This document shows, piece after piece, positions 1 through 64,000 of a stretch of 64,000 bases of DNA. Origin of the DNA: Cordylochernes scorpioides (Eukaryota > Arthropoda > Arachnida > Pseudoscorpiones > Chernetidae); assembly GCA_030710605.1 (NCBI GenBank), contig CP092880.1, positions 16,529,826-16,593,825 of the forward strand. The letters are read 5' to 3'. The notes beneath the pieces are model-generated. The model was given only the letters and a program-made list of their open reading frames with translations, ran no database searches and was not told the DNA's origin. Position 1 is the first letter of the stretch, and each line of letters starts with the position of its first letter. The position numbers and the translations under genes are program-made.

Positions 1-672
1 TACCAGAATATCATCTAAGTAGACAAATGCAAAGTCCAAGTTTCTTAAGACTTCATGCATGAATCTCTGAAAGGTAGCAGTAGCATTTCTAAGACCGAAA
101 CTCATTACATTAAATTCGAATAGCCCAAAAGGAGTAATGATGGCAGTCTTAGGTTTATCCTCTTCAGCAATTGGAATATGATAGAATGCCTTGCATAGGT
201 CTATTTTTGAGTACACACGAGTACCTTTTAAGATGTGGTGGAAATCGTCCAGTCTAGGGATTGGATAACGATCTGGAAGTGTAACTGCATTGAGTCTTCT
301 ATAATCACCACAAGGTCTTAGTGACTCGTCCTTTTTTGAAACTAAATGTAGTGAACTCGCCCAAGGAGAATTTGAGGGTCTAATTATTCCATTATTCAAC
401 ATATATTGAAATTCTGCCTTAGCAAGAGTTAATCTCTGTGAATCTAGACGACGGGCTTTTGAGTGAATTGGCTGACCTCTTGTAGGAATATAATGCTTAA
501 CGCTATGTTTCGCTTCTACAAAATCTGATGGTGGCCTACATAGGTTAGGATATTTGGTTAGGATAGCGCTGACCTTGGATGATGAATTTAGAGTGCTAAT
601 ATTTCCCATGTCTGAGATTGACTGAATGGCGCCTCTTATGGAAAGATTAGTTATTCCATCAATTAGGCGTTT
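1..672 (-). pseudogene. pol: CsRn1-type Ty3/gypsy pol, reverse transcriptase part (runs off left edge)
   Basis: The minus strand is open from about 672 to the window edge. It encodes a gypsy reverse transcriptase: after a linker come KHYIPTRGQPIHSKARR, then RPCGDYRRLNAVT (fingers), KIDLCKAFYHIPIA (catalytic Asp A), FGLFEFNVMSFGLRNA and FVYLDDILV (the YxDD active site), which ends at the edge. The RPCGDYRRLNA and LDDILV forms match the CsRn1/Kabuki lineage of Ty3/gypsy. The upstream end (KNKRLIDG) is the continuation of the protease-linker at 3202, split by the insertion at 679-3201. RNase H and integrase would lie to the left of the window. The frame itself is unbroken here. Confidence 0.88.
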
Positions 673-719
673 ATTTTTGACGTGACAACGTCTTAAATTA
701 GGTTGCGGCTGGGAGTCAC

Positions 720-1513
720 TTATGAAAAAGTGTAACGCCCGGTAACGTTACGATGAGTCACCGAACGAGAGCAGCTGCGCGCGCAGCGCTAGAGAATTAG
801 GCGCATTGAATCGGCGCATGCTTGTCTCTGTCTTTGTCTTTCTCGAACGTTCTTGGCGTTGGAAAAACAAGAAAGCGTCATAATACAAGTTCACACGTGT
901 GGTTAAAGTATCGTCAGCTGTGTCTGTAGTGAAAATGTGGAGTGCTTAGATTCGTCATTTACAACAACTACAACAATAAAGGTAAATAATTGTACACTGA
1001 TATTTCATTATCGTAAACTATGATTGATTGATTAATTGTTAGATTGACACAAAAGTTGAGAAACTGAGTTTATAGGTTATGTCATACTATTGATAAATGT
1101 TGATAGTGTTAAGTAAATTATTAGTTTAAAATTAATTAATTAATTAATTATTATTTTACAAATTTTAAATAGTTTCAAATTTATTTAGCAAAAATTTGAA
1201 CCTTCGATCTGAATAAATGTTTTGATTTTCGAATTGATTATTTAAAATTACAAATATTAAGAAAAAGTGGCAGATATAAGAAAACTTTATTTAAACTGTG
1301 TTGAGCAAGAATTTTAACATCTAATATAAGTAAATGTTTTAATTTTCAACTTCATCATTTACAATTACAAATTTTATTTAATTTCAAATTTATTTAGCAA
1401 AAATTTGAACCTTCGATCTAAATAAGTGTTTTGATTTTCAAATTGATTCTTTAAAATTAAAAATTCATCCATTCAATTTCAAATGTTCAACAGGAATCAC
1501 CACTCTCAAAACA
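720..1513 (+). promoter_or_regulatory. Non-coding leader of the Helitron-type gene
   Basis: No coding region is seen. The first 200 bases are GC-rich with palindromic pieces (CCGGTAACGTTACG near 739; GCTGCGCGCGCAGC near 772), and the rest is A+T-rich with internally repeated phrases: a block containing caaatttatttagcaaaaat occurs near 1178 and again near 1386. This is the likely 5' leader or promoter of the gene at 1514, but no TATA element or start site can be assigned. Confidence 0.35.
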
Positions 1514-2767
1514 ATGGAAACGGTGCCTTCAACTTCCAGTACTTCAATGGAGACGGAGGATATCGTGCCGTCAACGTCTGCAGTACCTTTCGTTGTTCCA
1601 CACACCACCTCTACCGCCAGAACGAATGCTCAGCGACAACGTGAGTACAGACTACGAAAAGCATTGACCAGAACTCCTGAACAAGTAAGAGCCTTTGCAA
1701 AAGCGGCTGCGGAGAGGCAACGCAGGTTCAAGCTACGTAAATCTGCTAACATAGCCCTCACCAGCGGTACGTCAGAGTCACCTGCTTCAACGTCTTGTTC
1801 TGTGGTGGAGAGAACAAGCGTTCCTGTCGTGGCGGAGAGAACGAGCGTTCCCCTAACTAACTCTCAACGGCAACGTGAATTCCGACAACGTAGAGCAGCA
1901 TCTTCTCGGACTGATGTACAACCGACTACTTCTTCAAGCCAAACAGCAATACAACTGGAACAATCCACCTGGTATACCAAATGGTCATCGTCAATACGGA
2001 GATTTCAATCTACTTTCCTGGACAACGATTTTGGCCATGCTTGCTCGGTTTGTGACAGATTGTGGTTCAAGAATGACCTTAAAACCATCACTGCACTACA
2101 ACTGAAGGTAATCTCGGATTGGTACGTTAAGGAAAATCGGCAGCTACGCAAGGAGGATTATACAAAGTCTTGCAACACCTGTAGACAATCACTGAATAAG
2201 CGTAAGCTTCCTACTCTCGCAAAGGTCAACGGCTTCTCATATCCTGACATACCTCCAGGTCTACCGCCTCTGGATCCTATCAGTGAACGTTTGGTCTCAC
2301 CGCGCCTTCCATTTATGCAAGTGCGTCGACTGCGTCATGATTTCTCTTATGGAATTATTGGACAAGTGATAAACGTCCCAGTCAACGTACAAGACATGGT
2401 AAAATGCTTGCCTCGCCATCTAGAAGAGGACGATGTTATCAACGTTAACATCAAAAGGAATCTTGCACACAGAACAAATTACATCAGCGGGTACATGTCT
2501 AAGCGTACGGTCAAAGAATGGTTAGATGTACTTCAAAATTCAAGTCTATATCGTTTGTACGATATCAAAATAGATTTGTCAAGACTGCAGCCTGCATTGC
2601 CATCAGATGAAGGCCTTCTAGATGATCCTGCTAATCGGATCGAAGCAATCTCCGCCGAATATACGCCAGAGTCTGAAGTTCTTGCTGCGAGACAGCACAC
2701 ACTACTGTGGAATGAAGAGGATTGTCTTGACATCGCACCAGGACATCGAGCAACGCCTCTTAAATAA
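1514..2767 (+). CDS. DUF6570-type Helitron N-terminal protein, truncated
   Basis: 417 residues. The first ~150 residues are Ser/Thr-rich with two or three basic repeats (NAQRQREYRLRKA, ERQRRFKLRKS, NSQRQREFRQRRA), possibly DNA-binding or nuclear-localising. Residues ~175-225 carry two Cys pairs (CSVCDRLWF and CNTCRQSL). They are followed by IPPGLPPLDPISERLVSPR, LPFMQVRRLRHDFSYGIIGQ and NVPVNVQDMVKCLPR, the signature of the DUF6570 domain that precedes Rep in animal Helitron/Helentron polyproteins. The family protein is normally well over 1000 residues. Here the frame stops soon after the domain, and no Rep HUH motif or helicase follows. The reading frame is otherwise intact. Start chosen: the first ATG, just after the A+T-rich leader. 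Confidence 0.8.
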   Translation: METVPSTSSTSMETEDIVPSTSAVPFVVPHTTSTARTNAQRQREYRLRKALTRTPEQVRAFAKAAAERQRRFKLRKSANIALTSGTSESPASTSCSVVERTSVPVVAERTSVPLTNSQRQREFRQRRAASSRTDVQPTTSSSQTAIQLEQSTWYTKWSSSIRRFQSTFLDNDFGHACSVCDRLWFKNDLKTITALQLKVISDWYVKENRQLRKEDYTKSCNTCRQSLNKRKLPTLAKVNGFSYPDIPPGLPPLDPISERLVSPRLPFMQVRRLRHDFSYGIIGQVINVPVNVQDMVKCLPRHLEEDDVINVNIKRNLAHRTNYISGYMSKRTVKEWLDVLQNSSLYRLYDIKIDLSRLQPALPSDEGLLDDPANRIEAISAEYTPESEVLAARQHTLLWNEEDCLDIAPGHRATPLK

Positions 2768-2772
2768 ATAGT

Positions 2773-3018
2773 ATACCGATTCTTCTGTGTGGTGATTTTA
2801 ACAAAAACGTAAAGCCTGACAACTCGTTTCTTAATTTCATGAAAAATACGTATAATCTTGATTGCGTATCAAACGTTTCTAAGTCAACTACGTTAAAAGG
2901 AACAACTATCGACTTTACTTTCGCAAGACACATTACAGCAGAAACACTTCCTTTCATTTCATATTTCTCCTATCATCGTCCTATCCTCAACAAAATCACT
3001 CAAATAGGAATTAGTTAA
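2773..3018 (+). pseudogene. C-terminal fragment of endonuclease/exonuclease/phosphatase-like domain (Helentron tail)
   Basis: Six bases after the preceding stop, in another frame, lies an open stretch reading LLCGDFNKNVKPDN, then CVSNVSKSTTLKGTTIDFTF and FISYFSYHRPIL before a stop. GDFN plus the terminal S-x-H pattern are hallmarks of AP-like endonuclease (EEP) domains. This exact kind of tail ends PIF1-helicase polyproteins of Helentrons in arthropods. It lacks its own start. Its position directly after the DUF6570 part shows that the middle of the parent polyprotein was deleted. Confidence 0.7.
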
Positions 3019-3201
3019 GTTTAAGTTTACATGTACAATGTTTTAGTAAACAAAATATATTTCTATAGTTAAAATTTGTGCAATTCTTATTTTCATTCAA
3101 TTCCTTGTTCCTATTGTGCAATTTAATTATATTCATATCAATAAATATTCTACCGTTGTCACGTAAAATCTTCGCCCGTAAAACCGACTTTACAGGCAAC
3201 C
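3019..3201 (+). other. 3' end of the Helitron-derived insertion, non-coding
   Basis: A+T-rich tail followed by GTTGTCACGTAAAATC (about 3154) and CGTAAAACCGACTTTACAGG (about 3177), an inverted-repeat pair (AAACCGACTTT) typical of a terminal hairpin. It ends at GGCAACC next to the ATTTTT flank. No coding signal. Confidence 0.45.
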
Positions 3202-3585
3202 ATTTTTTATATCAATAATCAATCCAAAGTTGTTCAAAAAATTGGCTCCTATTATTGCTCTGTTAGTATTGGCGATTACAAAAGGCCATTGGAATTGACG
3301 TCGAAGTCCGATATCCAAATTTCTAACCTTTGTTCCATAGGTAACAATTTCTGTACCATTGGCTGCATATAATTTATAATCAGAGCTAGGCATCCTAGTT
3401 TTATCCTTTGGAGGTATTATAGATATATCAGCACCACTGTCCACCAAAAAGCACAATCCTGTGTTTTTGTCCGTCACAAATAATCGGATATTGCGACAAT
3501 CCTGAATGCCGGCAGAAGAGCTTGTCGCTACTCTGTCCGCCGGTTGGAGTTTTCCGACTCTTTCCAACTGCACGGAGACCTGCAT
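3190..3585 (-). pseudogene. pol: CsRn1-type gypsy pol 5' part: aspartic protease
   Basis: 131-residue frame. Residues ~45-60 hold LCFLVDSGADISIIPP, the retropepsin active-site motif (D-S-G), and near the end NRAIIGANFLNNFGLIID, the conserved G-A-D/N-F-L element that closes the protease fold. It would cleave the Gag-Pol precursor. The frame runs into the Helitron-type insertion at 3201, so its last few codons are foreign. It overlaps the end of gag and its CHCC finger in another frame, as expected for Gag-Pol frameshifting. Together with 1-672 it is one interrupted gene. Confidence 0.82.
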
Positions 3586-3629
3586 TTATTTTGCAAGCAA
3601 TTAGGACCAAATCTAAAATGGTAATAGCA

Positions 3630-4346
3630 TTATTTCCCTTTTGGATCGAAAGGTCCTTGAGAATTACTTCTCGGTCTTGACTGAGTCCTATTTTTGGATC
3701 GAGATCTAGATCTATCCAGTCTCAATTCGGACACCTGCCGTTCAAGATCTTCCAATTTGGCGATCAAGCGATCTGTTGATGAAGAAGGCACTTCCGCATC
3801 ATATATTTCTTTGGAAGAGTTTATTTCATTTATTTTATCGGCCATTATGGCCAATTTGCTAATGTCCTCTTCGCTTACAATAAGTATATTCTTTATGGAT
3901 GTGGGCAGTTTATCAAGCCATAAAGTTTTTATTAAATTGTCAGAGATATCTGGGGTAGCGAGGGATCTGAGTTTTTGTAATAATTGGCTCGGCTTCATGT
4001 CTCCGAGCTCAATACCTGAAATTAACTTTTTAATTCTCAACCCTTCACTTTCTCTGAACAATTCAAGTAGTCGTGATTTACATTCAGAGTACTTGTTGTC
4101 GCTTTTGCTATTAATTATGTCCCAAATGTTTTCTATATATTTAGGTTCTAATTGGGAGATCAAATAATTAAATTTAGTGTCTTCCTGAATAATTCCACCT
4201 ATTTTGAACTGTGCTTCTACCTGGAAGAACCATATTTCAGGTTTTTCAACCCAGAAAGGCGGTATTTTAACACTAACTTTGCATATTTCTGAGGTATCGC
4301 TAGGCTTATTTATTGTTTCCATTTTACGTAAATTTAAATTCGACAC
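3630..4346 (-). pseudogene. gag: CsRn1-type gypsy gag
   Basis: 238 residues. The core VKIPPFWVEKPEIWFFQVEA, KFNYLISQLEPKYI, LRIKKLISGIELGD and SQLLQKLRSL, then LWLDKLPTSIKNIL, is the capsid-like Gag of CsRn1/Kabuki elements. A coiled-coil-like stretch (LEDLERQVSELRLD) and an Arg/Ser tail follow. Directly after the stop codon, in the same frame, comes CYYHFRFGPNCLQNKC and SPC, the unusual CHCC finger that defines this lineage. The stop therefore cuts the protein just before its nucleic-acid-binding finger and looks like a nonsense mutation. Start: the ATG at 4346 is first in frame; an internal Met (METINK) is also possible. Confidence 0.82.
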
Positions 4347-4526
4347 AACAGCTTAGAGATAAAGTTAAAAATAAAAATATTGAGATAAAATAACAAGGAA
4401 GATAATATAAAAACTTATCTTAGTCTTGAGATGATATCCCGATATCCTGGATGATGCTTCTTTTCAAGCTTGAATCACTTTTTGCATTTCTTTATCTCTT
4501 GAAATCTTCGTATGCTTTTTCTTTTC

Positions 4527-4545
4527 AATCACGTCCGGCTCACCA
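4527..4545 (-). promoter_or_regulatory. Primer binding site, tRNA-Trp-like
   Basis: On the minus strand, one base after the LTR, reads TGGTGAGCCGGACGTGATT. CsRn1-group elements are known to use tRNA-Trp, whose complement is close to TGGTGACCCCGACG; the match here differs at two positions. The position next to the LTR supports the call. Confidence 0.65.
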
Positions 4546-4546
4546 A

Positions 4547-4814
4547 TGTGGTGTGTCGAATTACTGGTCCAGCGATGGCTCAGAAAGTCTCTCAAGTTAG
4601 TGTTTTATTGAAGTTTCTTGTTAACTACATTCACATGGGAAGACAAAGAGGACAACACCCCGGAATGCACATCTGGTCCTTCCTCTGGATTCCTCCGCTG
4701 TGCCCTCCTGGCGCAGCGGTCGTCCTGGTGATTTATGGCGGCCGTCTGTTTATATATCTCGACGGTGGGGTGCGGCATCCCGGTAGGCTGGAATGAAATC
4801 TTTCAGCCCCCACA
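4547..4814 (-). repeat. 5' LTR of the CsRn1-type gypsy
   Basis: 268 bp. On the minus strand it runs from TGTGGGGGCTGAAAG to CACACCACA, with TG...CA ends. It has a TATA-like GATATATAAACAGACG and a polyadenylation-type AATAAA (minus strand, about 4594). It abuts satellite sequence at 4815, so the element inserted into or beside the array. The other LTR lies left of the window, so TSD and LTR divergence cannot be read. Confidence 0.62.
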
Positions 4815-6905
4815 AGATAACACCAAATACAAATCAATGAATAGTGTGAATGTTTCGGTAATGTTGTTACCATCTTCAGACAAAAGTACTGAATGAGATA
4901 AAATACCACAGCATGTTTTAAATAGTTACTATTGTCAAGTACACACAGTTTACACACTTGAGATAACACCAAATACAAATCAATGAATAGTGTGTGATGT
5001 TTCGGTAATGTTGTTACCATCTTCAGACAAAAGTACTGAATGAGATAAAATACCACAGCATGTTTTAAATAGTTACTATTGTCAAGTACACACAGTATAC
5101 ACACTTGAGATAACACCAAATACAAATCAATGAATAGTGTGTGATGTTTCGGTAACAGTGTTGTTACCATCTTCAGACAAAAGTACTGAATGAGAGAAAA
5201 TACCACAGCATGTTTTAAATAGTTACTATTGTCAAGTACACACAGTTTACACACTTGAGATAACACCAAATACAAATCAATGAATAGTGTGTGATGTTTC
5301 GGTAACAGTGTTGTTACCATCTTCAGACAAAAGTACTGAATGAGAGAAAATACCACAGCATGTTTTAAATAATTACTATTGTCAACTACACACAGTTTAC
5401 ACACTTGAGATAACACCAAATCCAAATCAATGAATAGGGTGTTAAGTTTCGGTAACAGTGTTGTTACCATCTTCAGACAAAAGTACTGAATGTGAGAAAA
5501 TACCACAGCATGTTTTAAATAGTTACTATTGTCAAGTACACACAGTTTACACACTTGAGATAACACCAAATCCAAATCAATGAATAGGGTGTTAAGTTTC
5601 GGTAACAGTGTTGTTACCATCTTCAGACAAAAGTACTGAATGAGAGAAAATACCACAGCATGTTTTAAATAGTTACTATTGTCAAGTACACACAGTTTAC
5701 ACACTTGAGATAACACCAAATCCAAATCAATGAATAGGGTGTTAAGTTTCGGTAACAGTGTTGTTACCATCTTCAGACAAAAGTACTGAATGAGAGAAAA
5801 TACCACAGCATGTTTTAAATAGTTACTATTGTCAAGTACACACAGTTTACACACTTGAGATAACACCAAATCCAAATCAATGAATAGGGTGTTAAGTTTC
5901 GGTAACAGTGTTGTTACCATCTTCAGACAAAAGTACTGAATGAGATAAAATACCACAGCATGTTTTAAATAGTTACTATTGTCAAGTACATACAGTATAC
6001 ACACTTGAGATAACACCAAATCCAATCAATAAATAGGGTGTGATGTTTCGGTAACAGTGTTGTTACCATCTTCAGACAAACGTACTGAATGAGAGAAAAT
6101 ACCACAGCATGTTTTAAATAGTTACTATTATCAAGTACACACAGTATACACACTTGAGATAACACCAAATACAAATCAATGAAAGGTCTGTGATGTTTCT
6201 GTAACAGTGTTGTTACCATCTTTAGACAAAAGTACTGAATGAGATAAAATACCACAGCATGTTTTAAATAATTACTATTGTCAACTACACACAGTATACA
6301 CACTTGAGATAACACCAAATCCAAATCAATCAATAGTGTGTGATGTTTCGGTAACAGTGTTGTTACCATCTTCAGACAAAAGTACTGAATGAGATAAAAT
6401 ACCACAGCATGTTTTAAATAGTTACTATTGTCAAGTACATACAGTATACACACTTGAGATAACACCAAATCCAATCAATAAATAGGGTGTGATGTTTCGG
6501 TAACAGTGTTGTTACCATCTTCAGACAAACGTACTGAATGAGAGAAAATACCACAGCATGTTTTAAATAGTTACTATTATCAAGTACACACAGTATACAC
6601 ACTTGAGATAACACCAAATACAAATCAATGAAAGGTCTGTGATGTTTCTGTAACAGTGTTGTTACCATCTTTAGACAAAAGTACTGAATGAGATAAAATA
6701 CCACAGCATGTTTTAAATAATTACTATTGTCAACTACACACAGTATACACACTTGAGATAACACCAAATCCAAAACAATCAATAGTGTGTGATGTTTCGG
6801 TAACAGTGTTGTTACCATCTTCAGACAAAAGTACTGAATGAGATAAAATACCACAGCATGTTTTAAATAATTACTAAATTACTATTGTCAAGTACACACA
6901 GTATA
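4815..6905 (+). repeat. Satellite array, ~150-bp monomer (left array)
   Basis: About 14 head-to-tail monomers. Spacing between successive aacaccaaat marks is 146, 147, then mostly 150 with some 149. Each monomer contains GGTAACAGTGTTGTTACC (a perfect-stem hairpin), catcttcagacaaaagtact and accacagcatgttttaaat. Positions 6012-6460 and 6461-6905 form a near-identical pair of three-monomer (449-bp) higher-order units sharing private variants (caaacgtactg, gaaaggtctgtg). Minus-strand ORFs of 430, 169 and 146 residues here (50-residue period) arise only because 150 is a multiple of three; they are not genes. Confidence 0.95.
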
Positions 6906-6949
6906 CTCATAACTAAGCACATACCAGACCCTTATTTAACAAGATTGTT

Positions 6950-7245
6950 TTGTTATTATCTCTAGTACATATGGTAAAGGCCATGATAATCATGGTGGCT
7001 GAAGTTGGCGACAGTTTTCACCGTAATTGCACCACATGTCTACACATGTGAAAGTCAGTTCGACTTTGCAATCACAAATGTGCTAGATCCCTTTTTAGTT
7101 TCTTACACTCTCTGGTGAGGTTGGACTTTTGCAAGAATCTGGGGCCATTAAAACATTTTTTTTTACAAAAAAAGTGCCTGAAGCGGGTTTCGATCCCGGA
7201 TCGTAGCAGTCGAAAACCAAGGTTCAGCCCTCCGACTCCCTTGAC
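6950..7245 (-). mobile_element. tRNA-derived SINE, copy S1
   Basis: Reads on the minus strand. The head (right end) has tRNA-like A and B box sequence (GTCGGAGGGCTGAACC and GGGATCGAAACCC), followed by an unrelated body ending in ATGATTATCATGGCC and CTAGAGATAA. The same body occurs at 27376 (+), 38310 (-) and 46702 (+). The left flank cttatttaacaagatt is shared with copy S3, so S1 and S3 probably came from one insertion by duplication. Confidence 0.75.
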
Positions 7246-7469
7246 AAGATAACAACAATCTTACCTTGATAGAATTGAGGTGTGTTCAGCTATCTGCTGG
7301 ACTCCAGAGTGTCCTGTGGAACACCACTTTATTTCTGTGCTAATGTTGATTTTATTTACACATGGATTATTATAAAAATATAAATAAATAATTGCATAAA
7401 AAGCTTATATTCTTAAATACCAATTAAAATATATATATATATATATTAAAATAAAGAAGGCATCTCCTG
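7246..7469. other. Unassigned A+T-rich spacer
   Basis: Nothing recognisable except a short (AT)n run at about 7429-7446. Confidence 0.4.
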
Positions 7470-7770
7470 ACCATGAGCACATGTGCTTTTTAGATGGCAG
7501 AGCGCCATCTAGTGGAGCAAAAATAAACTAAACGTTTATTTAGCTTGCTCCGTGATATTTGGCCAACCCAATTTCTTGATAAATCAAGAAAAGCCATCCA
7601 CAAACGCGTTTCATGCTGTTGGCGCTCGTCAGCGTGGAGAAGGCTGTAACCACTGCGACCAAAAAGATTTTTGGTCCCAATGGCTTCCCGAAAAATCAAG
7701 AAATGGGTATTTAAGGCCAAATTTGCGTAAAGACGCTTAACACATGAAAAAACAATAGAAAAAAAAATGT
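7470..7770. repeat. Dispersed repeat R5, copy 1
   Basis: About 300 bp, closely similar in the same orientation to 60530-60830 (shared: gagcacatgtgctttt, gatatttggccaacccaat, cacaaacgcgtttc, cgtcagcgtggag, ggtatttaaggccaaatttg). No coding potential or terminal repeats were identified; small ORFs on both strands look incidental. Confidence 0.6.
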
Positions 7771-7913
7771 CGCAAGTGTTATTGTTGTTTTTATTACGCG
7801 GAAATTTACCTATAGACAGGACCTCTGGCAGTCGATTTATCAGAATATTTGAATCTATGAAATTATAATTTAAAATAAAATAATATTTTTATATAACATG
7901 TATATATAGATAA

Positions 7914-8178
7914 ACTGTTAAACCTGTCTAGAGCGCCCTCTCTAAAGAGTGCCTTCCTCTCAATAACACCCGATTTTAAACATTAAGATGTAAACGTTTT
8001 ACATTGAAAGTGACCTGTCTATAGCACCCCCTCTTGGGACTCACCAAAATAGGGTGCTATAGACAGGTCACTTTTAATGTAAATCGCATCGTACTACATA
8101 TTTAAAATCAGGCGCTATAGAGAGGGAGGCTCTATTTTGCAGAATCCCAAGAGGGTGTGCTATAGACAGGTTCAACTG
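7914..8178. mobile_element. T5 MITE (full)
   Basis: About 265 bp with terminal inverted repeats: left GTTAAACCTGTCTAGAGCGC, right (reverse complement) CAGTTGAACCTGTCTATAGC. Internal palindromic blocks around ctatagacaggtcactttta give it extensive fold-back. The right end is followed by TA. A left-end fragment recurs at 32217. Tigger/pogo-type ends, no ORF. Confidence 0.7.
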
Positions 8179-8184
8179 TATATA

Positions 8185-8246
8185 CAGTATAACCTCGTTA
8201 ATTCGATACTCCATGTTCTGATGTCCCGACCTCCGGCCTATCAAAT
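8185..8246 (+). mobile_element. T6 MITE, left end, cut by copia copy 1
   Basis: Begins CAGTATAACCTCGTTAATTC after TA and continues to ggcctatcaaat, where the copia LTR starts. Reverse-complement copies of the same end lie at 22900-22999 and 57055-57152. Confidence 0.65.
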
Positions 8247-8481
8247 TGTTACACCTGATCATCATTTCATTAAATGCTATGTTGTTTATAAATTTAATTA
8301 TTTAAATAATTTGTATTTTTTTAGAATTTAATTATAAAACAAATTTTTGTAAATATATATATATGTAAATTTTTGTGTAAAAATTAATAATAGAGAATTT
8401 ACATATGTGTTGGTTGATTAAAAAAGAAAGAAAATCTTTGAAAGAGGTGTGTGTGTCATCTGTCCTTCCTTCCACCCAACA
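8247..8481 (+). repeat. copia copy 1 5' LTR
   Basis: 235 bp, TGTTACACCTGATCATC to CACCCAACA. Same LTR subfamily as copy 2, shorter and distinct in the middle from copy 3, which begins TGTTAGAGATG. Confidence 0.75.
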
Positions 8482-8483
8482 AA

Positions 8484-8494
8484 GGTTATGGGCC
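8484..8494 (+). promoter_or_regulatory. copia primer binding site, initiator-tRNA anticodon type
   Basis: GGTTATGGGCC starts two bases after the LTR. It is complementary to the anticodon-loop region (GGCCCATAACC) of initiator tRNA-Met rather than to a tRNA 3' end. This is the half-tRNA priming known for Drosophila copia. The same site is present in copies 2 and 3. Confidence 0.72.
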
Positions 8495-8579
8495 TACTAG
8501 CAAGCTTTTAGCTGTATATTATAGCAACTTAAGAAAAAAGAATTGGCTAAACTTTTGGGGCCGCATTAAAAGTTTGAAA

Positions 8580-10043
8580 ATGACTGATACAAATTTCACT
8601 TTTCCTAAGCTGAATGCTTTTAACTATAATATATGGAAGGTGGATATGAAGGTCCTTCTGATTGATAGAGGAAGCTGGGATTTTATCATTGAAGATGAAC
8701 CTGATCTTCCAGCTGAGGCAACAGCCAAAGATATTAGAGAATTTAAATGGAGGAAGGATAGGGCTTTCACTACAATTTACCAAGGAGTAGAAAGAAAATA
8801 CCAAACCTTGATTGCTAATGCTTCTGATGGAAAAGAAGCCTGGAATATTTTAAAGCAGAATTTTGAGCCAAATTCAAGAGCCAGACTGGTTGGTTTGATT
8901 GACGAATTTTATGAACTGAAATTTGCTCCTGATGAAGAAACTATTGGAATATTTATTAAAAGAGTCCAAGAGAAAAAACAACTGATTAAAGAAGCTGGAT
9001 TTGATCTACCTGAAGTACTTGTGTGTTTTCAGTTGATAAGGAAATTCCCTCAAGATTATGATGGCATTGTCCAAGTTCTATACAGACTAGAAGAAAAACA
9101 ATTCAATGTTGAAAACATTGAAGCCCACTTGATAACTGAATCGGGAAGAGTTCAACAAAAGAAAAAAGATGATGGACTTGATATTGTGGCAAATGCTTAT
9201 CAAACAAAAACTCCCAGGATGTACCAAGGAAATAAAAAGAAAAATTATTTTTCTACAAAAGCACAGAATAGCCGTGGAAGCATGCTGGAGCCAACAGTGC
9301 ATCCAAGAACAGCAAGAAGAACCTATGATATAAGGAATTGCTCCTTCTGTGGGAAAACTGGCCATCTTATAAAAGACTGTTTTCTTAGAAACAAAAACTC
9401 TCAAGGGCAACACTACAGAAAGGATCAGAACTACAGGGGAAAATCTTCTGCATTTCATTCAGAAATTCTAAGCTTTCACCACATTAGTGAAAGAGCAAGT
9501 GATCCAACTAGTGAATGGGGAGAATAGCTGATAGACAGCGCAGCTACATCTCATTTTTGCAAAGAAAAGGATTGGTTTGTGAACTACCAGGATATCCCAC
9601 CGATGGACGCTTTGATTGGAGATGTCGACTGCAAGTCAACAATCTTAGGTAAGGGAGATATTAACTTTGTTTTAAGAGATATGAATAACACCTTTGTAGA
9701 GGTAACTCTACTTAATGTTTTATATGCACCAAACATGAGAAGGAATCTCAATAGTGGATCATGCATAGACATAGCAGGAAATAAGATAATATGGAAAAAT
9801 GATAAAATGACAATCTTTAAAAATAATGGAGAATATTTATTTACAGCAAGACTAGTAGATAAGTTATATATTGTAAATGGATACCCTAATAGAGCCAAAG
9901 CTCAAAATTATTCAGTTTCCTATAACTCAAATCTTAATCTTCTCCATAAAAGATTTTGTCATATTAATTCAGAAATACTTAATTCTATGAGTAAAAAGAA
10001 TACTGTCAAAGGATTAGAAAAAGTTCAGGGTAATCCAACCACA
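8580..10043 (+). pseudogene. gag-pol: copia gag-pol, copy 1 (gag, zinc knuckle, protease, integrase start)
   Basis: Starts at MTDTNFTFPKLNAFNYNIWK (copia-type Gag). Gag continues to the CCHC knuckle CSFCGKTGHLIKDC. After NPTSEWGE there is an in-frame TAG exactly where the other copies have Trp before LIDSAATSHFC, the protease active site, so the polyprotein is cut at the protease. The frame resumes at 9579 and reaches LLHKRFCHINSEILNSMS, the first half of the integrase HHCC finger, before the 3' truncation. A longer upstream ATG (8451) lies in the LTR and is unlikely to be used. Confidence 0.85.
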
Positions 10044-10381
10044 TTTTTAAATTTTATTTTTATTTTCCATATTTATTTCCTTTCAACTGCTATATTCTTC
10101 AATTAGAATAACATTTTATTGTATTTATTTATGTTTCGAAAATATGTAATAAAGCCATTTTGTCCCTTATACTAAAAGTTATTTATGAAAATAAAAAAAT
10201 AAATGCAAAAAGTACATACAATGGTTTCAATTAATATCATTAATATATATAACAAAGCTATTTTTTAAAATGGTATTTTGGTGAGTTAGATTAGATAATC
10301 ATCTAACTTTAATTCAACACTTCCTTTAATTCAACCGAAAGCTCTGATCCCTTGGGGTGTTGAATTAAAGAGGTTTGACTG
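10044..10381 (+). mobile_element. T1 transposon right-end fragment
   Basis: Ends in cccttggggtgttgaatt and GAGGTTTGACTG before TA. This is the start of block A: from about 10094 onward it matches block B at 44482. The part upstream (10044-10093) is T1 internal sequence, so T1-like DNA borders the truncated copia. Confidence 0.6.
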
Positions 10382-11340
10382 TATATTCAAAGATATAAAA
10401 TGATTTTAAAACATCTTTATCATATTATATAATACAATGTCTACTTGAAAAAAATGGCTTTAATACCTTGTTGCTTCAATGAATTCTTCAAGCATTGACC
10501 TTTCAAATAAAGTTAATAAGTGTATTTCTTTGATTTCATGTTTCCACATATTCTTCTTAAGTATAGATTTCATTTTGTTTTGAACCTGTCATGCAAACCA
10601 TTGCTGGCTCTAAAATCGCCATATAGTTCATGGCATAAAAATTAAATTTCTTTGCATCACGGGCCTATTTATTTGGACTTTTTTTTTTAGCCCTAACATG
10701 TACGATCGCGGCAAAAGTAGAGGTTGATTCCTCTTTGTAATCAATTTTTAATAGCCTTATATTTTATCTCTTATAATAAAAAAGTTATATTTTCTTATTT
10801 TAACATGTTCTGAAATTTTGCCTGTGTTGTTTCACTTTAAAAAGTTTTTAAAATGCCCCCTTTTTTAAAAAAGTAATAACGTTTTTGTTTTTAGAAGGCC
10901 TTTGTTTTCTTTATTTTGAAAGCCATTTGCATTTTTTCTATTTCAAATTTGATGGCTGCAAAGATATTCTATTTAATAAAAAGTAAAATGTGTAAAATTT
11001 ATACAACATAGAGCAAAAATAGAATGTAAATGAAAACAAACAATGCCGCTAAATTTATTGTTTTGAAATCACGAGCCGCGAGCAGAAAAATGCGCAAAAT
11101 TTTGTTGTTTTAATTTTTTTTAATCACAATTTTAAGTTCGTTATAAGCATAGTATTTTAAATAGATTTTATCATTTTGGGGCCTAAAACAGTTTGGTTAT
11201 AGGGGTAGTTCGTTATTTTAAAAATCGTAAAGTTTGTTATAACAATGGTAATTTCAATGCAATGGAATTGGGAATCGCCATGAGTTCGTTATAAGGGAAG
11301 GTTCGCTATATCCAGGGTTAGTATTAGCGGGGTTTTACTG
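10382..11340 (+). mobile_element. T2 transposon, 3' part (block A)
   Basis: Non-coding T2 body ending in GGTTAGTATTAGCGGGGTT and ACTG before TA. The T1 fragment sits at its left edge, as if T1 had inserted into T2. Close relatives: 44770-45732, 57751-59041, 42985-44357 (inverted) and 27663-29388. No intact ORF. Confidence 0.7.
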
Positions 11341-11545
11341 TAATATTATTTAGTGAGTTAGATGAGTAGCTAATTCAACACTTCCTTTAATTGTAAAACG
11401 AAAATAGCAAATATACCGCGAATGTTTCTTTTATACAAAAATCCAAATTTATTTAAAAGAGAAATAGCGACCATTTCTAACTTTTTTGAATGAAGTATGA
11501 GAGAGTGAAAATATGAAGAGTAATGGCGAACGGAAAAATAAAAGT

Positions 11546-11619
11546 GTCCAGGGGCGGGAATCGAACCCACACCCTTCTGCTTACCGGGCAGGTGCCTTGT
11601 CCACTCGGCTACCCTGGAC
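11546..11619 (-). tRNA. tRNA-like sequence (Thr-GGT-like), probably a pseudo-tRNA or SINE-type head
   Basis: Minus strand: 7-bp acceptor TCCAGGG/CCCTGGA, positions 8-9 TA, D arm GCC/GGC with A box TAGCCGAGTGGAC, perfect B box GGTTCGATTCC. The anticodon arm is CTGC/GCAG with loop CCGGTAA, giving anticodon GGT. Faults: C instead of T at position 33 and a C-A mismatch at the top of the anticodon stem. No T run follows directly. Embedded in a tandem mobile unit, so probably not a working tRNA. Confidence 0.5.
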
Positions 11620-11840
11620 GTATTTTTCCGTTCGTAACTAATACTTAAAGTAATTTTTTAAAATACAATATAACGCGGCTGATGATTGTAAAACGAAAAT
11701 AGCAAATATACCGCGAATGTTTCTTTTATACAAAAATCAAAATTTATTTAAAAGAGAAATAGTGACCATTTCTAACTTTTTTGAATGAAGTATGAGAGGG
11801 TGAAAATATGAAGAGTAATGGCGAATGGAAAAATAAAAGT

Positions 11841-11914
11841 GTCCAGGGGCGGAAATCGAACCCACACCCTTCTGCTTACCGGGCAGGTGCCTTGTCCACT
11901 CGGCTACCCTGGAC
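11841..11914 (-). tRNA. tRNA-like sequence, second copy
   Basis: Same as 11546-11619, 295 bp further on. One change in the T arm (GGTTCGATTTCC) weakens the T stem and the B box. It shares the C33 and anticodon-stem faults, so both copies descend from one already imperfect sequence. Confidence 0.45.
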
Positions 11915-12454
11915 GTATTTTTCCGTTCGTAACTAATACTTAAAGTAATTTTTTAAAATACAATATAACGCGGCTGATGATTGTAAAACGAAAATAGCAA
12001 ATATACAGCGAATGTTTCTTTTATACAAAAATCAAAATTTATTTAAAAGAGAAATAGCGACCATTTCTAACTTTTTTGAATGAAGTATGAGAGGGTGAAA
12101 ATATGAAGAGTAATGGCGAACAGAAAAATTCCCGTCCCTGGACACTTTTATTTTTCCGTTCGCCATTACTCTTCATATTTTCACCCTCTCATACTTCATT
12201 CAAAAAAGTTAGAAATGGTCGCTATTTCTCTTTTAAATAAATTTCGATTTTTGTATAAAAGAAACATTCGCGGTATATTTGCTATTTTCGTTTTACAATC
12301 ATCAGCCGCGTTATATTGTATTTTAAAAAATTACTTCCTTTAATTCAATCAAAAGCTTTGATCCCTTGGGGTGTTGAATTAAAGAGGTTCCGACTACTGT
12401 TATCAAGTGTTTAAACAAGATAACAGTTAAGAAAAAGATGCTTTTCTAAAAACC

Positions 12455-12715
12455 CTAAAATATTATTCTTAGAATTAGAAGTGTAAAAAAAAAAAAAACT
12501 TTTTTTTTTAGATATACAAGCATATCTGTATATATTATTAGGTTAATTGTGGCATATATTTTTTTTTTTATGAAAAAGGCTTCTTTAAATTGTCTCTTAA
12601 AGTAATTTTTCTCATATTCTATTATCTTTGTTTCTTTTAGATTGAAATTATTATGTCCTGTAATTTTTCTATGTTCAGGATTATCAATATTATCCCACAT
12701 TTTAGAGCATATTCA
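12455..12715 (-). pseudogene. Penelope-like element C-terminal fragment, inverted half (block A)
   Basis: Minus strand encodes EHRKITGHNNFNLKETKII, then EYEKNYFKRQFKEAFFIKKK. The pattern resembles the segment after the GIY-YIG nuclease of Penelope-like elements, where a GHx-F-x-KIL-x-E-x-NYFKR-x-KEA-x-IKK block is common. It has no start or RT. It faces the plus-strand copy at 12880-13230, and the same inverted pair exists in block B. Family assignment is by motif only. Confidence 0.5.
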
Positions 12716-12879
12716 TGGTTTTTCATTCACCAAGAAGCCAAAACCATCACATTACCATTTATAAACCAAAGGTTTGAAAGAGATTTCACTGATATATTCA
12801 GAAAGCATGAAATAATTCGCATAGAAACCATGTAACCCTATTTCTCAACATATCAACAACCACAAGAACACCCAATTAA

Positions 12880-13230
12880 CAAAAAGAGTAGGTTTAATTT
12901 ATGGAGTAAAATGTGAAAAGAGTGACCAATGCTATCTAGGGCAAACATCCATAACTTTTAAAATAAAGAATGAAAAACCATGAATATGCTCTAAAAAGGA
13001 ATAAAATTGAGAATTCTGCACTTATAGAACATTTAAAAATCACAGGACATAATAAAATTTCAATCTAAAAGAAGCAAAGATACTATATTATGATAAAAAT
13101 TGCTTTGAGACAATTTAAAGAAGTATTTTTCATTCAAAAGAAATGTTCTACAATTAACTGGATAGAAGAAAGAGGAAATATCAATGATATTTTAATTATA
13201 TTTTAAAAGAAGATTTTTCTCCACTTCTAA
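12880..13230 (+). pseudogene. Penelope-like element GIY-YIG nuclease fragment (block A)
   Basis: Plus strand reads RVGLIYGVKCEKSDQCYLGQ, then TSITFKIKNE, a GIY-YIG-like start (IY...YLGQT followed by a basic helix). After a stop/frameshift come NSALIEHLKITGHNK, RQFKEVFFIQKK and INWIEERGNINDI. The latter half matches the inverted fragment at 12455-12715. Several stops make it a pseudogene. Downstream it runs into the satellite-related element at 13290. Confidence 0.5.
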
Positions 13231-13284
13231 TTCTGAGAACAATATTTTAGTGTTTTCTTATAAAACTATCTTCTTCCTATCTGC

Positions 13285-13445
13285 CATCTTACACTCTTGA
13301 TAACATGCTGTGATATATTTCTCATTCTGTTCTTTTGACTGATGATGGTAACAATGCTGTTACATCACATACTACTTATTTGGATATGGTTTTTTATATT
13401 GTGTTTATGATCTATAATCCAAATTGTGCCTTATTAAATAATATA
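13285..13445 (+). repeat. Dispersed relative of the satellite monomer (block A)
   Basis: Contains acatgctgtgatatatttctc, ctgatgatggtaacaatgct, then a cacactattta-like block, ttggatatgg and aatccaaattgtgcctta. This is the reverse-complement order of the satellite monomer plus the arm of the fold-back element at 38142. It directly follows the Penelope-like tail. The block B copy is at 47085-47225. Confidence 0.6.
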
Positions 13446-14330
13446 ATATATGGGATTGTTGGAGTCTCTACCCCACAAGTCCTGGTGGTGGCCATTAAAC
13501 TCTCCCTTTCTTCACTGTTATATCACTTGTGGCCATACAACCTACTCTAGGTGAATATAGGACTTCTATTGGATTTTATAGAAAACTCTTATTACAATAA
13601 TTGATTTTATTCTTCCTCTGTCATACATATGGTCAGTCAAGAGAGGGAAGGTAGAGAAGATTTCCAGCGGTTGTTGGTCGAGCTTGTGGGAGGCCAGGTA
13701 CATTATTAGAGATGGTATTGAAGAGGATGGCCATGTCTCAGGTTGTTGGTCCCTTTGTAGCACTTTGTAGGAGAAAGATGCCAGGTAGAGTGGAATGGTA
13801 TTGAAGAGCATGAAGGGAGAATCAGCTATTTCCAGTATCTTGGTCCCTTTGAAGCCAGCTTGTAGGAGGCCAGGTATATTGGGAAGATATTGAAGAGGAT
13901 GGTCATGTCCAGTATCTCAGGTTGTTGGTCCCATTGAATCACTTCTTGGGAGAAAGACGCCAGGATAAGAGAGAGGAGCAGGAGTTTCTTTTTCTTATGA
14001 CAATAGAAAGATAATTTGGGGCTCAGATGGTTGAGTCTTGGTTTAAGAAATTCCATTTTAAATCCAAGAGATATCTTGAGGATGTCAACAGACAGGATGT
14101 AAGAAGTCTTCAGCTGGAGGATCACCGATATCAAGGGATTTATTCCAAGGGGCTTATTGATCAGAGCAAATGATAATGAGCAAATTGATATTCTCCATCA
14201 TTAGAACAATTCCTTCTTGGGATTCCCCGCAGGAGATTTGAAGGTTGGTTTCCAGCAGGCAGGACTTCAGTTGATCAGAGGACTTCAAGGGACCCAAGGA
14301 TGAGAGCCTGGCATCAGGGAGGGGACCATC
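13446..14330. repeat. Block A spacer with ~175-bp internal repeat
   Basis: Phrases such as ggccaggta-at-t, ggtattgaagagga, tcaggttgttggtccc and agatgccaggtagagtgg recur about 175 bp apart (about 1.5 copies). Block B has one extra unit (47480-47890). Short ORFs on the minus strand (81 and 102 residues) follow the repeat and show no recognisable domain. Confidence 0.55.
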
Positions 14331-14336
14331 CGAACT

Positions 14337-14627
14337 GTGTTGAGACGGACCAGTGAAAGAGATGGAATGCCCAAAGACGGTTTTTCTAGACCATGTCTAA
14401 CTCATTTCAAGGCTGTAGTTCTGCCAAGTTACTTAATGGTAGTGTACCCAACAATTATGCTTACTGCAACATTAGTTAACTCTGCTGTATTAGTAGTGCC
14501 TAGGGTCAGACCCTGTACCACTCTCTATTCCAGCAATCAGAATTATATTGGAATATGCCACGTTTTATATTACACAATTGTCTCATTCTGTATTGCCGGG
14601 CTTAGGGACCTAATAAAAAAATTTTGA
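14337..14627 (+). CDS. Small hydrophobic ORF, pair member a (block A)
   Basis: I do not recognise this. 96 residues with two hydrophobic stretches: about 25-55 (AVVLPSYLMVVYPTIMLTAT, then VNSAVLVV) and about 70-90 (YIGICHVLYYTIVSFCIAGL), ending LRDLIKKF. It is homologous, at about one residue in three by eye, to the minus-strand ORF 14696-14956 directly opposite; the shared frame includes VVYP, YIG, and FC..LRDL. The block B copy at 48307 keeps the frame. Could be a captured membrane-protein exon or an inverted terminal part of an unknown element. No splice evidence can be read. Confidence 0.35.
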   Translation: MLRRTSERDGMPKDGFSRPCLTHFKAVVLPSYLMVVYPTIMLTATLVNSAVLVVPRVRPCTTLYSSNQNYIGICHVLYYTIVSFCIAGLRDLIKKF

Positions 14628-14695
14628 ATTGAAAATGCCAATGGAAAAATAATTTTGATTTAAAAATGCCAATGTTTCCCTATAGCTTTAAGCCC

Positions 14696-14956
14696 TTAAA
14701 GGTCCCTTAGCCTGACAAAGCAAAATAAAACAATTCTGTAAATAAAACGTGGATACCCAATATAATCCGAGTATCTGAAATAAAAAATGGCACAAGGCCA
14801 AACCAGAGACACAACGGACACAACAGCTTTAACTATTGCTACAGGTAAACATAACAGTGGGTACACCACCAAAAAGCAGCCTAACAGAACTACAACGGTG
14901 AAACAAGCTAGGCACAGCCTAGGAAAAACACGCCTAAGGACATCCATCTCTGACAC
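14696..14956 (-). CDS. Small hydrophobic ORF, pair member b (block A)
   Basis: I do not recognise this. 86 residues (the track start is GTG; an ATG follows three codons later). Two membrane-like stretches: CFTVVVLLGCFLVVYPLLCL with AIVKAVVSVVSLVW, and RFIYRIVLFCFVRLRDL. It is the inverted, diverged relative of 14337-14627: both end in LRDL and share YIG. The frame is kept in block B (48665-48925) with only a one-residue change (RRVF to RCVF). Convergent arrangement, 68 bp between the stops. Confidence 0.35.
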   Translation of the reverse strand: MSEMDVLRRVFPRLCLACFTVVVLLGCFLVVYPLLCLPVAIVKAVVSVVSLVWPCAIFYFRYSDYIGYPRFIYRIVLFCFVRLRDL

Positions 14957-14959
14957 CAG

Positions 14960-15324
14960 TCAAATCTCAACTACAACAATGGAACAATCCTTGGATACCA
15001 TTTCTTTACTTTTTTGTATCTAAATAATTTTAGAGTCAAATTATTATATGGAAAAACAAAAAATAGAGAAGAAATAGACTTACTCAAAACTCTGTTGTTT
15101 AAGAGACATTACAGAGGAGGGAAGACATGTATTTTGAAAATAGATCAGCTGGAATGTGGCACCCGAAATAGGATTTCAGTGTACAAAAACAGAGATATCC
15201 ATAAAGGACTTCCTTAAAAGATTTTCAGGATTATTTGAAATAATATTTTTTTAAATTTTCTTTTTATTTTCCATATTTATTTACTTTTAGCTGCTACTAT
15301 TCAATTATATTAAAATTGTATATA
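14960..15324 (+). mobile_element. T1-internal sequence left of T1-A
   Basis: catctggaatacatcctgaa-like and tttcagtgtacaaaaacag phrases match, reverse-complemented, the T1 interior at 22230-22560. So a second T1-like copy, plus orientation, abuts T1-A. No intact ORF; a 67-residue ORF here has no recognisable domain. Confidence 0.45.
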
Positions 15325-15795
15325 CAGTCGAACCTCTTTAAATCCACACCCCAAGGGAACAGAGTTTTCGGTTGAATTAAAGGAAGTGTTGAATTAAGGT
15401 TAGATGATTAGCTAATCATCTAACTAACTAAAATAATATTTTTATAAAATAGATTTTTAAAATAAATTAATGATTTTAATTGAAACCATTTATTATTATT
15501 ATTATTATCATTTACAAAGCACGCGATATCCGTCTTGGATATTTGCATGCATACACAAGTTTGGGAGCTTATTTACAGTAATTATTAATATGATTTTAGT
15601 TATTATAAATAGAAATTATTAACGTATTTGTCAATTGGTTAACGGTTTATTTACCCTATAATGAGTATTAGTGAACATCACAAATAAGAACAGAAATTTA
15701 GAGCTATTTACAGCATATAACTATATACCATTTATTACAACCCAGGCTATCTATTGCTAAAAAACATTCTACAAAATCTATTAAAATTTATATAC

Positions 15796-16090
15796 TGTTA
15801 CACCTGCCTCAACCGTAGGTGCTTCTAAGGGTTTCTGATCAGCGTTCGCCATCTCATAAAATAAACCAGACCGCGTTCTCATAAAGCAATCAACTATTAT
15901 TTATTAATAATGAAAGAAGTTAAACTGATTTAGAGTAACAACGAACTAAACTCAAAAAAACAAAAGAAGCTCTATCAACTAAGTGTATATCGCTCTTATA
16001 TCAAAAGCCTTATTTACATAAATTTCTATTACCAATTATATTTTATACTAATTTACATATTTTTACAAAATAACTATGCAGAGTGTGACA
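15796..16090 (-). repeat. gypsy 3' LTR
   Basis: 295 bp, TGTTACACC...GTGTGACA on the plus strand. Contains the end of the pol frame (stop near 16074). Confidence 0.92.
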
Positions 16091-17813
16091 CTTCTCCCTC
16101 CTGCGAAATGGTCGCGTCCTCGTGACTGTCTTCCATTCTCGCAAAGTAAGGCTTGATTCTGCTTATGTGAACTGTTGTAGGCTGTGTGCGGTTCCCAGGG
16201 TTATCTTCTGGCACGATGGAGTAGTTCACATCGGAAATTTTTTTCAGCACGATGTAGGGTCCGAAATAGCGTCTCAAAAGTTTCTCACATTTTCCAGGTT
16301 TTCTTATTGGAGTCCACAGCGCTACCAAGTCACCTGGTTCATAACCAGTTTGCCGATGTTTTTGGTTGTAATAATTAATCATTTTTTCCTGACTTTTCTC
16401 GGTATTAACTTTCACAATATCTCTCGTTCTCACGATTTTTTCCATCAACTTGCTCACGTACTCGTCATAATCCTCCGAATCGGGCTCAATGAAGATATTC
16501 GTGTCATCCAAAATCGAGACTGGTTCCCTTCCATACAAAAGGAAGAACGGGGAATATTTGGTTGTTTCTTGTATTGTCGTATTGTAAGCATGGGTTATGA
16601 ATGGTAGTATCTCGTCCCAATTCCTTTGATCTACGTTCACGTACATGCTTATCATATTGATCAATGTTCTGTTCAATCGCTCTGTGAGGCCATTTGTTTG
16701 TGGGTGATAGCTTGTTGTGAGGCAATGCTGAATTTGACATATCTTGGTTATTTCTTTCACCAAATTGCTCGTGAATTGGCTTCCTCTATCGCTAATCAGA
16801 TACCGTGGGGCTCCATGTTTCAAAATCACATTTTCTGTCAGAAATTTAGCAACTTCCCTCGCTGTGGCATCGATGACAGCTTTCGTTTCCGCATATTTTG
16901 TGTAATAGTCGGTCAATACTATCATCCACTTCTTTCTGTTCTTCGTAGATGGCAATGGTCCCAAAAAGTCGATCCCAACTCTCTCGAAGGGATAATTTGC
17001 AGCAGGGATCGGATGAAGTAGGCCAGCAGGCAACTGATTAGAACCCTTCCTGCTTTGGCACAGATGGCAGGTCCTAACATATTCCACCACATCTTTCAGC
17101 ATGGATGGCCAGAAATATTTATCCTTTAGACGGTGCATTGTTCTGGTCACACCTAAATGGCCACAGATCATATGATTGTGGTACTCTTTTAAAATGTCCC
17201 TCCTTCTCACTCTGGGTACCACCAGCAGCCAGGCTCTTCCTTCTGGCCTCGGATTTCTTTTGTACAGACACCCGTTTTCTTCTTTAAAATTTTCAACGAT
17301 CGATCGCTTGCCCTCCGTGTCACCGAGGCATCTCTTGATGTTTTCGATATATTCGTCGGAATCCTCGATGACTGGGTTGAAAAACAAACTATCATTGTTA
17401 TCGTCAAAATCAGCCTCTGGTAATGGACCTCGTGAAAGACCATCTGCATCCAAATGTTTTTTCCCGGATTTATAAATTATTTCGAAGTCATATTCTTGTA
17501 TTTTTAATGCCCATCTTGCAAGTCTACCTGTTGGATCCCGTAGGTTTCTTAACCAACATAATGCGTGATGGTCCGTCATAACTTTGAAGCGCCTTCCATA
17601 TAGATAAGGCCGCAACTTCGACATTGACCATACTAATGCCAAGCATTCCTTCTCCGTTGTCGAATAATTACGTTCTGGCTTGCTTAATGATCGACTTATG
17701 TATGAAATTACTTTTTCTTGACCATTGATAGTTTGAACAAGGGTAGCACCTAGGCCAATATTTGATGCATCGGTGTGGATCTGGGTCGGTGCTTCTGGGT
17801 CAAAATGTGACAA
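16074..17813 (-). pseudogene. pol: gypsy pol, RNase H and integrase part
   Basis: 579 residues. RNase H: TDASNIGLGATLVQ, YSTTEKECLALVWSM and TDHHALCWL (residues ~10-90). Integrase: zinc finger H(NHMICGHLGVTRTMH)...CHLCQSRK, then the DDE core GIDFLGPLPS, LISDRGSQFTSNL and SYHPQTNGLTERLNRTL. The C terminus has a GPY/F-like ALWTPIRKPGKCEKLL...YFGPYIVLKK. The stop lies inside the 3' LTR. It is shifted by one frame from the RT part; the break is near 17815 in a short C run and looks like loss of a single base. Confidence 0.9.
16091..16105 (-). promoter_or_regulatory. gypsy polypurine tract
   Basis: Minus strand GCAGGAGGGAGAAG lies directly against the 3' LTR start TGTCACAC, the place expected for plus-strand priming. 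It is also translated as the last part of pol (SQEGEVS). Confidence 0.75.
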
Positions 17814-19510
17814 TATCGGGGATTTGTTAGCAAAGATTTCAGAGTTATAAATGCTTCTTCCTGAGATTCTGACCAGATGAATGGAGAATCCTTTCTTGTT
17901 AGTTTGAACAGTGGGTCAGCTATTCGCGAGAAGTTCTTAATGAATTTCCTGTAATATGAGCAAAGTCCTATGAATGACTGAATTTCTTTTGTCTTTGAAG
18001 GACGGGGAAAATCTCTAATCGCTTTAACATTATGATCTGCCGGTTTAATTCCATGTTTGCTTGTCACGTGACCGAGTATTTCAATTTCTTCAAATCCAAA
18101 TCGGCACTTTTTCCCATTAAGCCTCAGGTTCGATTCACGAAAGCACTTTAAGACAGCCTCAATCCTTCCGAGATGAGTGGTAAAGTCGGGACTGTAGATA
18201 ACAACGTCATCTAGGTAACAGAGGCAAAATTTCCATTTAATGTTTTTTAGTACATTGTCCATAATTCTTTCGAAAGTAGCTGGGGCATTGCACAACCCAA
18301 ATGGCATAACATTAAATTCGTATAACCCGTGGGATGTTGTGAAGGCCGTCTTCTTCTTGTCTTGTTCCTCGATCTCTACCTGCCAGTATCCCGATCTGAG
18401 ATCTATGGCCGTGAAATATCTAGATCCCTGAAGTGTGTCCATAACATCATCAATTCTGGGGATCGGATAAACATCCTTTACCGTTATGCTGTTCAGTTTC
18501 CTGTAGTCCACACAAAATCGCCAATTGCCATCTCTCTTTCTAACCAAAATAACCGGAAAAGCCCATGGACTAGAAGATGCCCTTATTACTCCCTCCTGGA
18601 GCATATCCTGAATTTGTTCTTTGATGATGTCTCGCTCCTTAGGGCTAACTCTGTACGGTTTGTGTTTTATCGGCTTCGCATTTTCTGTTTCAATTCTATG
18701 TTTGGCCAAATTCGTCTTGCCCAATTTTGATGAAAATAGATCACTGTATTTCGATAAAACTTGCCTTAATTCATTCTTTTGGCTTAATGTCAGGTCCTCG
18801 TTTATCTGAATTTCCGTCACCTTATCTTCCTCATCATTTTCTATATAATTAACCGTGGTGGGAGGACTTGCGTAGCCCAAGGTCTGATTCTTCATTATTT
18901 TTAATGTTCGAGGATAAGGATTAGTTATCCATAAATCTGCTAATTTGTTTCTTACCGTGATCAGACATCTAGCAATTCTAAGCCCATTTGTAAGAGTTAG
19001 CCTTTCATTTGGCTCAACCACGTATTCGTCATCATTGGCCTTCACGGTTACCCTGACTAGTTTAACACAAAGTCGAGGCACTACTTCATCCTGCTGATTG
19101 ATTATCTTCCTGGGTGCTTCGTTCGAGTCTTGACACTCGGTCACAATGTCATATTCTAAAATATCCCGTTTGCAATTTATTTTCGCATTTAAACGCCTGA
19201 GAAGATCTCTTCCAATTATTAATGACCTCATATTGGACTCCAGAACTACAAATCTATGATTCAACGACTTTTCGTCAATTTTTATAGCCATTGAAATGCT
19301 TCCCAATATATTAAGCCTTTTACCATCTGGGCCAATACACTTTCCATTATAGGTCTCAATACGAACGCCAGTTTCGAGAGCAGTTCTCAAATCCACAATC
19401 GAGAGATCCGCGCCTGTGTCAACCAAGGCTTCCAATATTCCAATTCTATCAACGCTCACATTTATTCGGCTTTTTGAATCCATCTCTGTGATCGCGCCTA
19501 TTTTCGACAT
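17750..19510 (-). pseudogene. pol: gypsy pol, protease and reverse transcriptase part
   Basis: 586 residues. Protease ALVDTGADLSIVD at ~30-42, with SLIIGRDLLRRLNA closing the fold. RT from ~280: KPYRVSPKERDIIKEQI, VRKRDGNWRFCVDYRKLN, YFTAIDLRSGYWQVEI (catalytic Asp), MPFGLCNAPATFERIMD and CLCYLDDVVIYS (YxDD), then thumb/connection IKPADHNVKAIRDFPRP. The last ~20 residues are out of frame because of the break near 17815. It overlaps or abuts gag's stop (19540), as in Gag-Pol frameshifting elements. The Met start shown may not be used if Pol is made as a Gag fusion. Confidence 0.9.
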
Positions 19511-19539
19511 GCCCTGGTTGACTGGAACAGGCGCGCTTT

Positions 19540-20620
19540 CTAGTTTAAATCATCCAACACCTCGAATCTGTTGTGAGTTGGAATGCTTGGTCTCTCACAC
19601 ACATCGGCGTATACCTCTGGGCTCAGGTTCCGGGTGTTCAGCGGTTTTTTGTCATCAGACGGGCTGTCTAGGCTAGGGGGAACTTCCTCAACCATGCGAA
19701 CATATTTTATTCTGCAATACTTTGCCACATGACCCGGTCTATTACATCTAAAGCAGATAGGTCGTCCGTCCTCGGTTCTACCTCTATCATTCCGAGGTTT
19801 TCTATCATAAGTGTTGCCAGAAGGAGTTCGTCTATATGTATCCCTTTGAGTGGATCGGGGAAATGTACGAGTCTCCTGTGGGGTGAAGTAAGTTTGGTTT
19901 TGTCTTGGTGTTCCCATCATAGGCCTCGAGTAATTTTCAGTTTTATATGATTGAAACTCTCTTGGTCGCCTGTTCCATCCGGCATGATTAGTTTCTTTTT
20001 GAGAAATCCGATTCATAAGAATTTTATTCTTCTCCTTTCGTTCCAGGTATTCCTTCTCGAACCCATCGATTCTCTTACATGCTTCCAGAAGTTCGTCGAT
20101 GGTTTTAGGGGGGTTGAGATATAGCGCCAGCGCGTACTCTTTCTTTAGACCTCCGATTACAAATTGAATTTTTTTCCAACTCTTCCATATTGGGCTGGAC
20201 TTTGCTGCATTGAAGCAATATATCTTCAGCAAATCGCATCGCGAGTTCATTCCACCCCTGCATTCTGTTCAGTTTGAGCATCATCTCGTCCTTGTTCTCT
20301 AGCGACGCGAAGTCCTGGATGAGGCGAGTCTTGAAAATTTCCCAGGTGGCAAGATTGACCTTGTGGAATTCATACCAAGTTTTAGCAGGTTCGACTAGGT
20401 TCATGGCGGCGTAGCGGGTGATGATGTAATCCGCCCAGCGGTAAAGAAACCCAACTTCTTCAAGAGAAGTGATCCATTGGCGTGGGTCTTCGTCTCCAGC
20501 ATACTTCCTGATGTTCAAGCTTGGATTAAAGGGTATAGGGTCGAAACCGGCATCTCCACCAGTTGTTACACCTGCCTCGACCGTAGGTGCTTCTAAGGGT
20601 TTCTGATCAGCGTTCGCCAT
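19540..20620 (-). pseudogene. gag: gypsy gag with a zinc knuckle, starting inside the 5' LTR
   Basis: The first open ATG (MANADQKPLEAPTVEAG) lies in the 5' LTR at 20620; an earlier Met at 20650 is also in the LTR. The frame then reads straight through the LTR end and primer site (VTTGGDAGFDPIPFNPSLN) into a capsid-like region (YAGDEDPRQWITSLEEVGFL, KTWYEFHKVNLATWEIFK). A frameshift near 20160-20200 moves the rest to another frame, starting around FVIGGLKKEYALAL. The C-terminal part has the CCHC knuckle CFRCNRPGHVAKYC and ends EVLDDLN. Confidence 0.85.
20546..20561 (-). promoter_or_regulatory. gypsy primer binding site candidate
   Basis: Minus strand TGGTGGAGATGCCGG starts two bases after the 5' LTR end (GGTGTAACA, AC). 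TGG-initial sequence here is the normal form for pairing with a tRNA 3' CCA end. I could not name the tRNA. Confidence 0.6.
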
Positions 20621-20858
20621 CTCATAAAATAAACCAGACCACGTTCTCATAAAGCAATCAACTATTATTTATTAATAATGAAAGAAGTTAAACTGATTTA
20701 GAGTAACAACGAACTAAACTCAAAAAAACAAAAGAAGCTCTATCAACTAATTGTATATCGCTCTTATATCAAAAGCCTTATTTACATAAATTTCTATTAC
20801 CAATTATATTTTATACTAATTTACATATTTTTACAAAATAACTATGCAGAGTGTGACA
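20564..20858 (-). repeat. gypsy 5' LTR
   Basis: 295 bp, same length as the 3' LTR with about three substitutions. Carries the gag start codon (20618-20620). Confidence 0.92.
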
Positions 20859-22089
20859 ATACATATATCTATTATTAACTATTTGATTTAGACAATTTAT
20901 ATTTATTTGATTTTTGACTCTCAAGTCCTCTACAAGTCGACAGTCCGTTAGAATATGTACAGGATTTTCTTCTGCACCACATGAGCATTTAGGCGAATCC
21001 GTCTTTCTGACATTGTACAAATATGATCTAAAGTTACCGTGTCCAGTAAAAAATTGTACATTGTAAAAATTTGGCTTGACATATTTGGGTATTTGGGAAT
21101 CAGTGAAAAAGGACTTGAAAATGGTATTAGTCTTCTCATAGTATTTCTGCAATTTTTCCCTTATATAATTAGAAATTATATTCCTGCTTGAAGAGTCAAA
21201 TCGATTGTAATTTATTTTGGTTTTCAACATGTTATATTCAATATATTCAGTAAGTTTGGGGACTTGTGCAAGTATGTGTGTACAATCCGATGATGTTGTA
21301 CTGTAGGCTTGTATACAATGTTTTAAAATATTATATTGAAGAGAATTTAGTTTGTCCTTAGACTTTTTGTTTATGATGGATACCATATTGGATAACCATA
21401 AGTAATTGTACTTCGATATAATGTCTTATACAATATCAGTCTTCGTCTAAAGTCTAGACCCAATGCTTTCTTTGTCAAGCCAAATAGGTATCCACTAGCT
21501 CTAGTTACTTTTATGATCATTTCATTAACGTGAGGCGTAAAATCCAGTTTGCTTCTAACTCGGTGATTTTTAATAGTCACTCCTAGGATCTTAAGTTCTT
21601 CAACCGGTTTAATTAACTTGCTATCTGAGACTATTATATCGCTATTGCATTTATATAAATATATAATATTTTTGTTTTTTTATCTGACAATTTTAATTTA
21701 CGACTTTCACAACACTTATTGATTTTCCTTAATACATTATCTATTGTCTTTTTTAGTTGTTCAGGAGTTTTATTCCAACATATTAACGTAATATCGTCTG
21801 CATATCCTATTGTTTCACAATTATCATCCAGATTATTATTCAGTATCTCATTAATAAGAATGTTCCATAATGTGGGAGACAGTGGTCCTCCCTGTGGACA
21901 TCCTTTACTTAGTTTCTTATTAATTTCAGTTGGAGAATATCTAAATCTTACTCTTCTATTATCAAAGTATGATTGTAGAAGTTTTATCATTGAAGCCTGC
22001 ACACCATCCTCATCTAGTCTTTTCATCAAGGCCGGCCACCATGCATTATCAAAAGCTGCACTAATATCAACTGCAATTATTGAAACCAT
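20859..22089 (-). pseudogene. R1/LOA-like LINE ORF2 C-terminal half
   Basis: RT: IAVDISAAFDNAWWPAL (motif A, right at the truncation), KLSKGCPQGGPLSPTLWNIL and ETIGYADDITLI (YADD active site). Then, after a frame change near 21600, NHRVRSKLDFTPHVNEMI and FRRRLILYKTLYRSTITYGY (thumb region). Last, VQFFTGHGNFRSYLYNVRK and CSCGAEENPVHILTDC, the Cys/His tail of R1-type ORF2. The first few residues of the 22089 frame (MVSI) come from the target-site duplication. The tail is cut by the gypsy LTR at 20858. At least one frameshift plus the 5' truncation make it dead. Confidence 0.85.
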
Positions 22090-22090
22090 T

Positions 22091-22899
22091 GTGTGTGTAC
22101 TTTTTTGTATTTATTTTTTATTCTCATGATTAACTTTTAGTATTAGGGACAAAATGGCATTAATACATATTTTGAAACATAAATAATTACAAATAATATT
22201 TTATTTGAATTGAAGAATATAGCAGTTGAAAGGAAATAAATATGGAAAATAAAAAGAAAATTTAAAAATAATATTTAAAAATAATCATAAAGATATTTTT
22301 AAAAAATCCTTTATAGATGTCTATTTTTGCACTGAAATCCTATTCAGGATGTATTCCAGATGGTCTATTTGAAAAAAAACATGCATTTATTTCTTCCTCT
22401 GGAATGTATTTTAAATATCAAAGAGTTTTTATTGTATTAAAGGCATCCACTACTGCTGCAGGTGTTATTGATTTTGTGTTTAAATCTTTTATAATAACAC
22501 GGAAATGGAATATTGAAATAAAATGTTATCATAATCATTGTGTGGCTACATTTTATGAAGATTAATTTATTAAAAGTAAATTATTTGTAAATTTTAAAAT
22601 AAATAAAATATTTCAATGCTGAAAATTTTTAAGAAAATAATATTATTAATTAGCGCACGATGCCTAAATTCCTGCATAAAAAAAAATAATAACACTCGCG
22701 ACATTGCGCAACAGCACTGCAAAGTGAAACTTAAAACTAACAAAACCAAAAGTGTGCAGGCGCGATCCTATCGGCGCCCGCCGATCGCCACCGCCTTCAT
22801 ACCTTTTTAGTGGTAAAGTTGTATGTAAAAAAGCATTCATCTGTCGAAATTCAAATTTTAAAATGGTCGAACTGTCGTATTATCGATACTGTTGAATTA
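22091..22899 (+). other. T1-A interior, no intact gene
   Basis: Matches block B 49457-50099 then 56888-57054; the piggyBac element of block B sits at the TTAA that is single here (22731-22734). A GC-richer stretch gcaggcgcgatcctatcggc lies near 22757. Short ORFs (82 and 64 residues) show no domain. Confidence 0.5.
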
Positions 22900-22999
22900 C
22901 GGTTTGTTATTTGATAGGCCGGAGGTCGGGACATCAGAATATGGTCAAATGAAGGTAGAGTGTCAAATTTGCATGTGTCGAATTAACGAGGTTATACTG
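22900..22999 (-). mobile_element. T6 right end (block A)
   Basis: ggccggaggtcgggacatca ... GAATTAACGAGGTTATACTG before TA. This is the reverse complement of 8185-8246, and its block B copy is 57055-57152. The other end of the T6 unit is not clear. Confidence 0.55.
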
Positions 23000-23281
23000 T
23001 ATATTTTATGTACAGTATAATCATTTATATGTTTCAAAAATATGTATTAATGCCATTTTGTCCTTGACACTGAAAGTTAATAATGAAATAAAAAATAAAT
23101 ATAAAAATGTACAAATGGTTTCAATTAATATTATAGCATTTTAAGAGTGAATCCATCACTTTTTAAAATAAATTTGTCACTTTTGAAAAGTGAAAAGTGC
23201 TACCTCAGCCACTCTTTTCATTGAATTTCTACGTGAGCTTGATGAAATTGTTGCCACGTGATATGGATTTAAGGTTTCTAT

Positions 23282-23566
23282 ATGGATAATACAAGAGCGC
23301 ACACATCCGCAGAAACATCTGTTAGTCTGCTAAGAAGCAGTGGGAAGTTTTTGTCACCATATTCATATATGCTGAATCCAATTGAATTTTCATTCAGCAA
23401 AATGAAAACATTGGTAAGGTCGCTGCTTCATCGACGTGACATCACGTTAGGTGAGGTTATCACTGATGCAATCAGTAGAATTACATCAGGAGAAAGGGAA
23501 GGATGGTTTACTTATATTCGCAAAAATAGTTTCCTGGCCACACAAGAACACCATTTTAACCAATAA
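23282..23566 (+). pseudogene. Tc1/IS630-type DDE transposase C-terminal fragment (T1-A)
   Basis: 94 residues. MDNTRAHTSAET is the second catalytic Asp region (D-N-x-x-x-H). YSYMLNPIEFSFSKMKTLVR is the P-Y-S-P-x-L-N-P-I-E block with the third catalytic Glu. Thirty-two residues separate the Asp and Glu, slightly short for the superfamily, which suggests a small in-frame loss before YSYM. A Pro-to-Tyr change in the PYSP motif also suggests decay. No N-terminal DNA-binding part or first Asp is recognisable upstream. The T1-B copy (59204-59480) is more damaged. Confidence 0.68.
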
Positions 23567-23904
23567 AATCTGTTTCTAATTTATTTTGTGGTTATTTGCT
23601 CCTATATTAGTGTTTTGGACTTAATGTCAAATGTATTTAATTAATCCTTATGATATTGTCTTTTGATTTTTACAAATACCAATCTTATTTTTAATGGCGG
23701 GAAACTCATTTCATTTTTAAAAATGACAAATTCACTCTTAAAATGCGATATAATTAATATAAAAAGAATACGTTACTTTAGTGAGTTAGATGAGTAGCTA
23801 ATCATCTTGCTAACTTTAATTCAACACTTCCTTCAATTCAACCGAAAGCTTTGATCCCTTGGGGTGTTGAATTAAAGAGGTAAGACTGTATTATGTATTT
23901 TACT

Positions 23905-24165
23905 ATTAGAAACAAAGGCGATAAAAACGTGGTAATTTTCTTTTATTGATAAATACAAGCTTTCAGGCAAGAATGCCCTTCCTCAGGTTACAACTGGGCA
24001 GGAAACAAAAGTGCCAATTTTATAAGCGAGAGAAGTAAAATAAATTTACATGCTATGAAGAAGTATGGGAAATTTACATACTATTAAAAAGTAAAAAGCA
24101 AAGGATTTACATATTTACAGATGAATGGAGAATATTTTAAAAAACTATGGACATGAAAAATAGCT
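23905..24165. mobile_element. ~260-bp insertion with ribozyme-like motif (block A only)
   Basis: Block B joins tattttactata directly to cagtagtctcccatg, but here 260 bp intervene. Minus strand near 23955-23990 reads CCTGAGGAAGGGCATTCTTG, then CCTGAAAGC: a CTGANGA box, a GGCA/TGCC hairpin and GAAA. No clear TSD or ORF. Confidence 0.4.
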
Positions 24166-24355
24166 CATACATAGTAGTCTCCCATGAGAGACCACATTGT
24201 AAGACACAAATGAATTTCCCTTGTAAGCCTACTACCAAGTGCTCCATGAACGACCTTCTCTGTGAACAACCAGTGACCACTAAAACTATTTTTTTTTTAT
24301 CTCTTATGAGAGACCTTTAAAAACAAAAAAATTGTAATTCATGATATAAAAATAA
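24166..24355 (+). mobile_element. T4 fragment (block A)
   Basis: agtagtctcccatgagagac start, with internal ctcttatgagagaccttt. The same unit begins CAGTAGTCTCCCATGAGAG at 59806 in block B. Only one end was recognised. Confidence 0.5.
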
Positions 24356-24358
24356 TAA

Positions 24359-24530
24359 ATAGAACCTCCATGAGAGGACACTTCTGCTAAAGGACACCTC
24401 TCTATAAAGACCAGTGTACATTTGCAAATTTACCATTTTTACTATTTAGCAACTCTCCGGTAAGAAGACACCTTTCCGTAAAGGACACTTTGGTTTTGCA
24501 ATTAGGTGTCCTTTATATGGAGGTTCTACT
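24359..24530. mobile_element. T3 MITE, copy a
   Basis: About 170 bp; inverted ends AGAACCTCCATGAGAGGACA and (right, reversed) AGAACCTCCATATAAAGGAC. Core tttactatttagcaactctc is shared by all T3 copies. No ORF. Confidence 0.7.
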
Positions 24531-24866
24531 ATTTATTCAAAATTTTTAAATTAAATCCTTTGTTGTTGAATATTTTGCTACACAATTAACGAGTGCTTTT
24601 TGAACAAAGTCCCCTTTGTCATTTTAAAACATCTTGTTTTGTTTTCAAATCATTTCTCAAATTATTCACTTTGAAATTCAATTGTTATTTTAAAATTCAT
24701 TGAATTAAATTGTGAATATATAAAGATTTATAACTTTTTAACTCACAAAATGTGTTTTATTAATTGACATTTAGTATTAGGCATTGACAACAGAATTAAG
24801 ATATTGATAACAAATATGCTTAACATATGAAAAAACAACAGAAAAAATATAAAAATAAAAAGGTCA
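24531..24866. other. End of block A before the gap
   Basis: A+T-rich, matching 60166-60496 in block B (gaatattttgctacacaatt, gcattgacaacagaattaag). No coding signal. The match continues up to the gap. Confidence 0.5.
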
Positions 24867-24966
24867 NNNNNNNNNNNNNNNNNNNNNNNNNNNNNNNNNN
24901 NNNNNNNNNNNNNNNNNNNNNNNNNNNNNNNNNNNNNNNNNNNNNNNNNNNNNNNNNNNNNNNNNN
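24867..24966. other. Assembly gap (100 N)
   Basis: Exactly 100 N, the usual placeholder for a gap of unknown size. Left side is block A repeat; right side is unrelated to the block B continuation. Confidence 0.99.
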
Positions 24967-25454
24967 CTACATTAATCTTTGCATCCTCTAAAATCAGTAA
25001 TATTAAAGTTCATCTTGGGCGAAGGAACTTTTGAAAACTCTGAAAATGTCTTGGCATATATCTTAACCGCCAGGCAAAAACAAAACACATCCTAACATGG
25101 GGTGTAACAAAAAAGACGACATATCAAAAGAAATAAATTATATAGTACGTTTCTGTAACAACGTTGTTATCTTCAGGAAAAACTACTGAATTATGATGTA
25201 CTTCCTTCAATACCTTTGTCTGAAGATGATGGCACCATTCATCAGATGTAATTAATTTGGCTTTGTTATTTCTTATTATATAGAACCTAAAATGTACCTC
25301 ATCAAAACTGTCCTAAAAAGGTGTTTAAGAAAAATTGCTTCTTAACCCCCCCCCCCAAAAATAGTAAAATCAATATCATTTTAAAAGGTTTAAAGGATTT
25401 AAAGTAGATCATAAGGCACAATTTGGATTATAGATTAGATAATATAAGGTAATA
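24967..25454. other. Unassigned spacer with satellite-like pieces
   Basis: No gene. gtttctgtaacaacgttgtt (about 25151) and tgtctgaagatgatggcacc (about 25219) resemble the satellite and fold-back hairpin region. Confidence 0.4.
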
Positions 25455-25560
25455 AGACTAAATCCAAAAAAAATAAATAGTGTGTGACCAAAGCTATTAA
25501 CAAAACATCACACACTATTTATTTATTTGGATTTGGACTTATTACCTTGTACCTTTAAAG
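25455..25560. mobile_element. Fold-back element FB, copy
   Basis: aaggtaataagactaaatcc ... gtgtgtgacc, then acatcacacactatttattt ... ggacttattaccttgtac: inverted arms of ~45 bp, related to 38142-38300. Confidence 0.6.
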
Positions 25561-25850
25561 TTGAATGGAAAGTATTTTTTTTATATAACATTTCATGAAC
25601 TACAAAAACATGTGTTCTAAAAAGAATTAGATTTTTTTAAGACGATAATGCACCATCTAAAAATAATTAAATAAAAAATTTAAAATAAAAATTTATTTTA
25701 GAAATAATACAAACTTGTACTAACGTTACTTTAATGAAAAATAGGGCAGTACTCATTAGTGGGGAACTTATTGCTAGCGGCTTCTCCAATTAGATTTATA
25801 TAATTCAATTTCAAAATATTATAAATATTTGCAAACACAATGAACTTAGT
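25561..25850. other. Unassigned A+T-rich spacer
   Basis: No coding or repeat signal recognised beyond A+T richness. Confidence 0.3.
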
Positions 25851-26813
25851 AAATTAAATTTTATTGCCATCTATCGTTAAAATTTTTCACAAATAAATTT
25901 ACTGGCAATGCGTTTCTTTAAATATCATCAAATATTATCTCTACAGACCTTACCACAATGATATGAGTTATTGAATGAGAGGGCTTGGCTCATCAGTAGT
26001 CTTCTTCTTCTTTCTTATCTCCACACTGGGTGAAGTAAAATGCGTCTGCCTTTGTCATTAAGACTGGGAGCACTACTCAGTGGCAGGCCGACTTAGCTCC
26101 AAAAAAAAAATGGCCGCCTCTGACATGAGGAACAGACGCCATGTGCAGCCGCTCCTAACATGGAGTACAGACGCTGCTCATCCTGTATCCCTGGATTAGG
26201 AGCCCTTACAGGGTACTATCAGCCGGGCCAGCTGAGCCCAGGTTTTTTACCGAGCTTGTTACTGCTCCCCCTCCTCCTTTTTCATCCGGGCTTGGGACCG
26301 GCAAAGGTGGAGTTTCATCAGTAGTGAACCCTCTCAGCGGTTTCACCAAATTAATCTCTAGACCGCTCTACTATTGTATTGGACTGGTTTTGTTATATAC
26401 CCTGCATTTTCTATGGAAGGCAGCTTAGGGATGTTTAGTGAACTATGGACATAAGTTTATAGGTCTGTAGAGGTACATACATATAATTTCAAGGTATTGC
26501 ATGTATGTACCTCTACAGACCTATAAGCTTATGTCCATAGTTCACTAAACACCCCTAAGCTGCCTTCCATAGAAAATGCAGGGTATATAACAAAACCAGT
26601 CCAATACAATAGTAGAGCGGTCTAGAGATTAATTTGGCGAAACCGCTGAAAGGGTTCACTACTGATGAGCCAAGCCCTCTCATTCAATAACTCATATCAT
26701 TGCGGTAAGGTCTGTAGCGATAATATTTGATGATATTTAAAGAAACGCATTGCCAGTAAATTTATTTGTGAAAAATTTTAACGATAGATGGCAATAAAAT
26801 TTAATTTACTAAT
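25851..26813. repeat. Long palindrome (~315-bp arms), left arm interrupted
   Basis: Left arm 25851-26483 and right arm 26500-26813 are inverted copies (central aggtctgtagaggtacatac and its complement) with a ~16-bp loop. The left arm is longer only because of an insertion at 26000-26314. A further partial copy of the arm follows at 26855-26960. No ORF. Confidence 0.85.
26000..26314 (-). mobile_element. Short retroposon insertion in palindrome arm
   Basis: 315 bp flanked by a 10-bp direct repeat TCATCAGTAG (25990-25999 and 26315-26324). The opposite arm keeps the uninterrupted site at 26659-26668. On the minus strand it begins at GCCGGTCCCAAGCCCGGATG-type sequence and ends in an (AGA)n-like tail (plus-strand cttcttcttctttctt), as a LINE- or SINE-type retroposon would. 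Much more GC-rich than its surroundings. No ORF. Confidence 0.65.
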
Positions 26814-27024
26814 ATATATTGGTTATGAAAACATATTTTGCGGAAGAGCTTTGCTCGATGCAATACCTTGAAATTATATGTATGCACCTCTACAGACCTA
26901 TAAGCTTATGTCCATAGTTCACTAAACATCCCTAAGCTGCCTTCCATAGAAAGTAAATTTATTTGTGAAAAATTTTACAATGAACTTAATTTAAAATAAA
27001 AAAAATTAGAATATTTTTTTTACG

Positions 27025-27260
27025 CTATATATACAAACTTCTTTAATTCAACACCCTAAGGGATTAGAACTTTTGGTTGAATTAAAGTCTGTTAAGATGA
27101 TGTTCAACATTTTGTTGTCAACACTCAAGTGGGTGCTGGTTGAATTAAATTATAGTGAGTGCTGAATTATAGTTAGTTGAATTAAAGATGGCAATTTGAA
27201 GGGGAAATGGCTGGAATTTACAATAATTGATTGAAGAGGTGTGTGTCTGTTATACTGTAT
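27025..27260. mobile_element. T1-like MITE, degenerate
   Basis: Left acttctttaattcaacaccc and gggattagaacttttggttg; several ttgaattaaa repeats inside; right end tgtctgttatactgta. A decayed relative of the T1 ends without ORF. Confidence 0.45.
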
Positions 27261-27375
27261 AAAGAATTTTTAATTATAAAAGTTCAATAACTATTGATAA
27301 AACAGGGAGAAAAATTGACGTAAAAAGATTTCTATGAATAACTTTTACAATTTTCCTTGTGCAGGGTCCCACTAA

Positions 27376-27655
27376 ATTTAGAGGAACCAAGCGGGTCGGT
27401 GGAAGGGTTGTCTAAACCGTAGGTTTTCAGCTGCTACAAAAAAAAACCCGAAAATTTTTTTAAAATACTCCAATGGCCTCGATTCTTGCAAAATTCCACC
27501 CCCACCAACGAGTACAAGTAACCAAACGAGGCTCTGGCACATTTGTATGTGCAAAGTCGAACTGCTTTTCACATGTGTAGACATCTGGTGTACTTACAGT
27601 AAAAGTAGTTATTCCTACCATGATTATCATGGCCTGTACGTTTACTAGGGATAAT
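27376..27655 (+). mobile_element. tRNA-derived SINE, copy S2
   Basis: Head gcgggtcggtggaagggttg, but the B-box region is lost to an A run. Body matches S4: gattcttgcaaaattccacc, aagtcgaactgcttttcac, ccatgattatcatggcctgt, and ends actagggataataat. Confidence 0.7.
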
Positions 27656-27662
27656 AATATTA

Positions 27663-29388
27663 CAGTAAAACCCCTCTATAGTGAATCCCAATGGGACAGA
27701 GCTTTTGGTTCACTATAGCCACGGTTTGGCTATTTTTTTTTTTTTACTTTTCAAAATTTTTAGACCATATAATTAAAGGACAGCCATACACACAGGAAGA
27801 GGCTGCCTCTCAATAGCGGTCACTTTGTTTTAATTCCCTTAATTGACCAATTTCCTTTACATTAATACTGAATAATAAAGGAATTATTTGATGATAGGTT
27901 CTTCTTATCATTAACATTCATGTACTTCTATGTCTAATTTAAAAATCAAGACACATCCTAGGCAAAGTTTTATTAAATATATATTCAAAGAAATTTCTGT
28001 TTCCTCATGAACCCGGTTTTTTTTTTCTGCTTTAACACGTGCGATCGCGGCAAAAGTTGAAGTTGATTCCTCTTTGTAACAATTTTTAATAGCTTTATTT
28101 TTGATCTCTTCCAATATAAAAGTTATATTTTATTATTTCAACATGTGTTCTGAAAATTTTCATGTGTAGTTTCACTTAGAAAGGTTTGGAAATGGCTTCT
28201 TTTTTTTATCTTTTAGTAATGATGTTTTTGTTTTTAGAATTTATTTGTTTTTTTCTTCATTTTGAAGCCATTTGCATTTTTTATAATCCAAATTTAATAG
28301 ATGCAAAGATATTATCCCTATATATATAAAAGTCAGTGTATGTGTGTTTGTTCCTATGTCGGCTATACACGTCCACAATACGTTACTAATCTGACTGAAA
28401 TTTAACAGTATATAGAATAGAATCTGAAAAAACTTATAGTGAAAATTTCAGGTCTCTATTCCAAATATTTGTCGAGTTATTTGCAAATTGCGTTGCAAAT
28501 TTGCCCTTTCGCTCGCAAGCAGCGCCTCTAGCGGTGAAGATAGAAGGTAATATCAGCTGACCTAATGTACATGTAAAAAGGGGTTTTAACAGGACATAGA
28601 GAAAAATATGGAAGGGATATTTGTCGCATTTTTAGCCAAGAAAAATTGAAATTGACAGGTTTTAGGCAAAAATAGTTGGTTTTTTTTTAGTCAGGAAATG
28701 ATGATGACAATATTGCTGTATCATCATTTGATTATCAGATACAAAATTAAAAATTATATCGGGAAAAATTCCAAAGAGCAGAGACCACGGGTGAAGCCAG
28801 TTCATTTTTAGTATTCAGGAACAAAATTCTAACAGAAAAAAAAAATCATTCGAGCAGAAGACACAAAAAGCCAGATCATCTCTCTATAAAAATATTGCTT
28901 CTCAGACACAAATTTGGAGCGGGACGTTTCACAAGAGTGACATCCACGGCGCCATTTTATAATTGTAACGAATAGTATTTGAATAAAAACATTTAATCGG
29001 GTAAAACCCGGGCGTTGCCCGGGTCATTCGGCTAGTATTTAATAAAAAGTATAGCGTGTAAAAATCTATACAACATACAGCAAAAATAGAATGTAAATCA
29101 GAACAAATAATGCAGCTGAACGACCAGAAACATGCTCAAAATTTGTTGTTTTAATTTTTTTTTTTATTAAAAATTTAAGTTCGTTATGAAAAAAAGCATA
29201 GTATTTTAAATAGATTTTATTATTTTGGCCCGAAAATAGGTTCATTATATGGGTGGTTCGTTATTTTAAAAATCACAAAGTTCATTAGAACGATGGTATT
29301 TTCAATGGAATGGAATTAGGATTCGCCTTTGGTTCGTTATAAGGGAAGGTTCGCTATATCCAGGGTTCGTATTAGCAGGGTTTTACTG
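27663..29388. mobile_element. T2 transposon, full ends, with nested Helitron
   Basis: Left CAGTAAAACCCCTCTATAGT, right (reversed) CAGTAAAACCCTGCTAATAC, TA on both sides. Net length without the Helitron is about 1.0 kb. The two ends agree only over about the first 12 bases, then differ (TCTATAGTGAAC versus GCTAATACGAAC), as in all T2 copies. No intact transposase. Confidence 0.72.
28315..29035 (+). mobile_element. Helitron (non-autonomous), 721 bp
   Basis: Starts TCCCTATATATATAAAAG directly after A and ends with the hairpin CCCGGGCGTTGCCCGGG, then TCATTCGGCTAG followed by T. These are the A-TC...hairpin...CTAG-T hallmarks of a canonical Helitron. The host T2 sequence resumes on both sides (gcaaagatatta | tatttaataaaaag). 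No Rep/helicase ORF. Shares its 3' end with 50880-51315 and 57174-57558. Confidence 0.85.
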
Positions 29389-29392
29389 TATA

Positions 29393-29563
29393 TAGTAGAG
29401 CCTCTGTGTAAGGGACACCTATTTGCAGAAACAAAGTGTCCTTTTGAGAGGTGTCCTCTTTCTGGAGAGTTACTAAATAGTAAAAATGGTAAATTTGTCA
29501 ATGACACTGTCCTTTATAGAGAGGTTCCCTCTAGCAGAGTGTCCTCTCATGGAGGTTCTACTG
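29393..29563. mobile_element. T3 MITE, copy b
   Basis: tagtagagcctctgtgtaag at the left, ctcatggaggttctactg at the right, before TA. Directly follows the T2 end, as does copy f at 61862. Confidence 0.68.
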
Positions 29564-29939
29564 TATTAAATTCATAGCAAAACAAATTTACATTTTTCTC
29601 AAATAACACATATACATATTGACATGAATAAGATGATCAAATACAACAGTTGAGTTTTCCATCCACTTGTATTTGGAGAGTTTTAATCTGGGCTGACATC
29701 TGCTGTCCGCAGTACTGCTGTTGTCTGGCCTTGTTTGGTCGACTCCGGCTAAGGTTGAACTTCTGGTTGTATACATTTTTTCTGCCAATTCTGCCAGCTT
29801 GACTAAATATAGTCCATAGGACTTTTATGACCTCTCCTGTAAAATTTCCGCCAGAAGTTGTTGGATTTGTGACAGGAATGCAGAGTGCGTCTGGTCACCA
29901 AAGACAATTCCTTCCAATACGCGGCTATTCGTTACTGGG
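29564..29939. other. Unassigned spacer
   Basis: No recognisable element; small ORFs on both strands show no domain. Confidence 0.3.
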
Positions 29940-30604
29940 AAAACTGGCCGAACCATTGGAGAAGTCGTTCTCTAAGAGCTGTAAACTTTTTCAAAAAAGC
30001 ATCTAAAAAAGCTATTTCTAAAAAAACAAAGGCCATTTTCAAAACTTTTCAAAGTGACACAACTCAGGCAAAATTTCAGAACACATGTTAAACAAAGAAA
30101 ATATAACTTTTCTATTATAAGAGATAAAATGGAAGGTATTAAAAATTATGACAGTATGTGTTAGAGCTAAAAAAACATCCAAATAAACGAGCCCGTGTTG
30201 AAGGCAAAATTATTTTTTATGCCTTGAACTATGGCGATTTTAAAGCCAGCAATAGTTTGTATGACAGGTAAAAAACAAAACAAAATCTTGTATAACAAAT
30301 AAAACTAAGCCTAGGATTTGTCTTGATTTTTAAATTAGATATAGAGGTACAGGTATGCTAATATGAACCTATCATCAAATAATTTATTTTATTATTCAGT
30401 ATTAATATTGTTCATTTAAGGGAATTACAACATGGTGACCACTAATAAATGGGAGACTTTTTCTGTGTGCATGGCTGTCCTTTAATTATACAGTCTGAAC
30501 ATTTTTTGAAAAGTAAAAAAAATAATAATAATAATAGCCAAACCGTGGCTATAGTGAACCAAAGGCTCTGTCCCATTGGTGTTCACTAAAGAGGGGTTTT
30601 ACTG
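29940..30604. mobile_element. T2 fragment (inverted relative to 57751)
   Basis: Contains ggccattttcaaaacttttc, aggcaaaatttcagaacaca and gccaaaccgtggctatagtg, and ends gaggggttttactg before TA. Left end missing. Confidence 0.6.
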
Positions 30605-30727
30605 TATTTACTGCTTCCCCAACAACTGACATTTGGACAGAGCATACACTGGGGTGGAACATGTCTGCCAAAGGTTAAGCAAATAATTTGTTTATAAATG
30701 CTACCTATAGTGTGATTTCAAGGAGTA

Positions 30728-30888
30728 CAGTAGAACCTCCATGGAAAGGACACTTAAATGCAGAGAGAAAATTGCCCTTTAGGAAGAAATGTCCTCTTAC
30801 CAGAGAGTTGCTAAATAGTAAAAAAAGTAATTTTTTTCAAGTGGAAAATGTCCTTTGTAGAGAGTGTCCTCTCATGGAGGTTCTATTG
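30728..30888. mobile_element. T3 MITE, copy c
   Basis: CAGTAGAACCTCCATGGAAA ... CTCATGGAGGTTCTATTG, TA on both sides. The sequence after it (30889-31080) matches that after copy f (62033-62246). Confidence 0.7.
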
Positions 30889-31287
30889 TATTGCATCTAT
30901 TCTTGTGTTTGTTTAGATTTTATTGGTAAATTAAATGATGTCATACCTGAGGGGTGCTCACTACCACCACTGGTCCTGGCTGACCTCTCTCCTGCACATG
31001 TCACCAATTTATACACCAGGGACTAACTAAATATTGCACTGAATGCCATGTTACATTCATCCAAATATAAGTTAGCCAAATACTTAATACTGATAAATAC
31101 TAGCAGTTTGTCAGGATTAGACACAGTTGTATTTTATCCATTGATGGTGAGTGATGTTTTCCTCACAACTAACTAGATAATTCCCCTCATATAACATTAT
31201 TCACATGTTTACTAAAAGAAACATTTGCCTTAAATTTACTGTAAAACATAAATATCTCGTGACAATATAATCTAGAAATTCAAGGTA
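30889..31287. other. Spacer shared with 62033-62246
   Basis: tgcatctattcttgtgtttg, gaggggtgctcactaccacc, ctggctgacctctctcctgc. Closely repeated at 62033-62246, next to the right satellite array. No gene. Confidence 0.55.
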
Positions 31288-31427
31288 CAGGAGAACTTCC
31301 CTGTAAAGAACACTGATTTGCAGAGCTAAAGTGTTCTTTAGGAAAAGGTTTCTATCAGTAAAACTGGTATTTTTGGTGATGAAAAGTTTACTTTGTAGAG
31401 AGGTGTCCTCTCATAGTGGTTCTACTG
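31288..31427. mobile_element. T3 MITE, copy d (degenerate)
   Basis: caggagaacttccctgtaaa ... ctctcatagtggttctactg before TA; about 140 bp with a shortened centre. Confidence 0.6.
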
Positions 31428-31432
31428 TAATA

Positions 31433-31587
31433 AGACCAAACCAAAATCAATGAATAGTGTGCGATGTTTCGGTAGCAGTGTTGTTACCATCTACAGACCA
31501 AGTATTGAATGAGATAAAATACCACAGCATGTTTTAAATAGTTACTATTATCAAGTACAGAGTATACACACTTGAGATAAGACCAAA
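31433..31587 (+). repeat. Single satellite monomer
   Basis: tcaatgaatagtgtgcgatg, cggtagcagtgttgttacca and accacagcatgttttaaata: one monomer with the cggtagcag variant also found in the right array. It ends where the Helitron at 31588 begins. Confidence 0.85.
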
Positions 31588-31880
31588 TCCTGTGGCTGGG
31601 GCGGGTACCTCGGGGGTTGGGTGAAAAAGCTGCCATCTATTGTAAACTATATTGATTTTGTGAAACAACTAAATGGATTGCAAAATATAATTAAATCAAA
31701 TACCAAAACACTAATATAATGCAATTTTTGCCATCACACACACTTTTTTTATCTGTGGTTTATGTGTTACTTCTGTATTGCTATCCTATGGCATTTCTAC
31801 TATTTATTATTTATGTACTTTCAGTATGAAGGTAATTGCACTCGGGGTAATTCACGGGCAAAGCCGGGTCATTAGTCTAG
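31588..31880 (+). mobile_element. Helitron-like element, 293 bp (probable)
   Basis: Starts TCCTGTGGCTGGGGCGGG after A in the satellite monomer (accaaa | TCC) and ends CACGGGCAAAGCCGGGTCAT, then TAGTCTAG followed by T. The terminal hairpin (CGGGCAAAGCCGGG) is weaker than in the 721-bp element. No coding sequence. Confidence 0.55.
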
Positions 31881-32216
31881 TATATATATATGTTATATAA
31901 AAATATGTTTTTCAAATATATTTCATAGATAAAATACTTTGCTAAATCGACCACCAGAGGTCGCCGTTTTCATTATAAAAACTTGTTGTTGTTCCCCGCT
32001 GGCCGGCTCAAAACTTTTGTACATTATGTAAATAATCTTTTGTTTTTCCATGTTCTAATCGCTTTAAGCCAGGCAGTACTTCTACTGAATTATGTTTTTA
32101 TATATATCCTTTAGTTCAATTAAATTACTGATCAAAACTATTTATATTTTCAAGATTATTGACCACGACTGCATTAAAATAGCATAATCCTCATCTTTAT
32201 TTATAACATATATATA
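31881..32216. other. Unassigned A+T-rich spacer
   Basis: No element recognised. Confidence 0.3.
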
Positions 32217-32335
32217 CAGTTAAGCATGTTTATAGCGCCCTCTCTGAATAGTGCCTTCCTCTCAATAGAGCCCAATTTCAAACATTAAAATGTAAACATT
32301 TTACATTGAAAGTGTCTATAGCATCCCCTCTATTT
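32217..32335 (+). mobile_element. T5 MITE, left-end fragment
   Basis: cagttaagcatgtttatagc, gtgccttcctctcaatagag, tgtaaacattttacattgaa. Matches the left half of 7914-8178. Confidence 0.6.
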
Positions 32336-32819
32336 TTTTAAATTTTATTTTTATTTGTTTGATATCAAACATCAAAATCATATACTTATATTATATATGA
32401 AACTAGATATAGCATTATTACTCTTTAATATATATGTAATTTGTTCGTTTTTTCTTATAAAAAATAAATGTTTTCTGCAAAAATTAACCTTGAAAACTAA
32501 CCTAAAAAATAATCATGAAACCATTTACTTTTCTCATTTATTTTCTTCATCAAATTTTACATTTCCAGGCTCAATGTTTATTCAATTTGGAAATATTTTA
32601 GATCACGAAGGAAAGAAGTAAGAAGATGTAAAGATCATATTTGTTCACAGTTTGGGATCCATCATTGAAGTGATGGCTTTGAACTTCCCCGGGTCAGCTG
32701 GTGTTCTACCGTCCTTCAGTCTAGTCTGTGGAGTTTCCTCTTCAGGTATTCCTCTAGATTCAGGTCCCAGGATAGTTTCTGTGACTTCCTCTCTGATGGT
32801 GGTTCGCTAGTTTTGTTCT
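32336..32819. other. Spacer before the minisatellite
   Basis: No gene recognised. The 88-residue ORF at 32355 is low-complexity A+T-rich. Base composition shifts to GC-rich from about 32690, before the repeat units are clear. Confidence 0.35.
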
Positions 32820-34356
32820 CAGAGCAGACTCTTGAGCTTCTTCCCTGCTGGGGTCCACTAGACCCCGGTTCCAGAGCGGCCCGTGGTGGTATATCTCTGC
32901 TGGGATTCGCCGGTCCCCTGTCCCAGAGGAGTCCGTTGAGCTTCTCTGCTGGGGTAGGCCGGCCCCCTGTCCCAGAGGAGTACGTTGAGCTTCTCTGCTG
33001 GGGTTCGCCGACTCCCTGTCCCAGAGGAGTACGTTGAGCTTCTCTGCTGGGGTTCGTCAGCCCCATGTCCCAGTGGAGTCTGCTGAGCTTCTCTGCTGGG
33101 GTTCGCCGGCCCCCTGTCCCAGAGGAGTCCGCTGAGCTTCTCTGCTGGGTTTCGCCGGCCCCCTGTCCCAGAGGAGTCCGCTGAGCTTCTCTGCTGGGGT
33201 TCGCCGGCCCCCTGTCCCAGAGGAGTCCGCTGAGCTTCTCTGCTGGGGTTCGCCGGCCCCCTGTCCCAGAGGAGTCATTTGAACTTCTCTGCTGGGGTTC
33301 GCCGGCCCCCTGTCCCAGTGGAGTCCGCTGAGCTTCTCTGCTGGGGTTCGCCGGCCCCCTGTCCCAGAGGAGTTTGAGAGCTTCTCTGCTGGGGTTCGCC
33401 GGCCCCCTGTCCCAGTGGAGTCCGCTGAGCTTCTCTGCTGGGGTTCGCCGGCCCCCTGTCCCAGAGGAGTTTGAGAGCTTCTCTGCTGGGGTTTGCCGGC
33501 CCCCTGTCCCAGAGGAGTCCGCTGAGCTTCTCTGCTGGGGTTTGCCGGCCCCCTGTCCCAGAGGAGTCCGTTGAGCTTCTCTTCTGGGGTTCGCCGGCCC
33601 CCTGTCCCAGAGGAGTCAGTTGAGCTTGTCTGCTGGGGTTCGCCGGCCCCCTGTCCCAGAGGAGTCCGTTGAGCTTCCCTGCTGGGGTTCGCCGGCCCCC
33701 GGTCCCAGAGGAGTCCGTTGAGCTTCTCTGCTGGGGTTCGCCGGCCCCCTGTCCCAGAGGAGTCCGCTGAGCTTCTCTGCTGGGGTTTGCCGGCCCCCTG
33801 TCCCAGAGAAGTCAGTTGAGCTTCTCTGTTGGGGTTCGCCGGCCCCCGGTCCCAGAGGAGTCCGTTGAGCTTCTCTGCTGGGGTTCGCCGGCCCCCTGTC
33901 CCAGAGGAGTCCGCTGAGCTTCTCTGCTGGGGTTCGCCGGATCCCGGTCCCAGTGGAGTCCGCTGAGCTTCTCTGCTGGGGTTCCCCGGCCCCCTGTCCC
34001 AGAGGAGTCCGTTGAGCTTCTCTGCTGGGGTTTGCCGGCCCCCTTTTCCAGAGGAGTCCGTTGAGCTTCTCTGTTGGGGTTCGCCGGCCCCCGGTCCCAG
34101 AGGAGTCTGTTGAGCTTCTCTGCTGGGGTTCGCCGGCCCCCTGTCCCAGAGGAGTCCGCTGAGCTTCTCTGCTGGGGTTCGCCGGCCCCCTGTCCCAGAG
34201 GAGTCCGTTGAGCTTCTCTGCTGGGGTTCGCCGGCCCCCTGTCCCAGAGGAGTCCGTTGAGCTTCTCTGCTGGGGTTCGCCGGCCCCCTGTCCCAGAGGA
34301 GTCCGTTGAGCTTCTCTGCTGGGGTTCGCCGGATCCCTGTCCCAGAGGAGTCCCTG
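32820..34356. repeat. GC-rich minisatellite, 49-bp unit, about 30 copies
   Basis: Unit phrase gagtccgctgagcttctctg, ctggggttcgccggccccct, gtcccaga; exact 49-bp spacing is seen, for example 34201 to 34250. Units at the left edge (32820-32960) are degenerate; a few are shortened (gtttgagagcttctc). Strongly GC-rich against A+T-rich surroundings, strand-skewed and free of stop codons in all three minus-strand frames. Confidence 0.95.
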
Positions 34357-34367
34357 GATCCCTTCAT
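33057..34367 (-). CDS. Repeat-encoded ORF over the minisatellite (doubtful gene)
   Basis: 436 residues with a 49-residue period, because three 49-bp units make 147 bp and cycle through all frames: GLLWDRGPANPSREAQ, RTPLGQGAGEPQQRSS and TDSSGTGGRRTPAEKLN follow one another. It starts MKGSRDSSGTG just outside the array and hits a stop at 33057. A second in-register ORF (32716-33066) continues past the left edge, reading EPPSERKSQKLSWDLNLEEY. No domain is known to me. Either a chance long ORF or a low-complexity exon. Confidence 0.2.
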   Translation of the reverse strand: MKGSRDSSGTGIRRTPAEKLNGLLWDRGPANPSREAQRTPLGQGAGEPQQRSSTDSSGTGGRRTPAEKLSGLLWDRGPANPSREAQQTPLGPGAGEPQQRSSTDSSGKGGRQTPAEKLNGLLWDRGPGNPSREAQRTPLGPGSGEPQQRSSADSSGTGGRRTPAEKLNGLLWDRGPANPNREAQLTSLGQGAGKPQQRSSADSSGTGGRRTPAEKLNGLLWDRGPANPSREAQRTPLGQGAGEPQQTSSTDSSGTGGRRTPEEKLNGLLWDRGPANPSREAQRTPLGQGAGKPQQRSSQTPLGQGAGEPQQRSSADSTGTGGRRTPAEKLSNSSGTGGRRTPAEKLSGLHWDRGPANPSREVQMTPLGQGAGEPQQRSSADSSGTGGRRTPAEKLSGLLWDRGPAKPSREAQRTPLGQGAGEPQQRSSADSTGTWG

Positions 34368-34369
34368 GT

Positions 34370-35615
34370 TTTTCCTTTTATATTGATATTATATTGCTTT
34401 CTTTCGTTCATCATTAGTGTAAGGATTGAATTTTGAGATTTATTTTCTCCTCTTCAGAAAAATTACTTATAATCTTATCAAAATTAAATGCCAGGAATTT
34501 AGAGGGTAGTTGGAAACTGATCTTCAGGGAGCAATGTGGAACTATATGTCTTCAGGCTCCTTGCTGGCCTCAAGTTGTCTCAGTTCAAGTTCTGTTGATC
34601 GCCAGAGATCTTCATGGCACTCCTGTTTCTTGGCCTTCTAGCTTTTCTCGCCTCCAATTGGAATATCACAACTGTTTTGTGGCTCTCAATATGAATAGCA
34701 ACTTTTCTCAGCAGCTTCTTTATACTATAGGGTGGCCGGGTTTTTGAAGGCTAGAATAAGTATTGGGCTACATGGGGAGGAATTGATCGTTCCTTGTCCT
34801 CCTTCAGGAACAAAGCATCCTCTGCCATGTTTTCCATTCACTTTTTGAAAGCTCCTCTGGCACCTCTGAGCTGTCAAATTCCTTGTAGAGCAGCTCGCGG
34901 CCGAAACTGACCCTTTTTGGAAGATGATTTGGCTCCTCTATCTTTAGGTGAAAGAATTTCTATTTCTTGCTTAAAATATTTGTCAATATGTCATCATAAT
35001 CAAATTTTTCTTCTTGGTATTACCTGTTTCTGGGGGATTTCTAGAATGGAGACACAACTTGGCGTCTATTGATAGGGAGGTAATATAATTGTTTAATTAA
35101 TAATGAGCTACTCCCATATCAACTAGAGATATTTTAACTCACAGCTTTATATAAAGAAAATGTCACACTCACAGAAAGCTAAAAAATCCATTTACCACCA
35201 AGATATTTTTTTCAGAATCAAATTTGAAAAAATATAATTTTGTGAATGAAAAATTTTTATCTGAGATTAAATTGGTAGGTGTAAAGTTGAGACCAGCTAT
35301 TAGAAAGTTTCACAAATGTATTTTAAATTTAAAACTTCCTGGTTTAGTTTGTAGAAATGTGAAATATTTATTAACCAATTCCTCTTATTGAAACACATTA
35401 TTAATCATTTGATTCCAAGAACTTGTCACACTATGTTTCAAATTGAGATAAATTTGTCTTTCTTTTTAAAAATATTTCTCTTACAACATTTAATGAAAAA
35501 TAATTGAGGTAAGAAACACACCCTTTGAATTAATAAATGGGCAAATGCAATAACCTAATTTAAAGAATTTCCCAGTTTATCTACCATATTGTATTTTAGT
35601 ATAAATAGCAAAGTA
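34370..35615. other. Spacer, nothing recognised
   Basis: A mildly GC-richer start (34500-34900) gives way to A+T-rich DNA. A 104-residue plus-strand ORF (34433) has no recognisable domain. No repeats matched elsewhere in the window. Confidence 0.35.
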
Positions 35616-36534
35616 CAAAGTGGGATCAATAAATAAGGTGAATTATAATTTATTTTAAAAAATAAGAACGATATTAAAAATTAGGACTTGATTTATTCAA
35701 AATAATCACCTTGGCTTTCTATACATCGTCTCCATCGTTCTGGCAACTTGTAAATACCCTCTTTATAGGCACTCTTAGGAAGCGTGTGAGAAAAATCTTG
35801 CACCACTTTCTGGACATCTTCATCCAAGTCAAATCGCTTTCCCTTTAACTCCTTCTTTAGTAGTCCAAAAAGGAAATAGTCATAGGGGGCTAGGTCTGGA
35901 CTATATGCAGGATGTTCTAAAACTTCAAAACCTAATTTAATGATTGTAGATACAGTTTTACATTATGTATGCGGCCTTGCATTATCATGAAGGAACAGAA
36001 CACCTTTACTAAGCTTCCCTCTTCTTTTGTTTCTTATACCGGGATTTATCTTATTTACAAGAATGTCACAATAAAGGTCGCTGTTCATACGTTGCCTTGA
36101 GGATAAAAAATCAAGACAGATTGGCCCATCAACATCCCAAAAAATTGTTAACAAAACTTTACCGGCCAAACGTTGAGACCTGAGGAACATGTAATTCGTC
36201 CATTTTTGAACTCGTTAACCCATTTATAAATGTTTTTTTTGAGACAAACAACACTCACCAGAGATATTTTTCATTCTTTGGCATATTTGAGATGTTTGAA
36301 TACCTTCTGTATTCAAGAAACGAATAACTGCACGTTGTTCAAGCGTGGCGCAATCCTTCAAGGGAGCTTCCATTTTAGTTTATTTATAAGTCTCGCGCTG
36401 CGCGTGGGAAAAAAGAACAGAACACCTTAAATAGTCTCTAGATGTTATATTTTAATATTCTGTGGTTTAAATTATTTTTGCTTTTTAATTTTTAAGAAAT
36501 AAGATAATTCACCTTATTTATTGATCCCCCTTTG
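35616..36534 (-). mobile_element. mariner element, internally deleted, 919 bp
   Basis: Inverted ends CAAAGTGGGATCAATAAATA and (right, reversed) CAAAGGGGGATCAATAAATA, about 30 bp, each next to TA. Intact mariners are about 1.3 kb; this one has lost the middle of the transposase. Confidence 0.9.
35693..36373 (-). pseudogene. mariner transposase with internal deletion
   Basis: N terminus MEAPLKDCATLEQRAVIRFL with a HTH-like region, then a frameshifted WVNEFKNG-like stretch. Next, directly, comes RLAGKVLLTIFWDVDGPICL (the first catalytic Asp region is FWD...). The catalytic part follows: LLHDNARPHT (second Asp), then an in-frame TAA, then LEHPAYSPDLAPYDYFLFGL, the YSPDLAPxDY mariner signature with the third Asp. 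It ends ERWRRCIESQGDYFE. The region between HTH and catalytic domain (roughly 100 codons) is missing, so it is inactive. Confidence 0.88.
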
Positions 36535-37104
36535 TATGTTGGTAGGCAGAGCTGACTGCTACAGGGCGCATCCCCAGGTGGTGGATAGACCTTCAGATAT
36601 GAAGGCCAGCTGCGAAACAAGCAGAATAACTCCAACGAATAAGCAGTCGCGGACCAACAGCAGCAATGTTAGAAGAGGAGTAGACCTCTTTAAAAATTCT
36701 AACTTCAACTGACCCGGTTGATAGACCTCAGCAAGGGTCCCACTCCAGGAGCTGCCTCTGTACTCATGCTAGAGTCGGCAGCAAAGGCATCTGCTTACAT
36801 GTTAGGAATGACCTCAAATTACAGGCAAAGTCAGACTTTCACCAATGTGTGCCTGGATCATGGTGCCATGATCAACGAAAGCTGGACCCCTACACCCCTT
36901 TCCATGAGATCAGATGTTGATTTGCATGCTGCATCGCCCGTCGCGCAGAATAAACAGCAGCGCGTCCAGGACTTCGGTAGAGGGTTCTGTCCGATAAGTA
37001 TAATACAGTCCCCACAAACTTCAAACTTTGCAGCTTCCAAGAAATTGAGCATTTTGCAGTGCAACATAAATGGAATAATAGATATGCAACGCCATGCTAT
37101 CTAA
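36535..37104 (+). pseudogene. Probable LINE 5' fragment (ORF1 end and start of endonuclease)
   Basis: A 128-residue ORF (36718-37104) ends SKKLSILQCNINGIIDMQRH. I-x-x-L-Q-x-N-x-N-G-I is the typical first strand of the AP-endonuclease of R1/jockey-type ORF2. The upstream part is Ser/Thr-rich without a clear domain. It breaks off at about 37105. A LINE 3' end of the same orientation lies at 37300-37696, with satellite-like DNA between. Confidence 0.45.
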
Positions 37105-37129
37105 TAACTGAAAAGAGGCATTCCATGCT

Positions 37130-37215
37130 ATTCATGTCACAACAACTTTCTGTAACAGCGTTGTTAACAACACTGTAACACACTATTAATTTATTTGGTC
37201 TTATGACCTTGTGTT
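37130..37215. mobile_element. FB/satellite-related fragment
   Basis: tttctgtaacagcgttgtta, cacactattaatttatttgg and tcttatgaccttgtgttttt: one arm of the fold-back family, followed by a T1 end fragment (cagcttggggtgttgaatta, 37230-37258). Confidence 0.55.
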
Positions 37216-37299
37216 TTTAACTCAACCAACAGCTTGGGGTGTTGAATTAAAGAGGTTAGAGACTAATTTAATAAATTAATTTCCTTATGGCTAACCATA

Positions 37300-37696
37300 T
37301 CTATCACCCCACGGGGTGGCCTAGCATTTTTAATCCCAAAAGAACCCTTGCCATGAAAAAAAAACTTACTTTTAAAGAAATAGAAATAGTAGCCGAAACA
37401 AAAATAAACAAGAACTGGAGGATCCCCCCAAAGCACAGTTGGACCCAGGAGGAGCTCTGAACCTCAGAAATAGACAGCATCAAACAACGCTAACAAGATT
37501 TAGAACAGGCCATCTCAAGCCATTGAAGAGAGAAAATAATAACAAAATCTACCCCACTTGCCCAAAATGTATCTTGGCACCTGTAGCTCCAGAACGCATT
37601 TTGGCTTGCATTAGTTTCACTAAACAGGACCTTTGGAAGAGGCCACTGCTCACAATGAAACAGCTCGAGGAGCATGAACTCATGGAATTTGTGTAA
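37300..37696 (+). pseudogene. LINE ORF2 C-terminal fragment (RNase H/zinc-tail type)
   Basis: In shifting frames: KNWRIPPKHSWTQEEL, then TTLTRFRTGHLKPLK, YPTCPKCILAPVAPERILAC and KQDLWKRPLL, ending ELMEFV. Tr-F-R-T/S-G-H-L plus C-x-x-C...ILxC is the standard end of arthropod jockey/I-type LINE ORF2 proteins. The 85-residue ORF at 37439 covers only the last part; the upstream part needs a frameshift. Confidence 0.6.
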
Positions 37697-37849
37697 TCTT
37701 TACACAAGGGGATAAGAAACAACAACACAATTTCATGAGATCCACAAGAGATATATTGAAACCTCACAATTTTCCTAAGAGGTGTTTAGCTGGTAAAGTT
37801 TTTTTTTTTTATGATGAGTGATTCACAAAAGGTTTTACTACTATTATAA

Positions 37850-37970
37850 TCCAAATTAATAAATTCTGTGGTGTTTCAGTGACTGCGTTATTACCCTCAT
37901 CAGACAAAAGTACAAATGATGGTAACAACACTGTTACCCCCCACATTTATTTGGTTTAGTCACCTCATAT
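37850..37970. mobile_element. FB/satellite-related fragment
   Basis: gtggtgtttcagtgactgcg, tcatcagacaaaagtacaaa, gatggtaacaacactgttac, catttatttggtttagtcac: a rearranged mix of satellite and fold-back pieces. Confidence 0.5.
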
Positions 37971-38141
37971 GTTTCAAATCTATAATCCTTCCATTACATG
38001 TTGCAAGTTGTGGACCTGACCAAATGTGAGGTTGATAACTCCTCACATTCTGAACCAAGCAAAATTATTTCTCACCAAGCCAGGGTCAATGGTTATAAAA
38101 TAAGTTTCATAAACTCATAACTAAACACATACCAGAGGCTT

Positions 38142-38300
38142 TAAACACAAGGTAATAAGACCAAATCCAAATATATAAATAGGGTGTGACGTTTCGGTAA
38201 CAACGCTGTTACTGAAACGTCACACACTATTTATTTATTTGGATTTGGTCTTATTACCTTGTGTTTATAATCTATTATCCAAATTGTGCCTTGTCAATAG
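38142..38300. mobile_element. Fold-back element FB, 159 bp, with 9-bp TSD
   Basis: A 9-bp direct repeat CAGAGGCTT lies at 38133-38141 and 38301-38309. The related locus at 6930 (cagacccttatttaacaag) lacks the element. Inverted arms: acacaaggtaataagaccaa ... gtgacgtttcggtaacaacg, then ctgttactgaaacgtcacac ... ttggtcttattaccttgtgt. The right side has an extra tail with aatccaaattgtgccttg. No ORF. Confidence 0.72.
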
Positions 38301-38309
38301 CAGAGGCTT

Positions 38310-38450
38310 ATTTAACAAGATTTTTTTTTATCCTTAGTACATATGGTACAGGCCATGATAATCATGGTGGGTGGAAGTTGGCGACTGTTTTTACTGTAAT
38401 TGCACCACATGTCTACACATGTGAAAAGTAGTTAGACTTTGCACTCGCTA
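38310..38450 (-). mobile_element. tRNA-derived SINE, copy S3 (head missing)
   Basis: atggtacaggccatgataat, catggtgggtggaagttggc, gtctacacatgtgaaaagta: the SINE 3' part, ending where copia copy 2 sequence begins (~38450). Left flank shared with S1. Confidence 0.65.
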
Positions 38451-38509
38451 ATTTACACAAAATTATAAAGCGATAGAATGAGATAAATAGGACAACACAG
38501 TGAAGGAAT

Positions 38510-41500
38510 TTACAGATGATGCAGAGTCCCTTGTCGACTTGTACAAGTAGTGGACTTCACACTCCCTCCTGCTTCGGGTCCAATCTTGTCTGAAGATGAG
38601 TCTTGAATTAATTTGTAGATATTTCTTCTCCAAAACAGTTTCTCTATGAAACGACTTAGTTTCTCTTTGGATAAAGGTTTAGTTAGGAAGTCAGCTAAGT
38701 TTAAATTACTATTAACAAATTTTAAAGTGAATTCTTCCTCCTCAACAAGTTTTCGAATGAATTGTAGTCTGATATCAATATGCTTGGTTTTTATATTTTC
38801 TACACTATTCTTACAGAAATATATAGCTGACTGATTGTCACAAAATTGAATAGGTTTTCCCACATTAGGTAGTACATCTATTTCTTTTAATATATTAAAA
38901 TACCATATTGTTTCTTTTACACTTTCAGTTAAGGCTATAAATTCGGATTCCATAGAACTTAATGCAATACACTTTTGTTTTCTTGATTTCCATGTAAATG
39001 GGGTATCATCTAGATATAGTATGTATCCACTTGTAGAGTGTCTATTGGTCAAATGACTTCCCCAGTTTGCATCAGAATATGCATTTAAGATGCCTCTATT
39101 AACATTTGATAAGTTTATTTTATAATGTTTTGTCCTAAAGACATAATTCATTAGATCTACAACGATTTTCCAATGCTGATATGTGTATCCATTACAGAAT
39201 TGAGCCATTGTGTTTACTGAAAAAGAAATATCTGGTCGGCTTCTGTCTGCAAGGAAAGATAAACAACCTATTATTGATCTATATGGGTATTTTCTCATGA
39301 GTTCAGTCTCAATAATTTCATCTTCTATAATTTTTGGTGGTAACCAGTACCCTGTTTTAAAAGGTAAATTTACCAATGTCTTAGGTAGATCTGTAAAACT
39401 AGTTATAAGTCTGTTTATATATGTTTCTTGATGTGAGTATATGCCCTTGTCTGTAGTTTCAAAGTTAACTCCTAACAGATATTTGACCTTTCCAAATTCC
39501 TCTATATCTAACTTTTCTTTAATAATTTGAATAGTTTTTCCGATTACAGATGTTTCTCTATTCCAAATAACAAAATATCATCAACATATACTATCAAGAT
39601 AACACTATTATTCATTTTGTATACACAATTGCACCATTTAATAGCCTCAAATCCTATTGAATTCAAAATTGAATCCAATTCTTTATTCCATTCTCTTCCA
39701 CTCTGATGTAACCCATAAATAGTATTTTCTAAAAGACAAACTTTATCTTCACTACCTTTTATTTTGAATCCATCAGGTTGTTGCATGTAAATTTTTTCCT
39801 TCAAATTTCCATAAAGATAGGCTGATTTAACATCTAACTGGACATGCTTCCATCTTAGCAAAGATACTAATATTATAAACAGGAATCTAATTATTGAAAA
39901 ATTTACAACTGGTGAAAAAATGTCAGTGTAATCTATTCCATATTTCTGTCTATAACCTTGTGCTACAAGCCTAGCTTTATATATTTTTATATTATTTTTA
40001 TCATCCCTTTTTACGCTATATACCCATTTATTACCTAATATTTTCACACCTTGAGGTGGGGGATCTACTAATTTCCAAACTTTCCTATCTTTCTCATCAC
40101 CTTAAGTTCATCCTCCATTGCCTTAATCCAATTCCTTTTTTCCTGTGATTGTTGTACATCATTAAAGTTTTTAGGAAGTTCTACATTATAGATTTCCTCA
40201 TGAAAAATACTTTCGTACAAATCATCTTCTAAACAATTTGTTTCTATTTTAACTTCATTTTCCTCACTTATATCTGGTTTTTGTGGTCTAAATGAAAACA
40301 TTTCAGAATTGAATTCAAGCTTTTGTGTTTCACAATATTTTTGTACATCATTTAATGATCTCAATTTTTGATCACCAGAAGGGGGGTAATAGTATACGTC
40401 TACTCGTGGTCCTGTCTTTCTAGGTATTTCTAGTCTTTTCCATTTAGCTATGTCTATTGGTGTAAGTGTATGTAAATTATGGTTATCACTATCATTATTT
40501 TCATAAGGGTAGTTATCATCCTGTGGGTAAAAAACATATTGTACTCTAGAAGCAGTACCAAACAAAGTATCCACACCCTTCTTAGCTTCATCAATAAATA
40601 CATGAATGGTTTCTATTACTTTTCTATCTGCTGGCAACCAGATTCTATAACCTTTTGTTTTGGTTGCATAACTTACCATTATGCCTGAATTGGCCTTAGG
40701 TTGTAACTTATTTCTTTTCATTTTAGGGACATGTACATAAGCTAATGAGCCAAAAATTTTAAAATGTCTTACAGATGGTTTATGTCCTGACCATAATTCC
40801 ATTGGACTTACTCCTTTTGTTAGGGCATGTTCACATCTGTTTTTGGTGTATACAAAGGTATTTAGGGCTTCTGCCCAGAATCTGGGTTGTAACCCACTAT
40901 CTGAAAGCATTGCTCGAACACCTTCAATAGCAGTTCGATTAAACCTTTCAGCTATTCCATTTTGTTCAGGACTATAAGTTGATGTTCTTTCTATTTTAAT
41001 ACCCAAATTTACTAGAAAATTTTCAAATTCTTTGTTACAGAATTCTAATCCGTTATCTGTCCTAATACATTTTAATTTGGCATTTAATGCTCTCTCAGAC
41101 TCATGCAAGTATTGCTTAAAATAGTTAAAAACTTCTGACTTTTCTTTTAGGAAATAAACATTACCCTTTCTAGAGTAGTCATCTATGATAGAAAGAAAAT
41201 ATCTACTGCCACCAAGTGATCTCACTGGTGCAGGACCCCAGATATCCATATGCACTTTTTCTAAAGGTTTTCTAGTCAGAATTGTATAGCTAAATTACAT
41301 GTGGTTGGATTACCCTGAACTTTTTCTAATCCTTTGACAGTATTCTTTTTACTCATAGAATTAAGTATTTCTGAATTAATATGACAAAATCTCTTATGGA
41401 GAAAATTAAGAAAATTAATTTGAGTTATAGGAAACTGAATAATTTTGAGCTTTGGCTCTATTAGGGTATCCATTTACAATATATAACTTATCTACTAGTC

Positions 41501-42764
41501 TTGCTGTAAATAAATATTCCCCATTATTTTTAAAGATTGTCATTTTACCATTTTTCCATATTATCTTATTTCCTGCTATGTCTATGCATGATCCACTAAT
41601 GAGATTCCTTCTCATGTTTGGTGCATATAAAACATTAAGTAGTTACCTCTACAAAGGTGTTATTAATGTCTCTTAAAACAAAGTTAATATCTCCCTTACC
41701 TAAGATTGTTGACTTGCAGTCGACATCTCCAATCAAAGCGTCCATCGGGGGGATATCCTGATAGTTCACAAACCAATCCTTTTCTTTACAAAAATGAGAT
41801 GTAGCTGCGCTGTCTATCAGCCATTCTCCCCATTCACTAGTTGGATCACTTGCTCTTTCACTAATGTGGTGAAAGCTTAGAATTTCTGAATGAAATGCAG
41901 AAGATTTTCCCCTGTAGTTCTGATCCTTTCTGTAGTGTTGCCCTTGAGAGTTTTTGTTTCTAAGAAAACAGTCTTTTATAAGATGGCCAGTTTTCCCACA
42001 GAAGGAGCAATTCCTTATATCATAGGTTCTTGCTGTTCTTGGATGCACTGTTGGCTCCAGCATGCTTCCACTGCTATACTGTGCTTTTGCAGAAAAATAA
42101 TTTTTCTTTTTTTTCCTTGGTACATCCTGGGAGTTTTTGTTTGATAAGCATTTGCCACAATATCAAGTCCATCATCTTTTTTCTTTTATTGAACTCTTCC
42201 CGATTCAGTTATCAAGTGGGCTTCAATGTTTTCAACATTTAAGTGTTTTTCTTCTAGTCTGTATAGAACTTGGACAATGCCATCATAATCTTGAGGCAAT
42301 TTCCTTATCAACTGAAAACACACAAGTACTTCAGGTAGATCAAATCCAGCTTCTTTAATCAGTTGTTTTTTCTCTTGGACTCTTTTAATAAATATTCCAA
42401 TAGTTTCTTCATCAGGAGCAAATTTCAGTTCATAAAATTTGTCAATCAAACCAGCCAGTCTGGCCCTTGAATTTGGCTCAAAATTCTGCTTAAAAATATT
42501 CCAGGCTTCTTTTCCATCAGCAGCATTAGCAATCAAGGTTTGGTATTTTCTTTCTACTCCTTGGTAAATTGTAGTGAAAGCCCTATCCTTCCTCCATTTA
42601 AATTCTCTAATATCTTTGGCTGTTGCCTCAGCTGGAAGATCAGGTTCATCTTCAATGATAAAATCCCAGCTTCCTCTATCAATCAGAAGGACCTTCATAT
42701 CCATCTTCCATATATTATAGTTAAAAGCATTCAGCTTAGGAAAAGTGAAATTTGTATCAGTCAT
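38510..42764 (-). pseudogene. gag-pol: copia gag-pol, copy 2
   Basis: Order: Gag MTDTNFTFPKLNAFNYNIWK; break near 42185; knuckle CSFCGKTGHLIKDC; protease WLIDSAATSHFC; break near 41635; HHCC first half HKRFCHINSEIL. A ~40-bp deletion near 41293 then removes the finger's Cys pair (CDICKVAK in copy 3). Integrase: MDIWGPAPV, RSLGGSRYFLSIIDDYSRK, RTDNGLEF and STYSPEQNGIAERFNR. Break near 40060. RT: KWVYSVKRD, QLDVKSAYLYG and LIVYVDDILLFG. Break near 39540. RNase H: YSDANWGSHLTNRHSTSGYI and SSMESEFIALTE. End LNLADFLTKPLSKEKL. Five or more breaks: dead. Confidence 0.9.
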
Positions 42765-42984
42765 TTTCAAACTTTTAATGCGGCCCCAAAAGTTTAGCCA
42801 ATTTTTTTTTCTTAAGTTGCTATAGTATACAGCTAAAAGCTTGCTAGTAGGCCCATAACCTTTGTTGGGTGGAAGGAAGGACAGATGGCACACACACCTC
42901 TTTCAAAGATTTTCTTTCTTTTTTAATCAACCAACACATATGTAAATTCTCTATTATTAATTTTTACACAAAAATTTACATATA

Positions 42985-44357
42985 CAGTAAAACCCCGCTA
43001 ATACGAACCCTGGATATAACGAACCTTCCCTTATAACGAACCCACGCCGATTCCCAATTCCATTCCATTGAAAATACCATCGTTATAACGAACTTTGCGA
43101 TTTTTAGAATAACGAACTACCCCTATAACGAACCTATTTCGGGTCCCAAAATGATAAAATCTATTAAAAATACTATGTTTATAACGAACTTAGAATTGTA
43201 ATTTAAAAAAAAAAATTAAAAAACAAAATTTTGAGCATGTTTTAGGCTCGCGGATCGCGATTTCAAACAATAAATTTAGCGGCATTGTTTGTTTGATTTT
43301 TGCACTTTATTTTTGCTGTATGTTGTATAAATTTTTACACACTATACTTTTTATTAAATAGAATATCTTTGCATCCATTAAATTTGAAATATAAAAAATG
43401 CAAATGGCTTCCAAAATGAAGAAAACAAAAGCATTATTTCTTTAAAAAAAAAAGGCCATTTTCAGAACTTTTAAAAGTGAAACAACATAGGCAAAATGTT
43501 AAGAACATATTAAAATAAGAGAATATAACTTTTCTATTATAAAAGATAAAATATAAAGTTATTAAAAAATGTTACAAAGAGGAATCAACCTCAACTTTTG
43601 CCGCGATCGCGATCGTACGTTTTAGGGCTAAAAAAAAAAAAGTCCAAATAAACGGTCCCGTGATGAAACAAAAAATATTTTTTATGCCATTAACTATGGT
43701 GATTTTAAAGTCAGCAATGTTTTGCATGGCAGGTTAAAAAAAACGAAATCTAGACCCAGAAGAATATGGGGAAACATGAAATGGAAGAAAAACACTAACT
43801 TTATTTGAATGGTGCAATGCTTGGAAGAATGCTTTGAAACAAAAGGTATTAGAGCCATTTTTTCAAGTAAAAATTGCATTATATAATATGTGATAATGAT
43901 GTTTTAAAATCATTTCATATCTTTGAATATTAGATAATAAATGGCATATATTGGATTTAATAAAATATTTATTTTGCCAATATTTCGGCTGGCTGAACGC
44001 CAACCTTTATCGAGGCATTACATTTTGAATATATCTTTGAATATATATTTAATAAAACTTTGCCTAGGATTTGTCTTGATTTTTAACTTAGACATAGAGG
44101 TACATGTATGTTAATCATAAGAAGAACCTATTATCTAATGATTTCTATTATTATTCAGTATTAATATAAGGAAATTAAAATGAAGTGACCACTATTAAGA
44201 GGCAGCCTCTTCTTGTGTGTATGGCTATTTTTTAATTATATGGTCTAAAATTTTTGAAAAGTAAAAAAAAATAGCCAAACCGTGGCTATAGTGAACCGTG
44301 GCTATAGTGAACCAAAAGCTCTGTCCCATTGGGGTTCACTATAGAGGGGTTTTACTG
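42985..44357. mobile_element. T2 transposon, full ends, inside copia LTR
   Basis: 1373 bp; left CAGTAAAACCCCGCTAATAC, right (reversed) CAGTAAAACCCCTCTATAGT, TA both sides. Carries a 97-bp insertion at 43931-44027. A 61-residue ORF (43694-43879, minus) is a shadow. The plus strand reads NTNFI-stop-MVQCLEECFETKGI, perhaps transposase remains. Confidence 0.78.
43931..44027 (-). mobile_element. 97-bp insertion with 14-bp TSD and hairpin-GAAA-hairpin structure
   Basis: Flanked by the direct repeat ATATCTTTGAATAT (43917-43930 and 44028-44041); other T2 copies have one copy. Minus strand: CCTCGATAAAGG, hairpin GGTTGGCGTTCAGCCAGCC, then GAAA, then TATTGG...CCAATA. Resembles a decayed hammerhead ribozyme. 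No ORF. Confidence 0.5.
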
Positions 44358-44481
44358 TATATATATATTTACAAAAATTTGTTTTATAATTAAATTCTAA
44401 AAAAATACAAATTATTTAAATAATTAAATTTATAAACAACATAGCATTTTATATTTAATGAAATGATGATCAGGTGTAACA

Positions 44482-44769
44482 TTCTTCAATTAGAATAAAA
44501 TTTTATTGTAATTATTTATGTTTCGAAAATATGTAATAAAGCCATTTTGTCCTTTATACTAAAAGTTATTTATGAAAATAAAAAAATAAATACAAAAAAG
44601 TACATACAATGGTTTTAATCATTATCATTAATTTATATTACAAAGCTATTTTTAAAAATGTTATTTTAGTGAGTTAGATTAGATAATCATCTAACTTTAA
44701 TTCAACACTTCCTTTAATTCAACCGAAAGCTCTGATCCCTTGGGGTGTTGAATTAAAGAGGTTCGACTG
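44482..44769 (+). mobile_element. T1 right-end fragment (block B start)
   Basis: Matches 10094-10381; ends gttgaattaaagaggttcga, CTG before TA. Here it adjoins the copia copy 2 LTR, in block A the truncated copia copy 1. Confidence 0.6.
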
Positions 44770-45732
44770 TATATTCAAAGATATAAAATGATTTTAAAAC
44801 ATCTTTATCATATTATATAATACAATGTCTACTTGAAAAAATGGCTGTAATACCTTGTTGCTTCAATGAATTCTTCAAGCATTGACCTTTCAAATAAAGT
44901 TAATAAGTGTATTTCTTTCATTTCATGTTTCCACATATTCTTCTTAAGTATAGATCTCATTTTGTTTTTAACCTGTCATGCAAACCATTGCTGGCTCTAA
45001 AATCGCCATATAGTTCATGGCATAAAAATTAAATTTCGTTGCATCACGGGCCTATTTATTTGGACTTTTTTTTTTTTTAAGCCCTAACATGTACGATCGT
45101 GGCAAAAGTTGAGGTTGATTCCTCTTTGTAAACAATTTTTAATAGCCTTATATTTTATCTCTTATAATAGAAAAGTTATATTTTCTTATTTTAACATGTT
45201 CTAAAATTTTGCCTGTGTTGTTTCACTTTAAAAAGTTTTGAAAATGCCCCCTTTTTTTTAAGTAATAACGTTTTTGTTTTTAGAAGGCCTTTGTTTTCTC
45301 TATTTTGGAAGCCATTTGCATTTTTTTCTATTTCAAATTTGATGGCTGCAAAGATATTCTATTTAATAAAAAGTAAAATGTGTAAAAATTTATACAACAT
45401 ACAGCAAAATAGAATGTAAAATGAAAACAAACAATGCCGCTAAATTTATTGTTTTGAAATCGCGAGCCGCGAGCAGAAAAATGCGCAAAATTGTGTTGTT
45501 TTAATTTTTTTTTTAATACAATTTTAAGTTTGTTATAAGCATAGTATTTTAAATAGATTTTATTATTTTGGGGCCTAAAACAGGTTGGTTATAGGGGTAG
45601 TTCGTTATTCTAAAAATCATAAAGTTTGTTATAACGATGGTAATTTCAATGGAATGGAATTGGGAATCGCCATGAGTTCGTTATAAGGGAAGGTTCGCTA
45701 TATCCAGGGTTCGTATTAGCGGGGTTTTACTG
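44770..45732 (+). mobile_element. T2 3' part (block B)
   Basis: Counterpart of 10382-11340; ends tcgtattagcggggttttac, TG before TA. No ORF. Confidence 0.7.
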
Positions 45733-45734
45733 TA

Positions 45735-45845
45735 ATATTATTTAGTGAGTTAGATGAGTAGCTAATCATCTAATTCAACACTTCCTTTAATTCAATCAAA
45801 AGCTCTGATCCCTTGGGGTGTTGAATTAAAGAGGTTCCACTACTG
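45735..45845. mobile_element. Short T1-type MITE, uninterrupted (block B)
   Basis: gtgagttagatgagtagcta ... cttggggtgttgaattaaag, aggttccact. Contains the empty site (cttcctttaatt at 45781) of the 940-bp insertion in block A. Confidence 0.6.
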
Positions 45846-45900
45846 TTATCAAGTGTTTAAACAAGATAACAGTTAAGAAAAAGATGCTTTTCTAAAAACT

Positions 45901-46165
45901 CTAAAATATTATTCTTAGAATTAGAAGTGAAAAAAAAAAAGATTTACAAGCATATCTGTATATATTATTAATATTTCCTCTTTCTTCCATTCTGTTAATT
46001 GTGGCATATATATATTTTTTTATGAAAAAGGCTTCTTTAAATTGTCTCTTAAAGTAATTTTTCTCATATTCTATTATCTTTGTTTCTTTTAGATTGAAAT
46101 TATTATGTCCTGTAATTTTTCTATGTTCAGAATTCTCAATATTATCCCACATTTTAGAGCATATT
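45901..46165 (-). pseudogene. Penelope-like C-terminal fragment, inverted half (block B)
   Basis: EHRKITGHNNFNLKETKII, EYEKNYFKRQFKEAFFIKKY and INRMEERGNINNIY: better preserved than 12455-12715 (keeps RMEERGNI). Same assignment and same facing arrangement. Confidence 0.52.
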
Positions 46166-46334
46166 CATGGTTTTTCATTCACCAAGAAGCCAAATCCATC
46201 ACATTACCATTTATAGACCAAATGTTTGAAAGAGATTTCACTGATATATTCAGAAAGTATGAAATAAATTACATAGAAACCATGTAACCCCATTTCTCAA
46301 CATATCAACAACCACAAGAACACCCAATTGCCAA

Positions 46335-46665
46335 AAGAGTAGGTTTAATTTATGGATTAAAATGTGAAAAGAGTGACCAATGCTATGTAGTGCAAACATC
46401 CATAACTTTTAAAATAAAGAATGAAAAACCATGAATATGCTCTAAAAAGGAATAAAATTGAGAATTCTGCACTTATAGAACATTTAAAAATCACAGGACA
46501 TAATTAAATTTCAATCTAAAAGAAGCATAGATACTAGATTATGATAAAAATTACTTTGAGACAATTTAAACAAGCCTTTTTCATTTAAATGTGCTACAAT
46601 TAACTGGATAGAAGAAAGAGGAAATATCAATGATATTTTAATTATATTTTAAAAGAAGATTTTTT
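46335..46665 (+). pseudogene. Penelope-like GIY-YIG fragment (block B)
   Basis: KRVGLIYGLKCEKSDQCYVV, QTSITFKIKNE, then RQFKQAFFI-like and INWIEERGNINDI. Stops at several places. Counterpart of 12880-13230. Confidence 0.5.
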
Positions 46666-46701
46666 TCTCCACTTCTAATTCTGAGAACAATATTTTAGGA
46701 T

Positions 46702-47021
46702 GGGGGGGTCGGTGGAAGGCTGGTTAAACCGTTTGGTTTTCGACCACTAGGACCCGGGTTCGATTCCCGCATTGGACACTTTTTTCTGTTTAAAAGAAAA
46801 ATAAAATGCTCCAATGGCCCCCGATTCTTGCAAAAGTCCAACCCCACCAGCGAGTGCAAGTAACCAAACGGGGCTCTGGCATTAGTAAGTGCAAAGTCGA
46901 ACTGCTTTTCACATGTGTAGACATGTGGTGCACTTACAGTAAAAGCAGTCGCTAACTACCCACCATGATTATCATGGCCTGTACCACGTGTACTAGGGAT
47001 AAGCAAAAAATATATATATAT
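46702..47021 (+). mobile_element. tRNA-derived SINE, copy S4 (best copy)
   Basis: 12-bp TSD ATATTTTAGGAT at 46690-46701 and 47022-47033; block A has the empty site at 13242. Head: gtcggtggaaggctggttaa (A-box region) and B box GGGTTCGATTCCC; body gattcttgcaaaagtccaac, gtgcaaagtcgaactgcttt, catgattatcatggcctgta, ctagggataa; (TA)n tail. 320 bp. Confidence 0.85.
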
Positions 47022-47084
47022 ATATTTTAGGATTCTCTTAGAAAACTATCTTCTTATCTACCATCTTAGACTCTTGATAACAGT

Positions 47085-47225
47085 AACTACATGCTGTGAT
47101 ATATTTCTCATTCTGTTCTTTTGACTGATGATGGTAACAACGCTGTTAGCAAAACATCACTTATTTATTTGGATATGGTCTTTTTATATTGTGTTTATAA
47201 TCTATAATCCAAATTGTGCCTTATC
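47085..47225 (+). repeat. Dispersed relative of the satellite monomer (block B)
   Basis: acatgctgtgatatatttct, tgactgatgatggtaacaac, gctgttagcaaaacatcact, aatccaaattgtgccttatc. Counterpart of 13285-13445. Confidence 0.6.
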
Positions 47226-48300
47226 AAATAATAATATATGGGATTGTCGGAGCCTCTACCTCAGAGAAGATCACAAGTCCTGGGGGTGGCTATTAAACTC
47301 TCCCTTCTTTCACTGTTATATCACCACTTGTTGCCATACAACCTACTCTAGATGGATATAGGACTTCTATTAGAATTTTATAGAAAACTCTTATTACAAT
47401 AATTGATTTTATTCTTCCTCTGTCATACATATGGTCAGTCAAGAGAGGGAAGGTAGAGAAGATTTCCAGTGGTTGTTGGTTGAGCTTGTAGGAGGCCAGG
47501 TACATTATTAGAGATGGTATTGAAGAGATGGCCATGTCTCAGGTTGTTGGTCCCTTTGGAGCACTTCATAGGAGAAAGATGCCAGGTAGAGTGGAATGGT
47601 ATTGAAGAGCATGATGGAAGAATCAGCTATTTCCAGTATCTTGGTCCCTTTGAAGCCAGCTTGTAGGAGGCCAGGTACATTATTAGAGATGGTATTGAAG
47701 AGGATGGTCATGTCTCAGGTTGGTCCCTTTGGAGCACTTCATAGGAGAAAGATGCCAGGTAGAGTGGAATGGTATTGAAGAGCATGATGGAAGAATCAGC
47801 TATTTCCAGTATCTTGGTCCCTTTGAAGCCAGCTTGTAGGAGGCCAGGTATATTGGGAAGATATTGAAGAGGATGAAGAGAGTATCTCAGGTTGTTGGTC
47901 CCATTGAATCACTTCTTGGGACGCCAGGATAAGAGAGAGGAGCAGGAGTTTCTATTTTCTTATGACAATAGAAAGATGATTTGGGGTCAGATGGTTGAGT
48001 TTTGGTTCAAGAAATTCCATTTTAAATCCAAGAGGTATCTTGTGGACGTCAACAGACAGGATGTAAGAAGTCTTCAGCTGGAGGTTCACCGATATCAAGG
48101 GATTTATTCCAAGGGGCTTATTGATCAGAGCAAATGATAATGAGCAAATTGATATTCTCCATCATTATAACAATTCCTTCTTGGGATTCCCCGCAGGAGA
48201 TTTGATGGTTGGTTTCCAGCAGGCAGGGATAAGAATTCAGTTGATCAGAGGACTTCAAGGGACCCAAGGATGAGAGCCTGGCATCAGGGAGGGGACCATC
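47226..48300. repeat. Block B spacer with ~175-bp internal repeats
   Basis: Same phrases as 13446-14330 but one more repeat unit: gatgccaggtagagtggaat occurs at about 47578 and 47752. No recognisable gene. Confidence 0.55.
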
Positions 48301-48306
48301 CGAACT

Positions 48307-48627
48307 GTGCTGAGACGGACCAGTGAAAGAGATGGAATGTCCAAAGACGGTTTTTCTAGACCATGTCTAACTCATTTCAAGGCTGTAGTTCTGCCAAGTT
48401 ACTTAATGGTAGTGTACCCAACAATTATGCTTACTGCAACATTAGTTAACTCTGCTGTATTAGTAGTGCCTAGGGTCAGATCCTGTACCATTCTCTATTC
48501 CAGCAATCAGAATTATATTGGAATATGCCACGTTTTATATTACACTATTGTCTCGTTCTGTATTGCCGGGCTTAGGGACCTGATAAAAAAATTTGAAAGG
48601 AAAATGCCAATGAAAAAAGAATTTTGA
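48307..48627 (+). CDS. Small hydrophobic ORF, pair member a (block B)
   Basis: Not recognised. 106 residues; same as 14337-14627 with few changes (P/S, P/S and T/I substitutions) and a longer C terminus (ERKMPMKKEF) caused by loss of bases after LIKKF. Two hydrophobic stretches. The frame is kept between blocks. Confidence 0.33.
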   Translation: MLRRTSERDGMSKDGFSRPCLTHFKAVVLPSYLMVVYPTIMLTATLVNSAVLVVPRVRSCTILYSSNQNYIGICHVLYYTIVSFCIAGLRDLIKKFERKMPMKKEF

Positions 48628-48664
48628 TTAAAAAATGCCAATGTTTCCCTATAGCTTTAAGCCC

Positions 48665-48925
48665 TTAAAGGTCCCTTAGCCTGACAAAGCAAAATAAAAC
48701 AATTCTGTAAATAAAACGTGGATACCCAATATAATCCGAGTATCTGAAATAAAAAATGGCACAAGGCCAAACCAGAGACACAACGGACACAACAGCTTTA
48801 ACTATTGCTACAGGTAAACATAACAGTGGGTACACCACCAAAAAGCAGCCTAACAGAACTACAACAGTGAAACAAGCTAGGCACAGCCTAGGAAAAACAC
48901 ACCTAAGGACATCCATCTCTGACAC
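48665..48925 (-). CDS. Small hydrophobic ORF, pair member b (block B)
   Basis: Not recognised. 86 residues, one residue different from 14696-14956. Faces 48307-48627. See that entry for the shared motifs. Confidence 0.33.
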   Translation of the reverse strand: MSEMDVLRCVFPRLCLACFTVVVLLGCFLVVYPLLCLPVAIVKAVVSVVSLVWPCAIFYFRYSDYIGYPRFIYRIVLFCFVRLRDL

Positions 48926-50289
48926 CAGTCAAATCTCAACTACAACAATGGAACAATCCTTGGATACCATTTCTTTACTTTTTTTATCTAAATAATTTTA
49001 GAGTTAAATTATTATGTGGAAAAACAAAAAATATAGAAGAAATAGACTTACTCAAAACTCTTTGTTATTTAAAAGACATTACAGAGGAGGAAAGTCATGT
49101 CTTTTGAGAATAGATCAGCTGGAATGCATCCTAAATAGGATTTCAGTGTACAAAAACAGAGATATCCATAAAGGACTTCCTTAAAAGATCTTCAAGATTA
49201 TTTGAAATAATATTTTAAAAATTTTCATTTTATTTTCCATATTTATTTACTTTTAGCTGCTACTATTCAATTATATTAAAATTGTATATACAGTCGAACC
49301 TCTTTAAATCGACACCCCAAGGGATCAGAGTTTTCGGTTGAATTAAAGGAAGTGTTGAATTAAGGTTAGATGATTAGCTAATCATCTAACTAACTAAAAT
49401 AATGTTTTTATAAAATAGATTTGTAATATAAATTAATGATATTAATTGAAACCATTGTGTGTGTACTTTTTTGTATTTATTTTTTTATTCTCATGATCAA
49501 CTTTTAGTATCAGGGACAAAATGGCAATAATACATATTTTTGAAACATAAATAATTACAAATAATATTTTATTTTAATTGAAGAATATAGCAGTTGAAAG
49601 AAATAAATATGGAAAATAAAAAGAAAATTAAAAATAATATTTAAAAATAATCATGAATATCTTTTAAAAATTCCTTTATAGATGTCTATTTTTGCACTGA
49701 AATCCTATTCAGGATGTATTCCAGATGGTCTATTTTTAAAAGACATGCATGTCTATCTTCCTCTGAAATGTCTTTTAAATAACAAAGAGCTTTTATTGTA
49801 TTAAAGGCATCCACTGCTGCTGCAGGTGTTATTGATTTTTTGTTTAAATCTTTTATAAAAACACGGAAATGGAATATTGAAATAAAATGTTATCATATTC
49901 ATTGTGGCTACATTTTATGAAGATTTATTTATTTAAAAGGAAATTATTTGTAACTTTTAAAATAAATAAAATATTTCAATCCTGAAAATTGTAAAGAAAA
50001 TAATATTATTAATTAGCGCCCGATGCCTAAATTCCTGCGTAAAAAAAATAATAATAACACTCGCGACATTGCGCAACAGCACTGCAAAGTGAAACTTAAC
50101 CCTCGAGCGTGAGCGCTAAAAATGTAACGTACTTGCGCGCGCTGGGTGAAATATACCCGATATTATAATTATGTAATTTGAACATAAATATTAACTGAGG
50201 AAAAACAAAACCTTTTCTATTTTAAAGTAACAACATTTTAATTTTCAAAAAAGGCAATTATTAATAAAATATTTTTATTTTTTACACAG

Positions 50290-50580
50290 ATTGAACATTT
50301 TAAAAATTATTCTTGAATAATGCTCAAAATTGGTAGTGGCATATAAAATATGAAACTATTGCTCCTTTCCAATATTAAATATATAAAATTCCATGAGGAC
50401 ATTTTAGACAAATCATTGCAAACTGCAATTGTATGTCCTTTATAAATTGGCTTTGCACATTTATGGCACAAAGTTGAGGTCTCCCAGTCCTTACTGGAGG
50501 GACACACTACATCTGGTAGGAAGCTTTATCTTGCGGTCCTGACCTTCTTGATGGCTTGAAGTGCCTTCTAAAAATTAATT
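50290..50580 (-). pseudogene. piggyBac transposase C-terminal Cys-rich domain
   Basis: Reads ALQAIKKVRTAR, a stop, then VVCPSSKDWETSTLCHKCAK and PIYKGHTIAVCNDL. The C..C...H...C spacing fits the RING-like Cys-rich tail that follows the catalytic domain in piggyBac transposases. The catalytic DDD core is not found between here and the N-terminal part. Location next to the left terminal repeat fits the gene's minus orientation. Confidence 0.6.
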
Positions 50581-50879
50581 GAAATAAATATTAAGAGTAT
50601 ACATTTATGATTTCAATTAACTTATCTGTAAAAAAATGAATTTTTTTTATAGTCCTCTAGGCAGTGAAGAAACGATTTTTCTTTGATTTAGTTGCTCTTT
50701 GATGAGTTCAAGGCCAAACATTTCAAGAATTTTCTTCTGAAGAGTTTCTAAAGGTGTATTTTAATTTTTTGCGTTTCAAGCCTAGTAAATGTGTAATGAC
50801 ATTAGGCGTTCTCAGCTTTACTGTTTATGAAAGGCAATTTTTGGACCATTTGGTTTACGAGGCTTTCCCTATATAAAAA

Positions 50880-51315
50880 CTAGCCGAATGACCCGGGCAA
50901 CGCCCGTGTTTTACCCGATTGAATGTTTTTATTCAAATACTATTTGTTACAATTATAAATTGGCGCCTTAAATAAATGCATATGTTAGTTAATAACTATA
51001 GCCTATGTGCTTTATCTGTCTATGTACTGTTGGCGTCCGTAGGCGTCTCTTACAGGGAAAAAAAAAGAGAGGATTCCATTTGGTTATTAACTAATATATG
51101 CATTTATTTAAGGAGCGACCCGCTCCAACACAATAATTACATAAACGAAAAGGTGAGTGGGGGCATGATGGGCGGGGGGGCAAAGGTGGCGTGACCGTAG
51201 CCAAACAATAGGAGGGCGCCATTCCAAAAAAAAAAGCAAACGGTGACAGAGATGAAAACTGATGACTGATTGTTGATTAGGAGATGAGGAATGACGCTCG
51301 TAACTGTATATAGAA
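50880..51315 (-). mobile_element. Helitron (non-autonomous), minus orientation, inside piggyBac
   Basis: Minus strand starts TTCTATATACAGTTACGAGC after A and ends with the hairpin CGGGCGTTGCCCGGG, TCATTCGGCTAG, then T. Relative of 57174-57558, inverted. Contains gttattaactaatatatgca-type inverted blocks around 50980-51110. No ORF of note (the 129-residue ORF 51108-51497 mixes element and host). Confidence 0.8.
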
Positions 51316-51316
51316 T

Positions 51317-51457
51317 GTGTTTGTGGGATAATTCCCTTATCCCAAAAAATTCCCATATCTGAATATATTCCAATGACACTTTCAGAAAAATGTTCACTTA
51401 GATTATCTTCTTCAATATCACCTTCTACAATAATCTCTTCTTGATCTAATAAATATG
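51317..51457 (-). pseudogene. piggyBac transposase N-terminal part, split from its start by copia
   Basis: Minus strand reads YLLDQEEIIVEGDIEEDNLS and GIYSDMGIFWDKGII, an acidic region like piggyBac transposase N termini. The start codon lies across the copia element at 56577-56579 (MEGR), so copia entered around the fifth codon. At 51316 the frame meets the Helitron. Two insertions plus an internal deletion destroy the gene. Confidence 0.55.
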
Positions 51458-51462
51458 ACCTT

Positions 51463-51767
51463 TGTTGGGTGGAAGGTAGGACAGATGGCACACACACCTT
51501 TTTAAAATATTTTCTTTTTTAATACCTGAAGCCCTGAGAGCATTCAGCCTCTCTGCTCACAACAAAACTACACTTTTCTTTCTTAACAAAAAAGAAATAT
51601 GCAAATCTTCTATTATACATTAATTTTGGACAAGAATTTACATATATAAATTTACAATTATTTTTTTTTCCTTTTTAATTAAATTTAAAAATACTAATTA
51701 TTAAAATAATTAAATTTACAAATAACATAGTATCCTATATTTAATGAAAAGATGATCATCTCTAACA
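51463..51767 (-). repeat. copia copy 3 3' LTR
   Basis: Plus strand TGTTGGGTGGAAGG ... GATCATCTCTAACA. On the minus strand it is preceded by a purine-rich ATGGGGCCGAT (51768-51780), the likely polypurine tract. Confidence 0.92.
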
Positions 51768-51988
51768 ATCGGCCCCATGATCATCATTTCTCATGATTTA
51801 CAACATCATAACTCTATTTACACAAAAGTACAATGAGATAGAATGAAATAAACAGGACAACACAGTGAAGGAATTTACAGATGATGCAGAGTCCCTTGTC
51901 AACTTGTACAAGTAGTGGACTTCACACTCCCTCCTGCTTCGGATCCAGTCCTGTCTGAAGATGAGTCTTGAATTAATTTGTAGATAGT

Positions 51989-54900
51989 TCATCTCCAAAA
52001 CAGTTTCTCTATGAAACGACTTAGTTTCTCTTTAGATAAAGGTTTAGTTAGGAAGTCAGCTAAGTTTAAATTACTATTAACAAATTTTAATGTGAATTCT
52101 TCCTCCTCAACAAGTTTTCGAATGAATTGTAGTCTGATATCAATATGCTTGGTTTTTATATTTTCTACACTATTCTTACAGAAATATATAGCTGACTGAT
52201 TGTCACAAAATTGAATAGGTTTTCCCACATTAGGTAGTACGTCTATTTCTTTAAATATATTAAAATACCATATTGTTTCTTTTACACTTTCAGTTAAGGC
52301 TATAAATTCGGATTCCATAGAACTTAATGCAATACACTTTTGTTTTCTCGATTTCCATGTAAATGGGGTATCATCTAGATATAGTATGTATCCACTTGTA
52401 GAGTGTCTATTGGTCAAATGACTTCCCCAGTTTGCATCAGAATATGCATTTAAGATGCCTCTATTAACATTTGATAGGTTTATTTTATAATGTTTTGTCC
52501 TAAAGACATAATTCATTAGATCTACAACGATTTTCCAATGCTGATATGTGTATCCATTACAGAATTGAGCCATTGTGTTTACTGAAAAAGAAATATCTGG
52601 TCGGCTTCTGTCTGCAAGGAAAGATAAACAACCTATTATTGATCTATATGGGTATTTTCTCATGAGTTCAGTCTCAATAATTTCATCTTCCTTAATTTTT
52701 GGTGGTAACCAGTACCCTGTTTTAAAAGGCAAATTTACCAATGTCTTAGGTAGATCTGTAAAACTAGTTATAAGTCTGTTTATATATGTTTCTTGATGTA
52801 AGTATATGCCCTTGTCTGTAGTTTCAAAGTTAACTCCTAACAGATATTTGACCTTTCCTAATTCCTCTATATCTAACTTTTCTTTAATAATTTGAATAGT
52901 TTTTCCAATTACAGATGTTTCTATTCCAAATAACAAAATATCATCAACATATACTATCAGGATAATACTATTATTCATTTTATATACACAGTTGCACCAT
53001 TTAATGGTCTCAAATCCTATTGAATTCAAAATTGAATCCAATTCTTTATTCCATTCTCTTCCACTCTGATGTAACCCATAAATAGTATTTTCTAAAAGAC
53101 AAACTTTATCTTCACTACCTTTTATTTTGAATCCATCAGGTTGTTGCATGTAAATTTTTTCCTTCAAATTTCCATAAAGATAGGCTGATTTAACATCTAA
53201 CTGGACATGCTTCCATCTTAGCAAAGATACTAATATTATAAACAGGAATCTAATTATTGAAAAATTTACAACTGGTGAAAAAATGTCAGTGTAATCTATT
53301 CCATATTTCTGTCTATAACCTTGTGCTACAAGCCTAGCTTTATATCTTTTTATATTATTTTTATCATCCCTTTTTACGCTATATACCCATTTATTACCTA
53401 ATATTTTCACACCTTGAGGTGGGGGATCTACTAATTTCCATACTTTCCTATCTTTCATCACCTTAAGTTCATCTTCCATTGCTTTAATCCAATTCCTTTT
53501 TTCCTGTGATTGTTGTACATCATTAAAGTTTTTAGGAAGTTCTACATTATAGATTTCCTCATGGAAAATACTTTCGTACAAATCATCTTCTAAACAATTT
53601 GTTTCTATTTTAACTTCATTTTCCTCGCTTATATCTGGTTTTTGTGGTTTAAATGAAAACATTTCAGAATTAAATTCAAGTTTTTGTGTTTCGCAATATT
53701 TTTGTACATCATTAGATGATCTTAATTTTTGATCACTAGAAGGGGGGTAATAGTATGCATCTACTCTTGGTCCTGTCTTTCTAGGTACTTCTAGTCTTTT
53801 CCATTTAGTTATGTCTATTGGGGTAAGTGTATGTAAATTATGGTTATCACTATCATTATTTTCATAAGGGTAGTTATCATCCTGTGGGTAAAAAACATAT
53901 TGTACTCTAGAAGCAGTACCAAACAAAGTATCCACACCCTTCTTAGCTTCATCAATAAATACATGAATGGTTTCTATTACTTTTCTATCTGCTGGCAACC
54001 AGATTCTATAACCTTTTGTTTTGGTTGCATAACCTACCATTGTGCCTGAATTGGCCTTAGGTTGTAACTTATTTCTTTTCATTTTAGGGACATGTACATA
54101 AGCTAATGAGCCAAAAATTTTAAAATGTCTTACAGATGGTTTATGTCCTGACCATAATTCCATTGGACTTACTCCTTTTGTTAGGGCATGTTCACATCTG
54201 TTTTTGGTGTATACAAAGGTATTTAGGGCTTCTGCCCAGAATCTGGGTTGTAACCCACTATCTAAAAGCATTGCTCGAACACCTTCAATAGCAGTTCGAT
54301 TAAACCTTTCAGCTATTCCATTTTGTTCAGGACTATAAGTTGATGTTCTTTCTATTTTAATACCCAAATTTACTAGAAAAATTTCAAATTCTTTGTTACA
54401 GAATTCTAATCCATTATCTGTCCTAATACATTTTAATTTGGCATTTAATGCTCTCTCTGACTCATGCAAGTATTGCTTAAAATAGTTAAAAACTTCTGAC
54501 TTTTCTTTTAGGAAATAAACATTAACCTTTCTAGAGTAGTCATCTATGATAGAAAGAAAATATCTACTGCCACCAAGTGATCTCACTGGTGCAGGATCCC
54601 AGATATCCATATGCACTTTTTCTAAAGGTTTTCTAGTCAGAATTGTATAGCTAAATTTAAATGATGATCTGGTGATCTTAGCTACTTTACATATATCACA
54701 TGTGTTTGGATTACCCTGAACTTTTTCTAATCCTTTGACAGTATTCTTTTTACTCATAGAATTAAGTATTTCTGAATTAATATGACAAAATCTCTTATGG
54801 AGAAAATTAAGATTTGAGTTATAAGAAACTGAATAATTTTGAGCTTTGGCTCTATTAGGGTATCCATTTACAATATATAACTTATCTACTCGTCTTGCTG

Positions 54901-56158
54901 TGAAAAAATATTCTCCATTATTTTTAAAGATTGTCATTTTACCGTTTTTCCATATAATCTTATTTCCTGCTATGTCTATGCATGATCCACTAATGAGATT
55001 CCTTCTCATGTTTGGTGCATATAAAACATTAAGTAGAGTTACCTCTACAAAGGTGTTATTAATGTCTCTTAAAACAAAGTTAATATCTCCCTTACCTAAG
55101 ATTGTTGACTTGCAGTCGACATCTCCAATCAAAGCGTTCATCGGGGGGATATCCTGGTAGTTCACAAACCAATCATTTTCTTTGCAAAAATGAGATGTAG
55201 CTGCTCTATCTATCAGCCATTCTCCCAATTCACAAGTTGGATCACTTGCTTTTTCACTAATGTGGTGGAAGCTTAGAATTTCTGAGTGAAATTCAGATTT
55301 TCCCTTGTAATTCTGATCCTTTCTGTAGTGTTGACATTGAGAGTTTTTGTTTCTAAGAAAACAGTCTTTTAAAAGATGGCCAGTTTTCCCACAGAAGGAG
55401 CAATTCCTTATATCATGGGTTCTTGCTGTTCTTGGATGCACTGTTAGCTCCAGCATGCTTCCACTGCTATACTGTGCTTTTGCAGAAAAATAATTTTTAT
55501 TTTTATTTCCTTGGTACATCCTGGGAGTTTTTGTTTGATAAGCATTTGCCACAATATCAAGTCCATCATCTTTTTTCTTTTGTTGAACTCTTCCCGATTC
55601 AGATATTAAGTGGGCTTCAATGTTTTCAACATTGAATTGTTTTTCTTCTAGTCTGTATAGAACTTGGACAATGCCATTATAATCTTGAGGCAATTTCCTT
55701 ATCAACTGAAAACACACAAGTACTTCAGGTAGATCAAATCCAGCTTCTTTAATCAGTTATTTTTTCTCTTGGACTCTTTTAATAAATATTCCAATAGTTT
55801 CTTCATCAGGAGTAAATTTCAGTTCATAAAATTCGTCAATCAAACCAGCCAGTCTGGCCCTTGAATTTGGCTCAAAATTCTGCTTTAAAATATTCCAAGC
55901 TTCTTTTCCATCAACAGCATTGGCAATCAAGGTTTGGTATTTTCTTTCTACTCCTTGGTAAATTGTAGTGATTGCCCTATCCTTCCTCCATTTGAATTCT
56001 CTTATATCTTTGGCTGTTGCCTCAGCTGGAAGATCATGTTCATCTTCTATGATAAAATTCCAGCTTCCTCTATCAATTAGAAGGACCTTCATATCCACTT
56101 TCCAGATATTGTAGTTAAAAGCATTCAGCTTAGGAAACGTGAAATTTGTATCAGTCAT
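51989..56158 (-). pseudogene. gag-pol: copia gag-pol, copy 3 (almost intact)
   Basis: Gag starts MTDTNFTFPKLNAFNYNIWK (56158). One nonsense codon (TAA near 55757, where copies 1 and 2 have CAA) splits Gag. From 55717 a 1242-residue frame runs to the end. It holds knuckle CSFCGKTGHLLKDC; protease WLIDRAATSHFC, with the active-site Ser changed to Arg; integrase HHCC HKRFCHINSEIL...CDICKVAK and the DDE core (SIIDDYSRK, RTDNGLEF, SPEQNGIAERFNR). RT: KWVYSVKRD, QLDVKSAYLYG and VYVDDILLFG. RNase H: YSDANWGSHLTNRHSTSG. End LNLADFLTKPLS, then an early stop at 51989 compared with copy 2, which has about 35 more residues. Confidence 0.93.
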
Positions 56159-56237
56159 TTTCAAACTTTTAATACGGCCCCAAAAGTTTAGCCAATTTTT
56201 TTTTTCTTAAATAGCTATATTATTCAGGTAAAAGCTT

Positions 56238-56257
56238 GCAAAGTGGCCCATAACCTT
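56238..56257 (-). promoter_or_regulatory. copia copy 3 primer binding site
   Basis: Minus strand AAGGTTATGGGCCACTTTGC right after the 5' LTR. GGTTATGGGCC matches the initiator tRNA-Met anticodon region; copies 1 and 2 read GGTTATGGGCCTAC. Confidence 0.72.
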
Positions 56258-56563
56258 TGTTGGGTGGAAGGTAGGACAGATGGCACACACACCTTTTTAA
56301 AATATTTTCTTTTTTAATACCTGAAGCCCTGAGAGCATTCAGCCTCTCTGCTCACAACAAAACTACACTTTTCTTTCTTAACAAAAAAGAAATATGCAAA
56401 TCTTCTATTATACATTAATTTTGGACAAGAATTTACATATATAAATTTACAATTATTTTTTTTTTCCTTTATAATTAAATTTAAAAATACAAATTATTTA
56501 AATAATTAAATTTACAAATAACATAGTATCCTATATTTAATGAAAAGATGATCATCTCTAACA
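56258..56563 (-). repeat. copia copy 3 5' LTR
   Basis: 306 bp; minus strand TGTTAGAGATGATCATC ... CCACCCAACA. Middle contains ctgagagcattcagcctctc (plus), absent from the LTRs of copies 1 and 2. Confidence 0.92.
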
Positions 56564-56576
56564 ACCTTCTTCCCTC

Positions 56577-56883
56577 CATTTTATATAGAATTATAGGCTG
56601 ATAAATATATCAACCTATTATAGTTATTTTTTTTAAAAAAGTATCAAAGAAAAATGCAACAAAAAAAAATTACGTGAATGCGCGCACCGGGTGATTTTTA
56701 CCCGACAGTGACAATAGATGGAATTTCAGTGGGAGCTGTCAAAATGTGAAACCAAAACTTTAGGCTAGATGATGAGTCAGGAAGCTAAACGAAACCATAT
56801 CTCCGCCAACCGATTTTTTATTGGTTAATTCTCCACTCAAATGTTGCCATGGGTAATTTTCACCCGGCGCGCGCACTGCCGGG
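56577..56883 (-). other. piggyBac 5' end and start codon
   Basis: Carries the ATG (56577-56579) and upstream leader, then two subterminal cgcgcaccgggtgattttta-type motifs and the terminal repeat. No other gene. Confidence 0.55.
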
Positions 56884-56887
56884 TTAA

Positions 56888-57173
56888 ACTAACAGAAACC
56901 AAAAGTGCGCAGGCGCGATCCTATCGGCATCCGCCGATCGCCGCTGCCTTAATACCTTTTTAGTGGTAAAGTTGTATGTAAAAAAGCATTCATCTGTTGA
57001 AATTCGAATTTTAAAATGGTCGAACTGTCGTATTATCGATACTGTTGAATTACGGTTTGTTATTTGATAGGCCAGAGGTCGGGACATCAGAATATGGTCA
57101 AATGAAGGTAGAGTGTCGAATTTGCGTGTGTCGAATTAACGAGGTTATACTGTATATGTTATGTACAGTATAA
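56888..57173. mobile_element. T1-B interior with T6 right end
   Basis: Matches 22735-23020 of block A. The T6 end GAATTAACGAGGTTATACTG stops at 57152 before TA. A 67-residue ORF here is incidental. Confidence 0.5.
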
Positions 57174-57558
57174 TTCTATATACAGTTACGAGCGTCATGC
57201 GTGGCCTCTGTCACGGTTTGCTTTTTTTTTGGAATGGCGCCCTCCTATTGGTCGGCTACGATCACGCCACCTTTGCCCCCCCCCCCCCCCCCCCCTCATC
57301 ATGCCCCCCCCTGTTGGAGCAGGTCCTTAAATAAATGCATATATTAGTTAATAACCAAATGGAATCCTCTCTTTCTTTTTCCCAGTAAGAGACGCCTACG
57401 GAAGCCAACAGTACATAGACAGATAAAGCACATAGGTTATAGTTATTAACTAAAATATGCATTTATTTAAGGCGCCAATTTATAATTGTAACAAATAGTA
57501 TTTGAATCAAAACATTCAATCGGGTAAAACATGGGTGTTGCCCGGGTCATTCGGCTAG
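57174..57558 (+). mobile_element. Helitron (non-autonomous), 385 bp, exact A/T insertion
   Basis: Block A reads cagtataa-tcatttatatg uninterrupted at 23020/23021; here the element sits exactly between that A and T. Starts TTCTATATACAGTTACGAGC and ends gggtgttgcccgggtcattc, GGCTAG. The hairpin is slightly decayed (catgggtgttgcccggg). Contains a C run (57277-57296). Confidence 0.88.
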
Positions 57559-57750
57559 TCATTTATATGTTTCAAAAATATGTATTAATGCCATTTTGTC
57601 CTTGACACTGAAAGTTAATTATGAAATAAAAAATAAATATTAAAAAGTACAAATGGTTTCAATTAATAATTTGTGTGAAAATTAGTTAGGGAGTCAATTG
57701 AGGTAGTATCATAAAATATCATAGGGTAACAATGAAAATAATGCTATATA

Positions 57751-59041
57751 CAGTAAAACCCCTCTATAGTGAACCCCAATGGGACAGAGCTTTTGGTTCA
57801 CTATAGCCAAGGTTCACTATAGCCACGGTTTGGCTATTTTTTTTTACTTTTCAAAATTTTAGACCATATAATTAAAGGACAGCCATACACACTGGAAGAG
57901 GCTTCCTCTTAATAGTGGTCACTTTGTTTTAATTCCCTTAATTGACCAATTTCCTTACATTAATACTGAATAATAATAGAAATCATTAGATGATAGGTTC
58001 TTTTTATCATTAACATACATGTACCTCTATGTCTAATTTAAAAATCAAGACAAATCCTAGGCAAAGTTTTATTAAATATATATTCAAAGATATAAAATGA
58101 TTTTAAAGCATCATTATCAGATTATATAATACATTGTTTACTTGGAAAAATGGCTCTAACACCTTGTTGCTTCAAAGCATTCTTCAAGCATTGCACCATT
58201 CAAATAAAGTTAGTGTTTTTCTTCGATTTCATTTTCCCACATATTCTTCTAGGTCTAGATTTCGTTTTTTTTTTAACCTGTCATTTAAAACATTGCTGAC
58301 TTTAAAATCACCATAGTTAATGGCATAAAAATAGTTTTTGTTTCATTACGGGACCATTTATTTGGATTTTTTTTTTAGCCCTAAAACGTACGATCGCGAT
58401 CGCGGCAAAAGTTGAGGTTGATTCCTCTTTGTAACAATTTTTAATAGCTTTATATTTTACTTTTATAATAGAAAAGTTATATTCTCTTATTTTAATATGT
58501 TCTTAACATTTTGCCTGTGTTGTTTCACTCTGAAAAGTTCTGAAAATGGCCTTTTTTTTTTTTTTTTAAATAACGCTTTTGTTTTTAAAATGCCTTTGTT
58601 TTCTTCATTTTGAAGCCATTTGTATTTTTATATTTCAAATTTAATGGATGCAAATATATTCTATTTAATAAAAAGTATAATGTGTTAAAATTTATACAAC
58701 ATACAGCAAAAATAAAGTGCAAAATTCAAAACAAACAATGCCGCTAAATGTATTGTTTTGAAATCGCGATCCGCGAGGTGAAACATGCTCAAAATTTGGT
58801 TGTTTTAATTTTTTTTTTTTTTAATTACAATTCTAAGTTCGTTATAAGCATAGTATTTTTGATAGATTTTATCATTTTGGGACCGAAAATAGGTTCGTTA
58901 TAGGGGTAGTTCATTATTCTAAAAATCGCAAAGTTCGTAATAACGATGGTATTTTCAATGGAATGGAATTGGGAATCGGCGTGGTTTCGTTATAAGGGAA
59001 GGTTCGTTATATCCAGGGTTCGTATTAGCGGGGTTTTACTG
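57751..59041. mobile_element. T2 transposon, full ends, inside T1-B
   Basis: 1291 bp; left CAGTAAAACCCCTCTATAGT, right (reversed) CAGTAAAACCCCGCTAATAC, TA both sides. Best T2 copy without a nested insertion. No intact ORF; 58134-58316 (60 residues) is a fragment of the same region as 43694-43879. Confidence 0.8.
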
Positions 59042-59203
59042 TATATTAAAATATTAAAGTTATTCTCCACGAGGTTCATACTCTAAAAAATACAGTAAAT
59101 GAAAAAATCAATATAAGGAAATTGTAATAGCACAATTTTCATTGAATTTTTACATGAGCTTGATGAAATTGTAGCCACGCGATATGGATTTAATGTTTCT
59201 ATA

Positions 59204-59480
59204 TGGATAATACAAGAGCGCATACATCCCCAGAAACATCTGTTAGTCTGCTAAGAAGCAGCATGAAGTTTTGGTCACCATATTCATATATGCTGAATCC
59301 AATATAATTTTCATTCAGCAAAATTAAAACATTGGTCGCTGCTTCATCGACATCACGTTAGGTTATCACTGATACAATCAGTAGAATTACATCAGGAGAC
59401 TGTGAAGGATGGTTTACTTGTATTCGCAAAAATTGTTTCCTGGCCACACAAGAACACCATTTTATCCAATAAAATCTGTT
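59204..59480 (+). pseudogene. Tc1/IS630-type transposase fragment (T1-B)
   Basis: Counterpart of 23282-23566: MDNTRAHTSPETSVSLLRSS, YSYMLNPI, then a stop where block A has Glu, and a small deletion after AAKIKTLV-like sequence. More decayed than the block A copy. Confidence 0.65.
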
Positions 59481-59805
59481 TATTTCGTGGTTATTTGCTC
59501 CTATATTAGTGTTTTGGACTTAATGTCAAATGTATTTAATTAATCTTTATGATATTGTCTTTTGAATTTTAACAATCTTATTTTTAAAGGTGGGAGACTC
59601 ATTTTAAAAAGTGACAAAGTGATGAATTCACTCTTAAAATGCAATATAATTAATCTAAAAAGAATACATTACTTTAGTGAGTTAGATGAGTAGCTAATCA
59701 TCTTACTAACTTTAATTCAACACTTCCTTTAATTCAACCGAAAGCTCTGATCCCTTGGGGTGTTGAATTAAAGAGGTTTGACTGTATTATGTATTTTACT
59801 ATATA

Positions 59806-59991
59806 CAGTAGTCTCCCATGAGAGACCCCATTGTAAGACACCAATGAATTTCCCTTGTAAGCCTACTACTGAGATCTCCCATGAACAACCGTCTCTGTGA
59901 ACAACCAGTGACCACTAAAAATAATTTTTTTTATCTCTTAAGAGAGACCTTTAAAAAATAAAAAATTGTAATTCATGATATAAAAATAATA
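59806..59991 (+). mobile_element. T4 fragment (block B)
   Basis: CAGTAGTCTCCCATGAGAGA after TA, then ccattgtaagacaccaatga and ctcttaagagagaccttta. One end only. Confidence 0.5.
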
Positions 59992-60165
59992 CAATAGAAC
60001 CTCCATGAGAGGACAATTCTGCTAAAGGACACCTCTCTATAAAGGACAGTGTAAACTTGCAATTTACCATTTTTACTATTTAGCAACTCTCCGGTAAGAA
60101 GACACCTCTCCGTAAAGGACACTTTGGTTTTGTAATTAGGTGTCCTTTATAGGGAGGTTCTACGG
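59992..60165. mobile_element. T3 MITE, copy e
   Basis: CAATAGAACCTCCATGAGAG ... CTTTATAGGGAGGTTCTACG. Counterpart of copy a. Confidence 0.7.
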
Positions 60166-60530
60166 TTTATTCTAAATTTTTAAATGAAATTCTTTGTTGT
60201 TGAATATTGTGTGACACAATTAACGAGTGCTTTTTGTACAAAGTCCTCTTTGTCAAACATCTTGTTTTGTTTTTTCTGATCATTTCTCAAATTATTCACT
60301 TTGAAATTTAATCCTTATTTTAAAATTTATTGAATTATATTGTGAGTATATAAAGATTTATAACTTTTTAACTTACAAAATGTATTTTATTAATTGACAT
60401 TTAGCATTAGGCATTGACAACAGAATTATGATATTGATAACAAATACGCTTAACATATGAAAAAACAATAGAAAAAATATAAAAAATGAAAAGGTCAGGT
60501 GTTGATATTAAAAATGAAAAAAGGCATATC
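60166..60530. other. End of block B
   Basis: Matches 24531-24866 up to aaaaaggtca, where block A meets the gap. No gene. Confidence 0.45.
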
Positions 60531-60830
60531 CTGACCAGGAGCACATGTGCTTTTCAGAAGGCAGACCACCATCTGGTGGAATAGAAATTAAATATTTATT
60601 AATTTAACCTGTTTCCTGATATTTGGCCAACCCAATTTTTTGATTATAAAAAAAAAAAAAGCCATCCACAAACGCGTTTCGCACTCGTCAGCGTGGAGTA
60701 GGCTGTACCACTGCGACCAAAAATATTTTTGATCCCAGTGGCTTCCTGAAAAACCAAGAAAAGGGTATTTAAGGCCAAATTTGTATAAATACGCTTAACA
60801 CATGAAAAAGCAATAAGAAAAAAATATTAA
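60530..60830. repeat. Dispersed repeat R5, copy 2
   Basis: Counterpart of 7470-7770 in the same orientation. A partial start (aaaggtcaggtgttgatatt, ggcatatcctgacca) repeats at about 60838-60880. No ORF. Confidence 0.6.
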
Positions 60831-60879
60831 AAATAAAAAGGCCAGGAGTTGATATTAAAAATAAAAAAGGCATATCCTG

Positions 60880-61855
60880 ACCATTATCACATTATATAAT
60901 ACATGTTTACTTGGGAGAGTATTAAATGTTATGTTTACTTTTTTTTTACCCTACCTAACACGTGCGATCATGGCAAAAGATGAAGTTGATTTCTCTTTGT
61001 AACAATTTTTAATAGCTTTCTTTTTTATTTCTTTCAATATAAAAGTCATATTTTCTTATTTTAACATGTGTTCTGAAAATTTTCCGGTGTTGTTTCACTT
61101 AGAAAAGTTTGGAAATGGCTTCTTTTTTTTTTTTTCCTTTAAATAAAACGTTTTTGTTTTTAGAATGTCTTTGTTTTCTTCATTTTAGGAGCCATTTGCA
61201 TTTTTTCTATTTCAAATTTAATGGATGCAAAGATATTCTATTTAATAAAAAGTATAACCAGCAAAAATAGAATGTGTGTGTGTAAATCAAAAAAAAAAAT
61301 TATTGTAAATAGTTTCACGTGCAATTATCCAGATCGGATATAGCGTGTCTTGTTTGCAACTGGTAAAAAAAATAAATAAAAACAAATAATTATTGTAAAT
61401 AGTTTCACCCGCAATTATCCAGATCGGATATAGCGTGTCTTGTTTACAACTGGTAAAATAAATAAAAACAAATAATTATTGTAAATAGTTTCACCCGCAA
61501 TTATCCAGATCGGATATAGCGTGTCTTGTTTACAACTGGTAATAAATAAAAACAAATAATGCCGCTAAATATTTTTTGAAATCGCGGTACACGACGTGAA
61601 ACATGCTCAAAATTTTGTTGTTTTAAATTTTTTTTATATTACAATTTTAAGTTCGTTATAAGCATAGTATTTTAAATAGATTTTATTATTTTGGGACCGA
61701 AAATAGGTTTGTTATAGGGGTAGTTCGTTATTTTAAAAATCGCAAAGTACATTATAACAATGGTATTTACAATGGAATGGAATTAGGATTCACCTTAGGT
61801 TCGTTATAAGGGAAGGTTCGCTATATCCAAGGTTCGTATTAGTGGGGTTTTACTG
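60880..61855 (+). mobile_element. T2 fragment, right end, with internal triplication
   Basis: Left end missing; right end ttcgtattagtggggtttta, CTG before TA. Interrupted by three tandem ~88-bp units at 61300-61560. Confidence 0.65.
61300..61560. repeat. Three tandem ~88-bp units
   Basis: tattgtaaatagtttcac starts at 61301, 61391 and 61477 (periods 90 and 86). Each unit holds gcaattatccagatcggata and tagcgtgtcttgttt. No related sequence was seen in other T2 copies, so the unit is a later insertion or local amplification. Confidence 0.8.
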
Positions 61856-61861
61856 TATATA

Positions 61862-62032
61862 CTAGAGCCTCTCTGTAAGGGACACCAATTTGCAGAAACA
61901 AAGTGTCCTTTTGAGAAAGGTGTCCTGTGCTGGAGAGTTGCTAAATAGTAAAAATGGTAAATATGTCAATGAAACTGTCCTTTATAGAGAGGTGTCCTCT
62001 AGCAGGAGTGTCCTTTCGTGGAGGTTCTATTG
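61862..62032. mobile_element. T3 MITE, copy f
   Basis: actagagcctctctgtaagg ... ctttcgtggaggttctattg, then TA. Left half and flank match copy b, right flank matches copy c. Confidence 0.68.
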
Positions 62033-62246
62033 TATTGCATCTATTCTTGTGTTTATTTTGATTTTATTGGTAAATTAAATGATGTCATACCCGAGGGGTG
62101 CTCACTACCACCACTGGTCCTGGCTGACCTCTCTCCTGCACAGTTCAATGTCACCAATTTATACACCAGGGACTAACTAAATATTGCACTGAATGCTATG
62201 TTACATTCATCCAAATATAAGTTAGCTGAAAATCAAATAAAAAACT
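62033..62246. other. Spacer shared with 30889-31090
   Basis: Same sequence as after T3 copy c, leading straight into the right satellite array. No gene. Confidence 0.55.
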
Positions 62247-64000
62247 TAATAACACCAAATCCAATCAATGAATAGTGTGCGATGTTTCGGTAGCAGTGTT
62301 GTTACCATCTTCAGACAAAAGTACTGAATGAGATAAAATACCACAGCATGTTTTAAATAATTACTATTATCAAGTACACAGTATACACACTTGAGATAAC
62401 ACCAAATCCAATCAATGAATAGTGTGTGATGTTTCGGTAACAGTGTTGTTACCATCTTCAGACAAAAGTACTGAATGAGATAAAATACCACAGCATGTTT
62501 TAAATAGTTACTATTATCAAGTACACACAGTATACACACTTGAGATAACACCAAATCCAATCAATGAATAGTGTGTGATGTTTCGGTAACAGTGTTGTTA
62601 CCATCTTCAGACAAAAGTACTGAATGAGATAAAATACCACAGCATGTTTTAAATAGTTACTATTGTCAAGTACACACAGTATACACACTTGAGATAACAC
62701 CAAATCCAATCAATGAATAGTGTGTGATGTTTCGGTAACAGTGTTGTTACCATCTTCAGACAAAAGTACTGAATGAGATAAAATACCACAGCATGTTTTA
62801 AATAGTTACTATTATCAAGTACACACAGTATAAACACTTGAGATAACACCAAATCCAATCAATGAATAGTGTGTGATGTTTCGGTAACAGTGTTGTTACC
62901 ATCTTCAGACAAAAGTACTGAATGAGATAAAATACCACAGCATGTTTTAAATAGTTACTATTGTCAAGTACACACAGTATACACACTTGAGATAACACCA
63001 AATCCAATCAATGAATAGTGTGCGATGTTTCGGTAGCAGTGTTGTTACCATCTTCAGACAAAAGTACTGAATGAGATAAAATACCACAGCATGTTTTAAA
63101 TAATTACTATTATCAAGTACACAGTATACACACTTGAGATAACACCAAATCCAATCAATGAATAGTGTGTGATGTTTCGGTAACAGTGTTGTTACCATCT
63201 TCAGACAAAAGTACTGAATGAGATAAAATACCACAGCATGTTTTAAATAGTTACTATTATCAAGTACACAGTATACACACTTGAGATAACACCAAATCCA
63301 ATCAATGAATAGTGTGTGATGTTTCGGTAACAGTGTTGTTACCATCTTCAGACAAAAGTACTGAATGAGATAAAATACCACAGCATGTTTTAAATAGTTA
63401 CTATTATCAAGTACACAGTATACACACTTGAGATAACACCAAATCCAATCAATGAATAGTGTGTGATGTTTCGGTAACAGTGTTGTTACCATCTTCAGAC
63501 AAAAGTACTGAATGAGATAAAATACCACAGCATGTTTTAAATAGTTACTATTGTCAAGTACACACAGTATACACACTTGAGATAACACCAAATCCAATCA
63601 ATGAATAGTGTGCGATGTTTCGGTAACAGTGTTGTTACCATCTTCAGACAAAAGTACTGAATGAGATAAAATACCACAGCATGTTTTAAATAGTTACTAT
63701 TATCAAGTACACAGTATACACACTTGAGATAACACCAAATCCAATCAATGAATAGTGTGTGATGTTTCGGTAACAGTGTTGTTACCATCTTCAGACAAAA
63801 GTACTGAATGAGATAAAATACCACAGCATGTTTTAAATAGTTACTATTATCAAGTACACACAGTATAAACACTTGAGATAACACCAAATCCAATCAATGA
63901 ATAGTGTGTGATGTTTCGGTAACAGTGTTGTTACCATCTTCAGACAAAAGTACTGAATGAGATAAAATACCACAGCATGTTTTAAATAGTTACTATTATC
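62247..64000 (+). repeat. Satellite array (right array), runs off the edge
   Basis: Twelve monomers start in the window; successive spacings 147, 149, 149, 149, 149, 147, 147, 147, 149, 147, 149. The 147/149 difference is a CA lost from cacacagta. Variants cggtagcag at 62290 and 63032 (743 bp apart) hint at a five-monomer higher-order unit. Runs of 147-bp monomers stay in frame and create the 216- and 118-residue minus-strand ORFs, which are not genes. Confidence 0.96.

Follow-up and report, generated by a model that had tools for sequence, protein, structure and literature searches.

The 64,000-nt stretch of DNA analysed here (the window) contains two long blocks of matching sequence, A and B, and raises the question of whether one block preserves the state of the other before its insertions arrived. 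A first-pass annotation had read the pair as one 15-16 kb two-copy duplication that predates the insertions in it and therefore offers a natural before/after comparison. Part of this description stands. The blocks are in direct orientation and share a common order of parts, with collinear matches at 88-95% identity across seven paired segments (Table 1) and an A-B distance of 3.1-7.3% depending on the segment. They also differ, as proposed, by whole insertions, and for most of these the other block retains the undisturbed empty site. However, only ~6.9 kb per block is common to A and B, the remainder being insertions, and the blocks are neither a single pair nor each other's past.

Table 1. 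Features of the window and paired segments of blocks A and B (positions in the window; TSD, target-site duplication)
Feature	Position	Strand	Remark
150-bp satellite array left of A	4815-6876	.	
Truncated copia fragment, left edge of A	8360-10044	+	
Block A, one unit of local array	10094-24866	+	~6.9 kb shared backbone plus insertions
A-only tRNA-Thr insertion	11393-12332	.	13-bp TSD ACTTCCTTTAATT
tRNA-Thr (anticodon GGT), unit 1 of A insertion	11544-11619	-	
tRNA-Thr (anticodon GGT), unit 2 of A insertion	11839-11914	-	
LINE with RVT_1 domain	15491-22078	-	12-bp TSD ATTGAAACCATT
Gypsy-type LTR element nested in A's LINE	15796-20858	-	LTRs differ at 3/295 sites
Segment common to A and c41m	23907-24166	.	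Missing in B
100-N assembly gap	24867-24966	.	Precisely on right edge of A
Interval between blocks	24967-38141	+	Also in neighbouring units, 91-98% identity, 16.13-16.30 Mb
Block B, second unit of the same array	44481-60497	+	
SINE-like insertion in B	46700-47021	.	Missing from 7/7 other units
piggyBac-like insertion in B at TTAA	50100-56885	.	Missing from 6/6 comparable units
Copia LTR element nested in B's piggyBac-like element	51455-56564	-	LTRs 1.6% apart
Tigger-like DNA transposon in B	57745-59048	+	Missing from 2/2 comparable units (c44m, c46p)
150-bp satellite array right of B	62249-64000	.	Runs past window end
A/B match pair	10094-11392 / 44481-45792		
A/B match pair	12333-13250 / 45780-46698		
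A/B match pair	13242-15490 / 47022-49456		
A/B match pair	22079-22734 / 49445-50099		
A/B match pair	22734-23029 / 56886-57182		
A/B match pair	23215-23906 / 59136-59802		
A/B match pair	24167-24866 / 59801-60497		

Comparison of the junctions, and of other units, gave clean empty sites in the opposite block for the tRNA array, the LINE, the SINE-like insert and the piggyBac-like insert. The tRNA-Thr insertion of A, composed of ~2.5 tandem copies of a 295-bp unit followed by 0.7 copy in inverted orientation, has an empty site in all five comparable units. The LINE is common to A and unit c44m and missing from B and five more units; its copy in c44m keeps the empty site for the gypsy-type element nested in that of A, and a related piggyBac-like copy in unit c50p lacks the nested copia element. 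Of the names given to B's insertions, SINE is presumptive, and piggyBac and Tigger are putative assignments from the ends of these elements. Insertion polarity is secure wherever a TSD is visible. The LINE, being also in c44m, did not arise in A alone once A and B had separated. Some TEs (transposable elements), for example the one at 10382-11348 in A and 44770-45740 in B, are present in both blocks and predate their separation.

The edges of A, which had been taken for the ends of the duplication, have other causes. On the right, the block stops where its contig does, at an N gap that the first-pass annotation passed over and that places A and B on two different contigs of one scaffold, and beyond the counterpart of this edge in B homology in another unit continues to 60656. 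On the left, A begins at a truncated copia fragment, and the flanks left of A and of B show no homology except in TEs. The right-end stretch of B (59830-60497) has at least 14 long matches, every one of them on contig C18 between 15.88 and 16.59 Mb (the best 40 places were scored, and the other 26 match a short dispersed piece only). Likewise, the stretch at 36534-37289 has 13 full matches on C18 at 15.91-16.61 Mb, plus one on C8. Neighbouring units keep the order of parts, satellites included, and the interval between the blocks is collinear there; the same 150-bp satellite flanks A on the left and B on the right and recurs in other units. Therefore, the two blocks are members of a TE-rich array of at least 14 units that has been amplified locally and occupies ~0.7 Mb of C18. 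In the parts searched (nine proteins against Pfam, with the listed reading frames partly covered), we noticed no host gene.

Units run in forward orientation up to 16.18 Mb, in reverse until 16.455 Mb and forward thereafter, and both switches coincide with 100-N gaps, at 16179699 and 16455095. Flipping the block between these gaps, so that all units would again run head-to-tail, gives a junction that fits on one side and does not clearly fit on the other; the mixed orientation reflects either a genuine inversion or incorrect scaffolding at the gaps.

The nearest relative of A changes along the block. In segment S4, A lies 1.2% from c44m, while in segments S6-S7 it lies 2.8-3.5% from c41m, where 23 sites are shared by A and c41m only and nine by c44m and c46p only. 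The middle segments hold few sites exclusive to A and c44m (0 in S4, 1 in S5), and Fisher contrasts on the site patterns are weak (p 0.04-0.1); the link between A and c44m rests on low divergence, the tree and the common LINE. The segment trees mostly reject each other in AU tests. With the middle data, both the left tree (p 0.002) and the right tree (p 0.003) are rejected; with the right data, so are the left tree (p 5e-10) and the middle tree (p 3e-56). With the left data, the middle tree is rejected (p 0.001) and the right-hand one is not (p 0.148). Eight of the nine units holding the core were compared; the unit left out, at 16.30 Mb, is 97% like A in 22430-23017. Units c37m and c41m are 0.2-0.3% apart in S2-S3 but 7-12% apart in S4-S5. 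The nearest relatives along A form a mosaic, and we infer that units exchange pieces. Since no single unit is closest to A throughout, B shows a paralogous empty site and not A's past state.

One segmental duplication into two copies, with insertions arriving independently afterwards, would account for collinear blocks with empty sites, yet the presence of at least 14 copies nearby, a LINE common to A and c44m, and separate parts of A that are nearest to separate units make this account extremely improbable. It was also feared that the blocks are alleles, or retained haplotigs set side by side by the scaffolder. That A stops exactly at an N gap with B on the next contig speaks for such a reading, as do five further 100-N gaps in the parts of the cluster that were read, with the orientation switching at two; some single units could indeed be haplotypic, as the near identity of c37m and c41m in S2-S3 illustrates. 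However, many units at distances of 3-14% exceed two haplotypes, and we rejected allelic overlap across the gap as the main explanation because the left flanks of A and B match in TEs only. We consider haplotigs very unlikely as the source of the blocks; given the gaps and orientation switches, the local order of the assembly is provisional.

Spread of A and B by transposition, as two copies of one large mobile element, is suggested by the dispersal of some of their parts. The sequence at 12396-15324 occurs at many places, including single sites on other contigs and further C18 clusters near 9.6-10.2, 32.7-33.0 and 59.4-59.7 Mb, and 22430-23017 is dispersed too. The right end and the stretch at 36534-37289 are, on the other hand, restricted to the cluster, the C8 copy excepted, and the unit order is preserved in neighbours together with the satellites; we saw no whole unit that recurs at unrelated sites with constant ends and TSDs. 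The transposed pieces are building blocks rather than the whole unit, and we regard a large mobile element as a decidedly unlikely explanation. In a local exchanging array, units would multiply through unequal exchange between head-to-tail copies and would trade pieces via crossing-over or gene conversion, and TEs would land in single units and then be carried along with the array. Local tandem segmental duplications and ampliconic repeat arrays with gene conversion likewise hold many diverged units in one region, with shared satellites, exchange of pieces between units and assembly gaps; unlike these, the C18 units are almost wholly TE-derived.

The insertion found only in A, described earlier as an array, is one copy of a non-autonomous retroelement, 295 nt per unit, that is dispersed in the genome. 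Its family has at least 186 matches at 91-98% identity (best 40 of 1601 candidates scored), on at least 16 contigs among the matches listed, in arrays that are both tandem and head-to-head. A tRNA-Thr is present in 17 of 17 full units, the two in A scoring 58.4 and 52.7 bits against the Rfam tRNA model; its GGT anticodon is unusual for eukaryotic tRNA-Thr, and a run of T that follows the tRNA might terminate Pol III transcription. Variable columns are fewer in the tRNA (7/76) and in a hairpin (4/47) than in the body of the unit (33/123; p 0.003 and 0.012, respectively). Sub-threshold microRNA-type matches in the A insertion reflect its inverted repeat and are not genes.

The outer ends of these insertions fall into two classes of unit position, 21-29 (one at 40) and 279-292, with preferred ends at ~22 and ~288 that lie ~29 nt apart, on either side of the hairpin. 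All nine resolved head-to-head loci have one end of each class, and in these loci (n=9) the 3' ends, relative to the tRNA strand, point outward. Exact TSDs of 12-15 bp were found at 10 of the 11 loci with both ends read, locus L046 having none, and the targets are AT-rich; two loci depart from the usual ends at 21-25, L039 ending at 40 and C17 at 29.

Two ends separated by ~29 nt match the tail signature of Penelope-like elements (PLEs). In PMC11167929, both strands are cut and extended by a Penelope-like protein, which initiates at two internal positions, and the interval between these forms the tail; PMC3846280 describes an inverted pLTR with a 31-bp tail at one end and TSDs. As these two papers describe them, PLEs have in common with the tRNA arrays a tandem and head-to-head arrangement in which the 3' ends face outward, a pair of alternative ends with a tail of ~30-40 nt between them, TSDs and AT-rich targets. 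The genome itself holds GIY-YIG reading frames of up to 828 aa, of which 11 pairs within 5 kb, counted by eye, lie in -/+ order, and among seven related Penelope copies three end in a 33-nt tail and four have none. Unlike PLEs, the 295-nt unit carries a tRNA and has no reading frame for a reverse transcriptase (RT) or GIY-YIG protein, and none of the 11 Penelope 3' pieces compared has sequence in common with it, except that a whole array adjoins one of them (L049). The match to the tail signature leads us to propose a tRNA-carrying non-autonomous element copied by Penelope-type machinery.

The arrays may instead be SINEs that a LINE mobilised through twin priming, or a tRNA gene cluster may have formed extrachromosomal DNA circles that then inserted: the tRNA head and TSDs resemble those of SINEs, head-to-head inversion is known from LINE twin priming, and tandem units could derive from circles. 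SINEs are monomeric, with one fixed, LINE-type 3' end and tail, whereas the tRNA arrays are multimeric and have two fixed outer ends, one of each kind per insertion; such fixed pairing argues against both twin priming with a variable second start and random opening of a circle. Two fixed ends with a tail between them are what PMC11167929 and PMC3846280 report for PLEs, and we find the SINE or circle account doubtful. Small non-autonomous retroelements with a tRNA inside include tRNA-derived SINEs and also Helenus, a group of tRNA-bearing TRIMs, which according to PMC10886601 has LTRs, a PBS, a PPT and TSDs of 4-5 bp; the 295-bp unit differs in being tandem and head-to-head, with 12-15 bp TSDs.

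Metazoan non-LTR retrozymes are similar in organisation: PMC7229834 and PMC7761336 present them as non-coding, dispersed, mobile elements with tandem units of ~300 bp. Every tRNA unit also contains a CTGATGA...GAAA motif with a 5-bp stem, as might befit processing by a type I hammerhead ribozyme. However, helix II is missing from the motif, which sits on the other strand from the inferred RNA and is so loose that it is expected 0.33 times per shuffled window, and no Rfam hammerhead model matched either strand at E up to 5. A hammerhead ribozyme in the unit is thus unsupported by Rfam, folding and the motif scan with shuffles, and we hold a retrozyme to be highly improbable. The unit carries a tRNA and no convincing hammerhead ribozyme, and its ends point to a Penelope partner.

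Under Penelope-type copying, a reverse transcriptase would cut both target strands and would start on the RNA of the unit (tRNA sense) at one site for one strand and at the second site for the other. From there it would copy several units in the upstream direction, on a template that would be a multimer or a circle, and the resulting pair of cDNAs would be joined head-to-head. The presence of both end classes in each of the nine resolved head-to-head insertions suggests that one enzyme dimer may use both start sites flanking a single RNA hairpin at once, one per target strand. We found no description of tRNA-carrying Penelope elements in the literature searched. We lean slightly towards an undescribed class of retroelements, short and non-coding but equipped with a tRNA, that exploit Penelope-type machinery as parasites and would be to Penelope what SINEs are to their partners. 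As a whole, a local exchanging array combined with Penelope-type copying of the tRNA element probably explains the locus.

Taking B as the state of A before its insertions would mis-date them, since pieces move between the units of such arrays; dating calls for segment trees that include several units. Animal tandem retroelements have no known partner enzymes, and PMC7761336 states that no motif in animal retrozymes reveals one; outer ends that are fixed, paired and in agreement with the tail signature of Penelope offer a direct, testable link to a partner enzyme. The paired-end rule also bears on how Penelope-type enzymes use both target strands and, if our reading is true, tRNA gene counts in such genomes would include mobile arrays.

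Blocks A and B share ~6.9 kb of sequence in equal order and orientation at 88-95% identity, a common backbone broken up by insertions in either block, so that self-comparison of the window bears out the first-pass description of collinear direct blocks differing by insertions. Its reading as a two-copy duplication did not hold when the window (G000:C18:16529826-16593825) was searched against the genome (2.62 Gb, 24 contigs). Among the best 40 of 2477 candidates scored, 14 places match the right-end stretch 59830-60497 over a long distance, and every one of them lies at 15.88-16.59 Mb of C18, the contig holding the window; the remaining 26 match it only over a short dispersed repeat. The stretch 36534-37289, from the interval between the blocks, is matched over its full length 13 times on C18 (15.91-16.61 Mb) and once on contig C8 (best 40 of 4882 candidates scored). 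The order of 24967-32193, 32238-38141 and 6902-7417 is preserved within 16.13-16.30 Mb, and therefore the A-B interval and the flank left of A are parts of one repeating unit. The duplication is a local amplified array, of an already known kind.

Features of the window, by window position
Feature	Position	Description
Frames left of the duplication	1514-2767 and 3190-4346	DUF6570 (+ strand), presumably Helitron-associated; DUF7041 / gag-asp_proteas (- strand)
Block A	10094-24866	
A-only insert	11393-12332	~2.5 copies of 295-bp unit plus 0.7 copy inverted; 13-bp TSD; tRNA-Thr (anticodon GGT, - strand) in each full unit
Minisatellite	32894-34353	GC-rich, 49 bp, ~30 copies; this minisatellite recurs in neighbouring units
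Block B	44481-60497	

Some building blocks of the array are spread wider than the unit. Among the best 40 places scored for 13681-15490, nine matches, located within 16.19-16.58 Mb, run as far as its right end (1810), with shorter matches elsewhere; 33 of these 40 best candidates are on C18, though this contig makes up 75.9 of 2619 Mb (2.9% of the assembly), and there they form several separate clusters. The stretches 12396-13250 and 22430-23017 are likewise dispersed in the genome search.

Block A is followed by a 100-N gap that begins at 24867, the first base past the block, and hence the right edge is an assembly edge and A and B lie on different contigs; the unit c41m, at 16.41 Mb, matches A up to 24866 and then B onward to 60656. 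On the left, the block is bounded at 10045 by the point where a copia fragment is broken off. Units are in + orientation to 16.178 Mb, - across 16.180-16.455 Mb and + beyond 16.455 Mb; parts of 16.30-16.55 Mb outside the window were covered by search matches or short pieces of sequence. Both switches fall exactly at 100-N gaps (16179699, 16455095), and three further such gaps in the middle part (16238003, 16274495, ~16416256) each lie inside - units. The mixed orientation could come either from a genuine inversion or from a flip in scaffolding.

Relationships among the units, of which c37m, c41m, c44m and c46p are further C18 copies, change along the backbone (segments S2-S7). The nearest relative of A is c46p in S2 (2.9%), B and c41m, about tied, in S3 (3.1-3.2%), c44m in S4-S5 (1.2%, 2.4%) and c41m in S6-S7 (3.5%, 2.8%), and a 260-bp segment (23907-24166) is common to A and c41m. 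Units c37m and c41m differ by 0.2-0.3% in S2-S3, yet by 7.2% and 12.5% in S4-S5; c44m and c46p differ by 1.2% in S7. In AU tests on five units, the middle data rejected the left and right trees (p 0.002 and 0.003), the right data rejected the left and middle trees (p 5e-10 and 3e-56), and the left data rejected the middle tree (p 0.001) and were compatible with the right one (p 0.148). Site patterns in S6-S7 pair A with c41m alone at 23 sites and c44m with c46p at nine, those in S4-S5 pair A with c44m alone at one site only, and Fisher tests of these contrasts give weak results (p 0.04-0.1). Another unit, at 16.30 Mb, known from a search match and outside the units read, resembles A at 97% over 22430-23017, a little nearer than c44m. 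We conclude that units of the array trade pieces with one another, and that B is a paralogous empty site rather than the ancestral state of A. Across 7 kb, G000:C18:16135380-16142455 and window 24967-31883, right of the gap, are 97.7-98.0% identical, far closer than most unit pairs, and some exchange is therefore recent.

Insertion states were compared with seven other units, each read in part. The tRNA array of A is missing in all five comparable units; of the inserts in B, the SINE-like one is missing in 7/7, the piggyBac-like one in 6/6 comparable units, the Tigger-like one in 2/2 and that at 57175-57556 in 4/5, with different sequence in unit c19m. The piggyBac-like copy in unit c50p is without the copia that B's contains. 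LTR divergence is 1.0% (3/295) for the gypsy element nested in the LINE of A and 1.6% (5/314) for copia, and the copies of the LINE in A and c44m have diverged by 2.1%; the A-B distance is 3.1-7.3% depending on segment, and these insertions are thus younger than the A/B split. The claim that the duplication predates the insertions stands for these three, with the amendment that the LINE, found in c44m (there without the gypsy element) and missing in six units, is not private to A, though younger than the split.

The 295-bp unit of the A-only insert is dispersed, with 186 matches at 91-98% identity on at least 16 contigs among the matches listed (best 40 of 1601 candidates scored). Besides A, we read eight tRNA-array loci (L045 at one end only), L049, which adjoins a Penelope element, and the ends of four more; this tandem or head-to-head tRNA-Thr retroelement was recorded at the A-only insert, L039-L046, L049 and L058-L065. 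In all nine head-to-head insertions with both ends resolved (A, L039-L043 and those on C17, C15 and C6; the right end on C20 is not resolved), the two ends differ in kind, one falling at unit position 21-29 (40 in L039), the other at 279-292, with variable inner junctions. Exact TSDs of 12-15 bp flank 10 of the 11 loci with both ends read, and L046 has none. tRNA-Thr was detected in 17/17 full units; across nine loci, variable columns number 7/76 in the tRNA and 4/47 in the hairpin versus 33/123 in the body (p 0.003 and 0.012), and 7/45 in the linker. Outside any close array copy, 89 bp at G000:C18:16180509-16180597 match the tRNA region of the unit at 82% and are possibly a diverged relative.

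Structure sets the element apart from a standard SINE, and the hammerhead test sets it apart from a retrozyme. Read along the tRNA strand, the first end position is enclosed by a stem CGCGG...CCGCG; counted from sequence, it lies ~25 nt past the 5' strand of the stem, and the second end position lies ~17-19 nt past the 3' strand. A Penelope group in the same genome has its stem (CTGGCC...GGCCAG) in a corresponding place: the short end falls ~26 nt into the loop, the long end ~20 nt past the stem; a 33-nt tail is present in three of seven copies and missing from four. In MFE folds the Penelope stem appears in 3/3 copies; the fold of the tRNA unit is weak (-8.8 kcal/mol) but contains the unit's stem. 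In PMC11167929, both target strands are cut and extended by a green anole Penelope-like protein, which has two internal start sites, the interval between them being the known tail, with no strand preference seen for either site; PMC3846280 describes pLTRs in inverted arrangement, one of them with a 31-bp tail, and TSDs. The tRNA element has the same pattern of ends, tail and TSDs as in these accounts, which supports its putative copying by Penelope-type machinery. Since every insertion pairs the two kinds of end, both start sites would be used at once; processing, stability or enzyme recognition are candidate roles of the tRNA.

Tandem repeats of differing period follow three related Penelope copies: in L047 (period 64) and L051 (period 184) they begin where the copy ends, and in L055 (period 44) ~280 bp beyond that point. 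Among 11 sampled Penelope 3' pieces, one (L049) is directly abutted by a tRNA array and none has sequence homology to the tRNA unit. Unlike Penelope-like elements, the unit is without their proteins, and no sequence is common to it and the Penelope elements sampled; it is therefore not filed among them; by analogy of ends, stem and TSDs, the tRNA element would work like a non-autonomous Penelope-like element.
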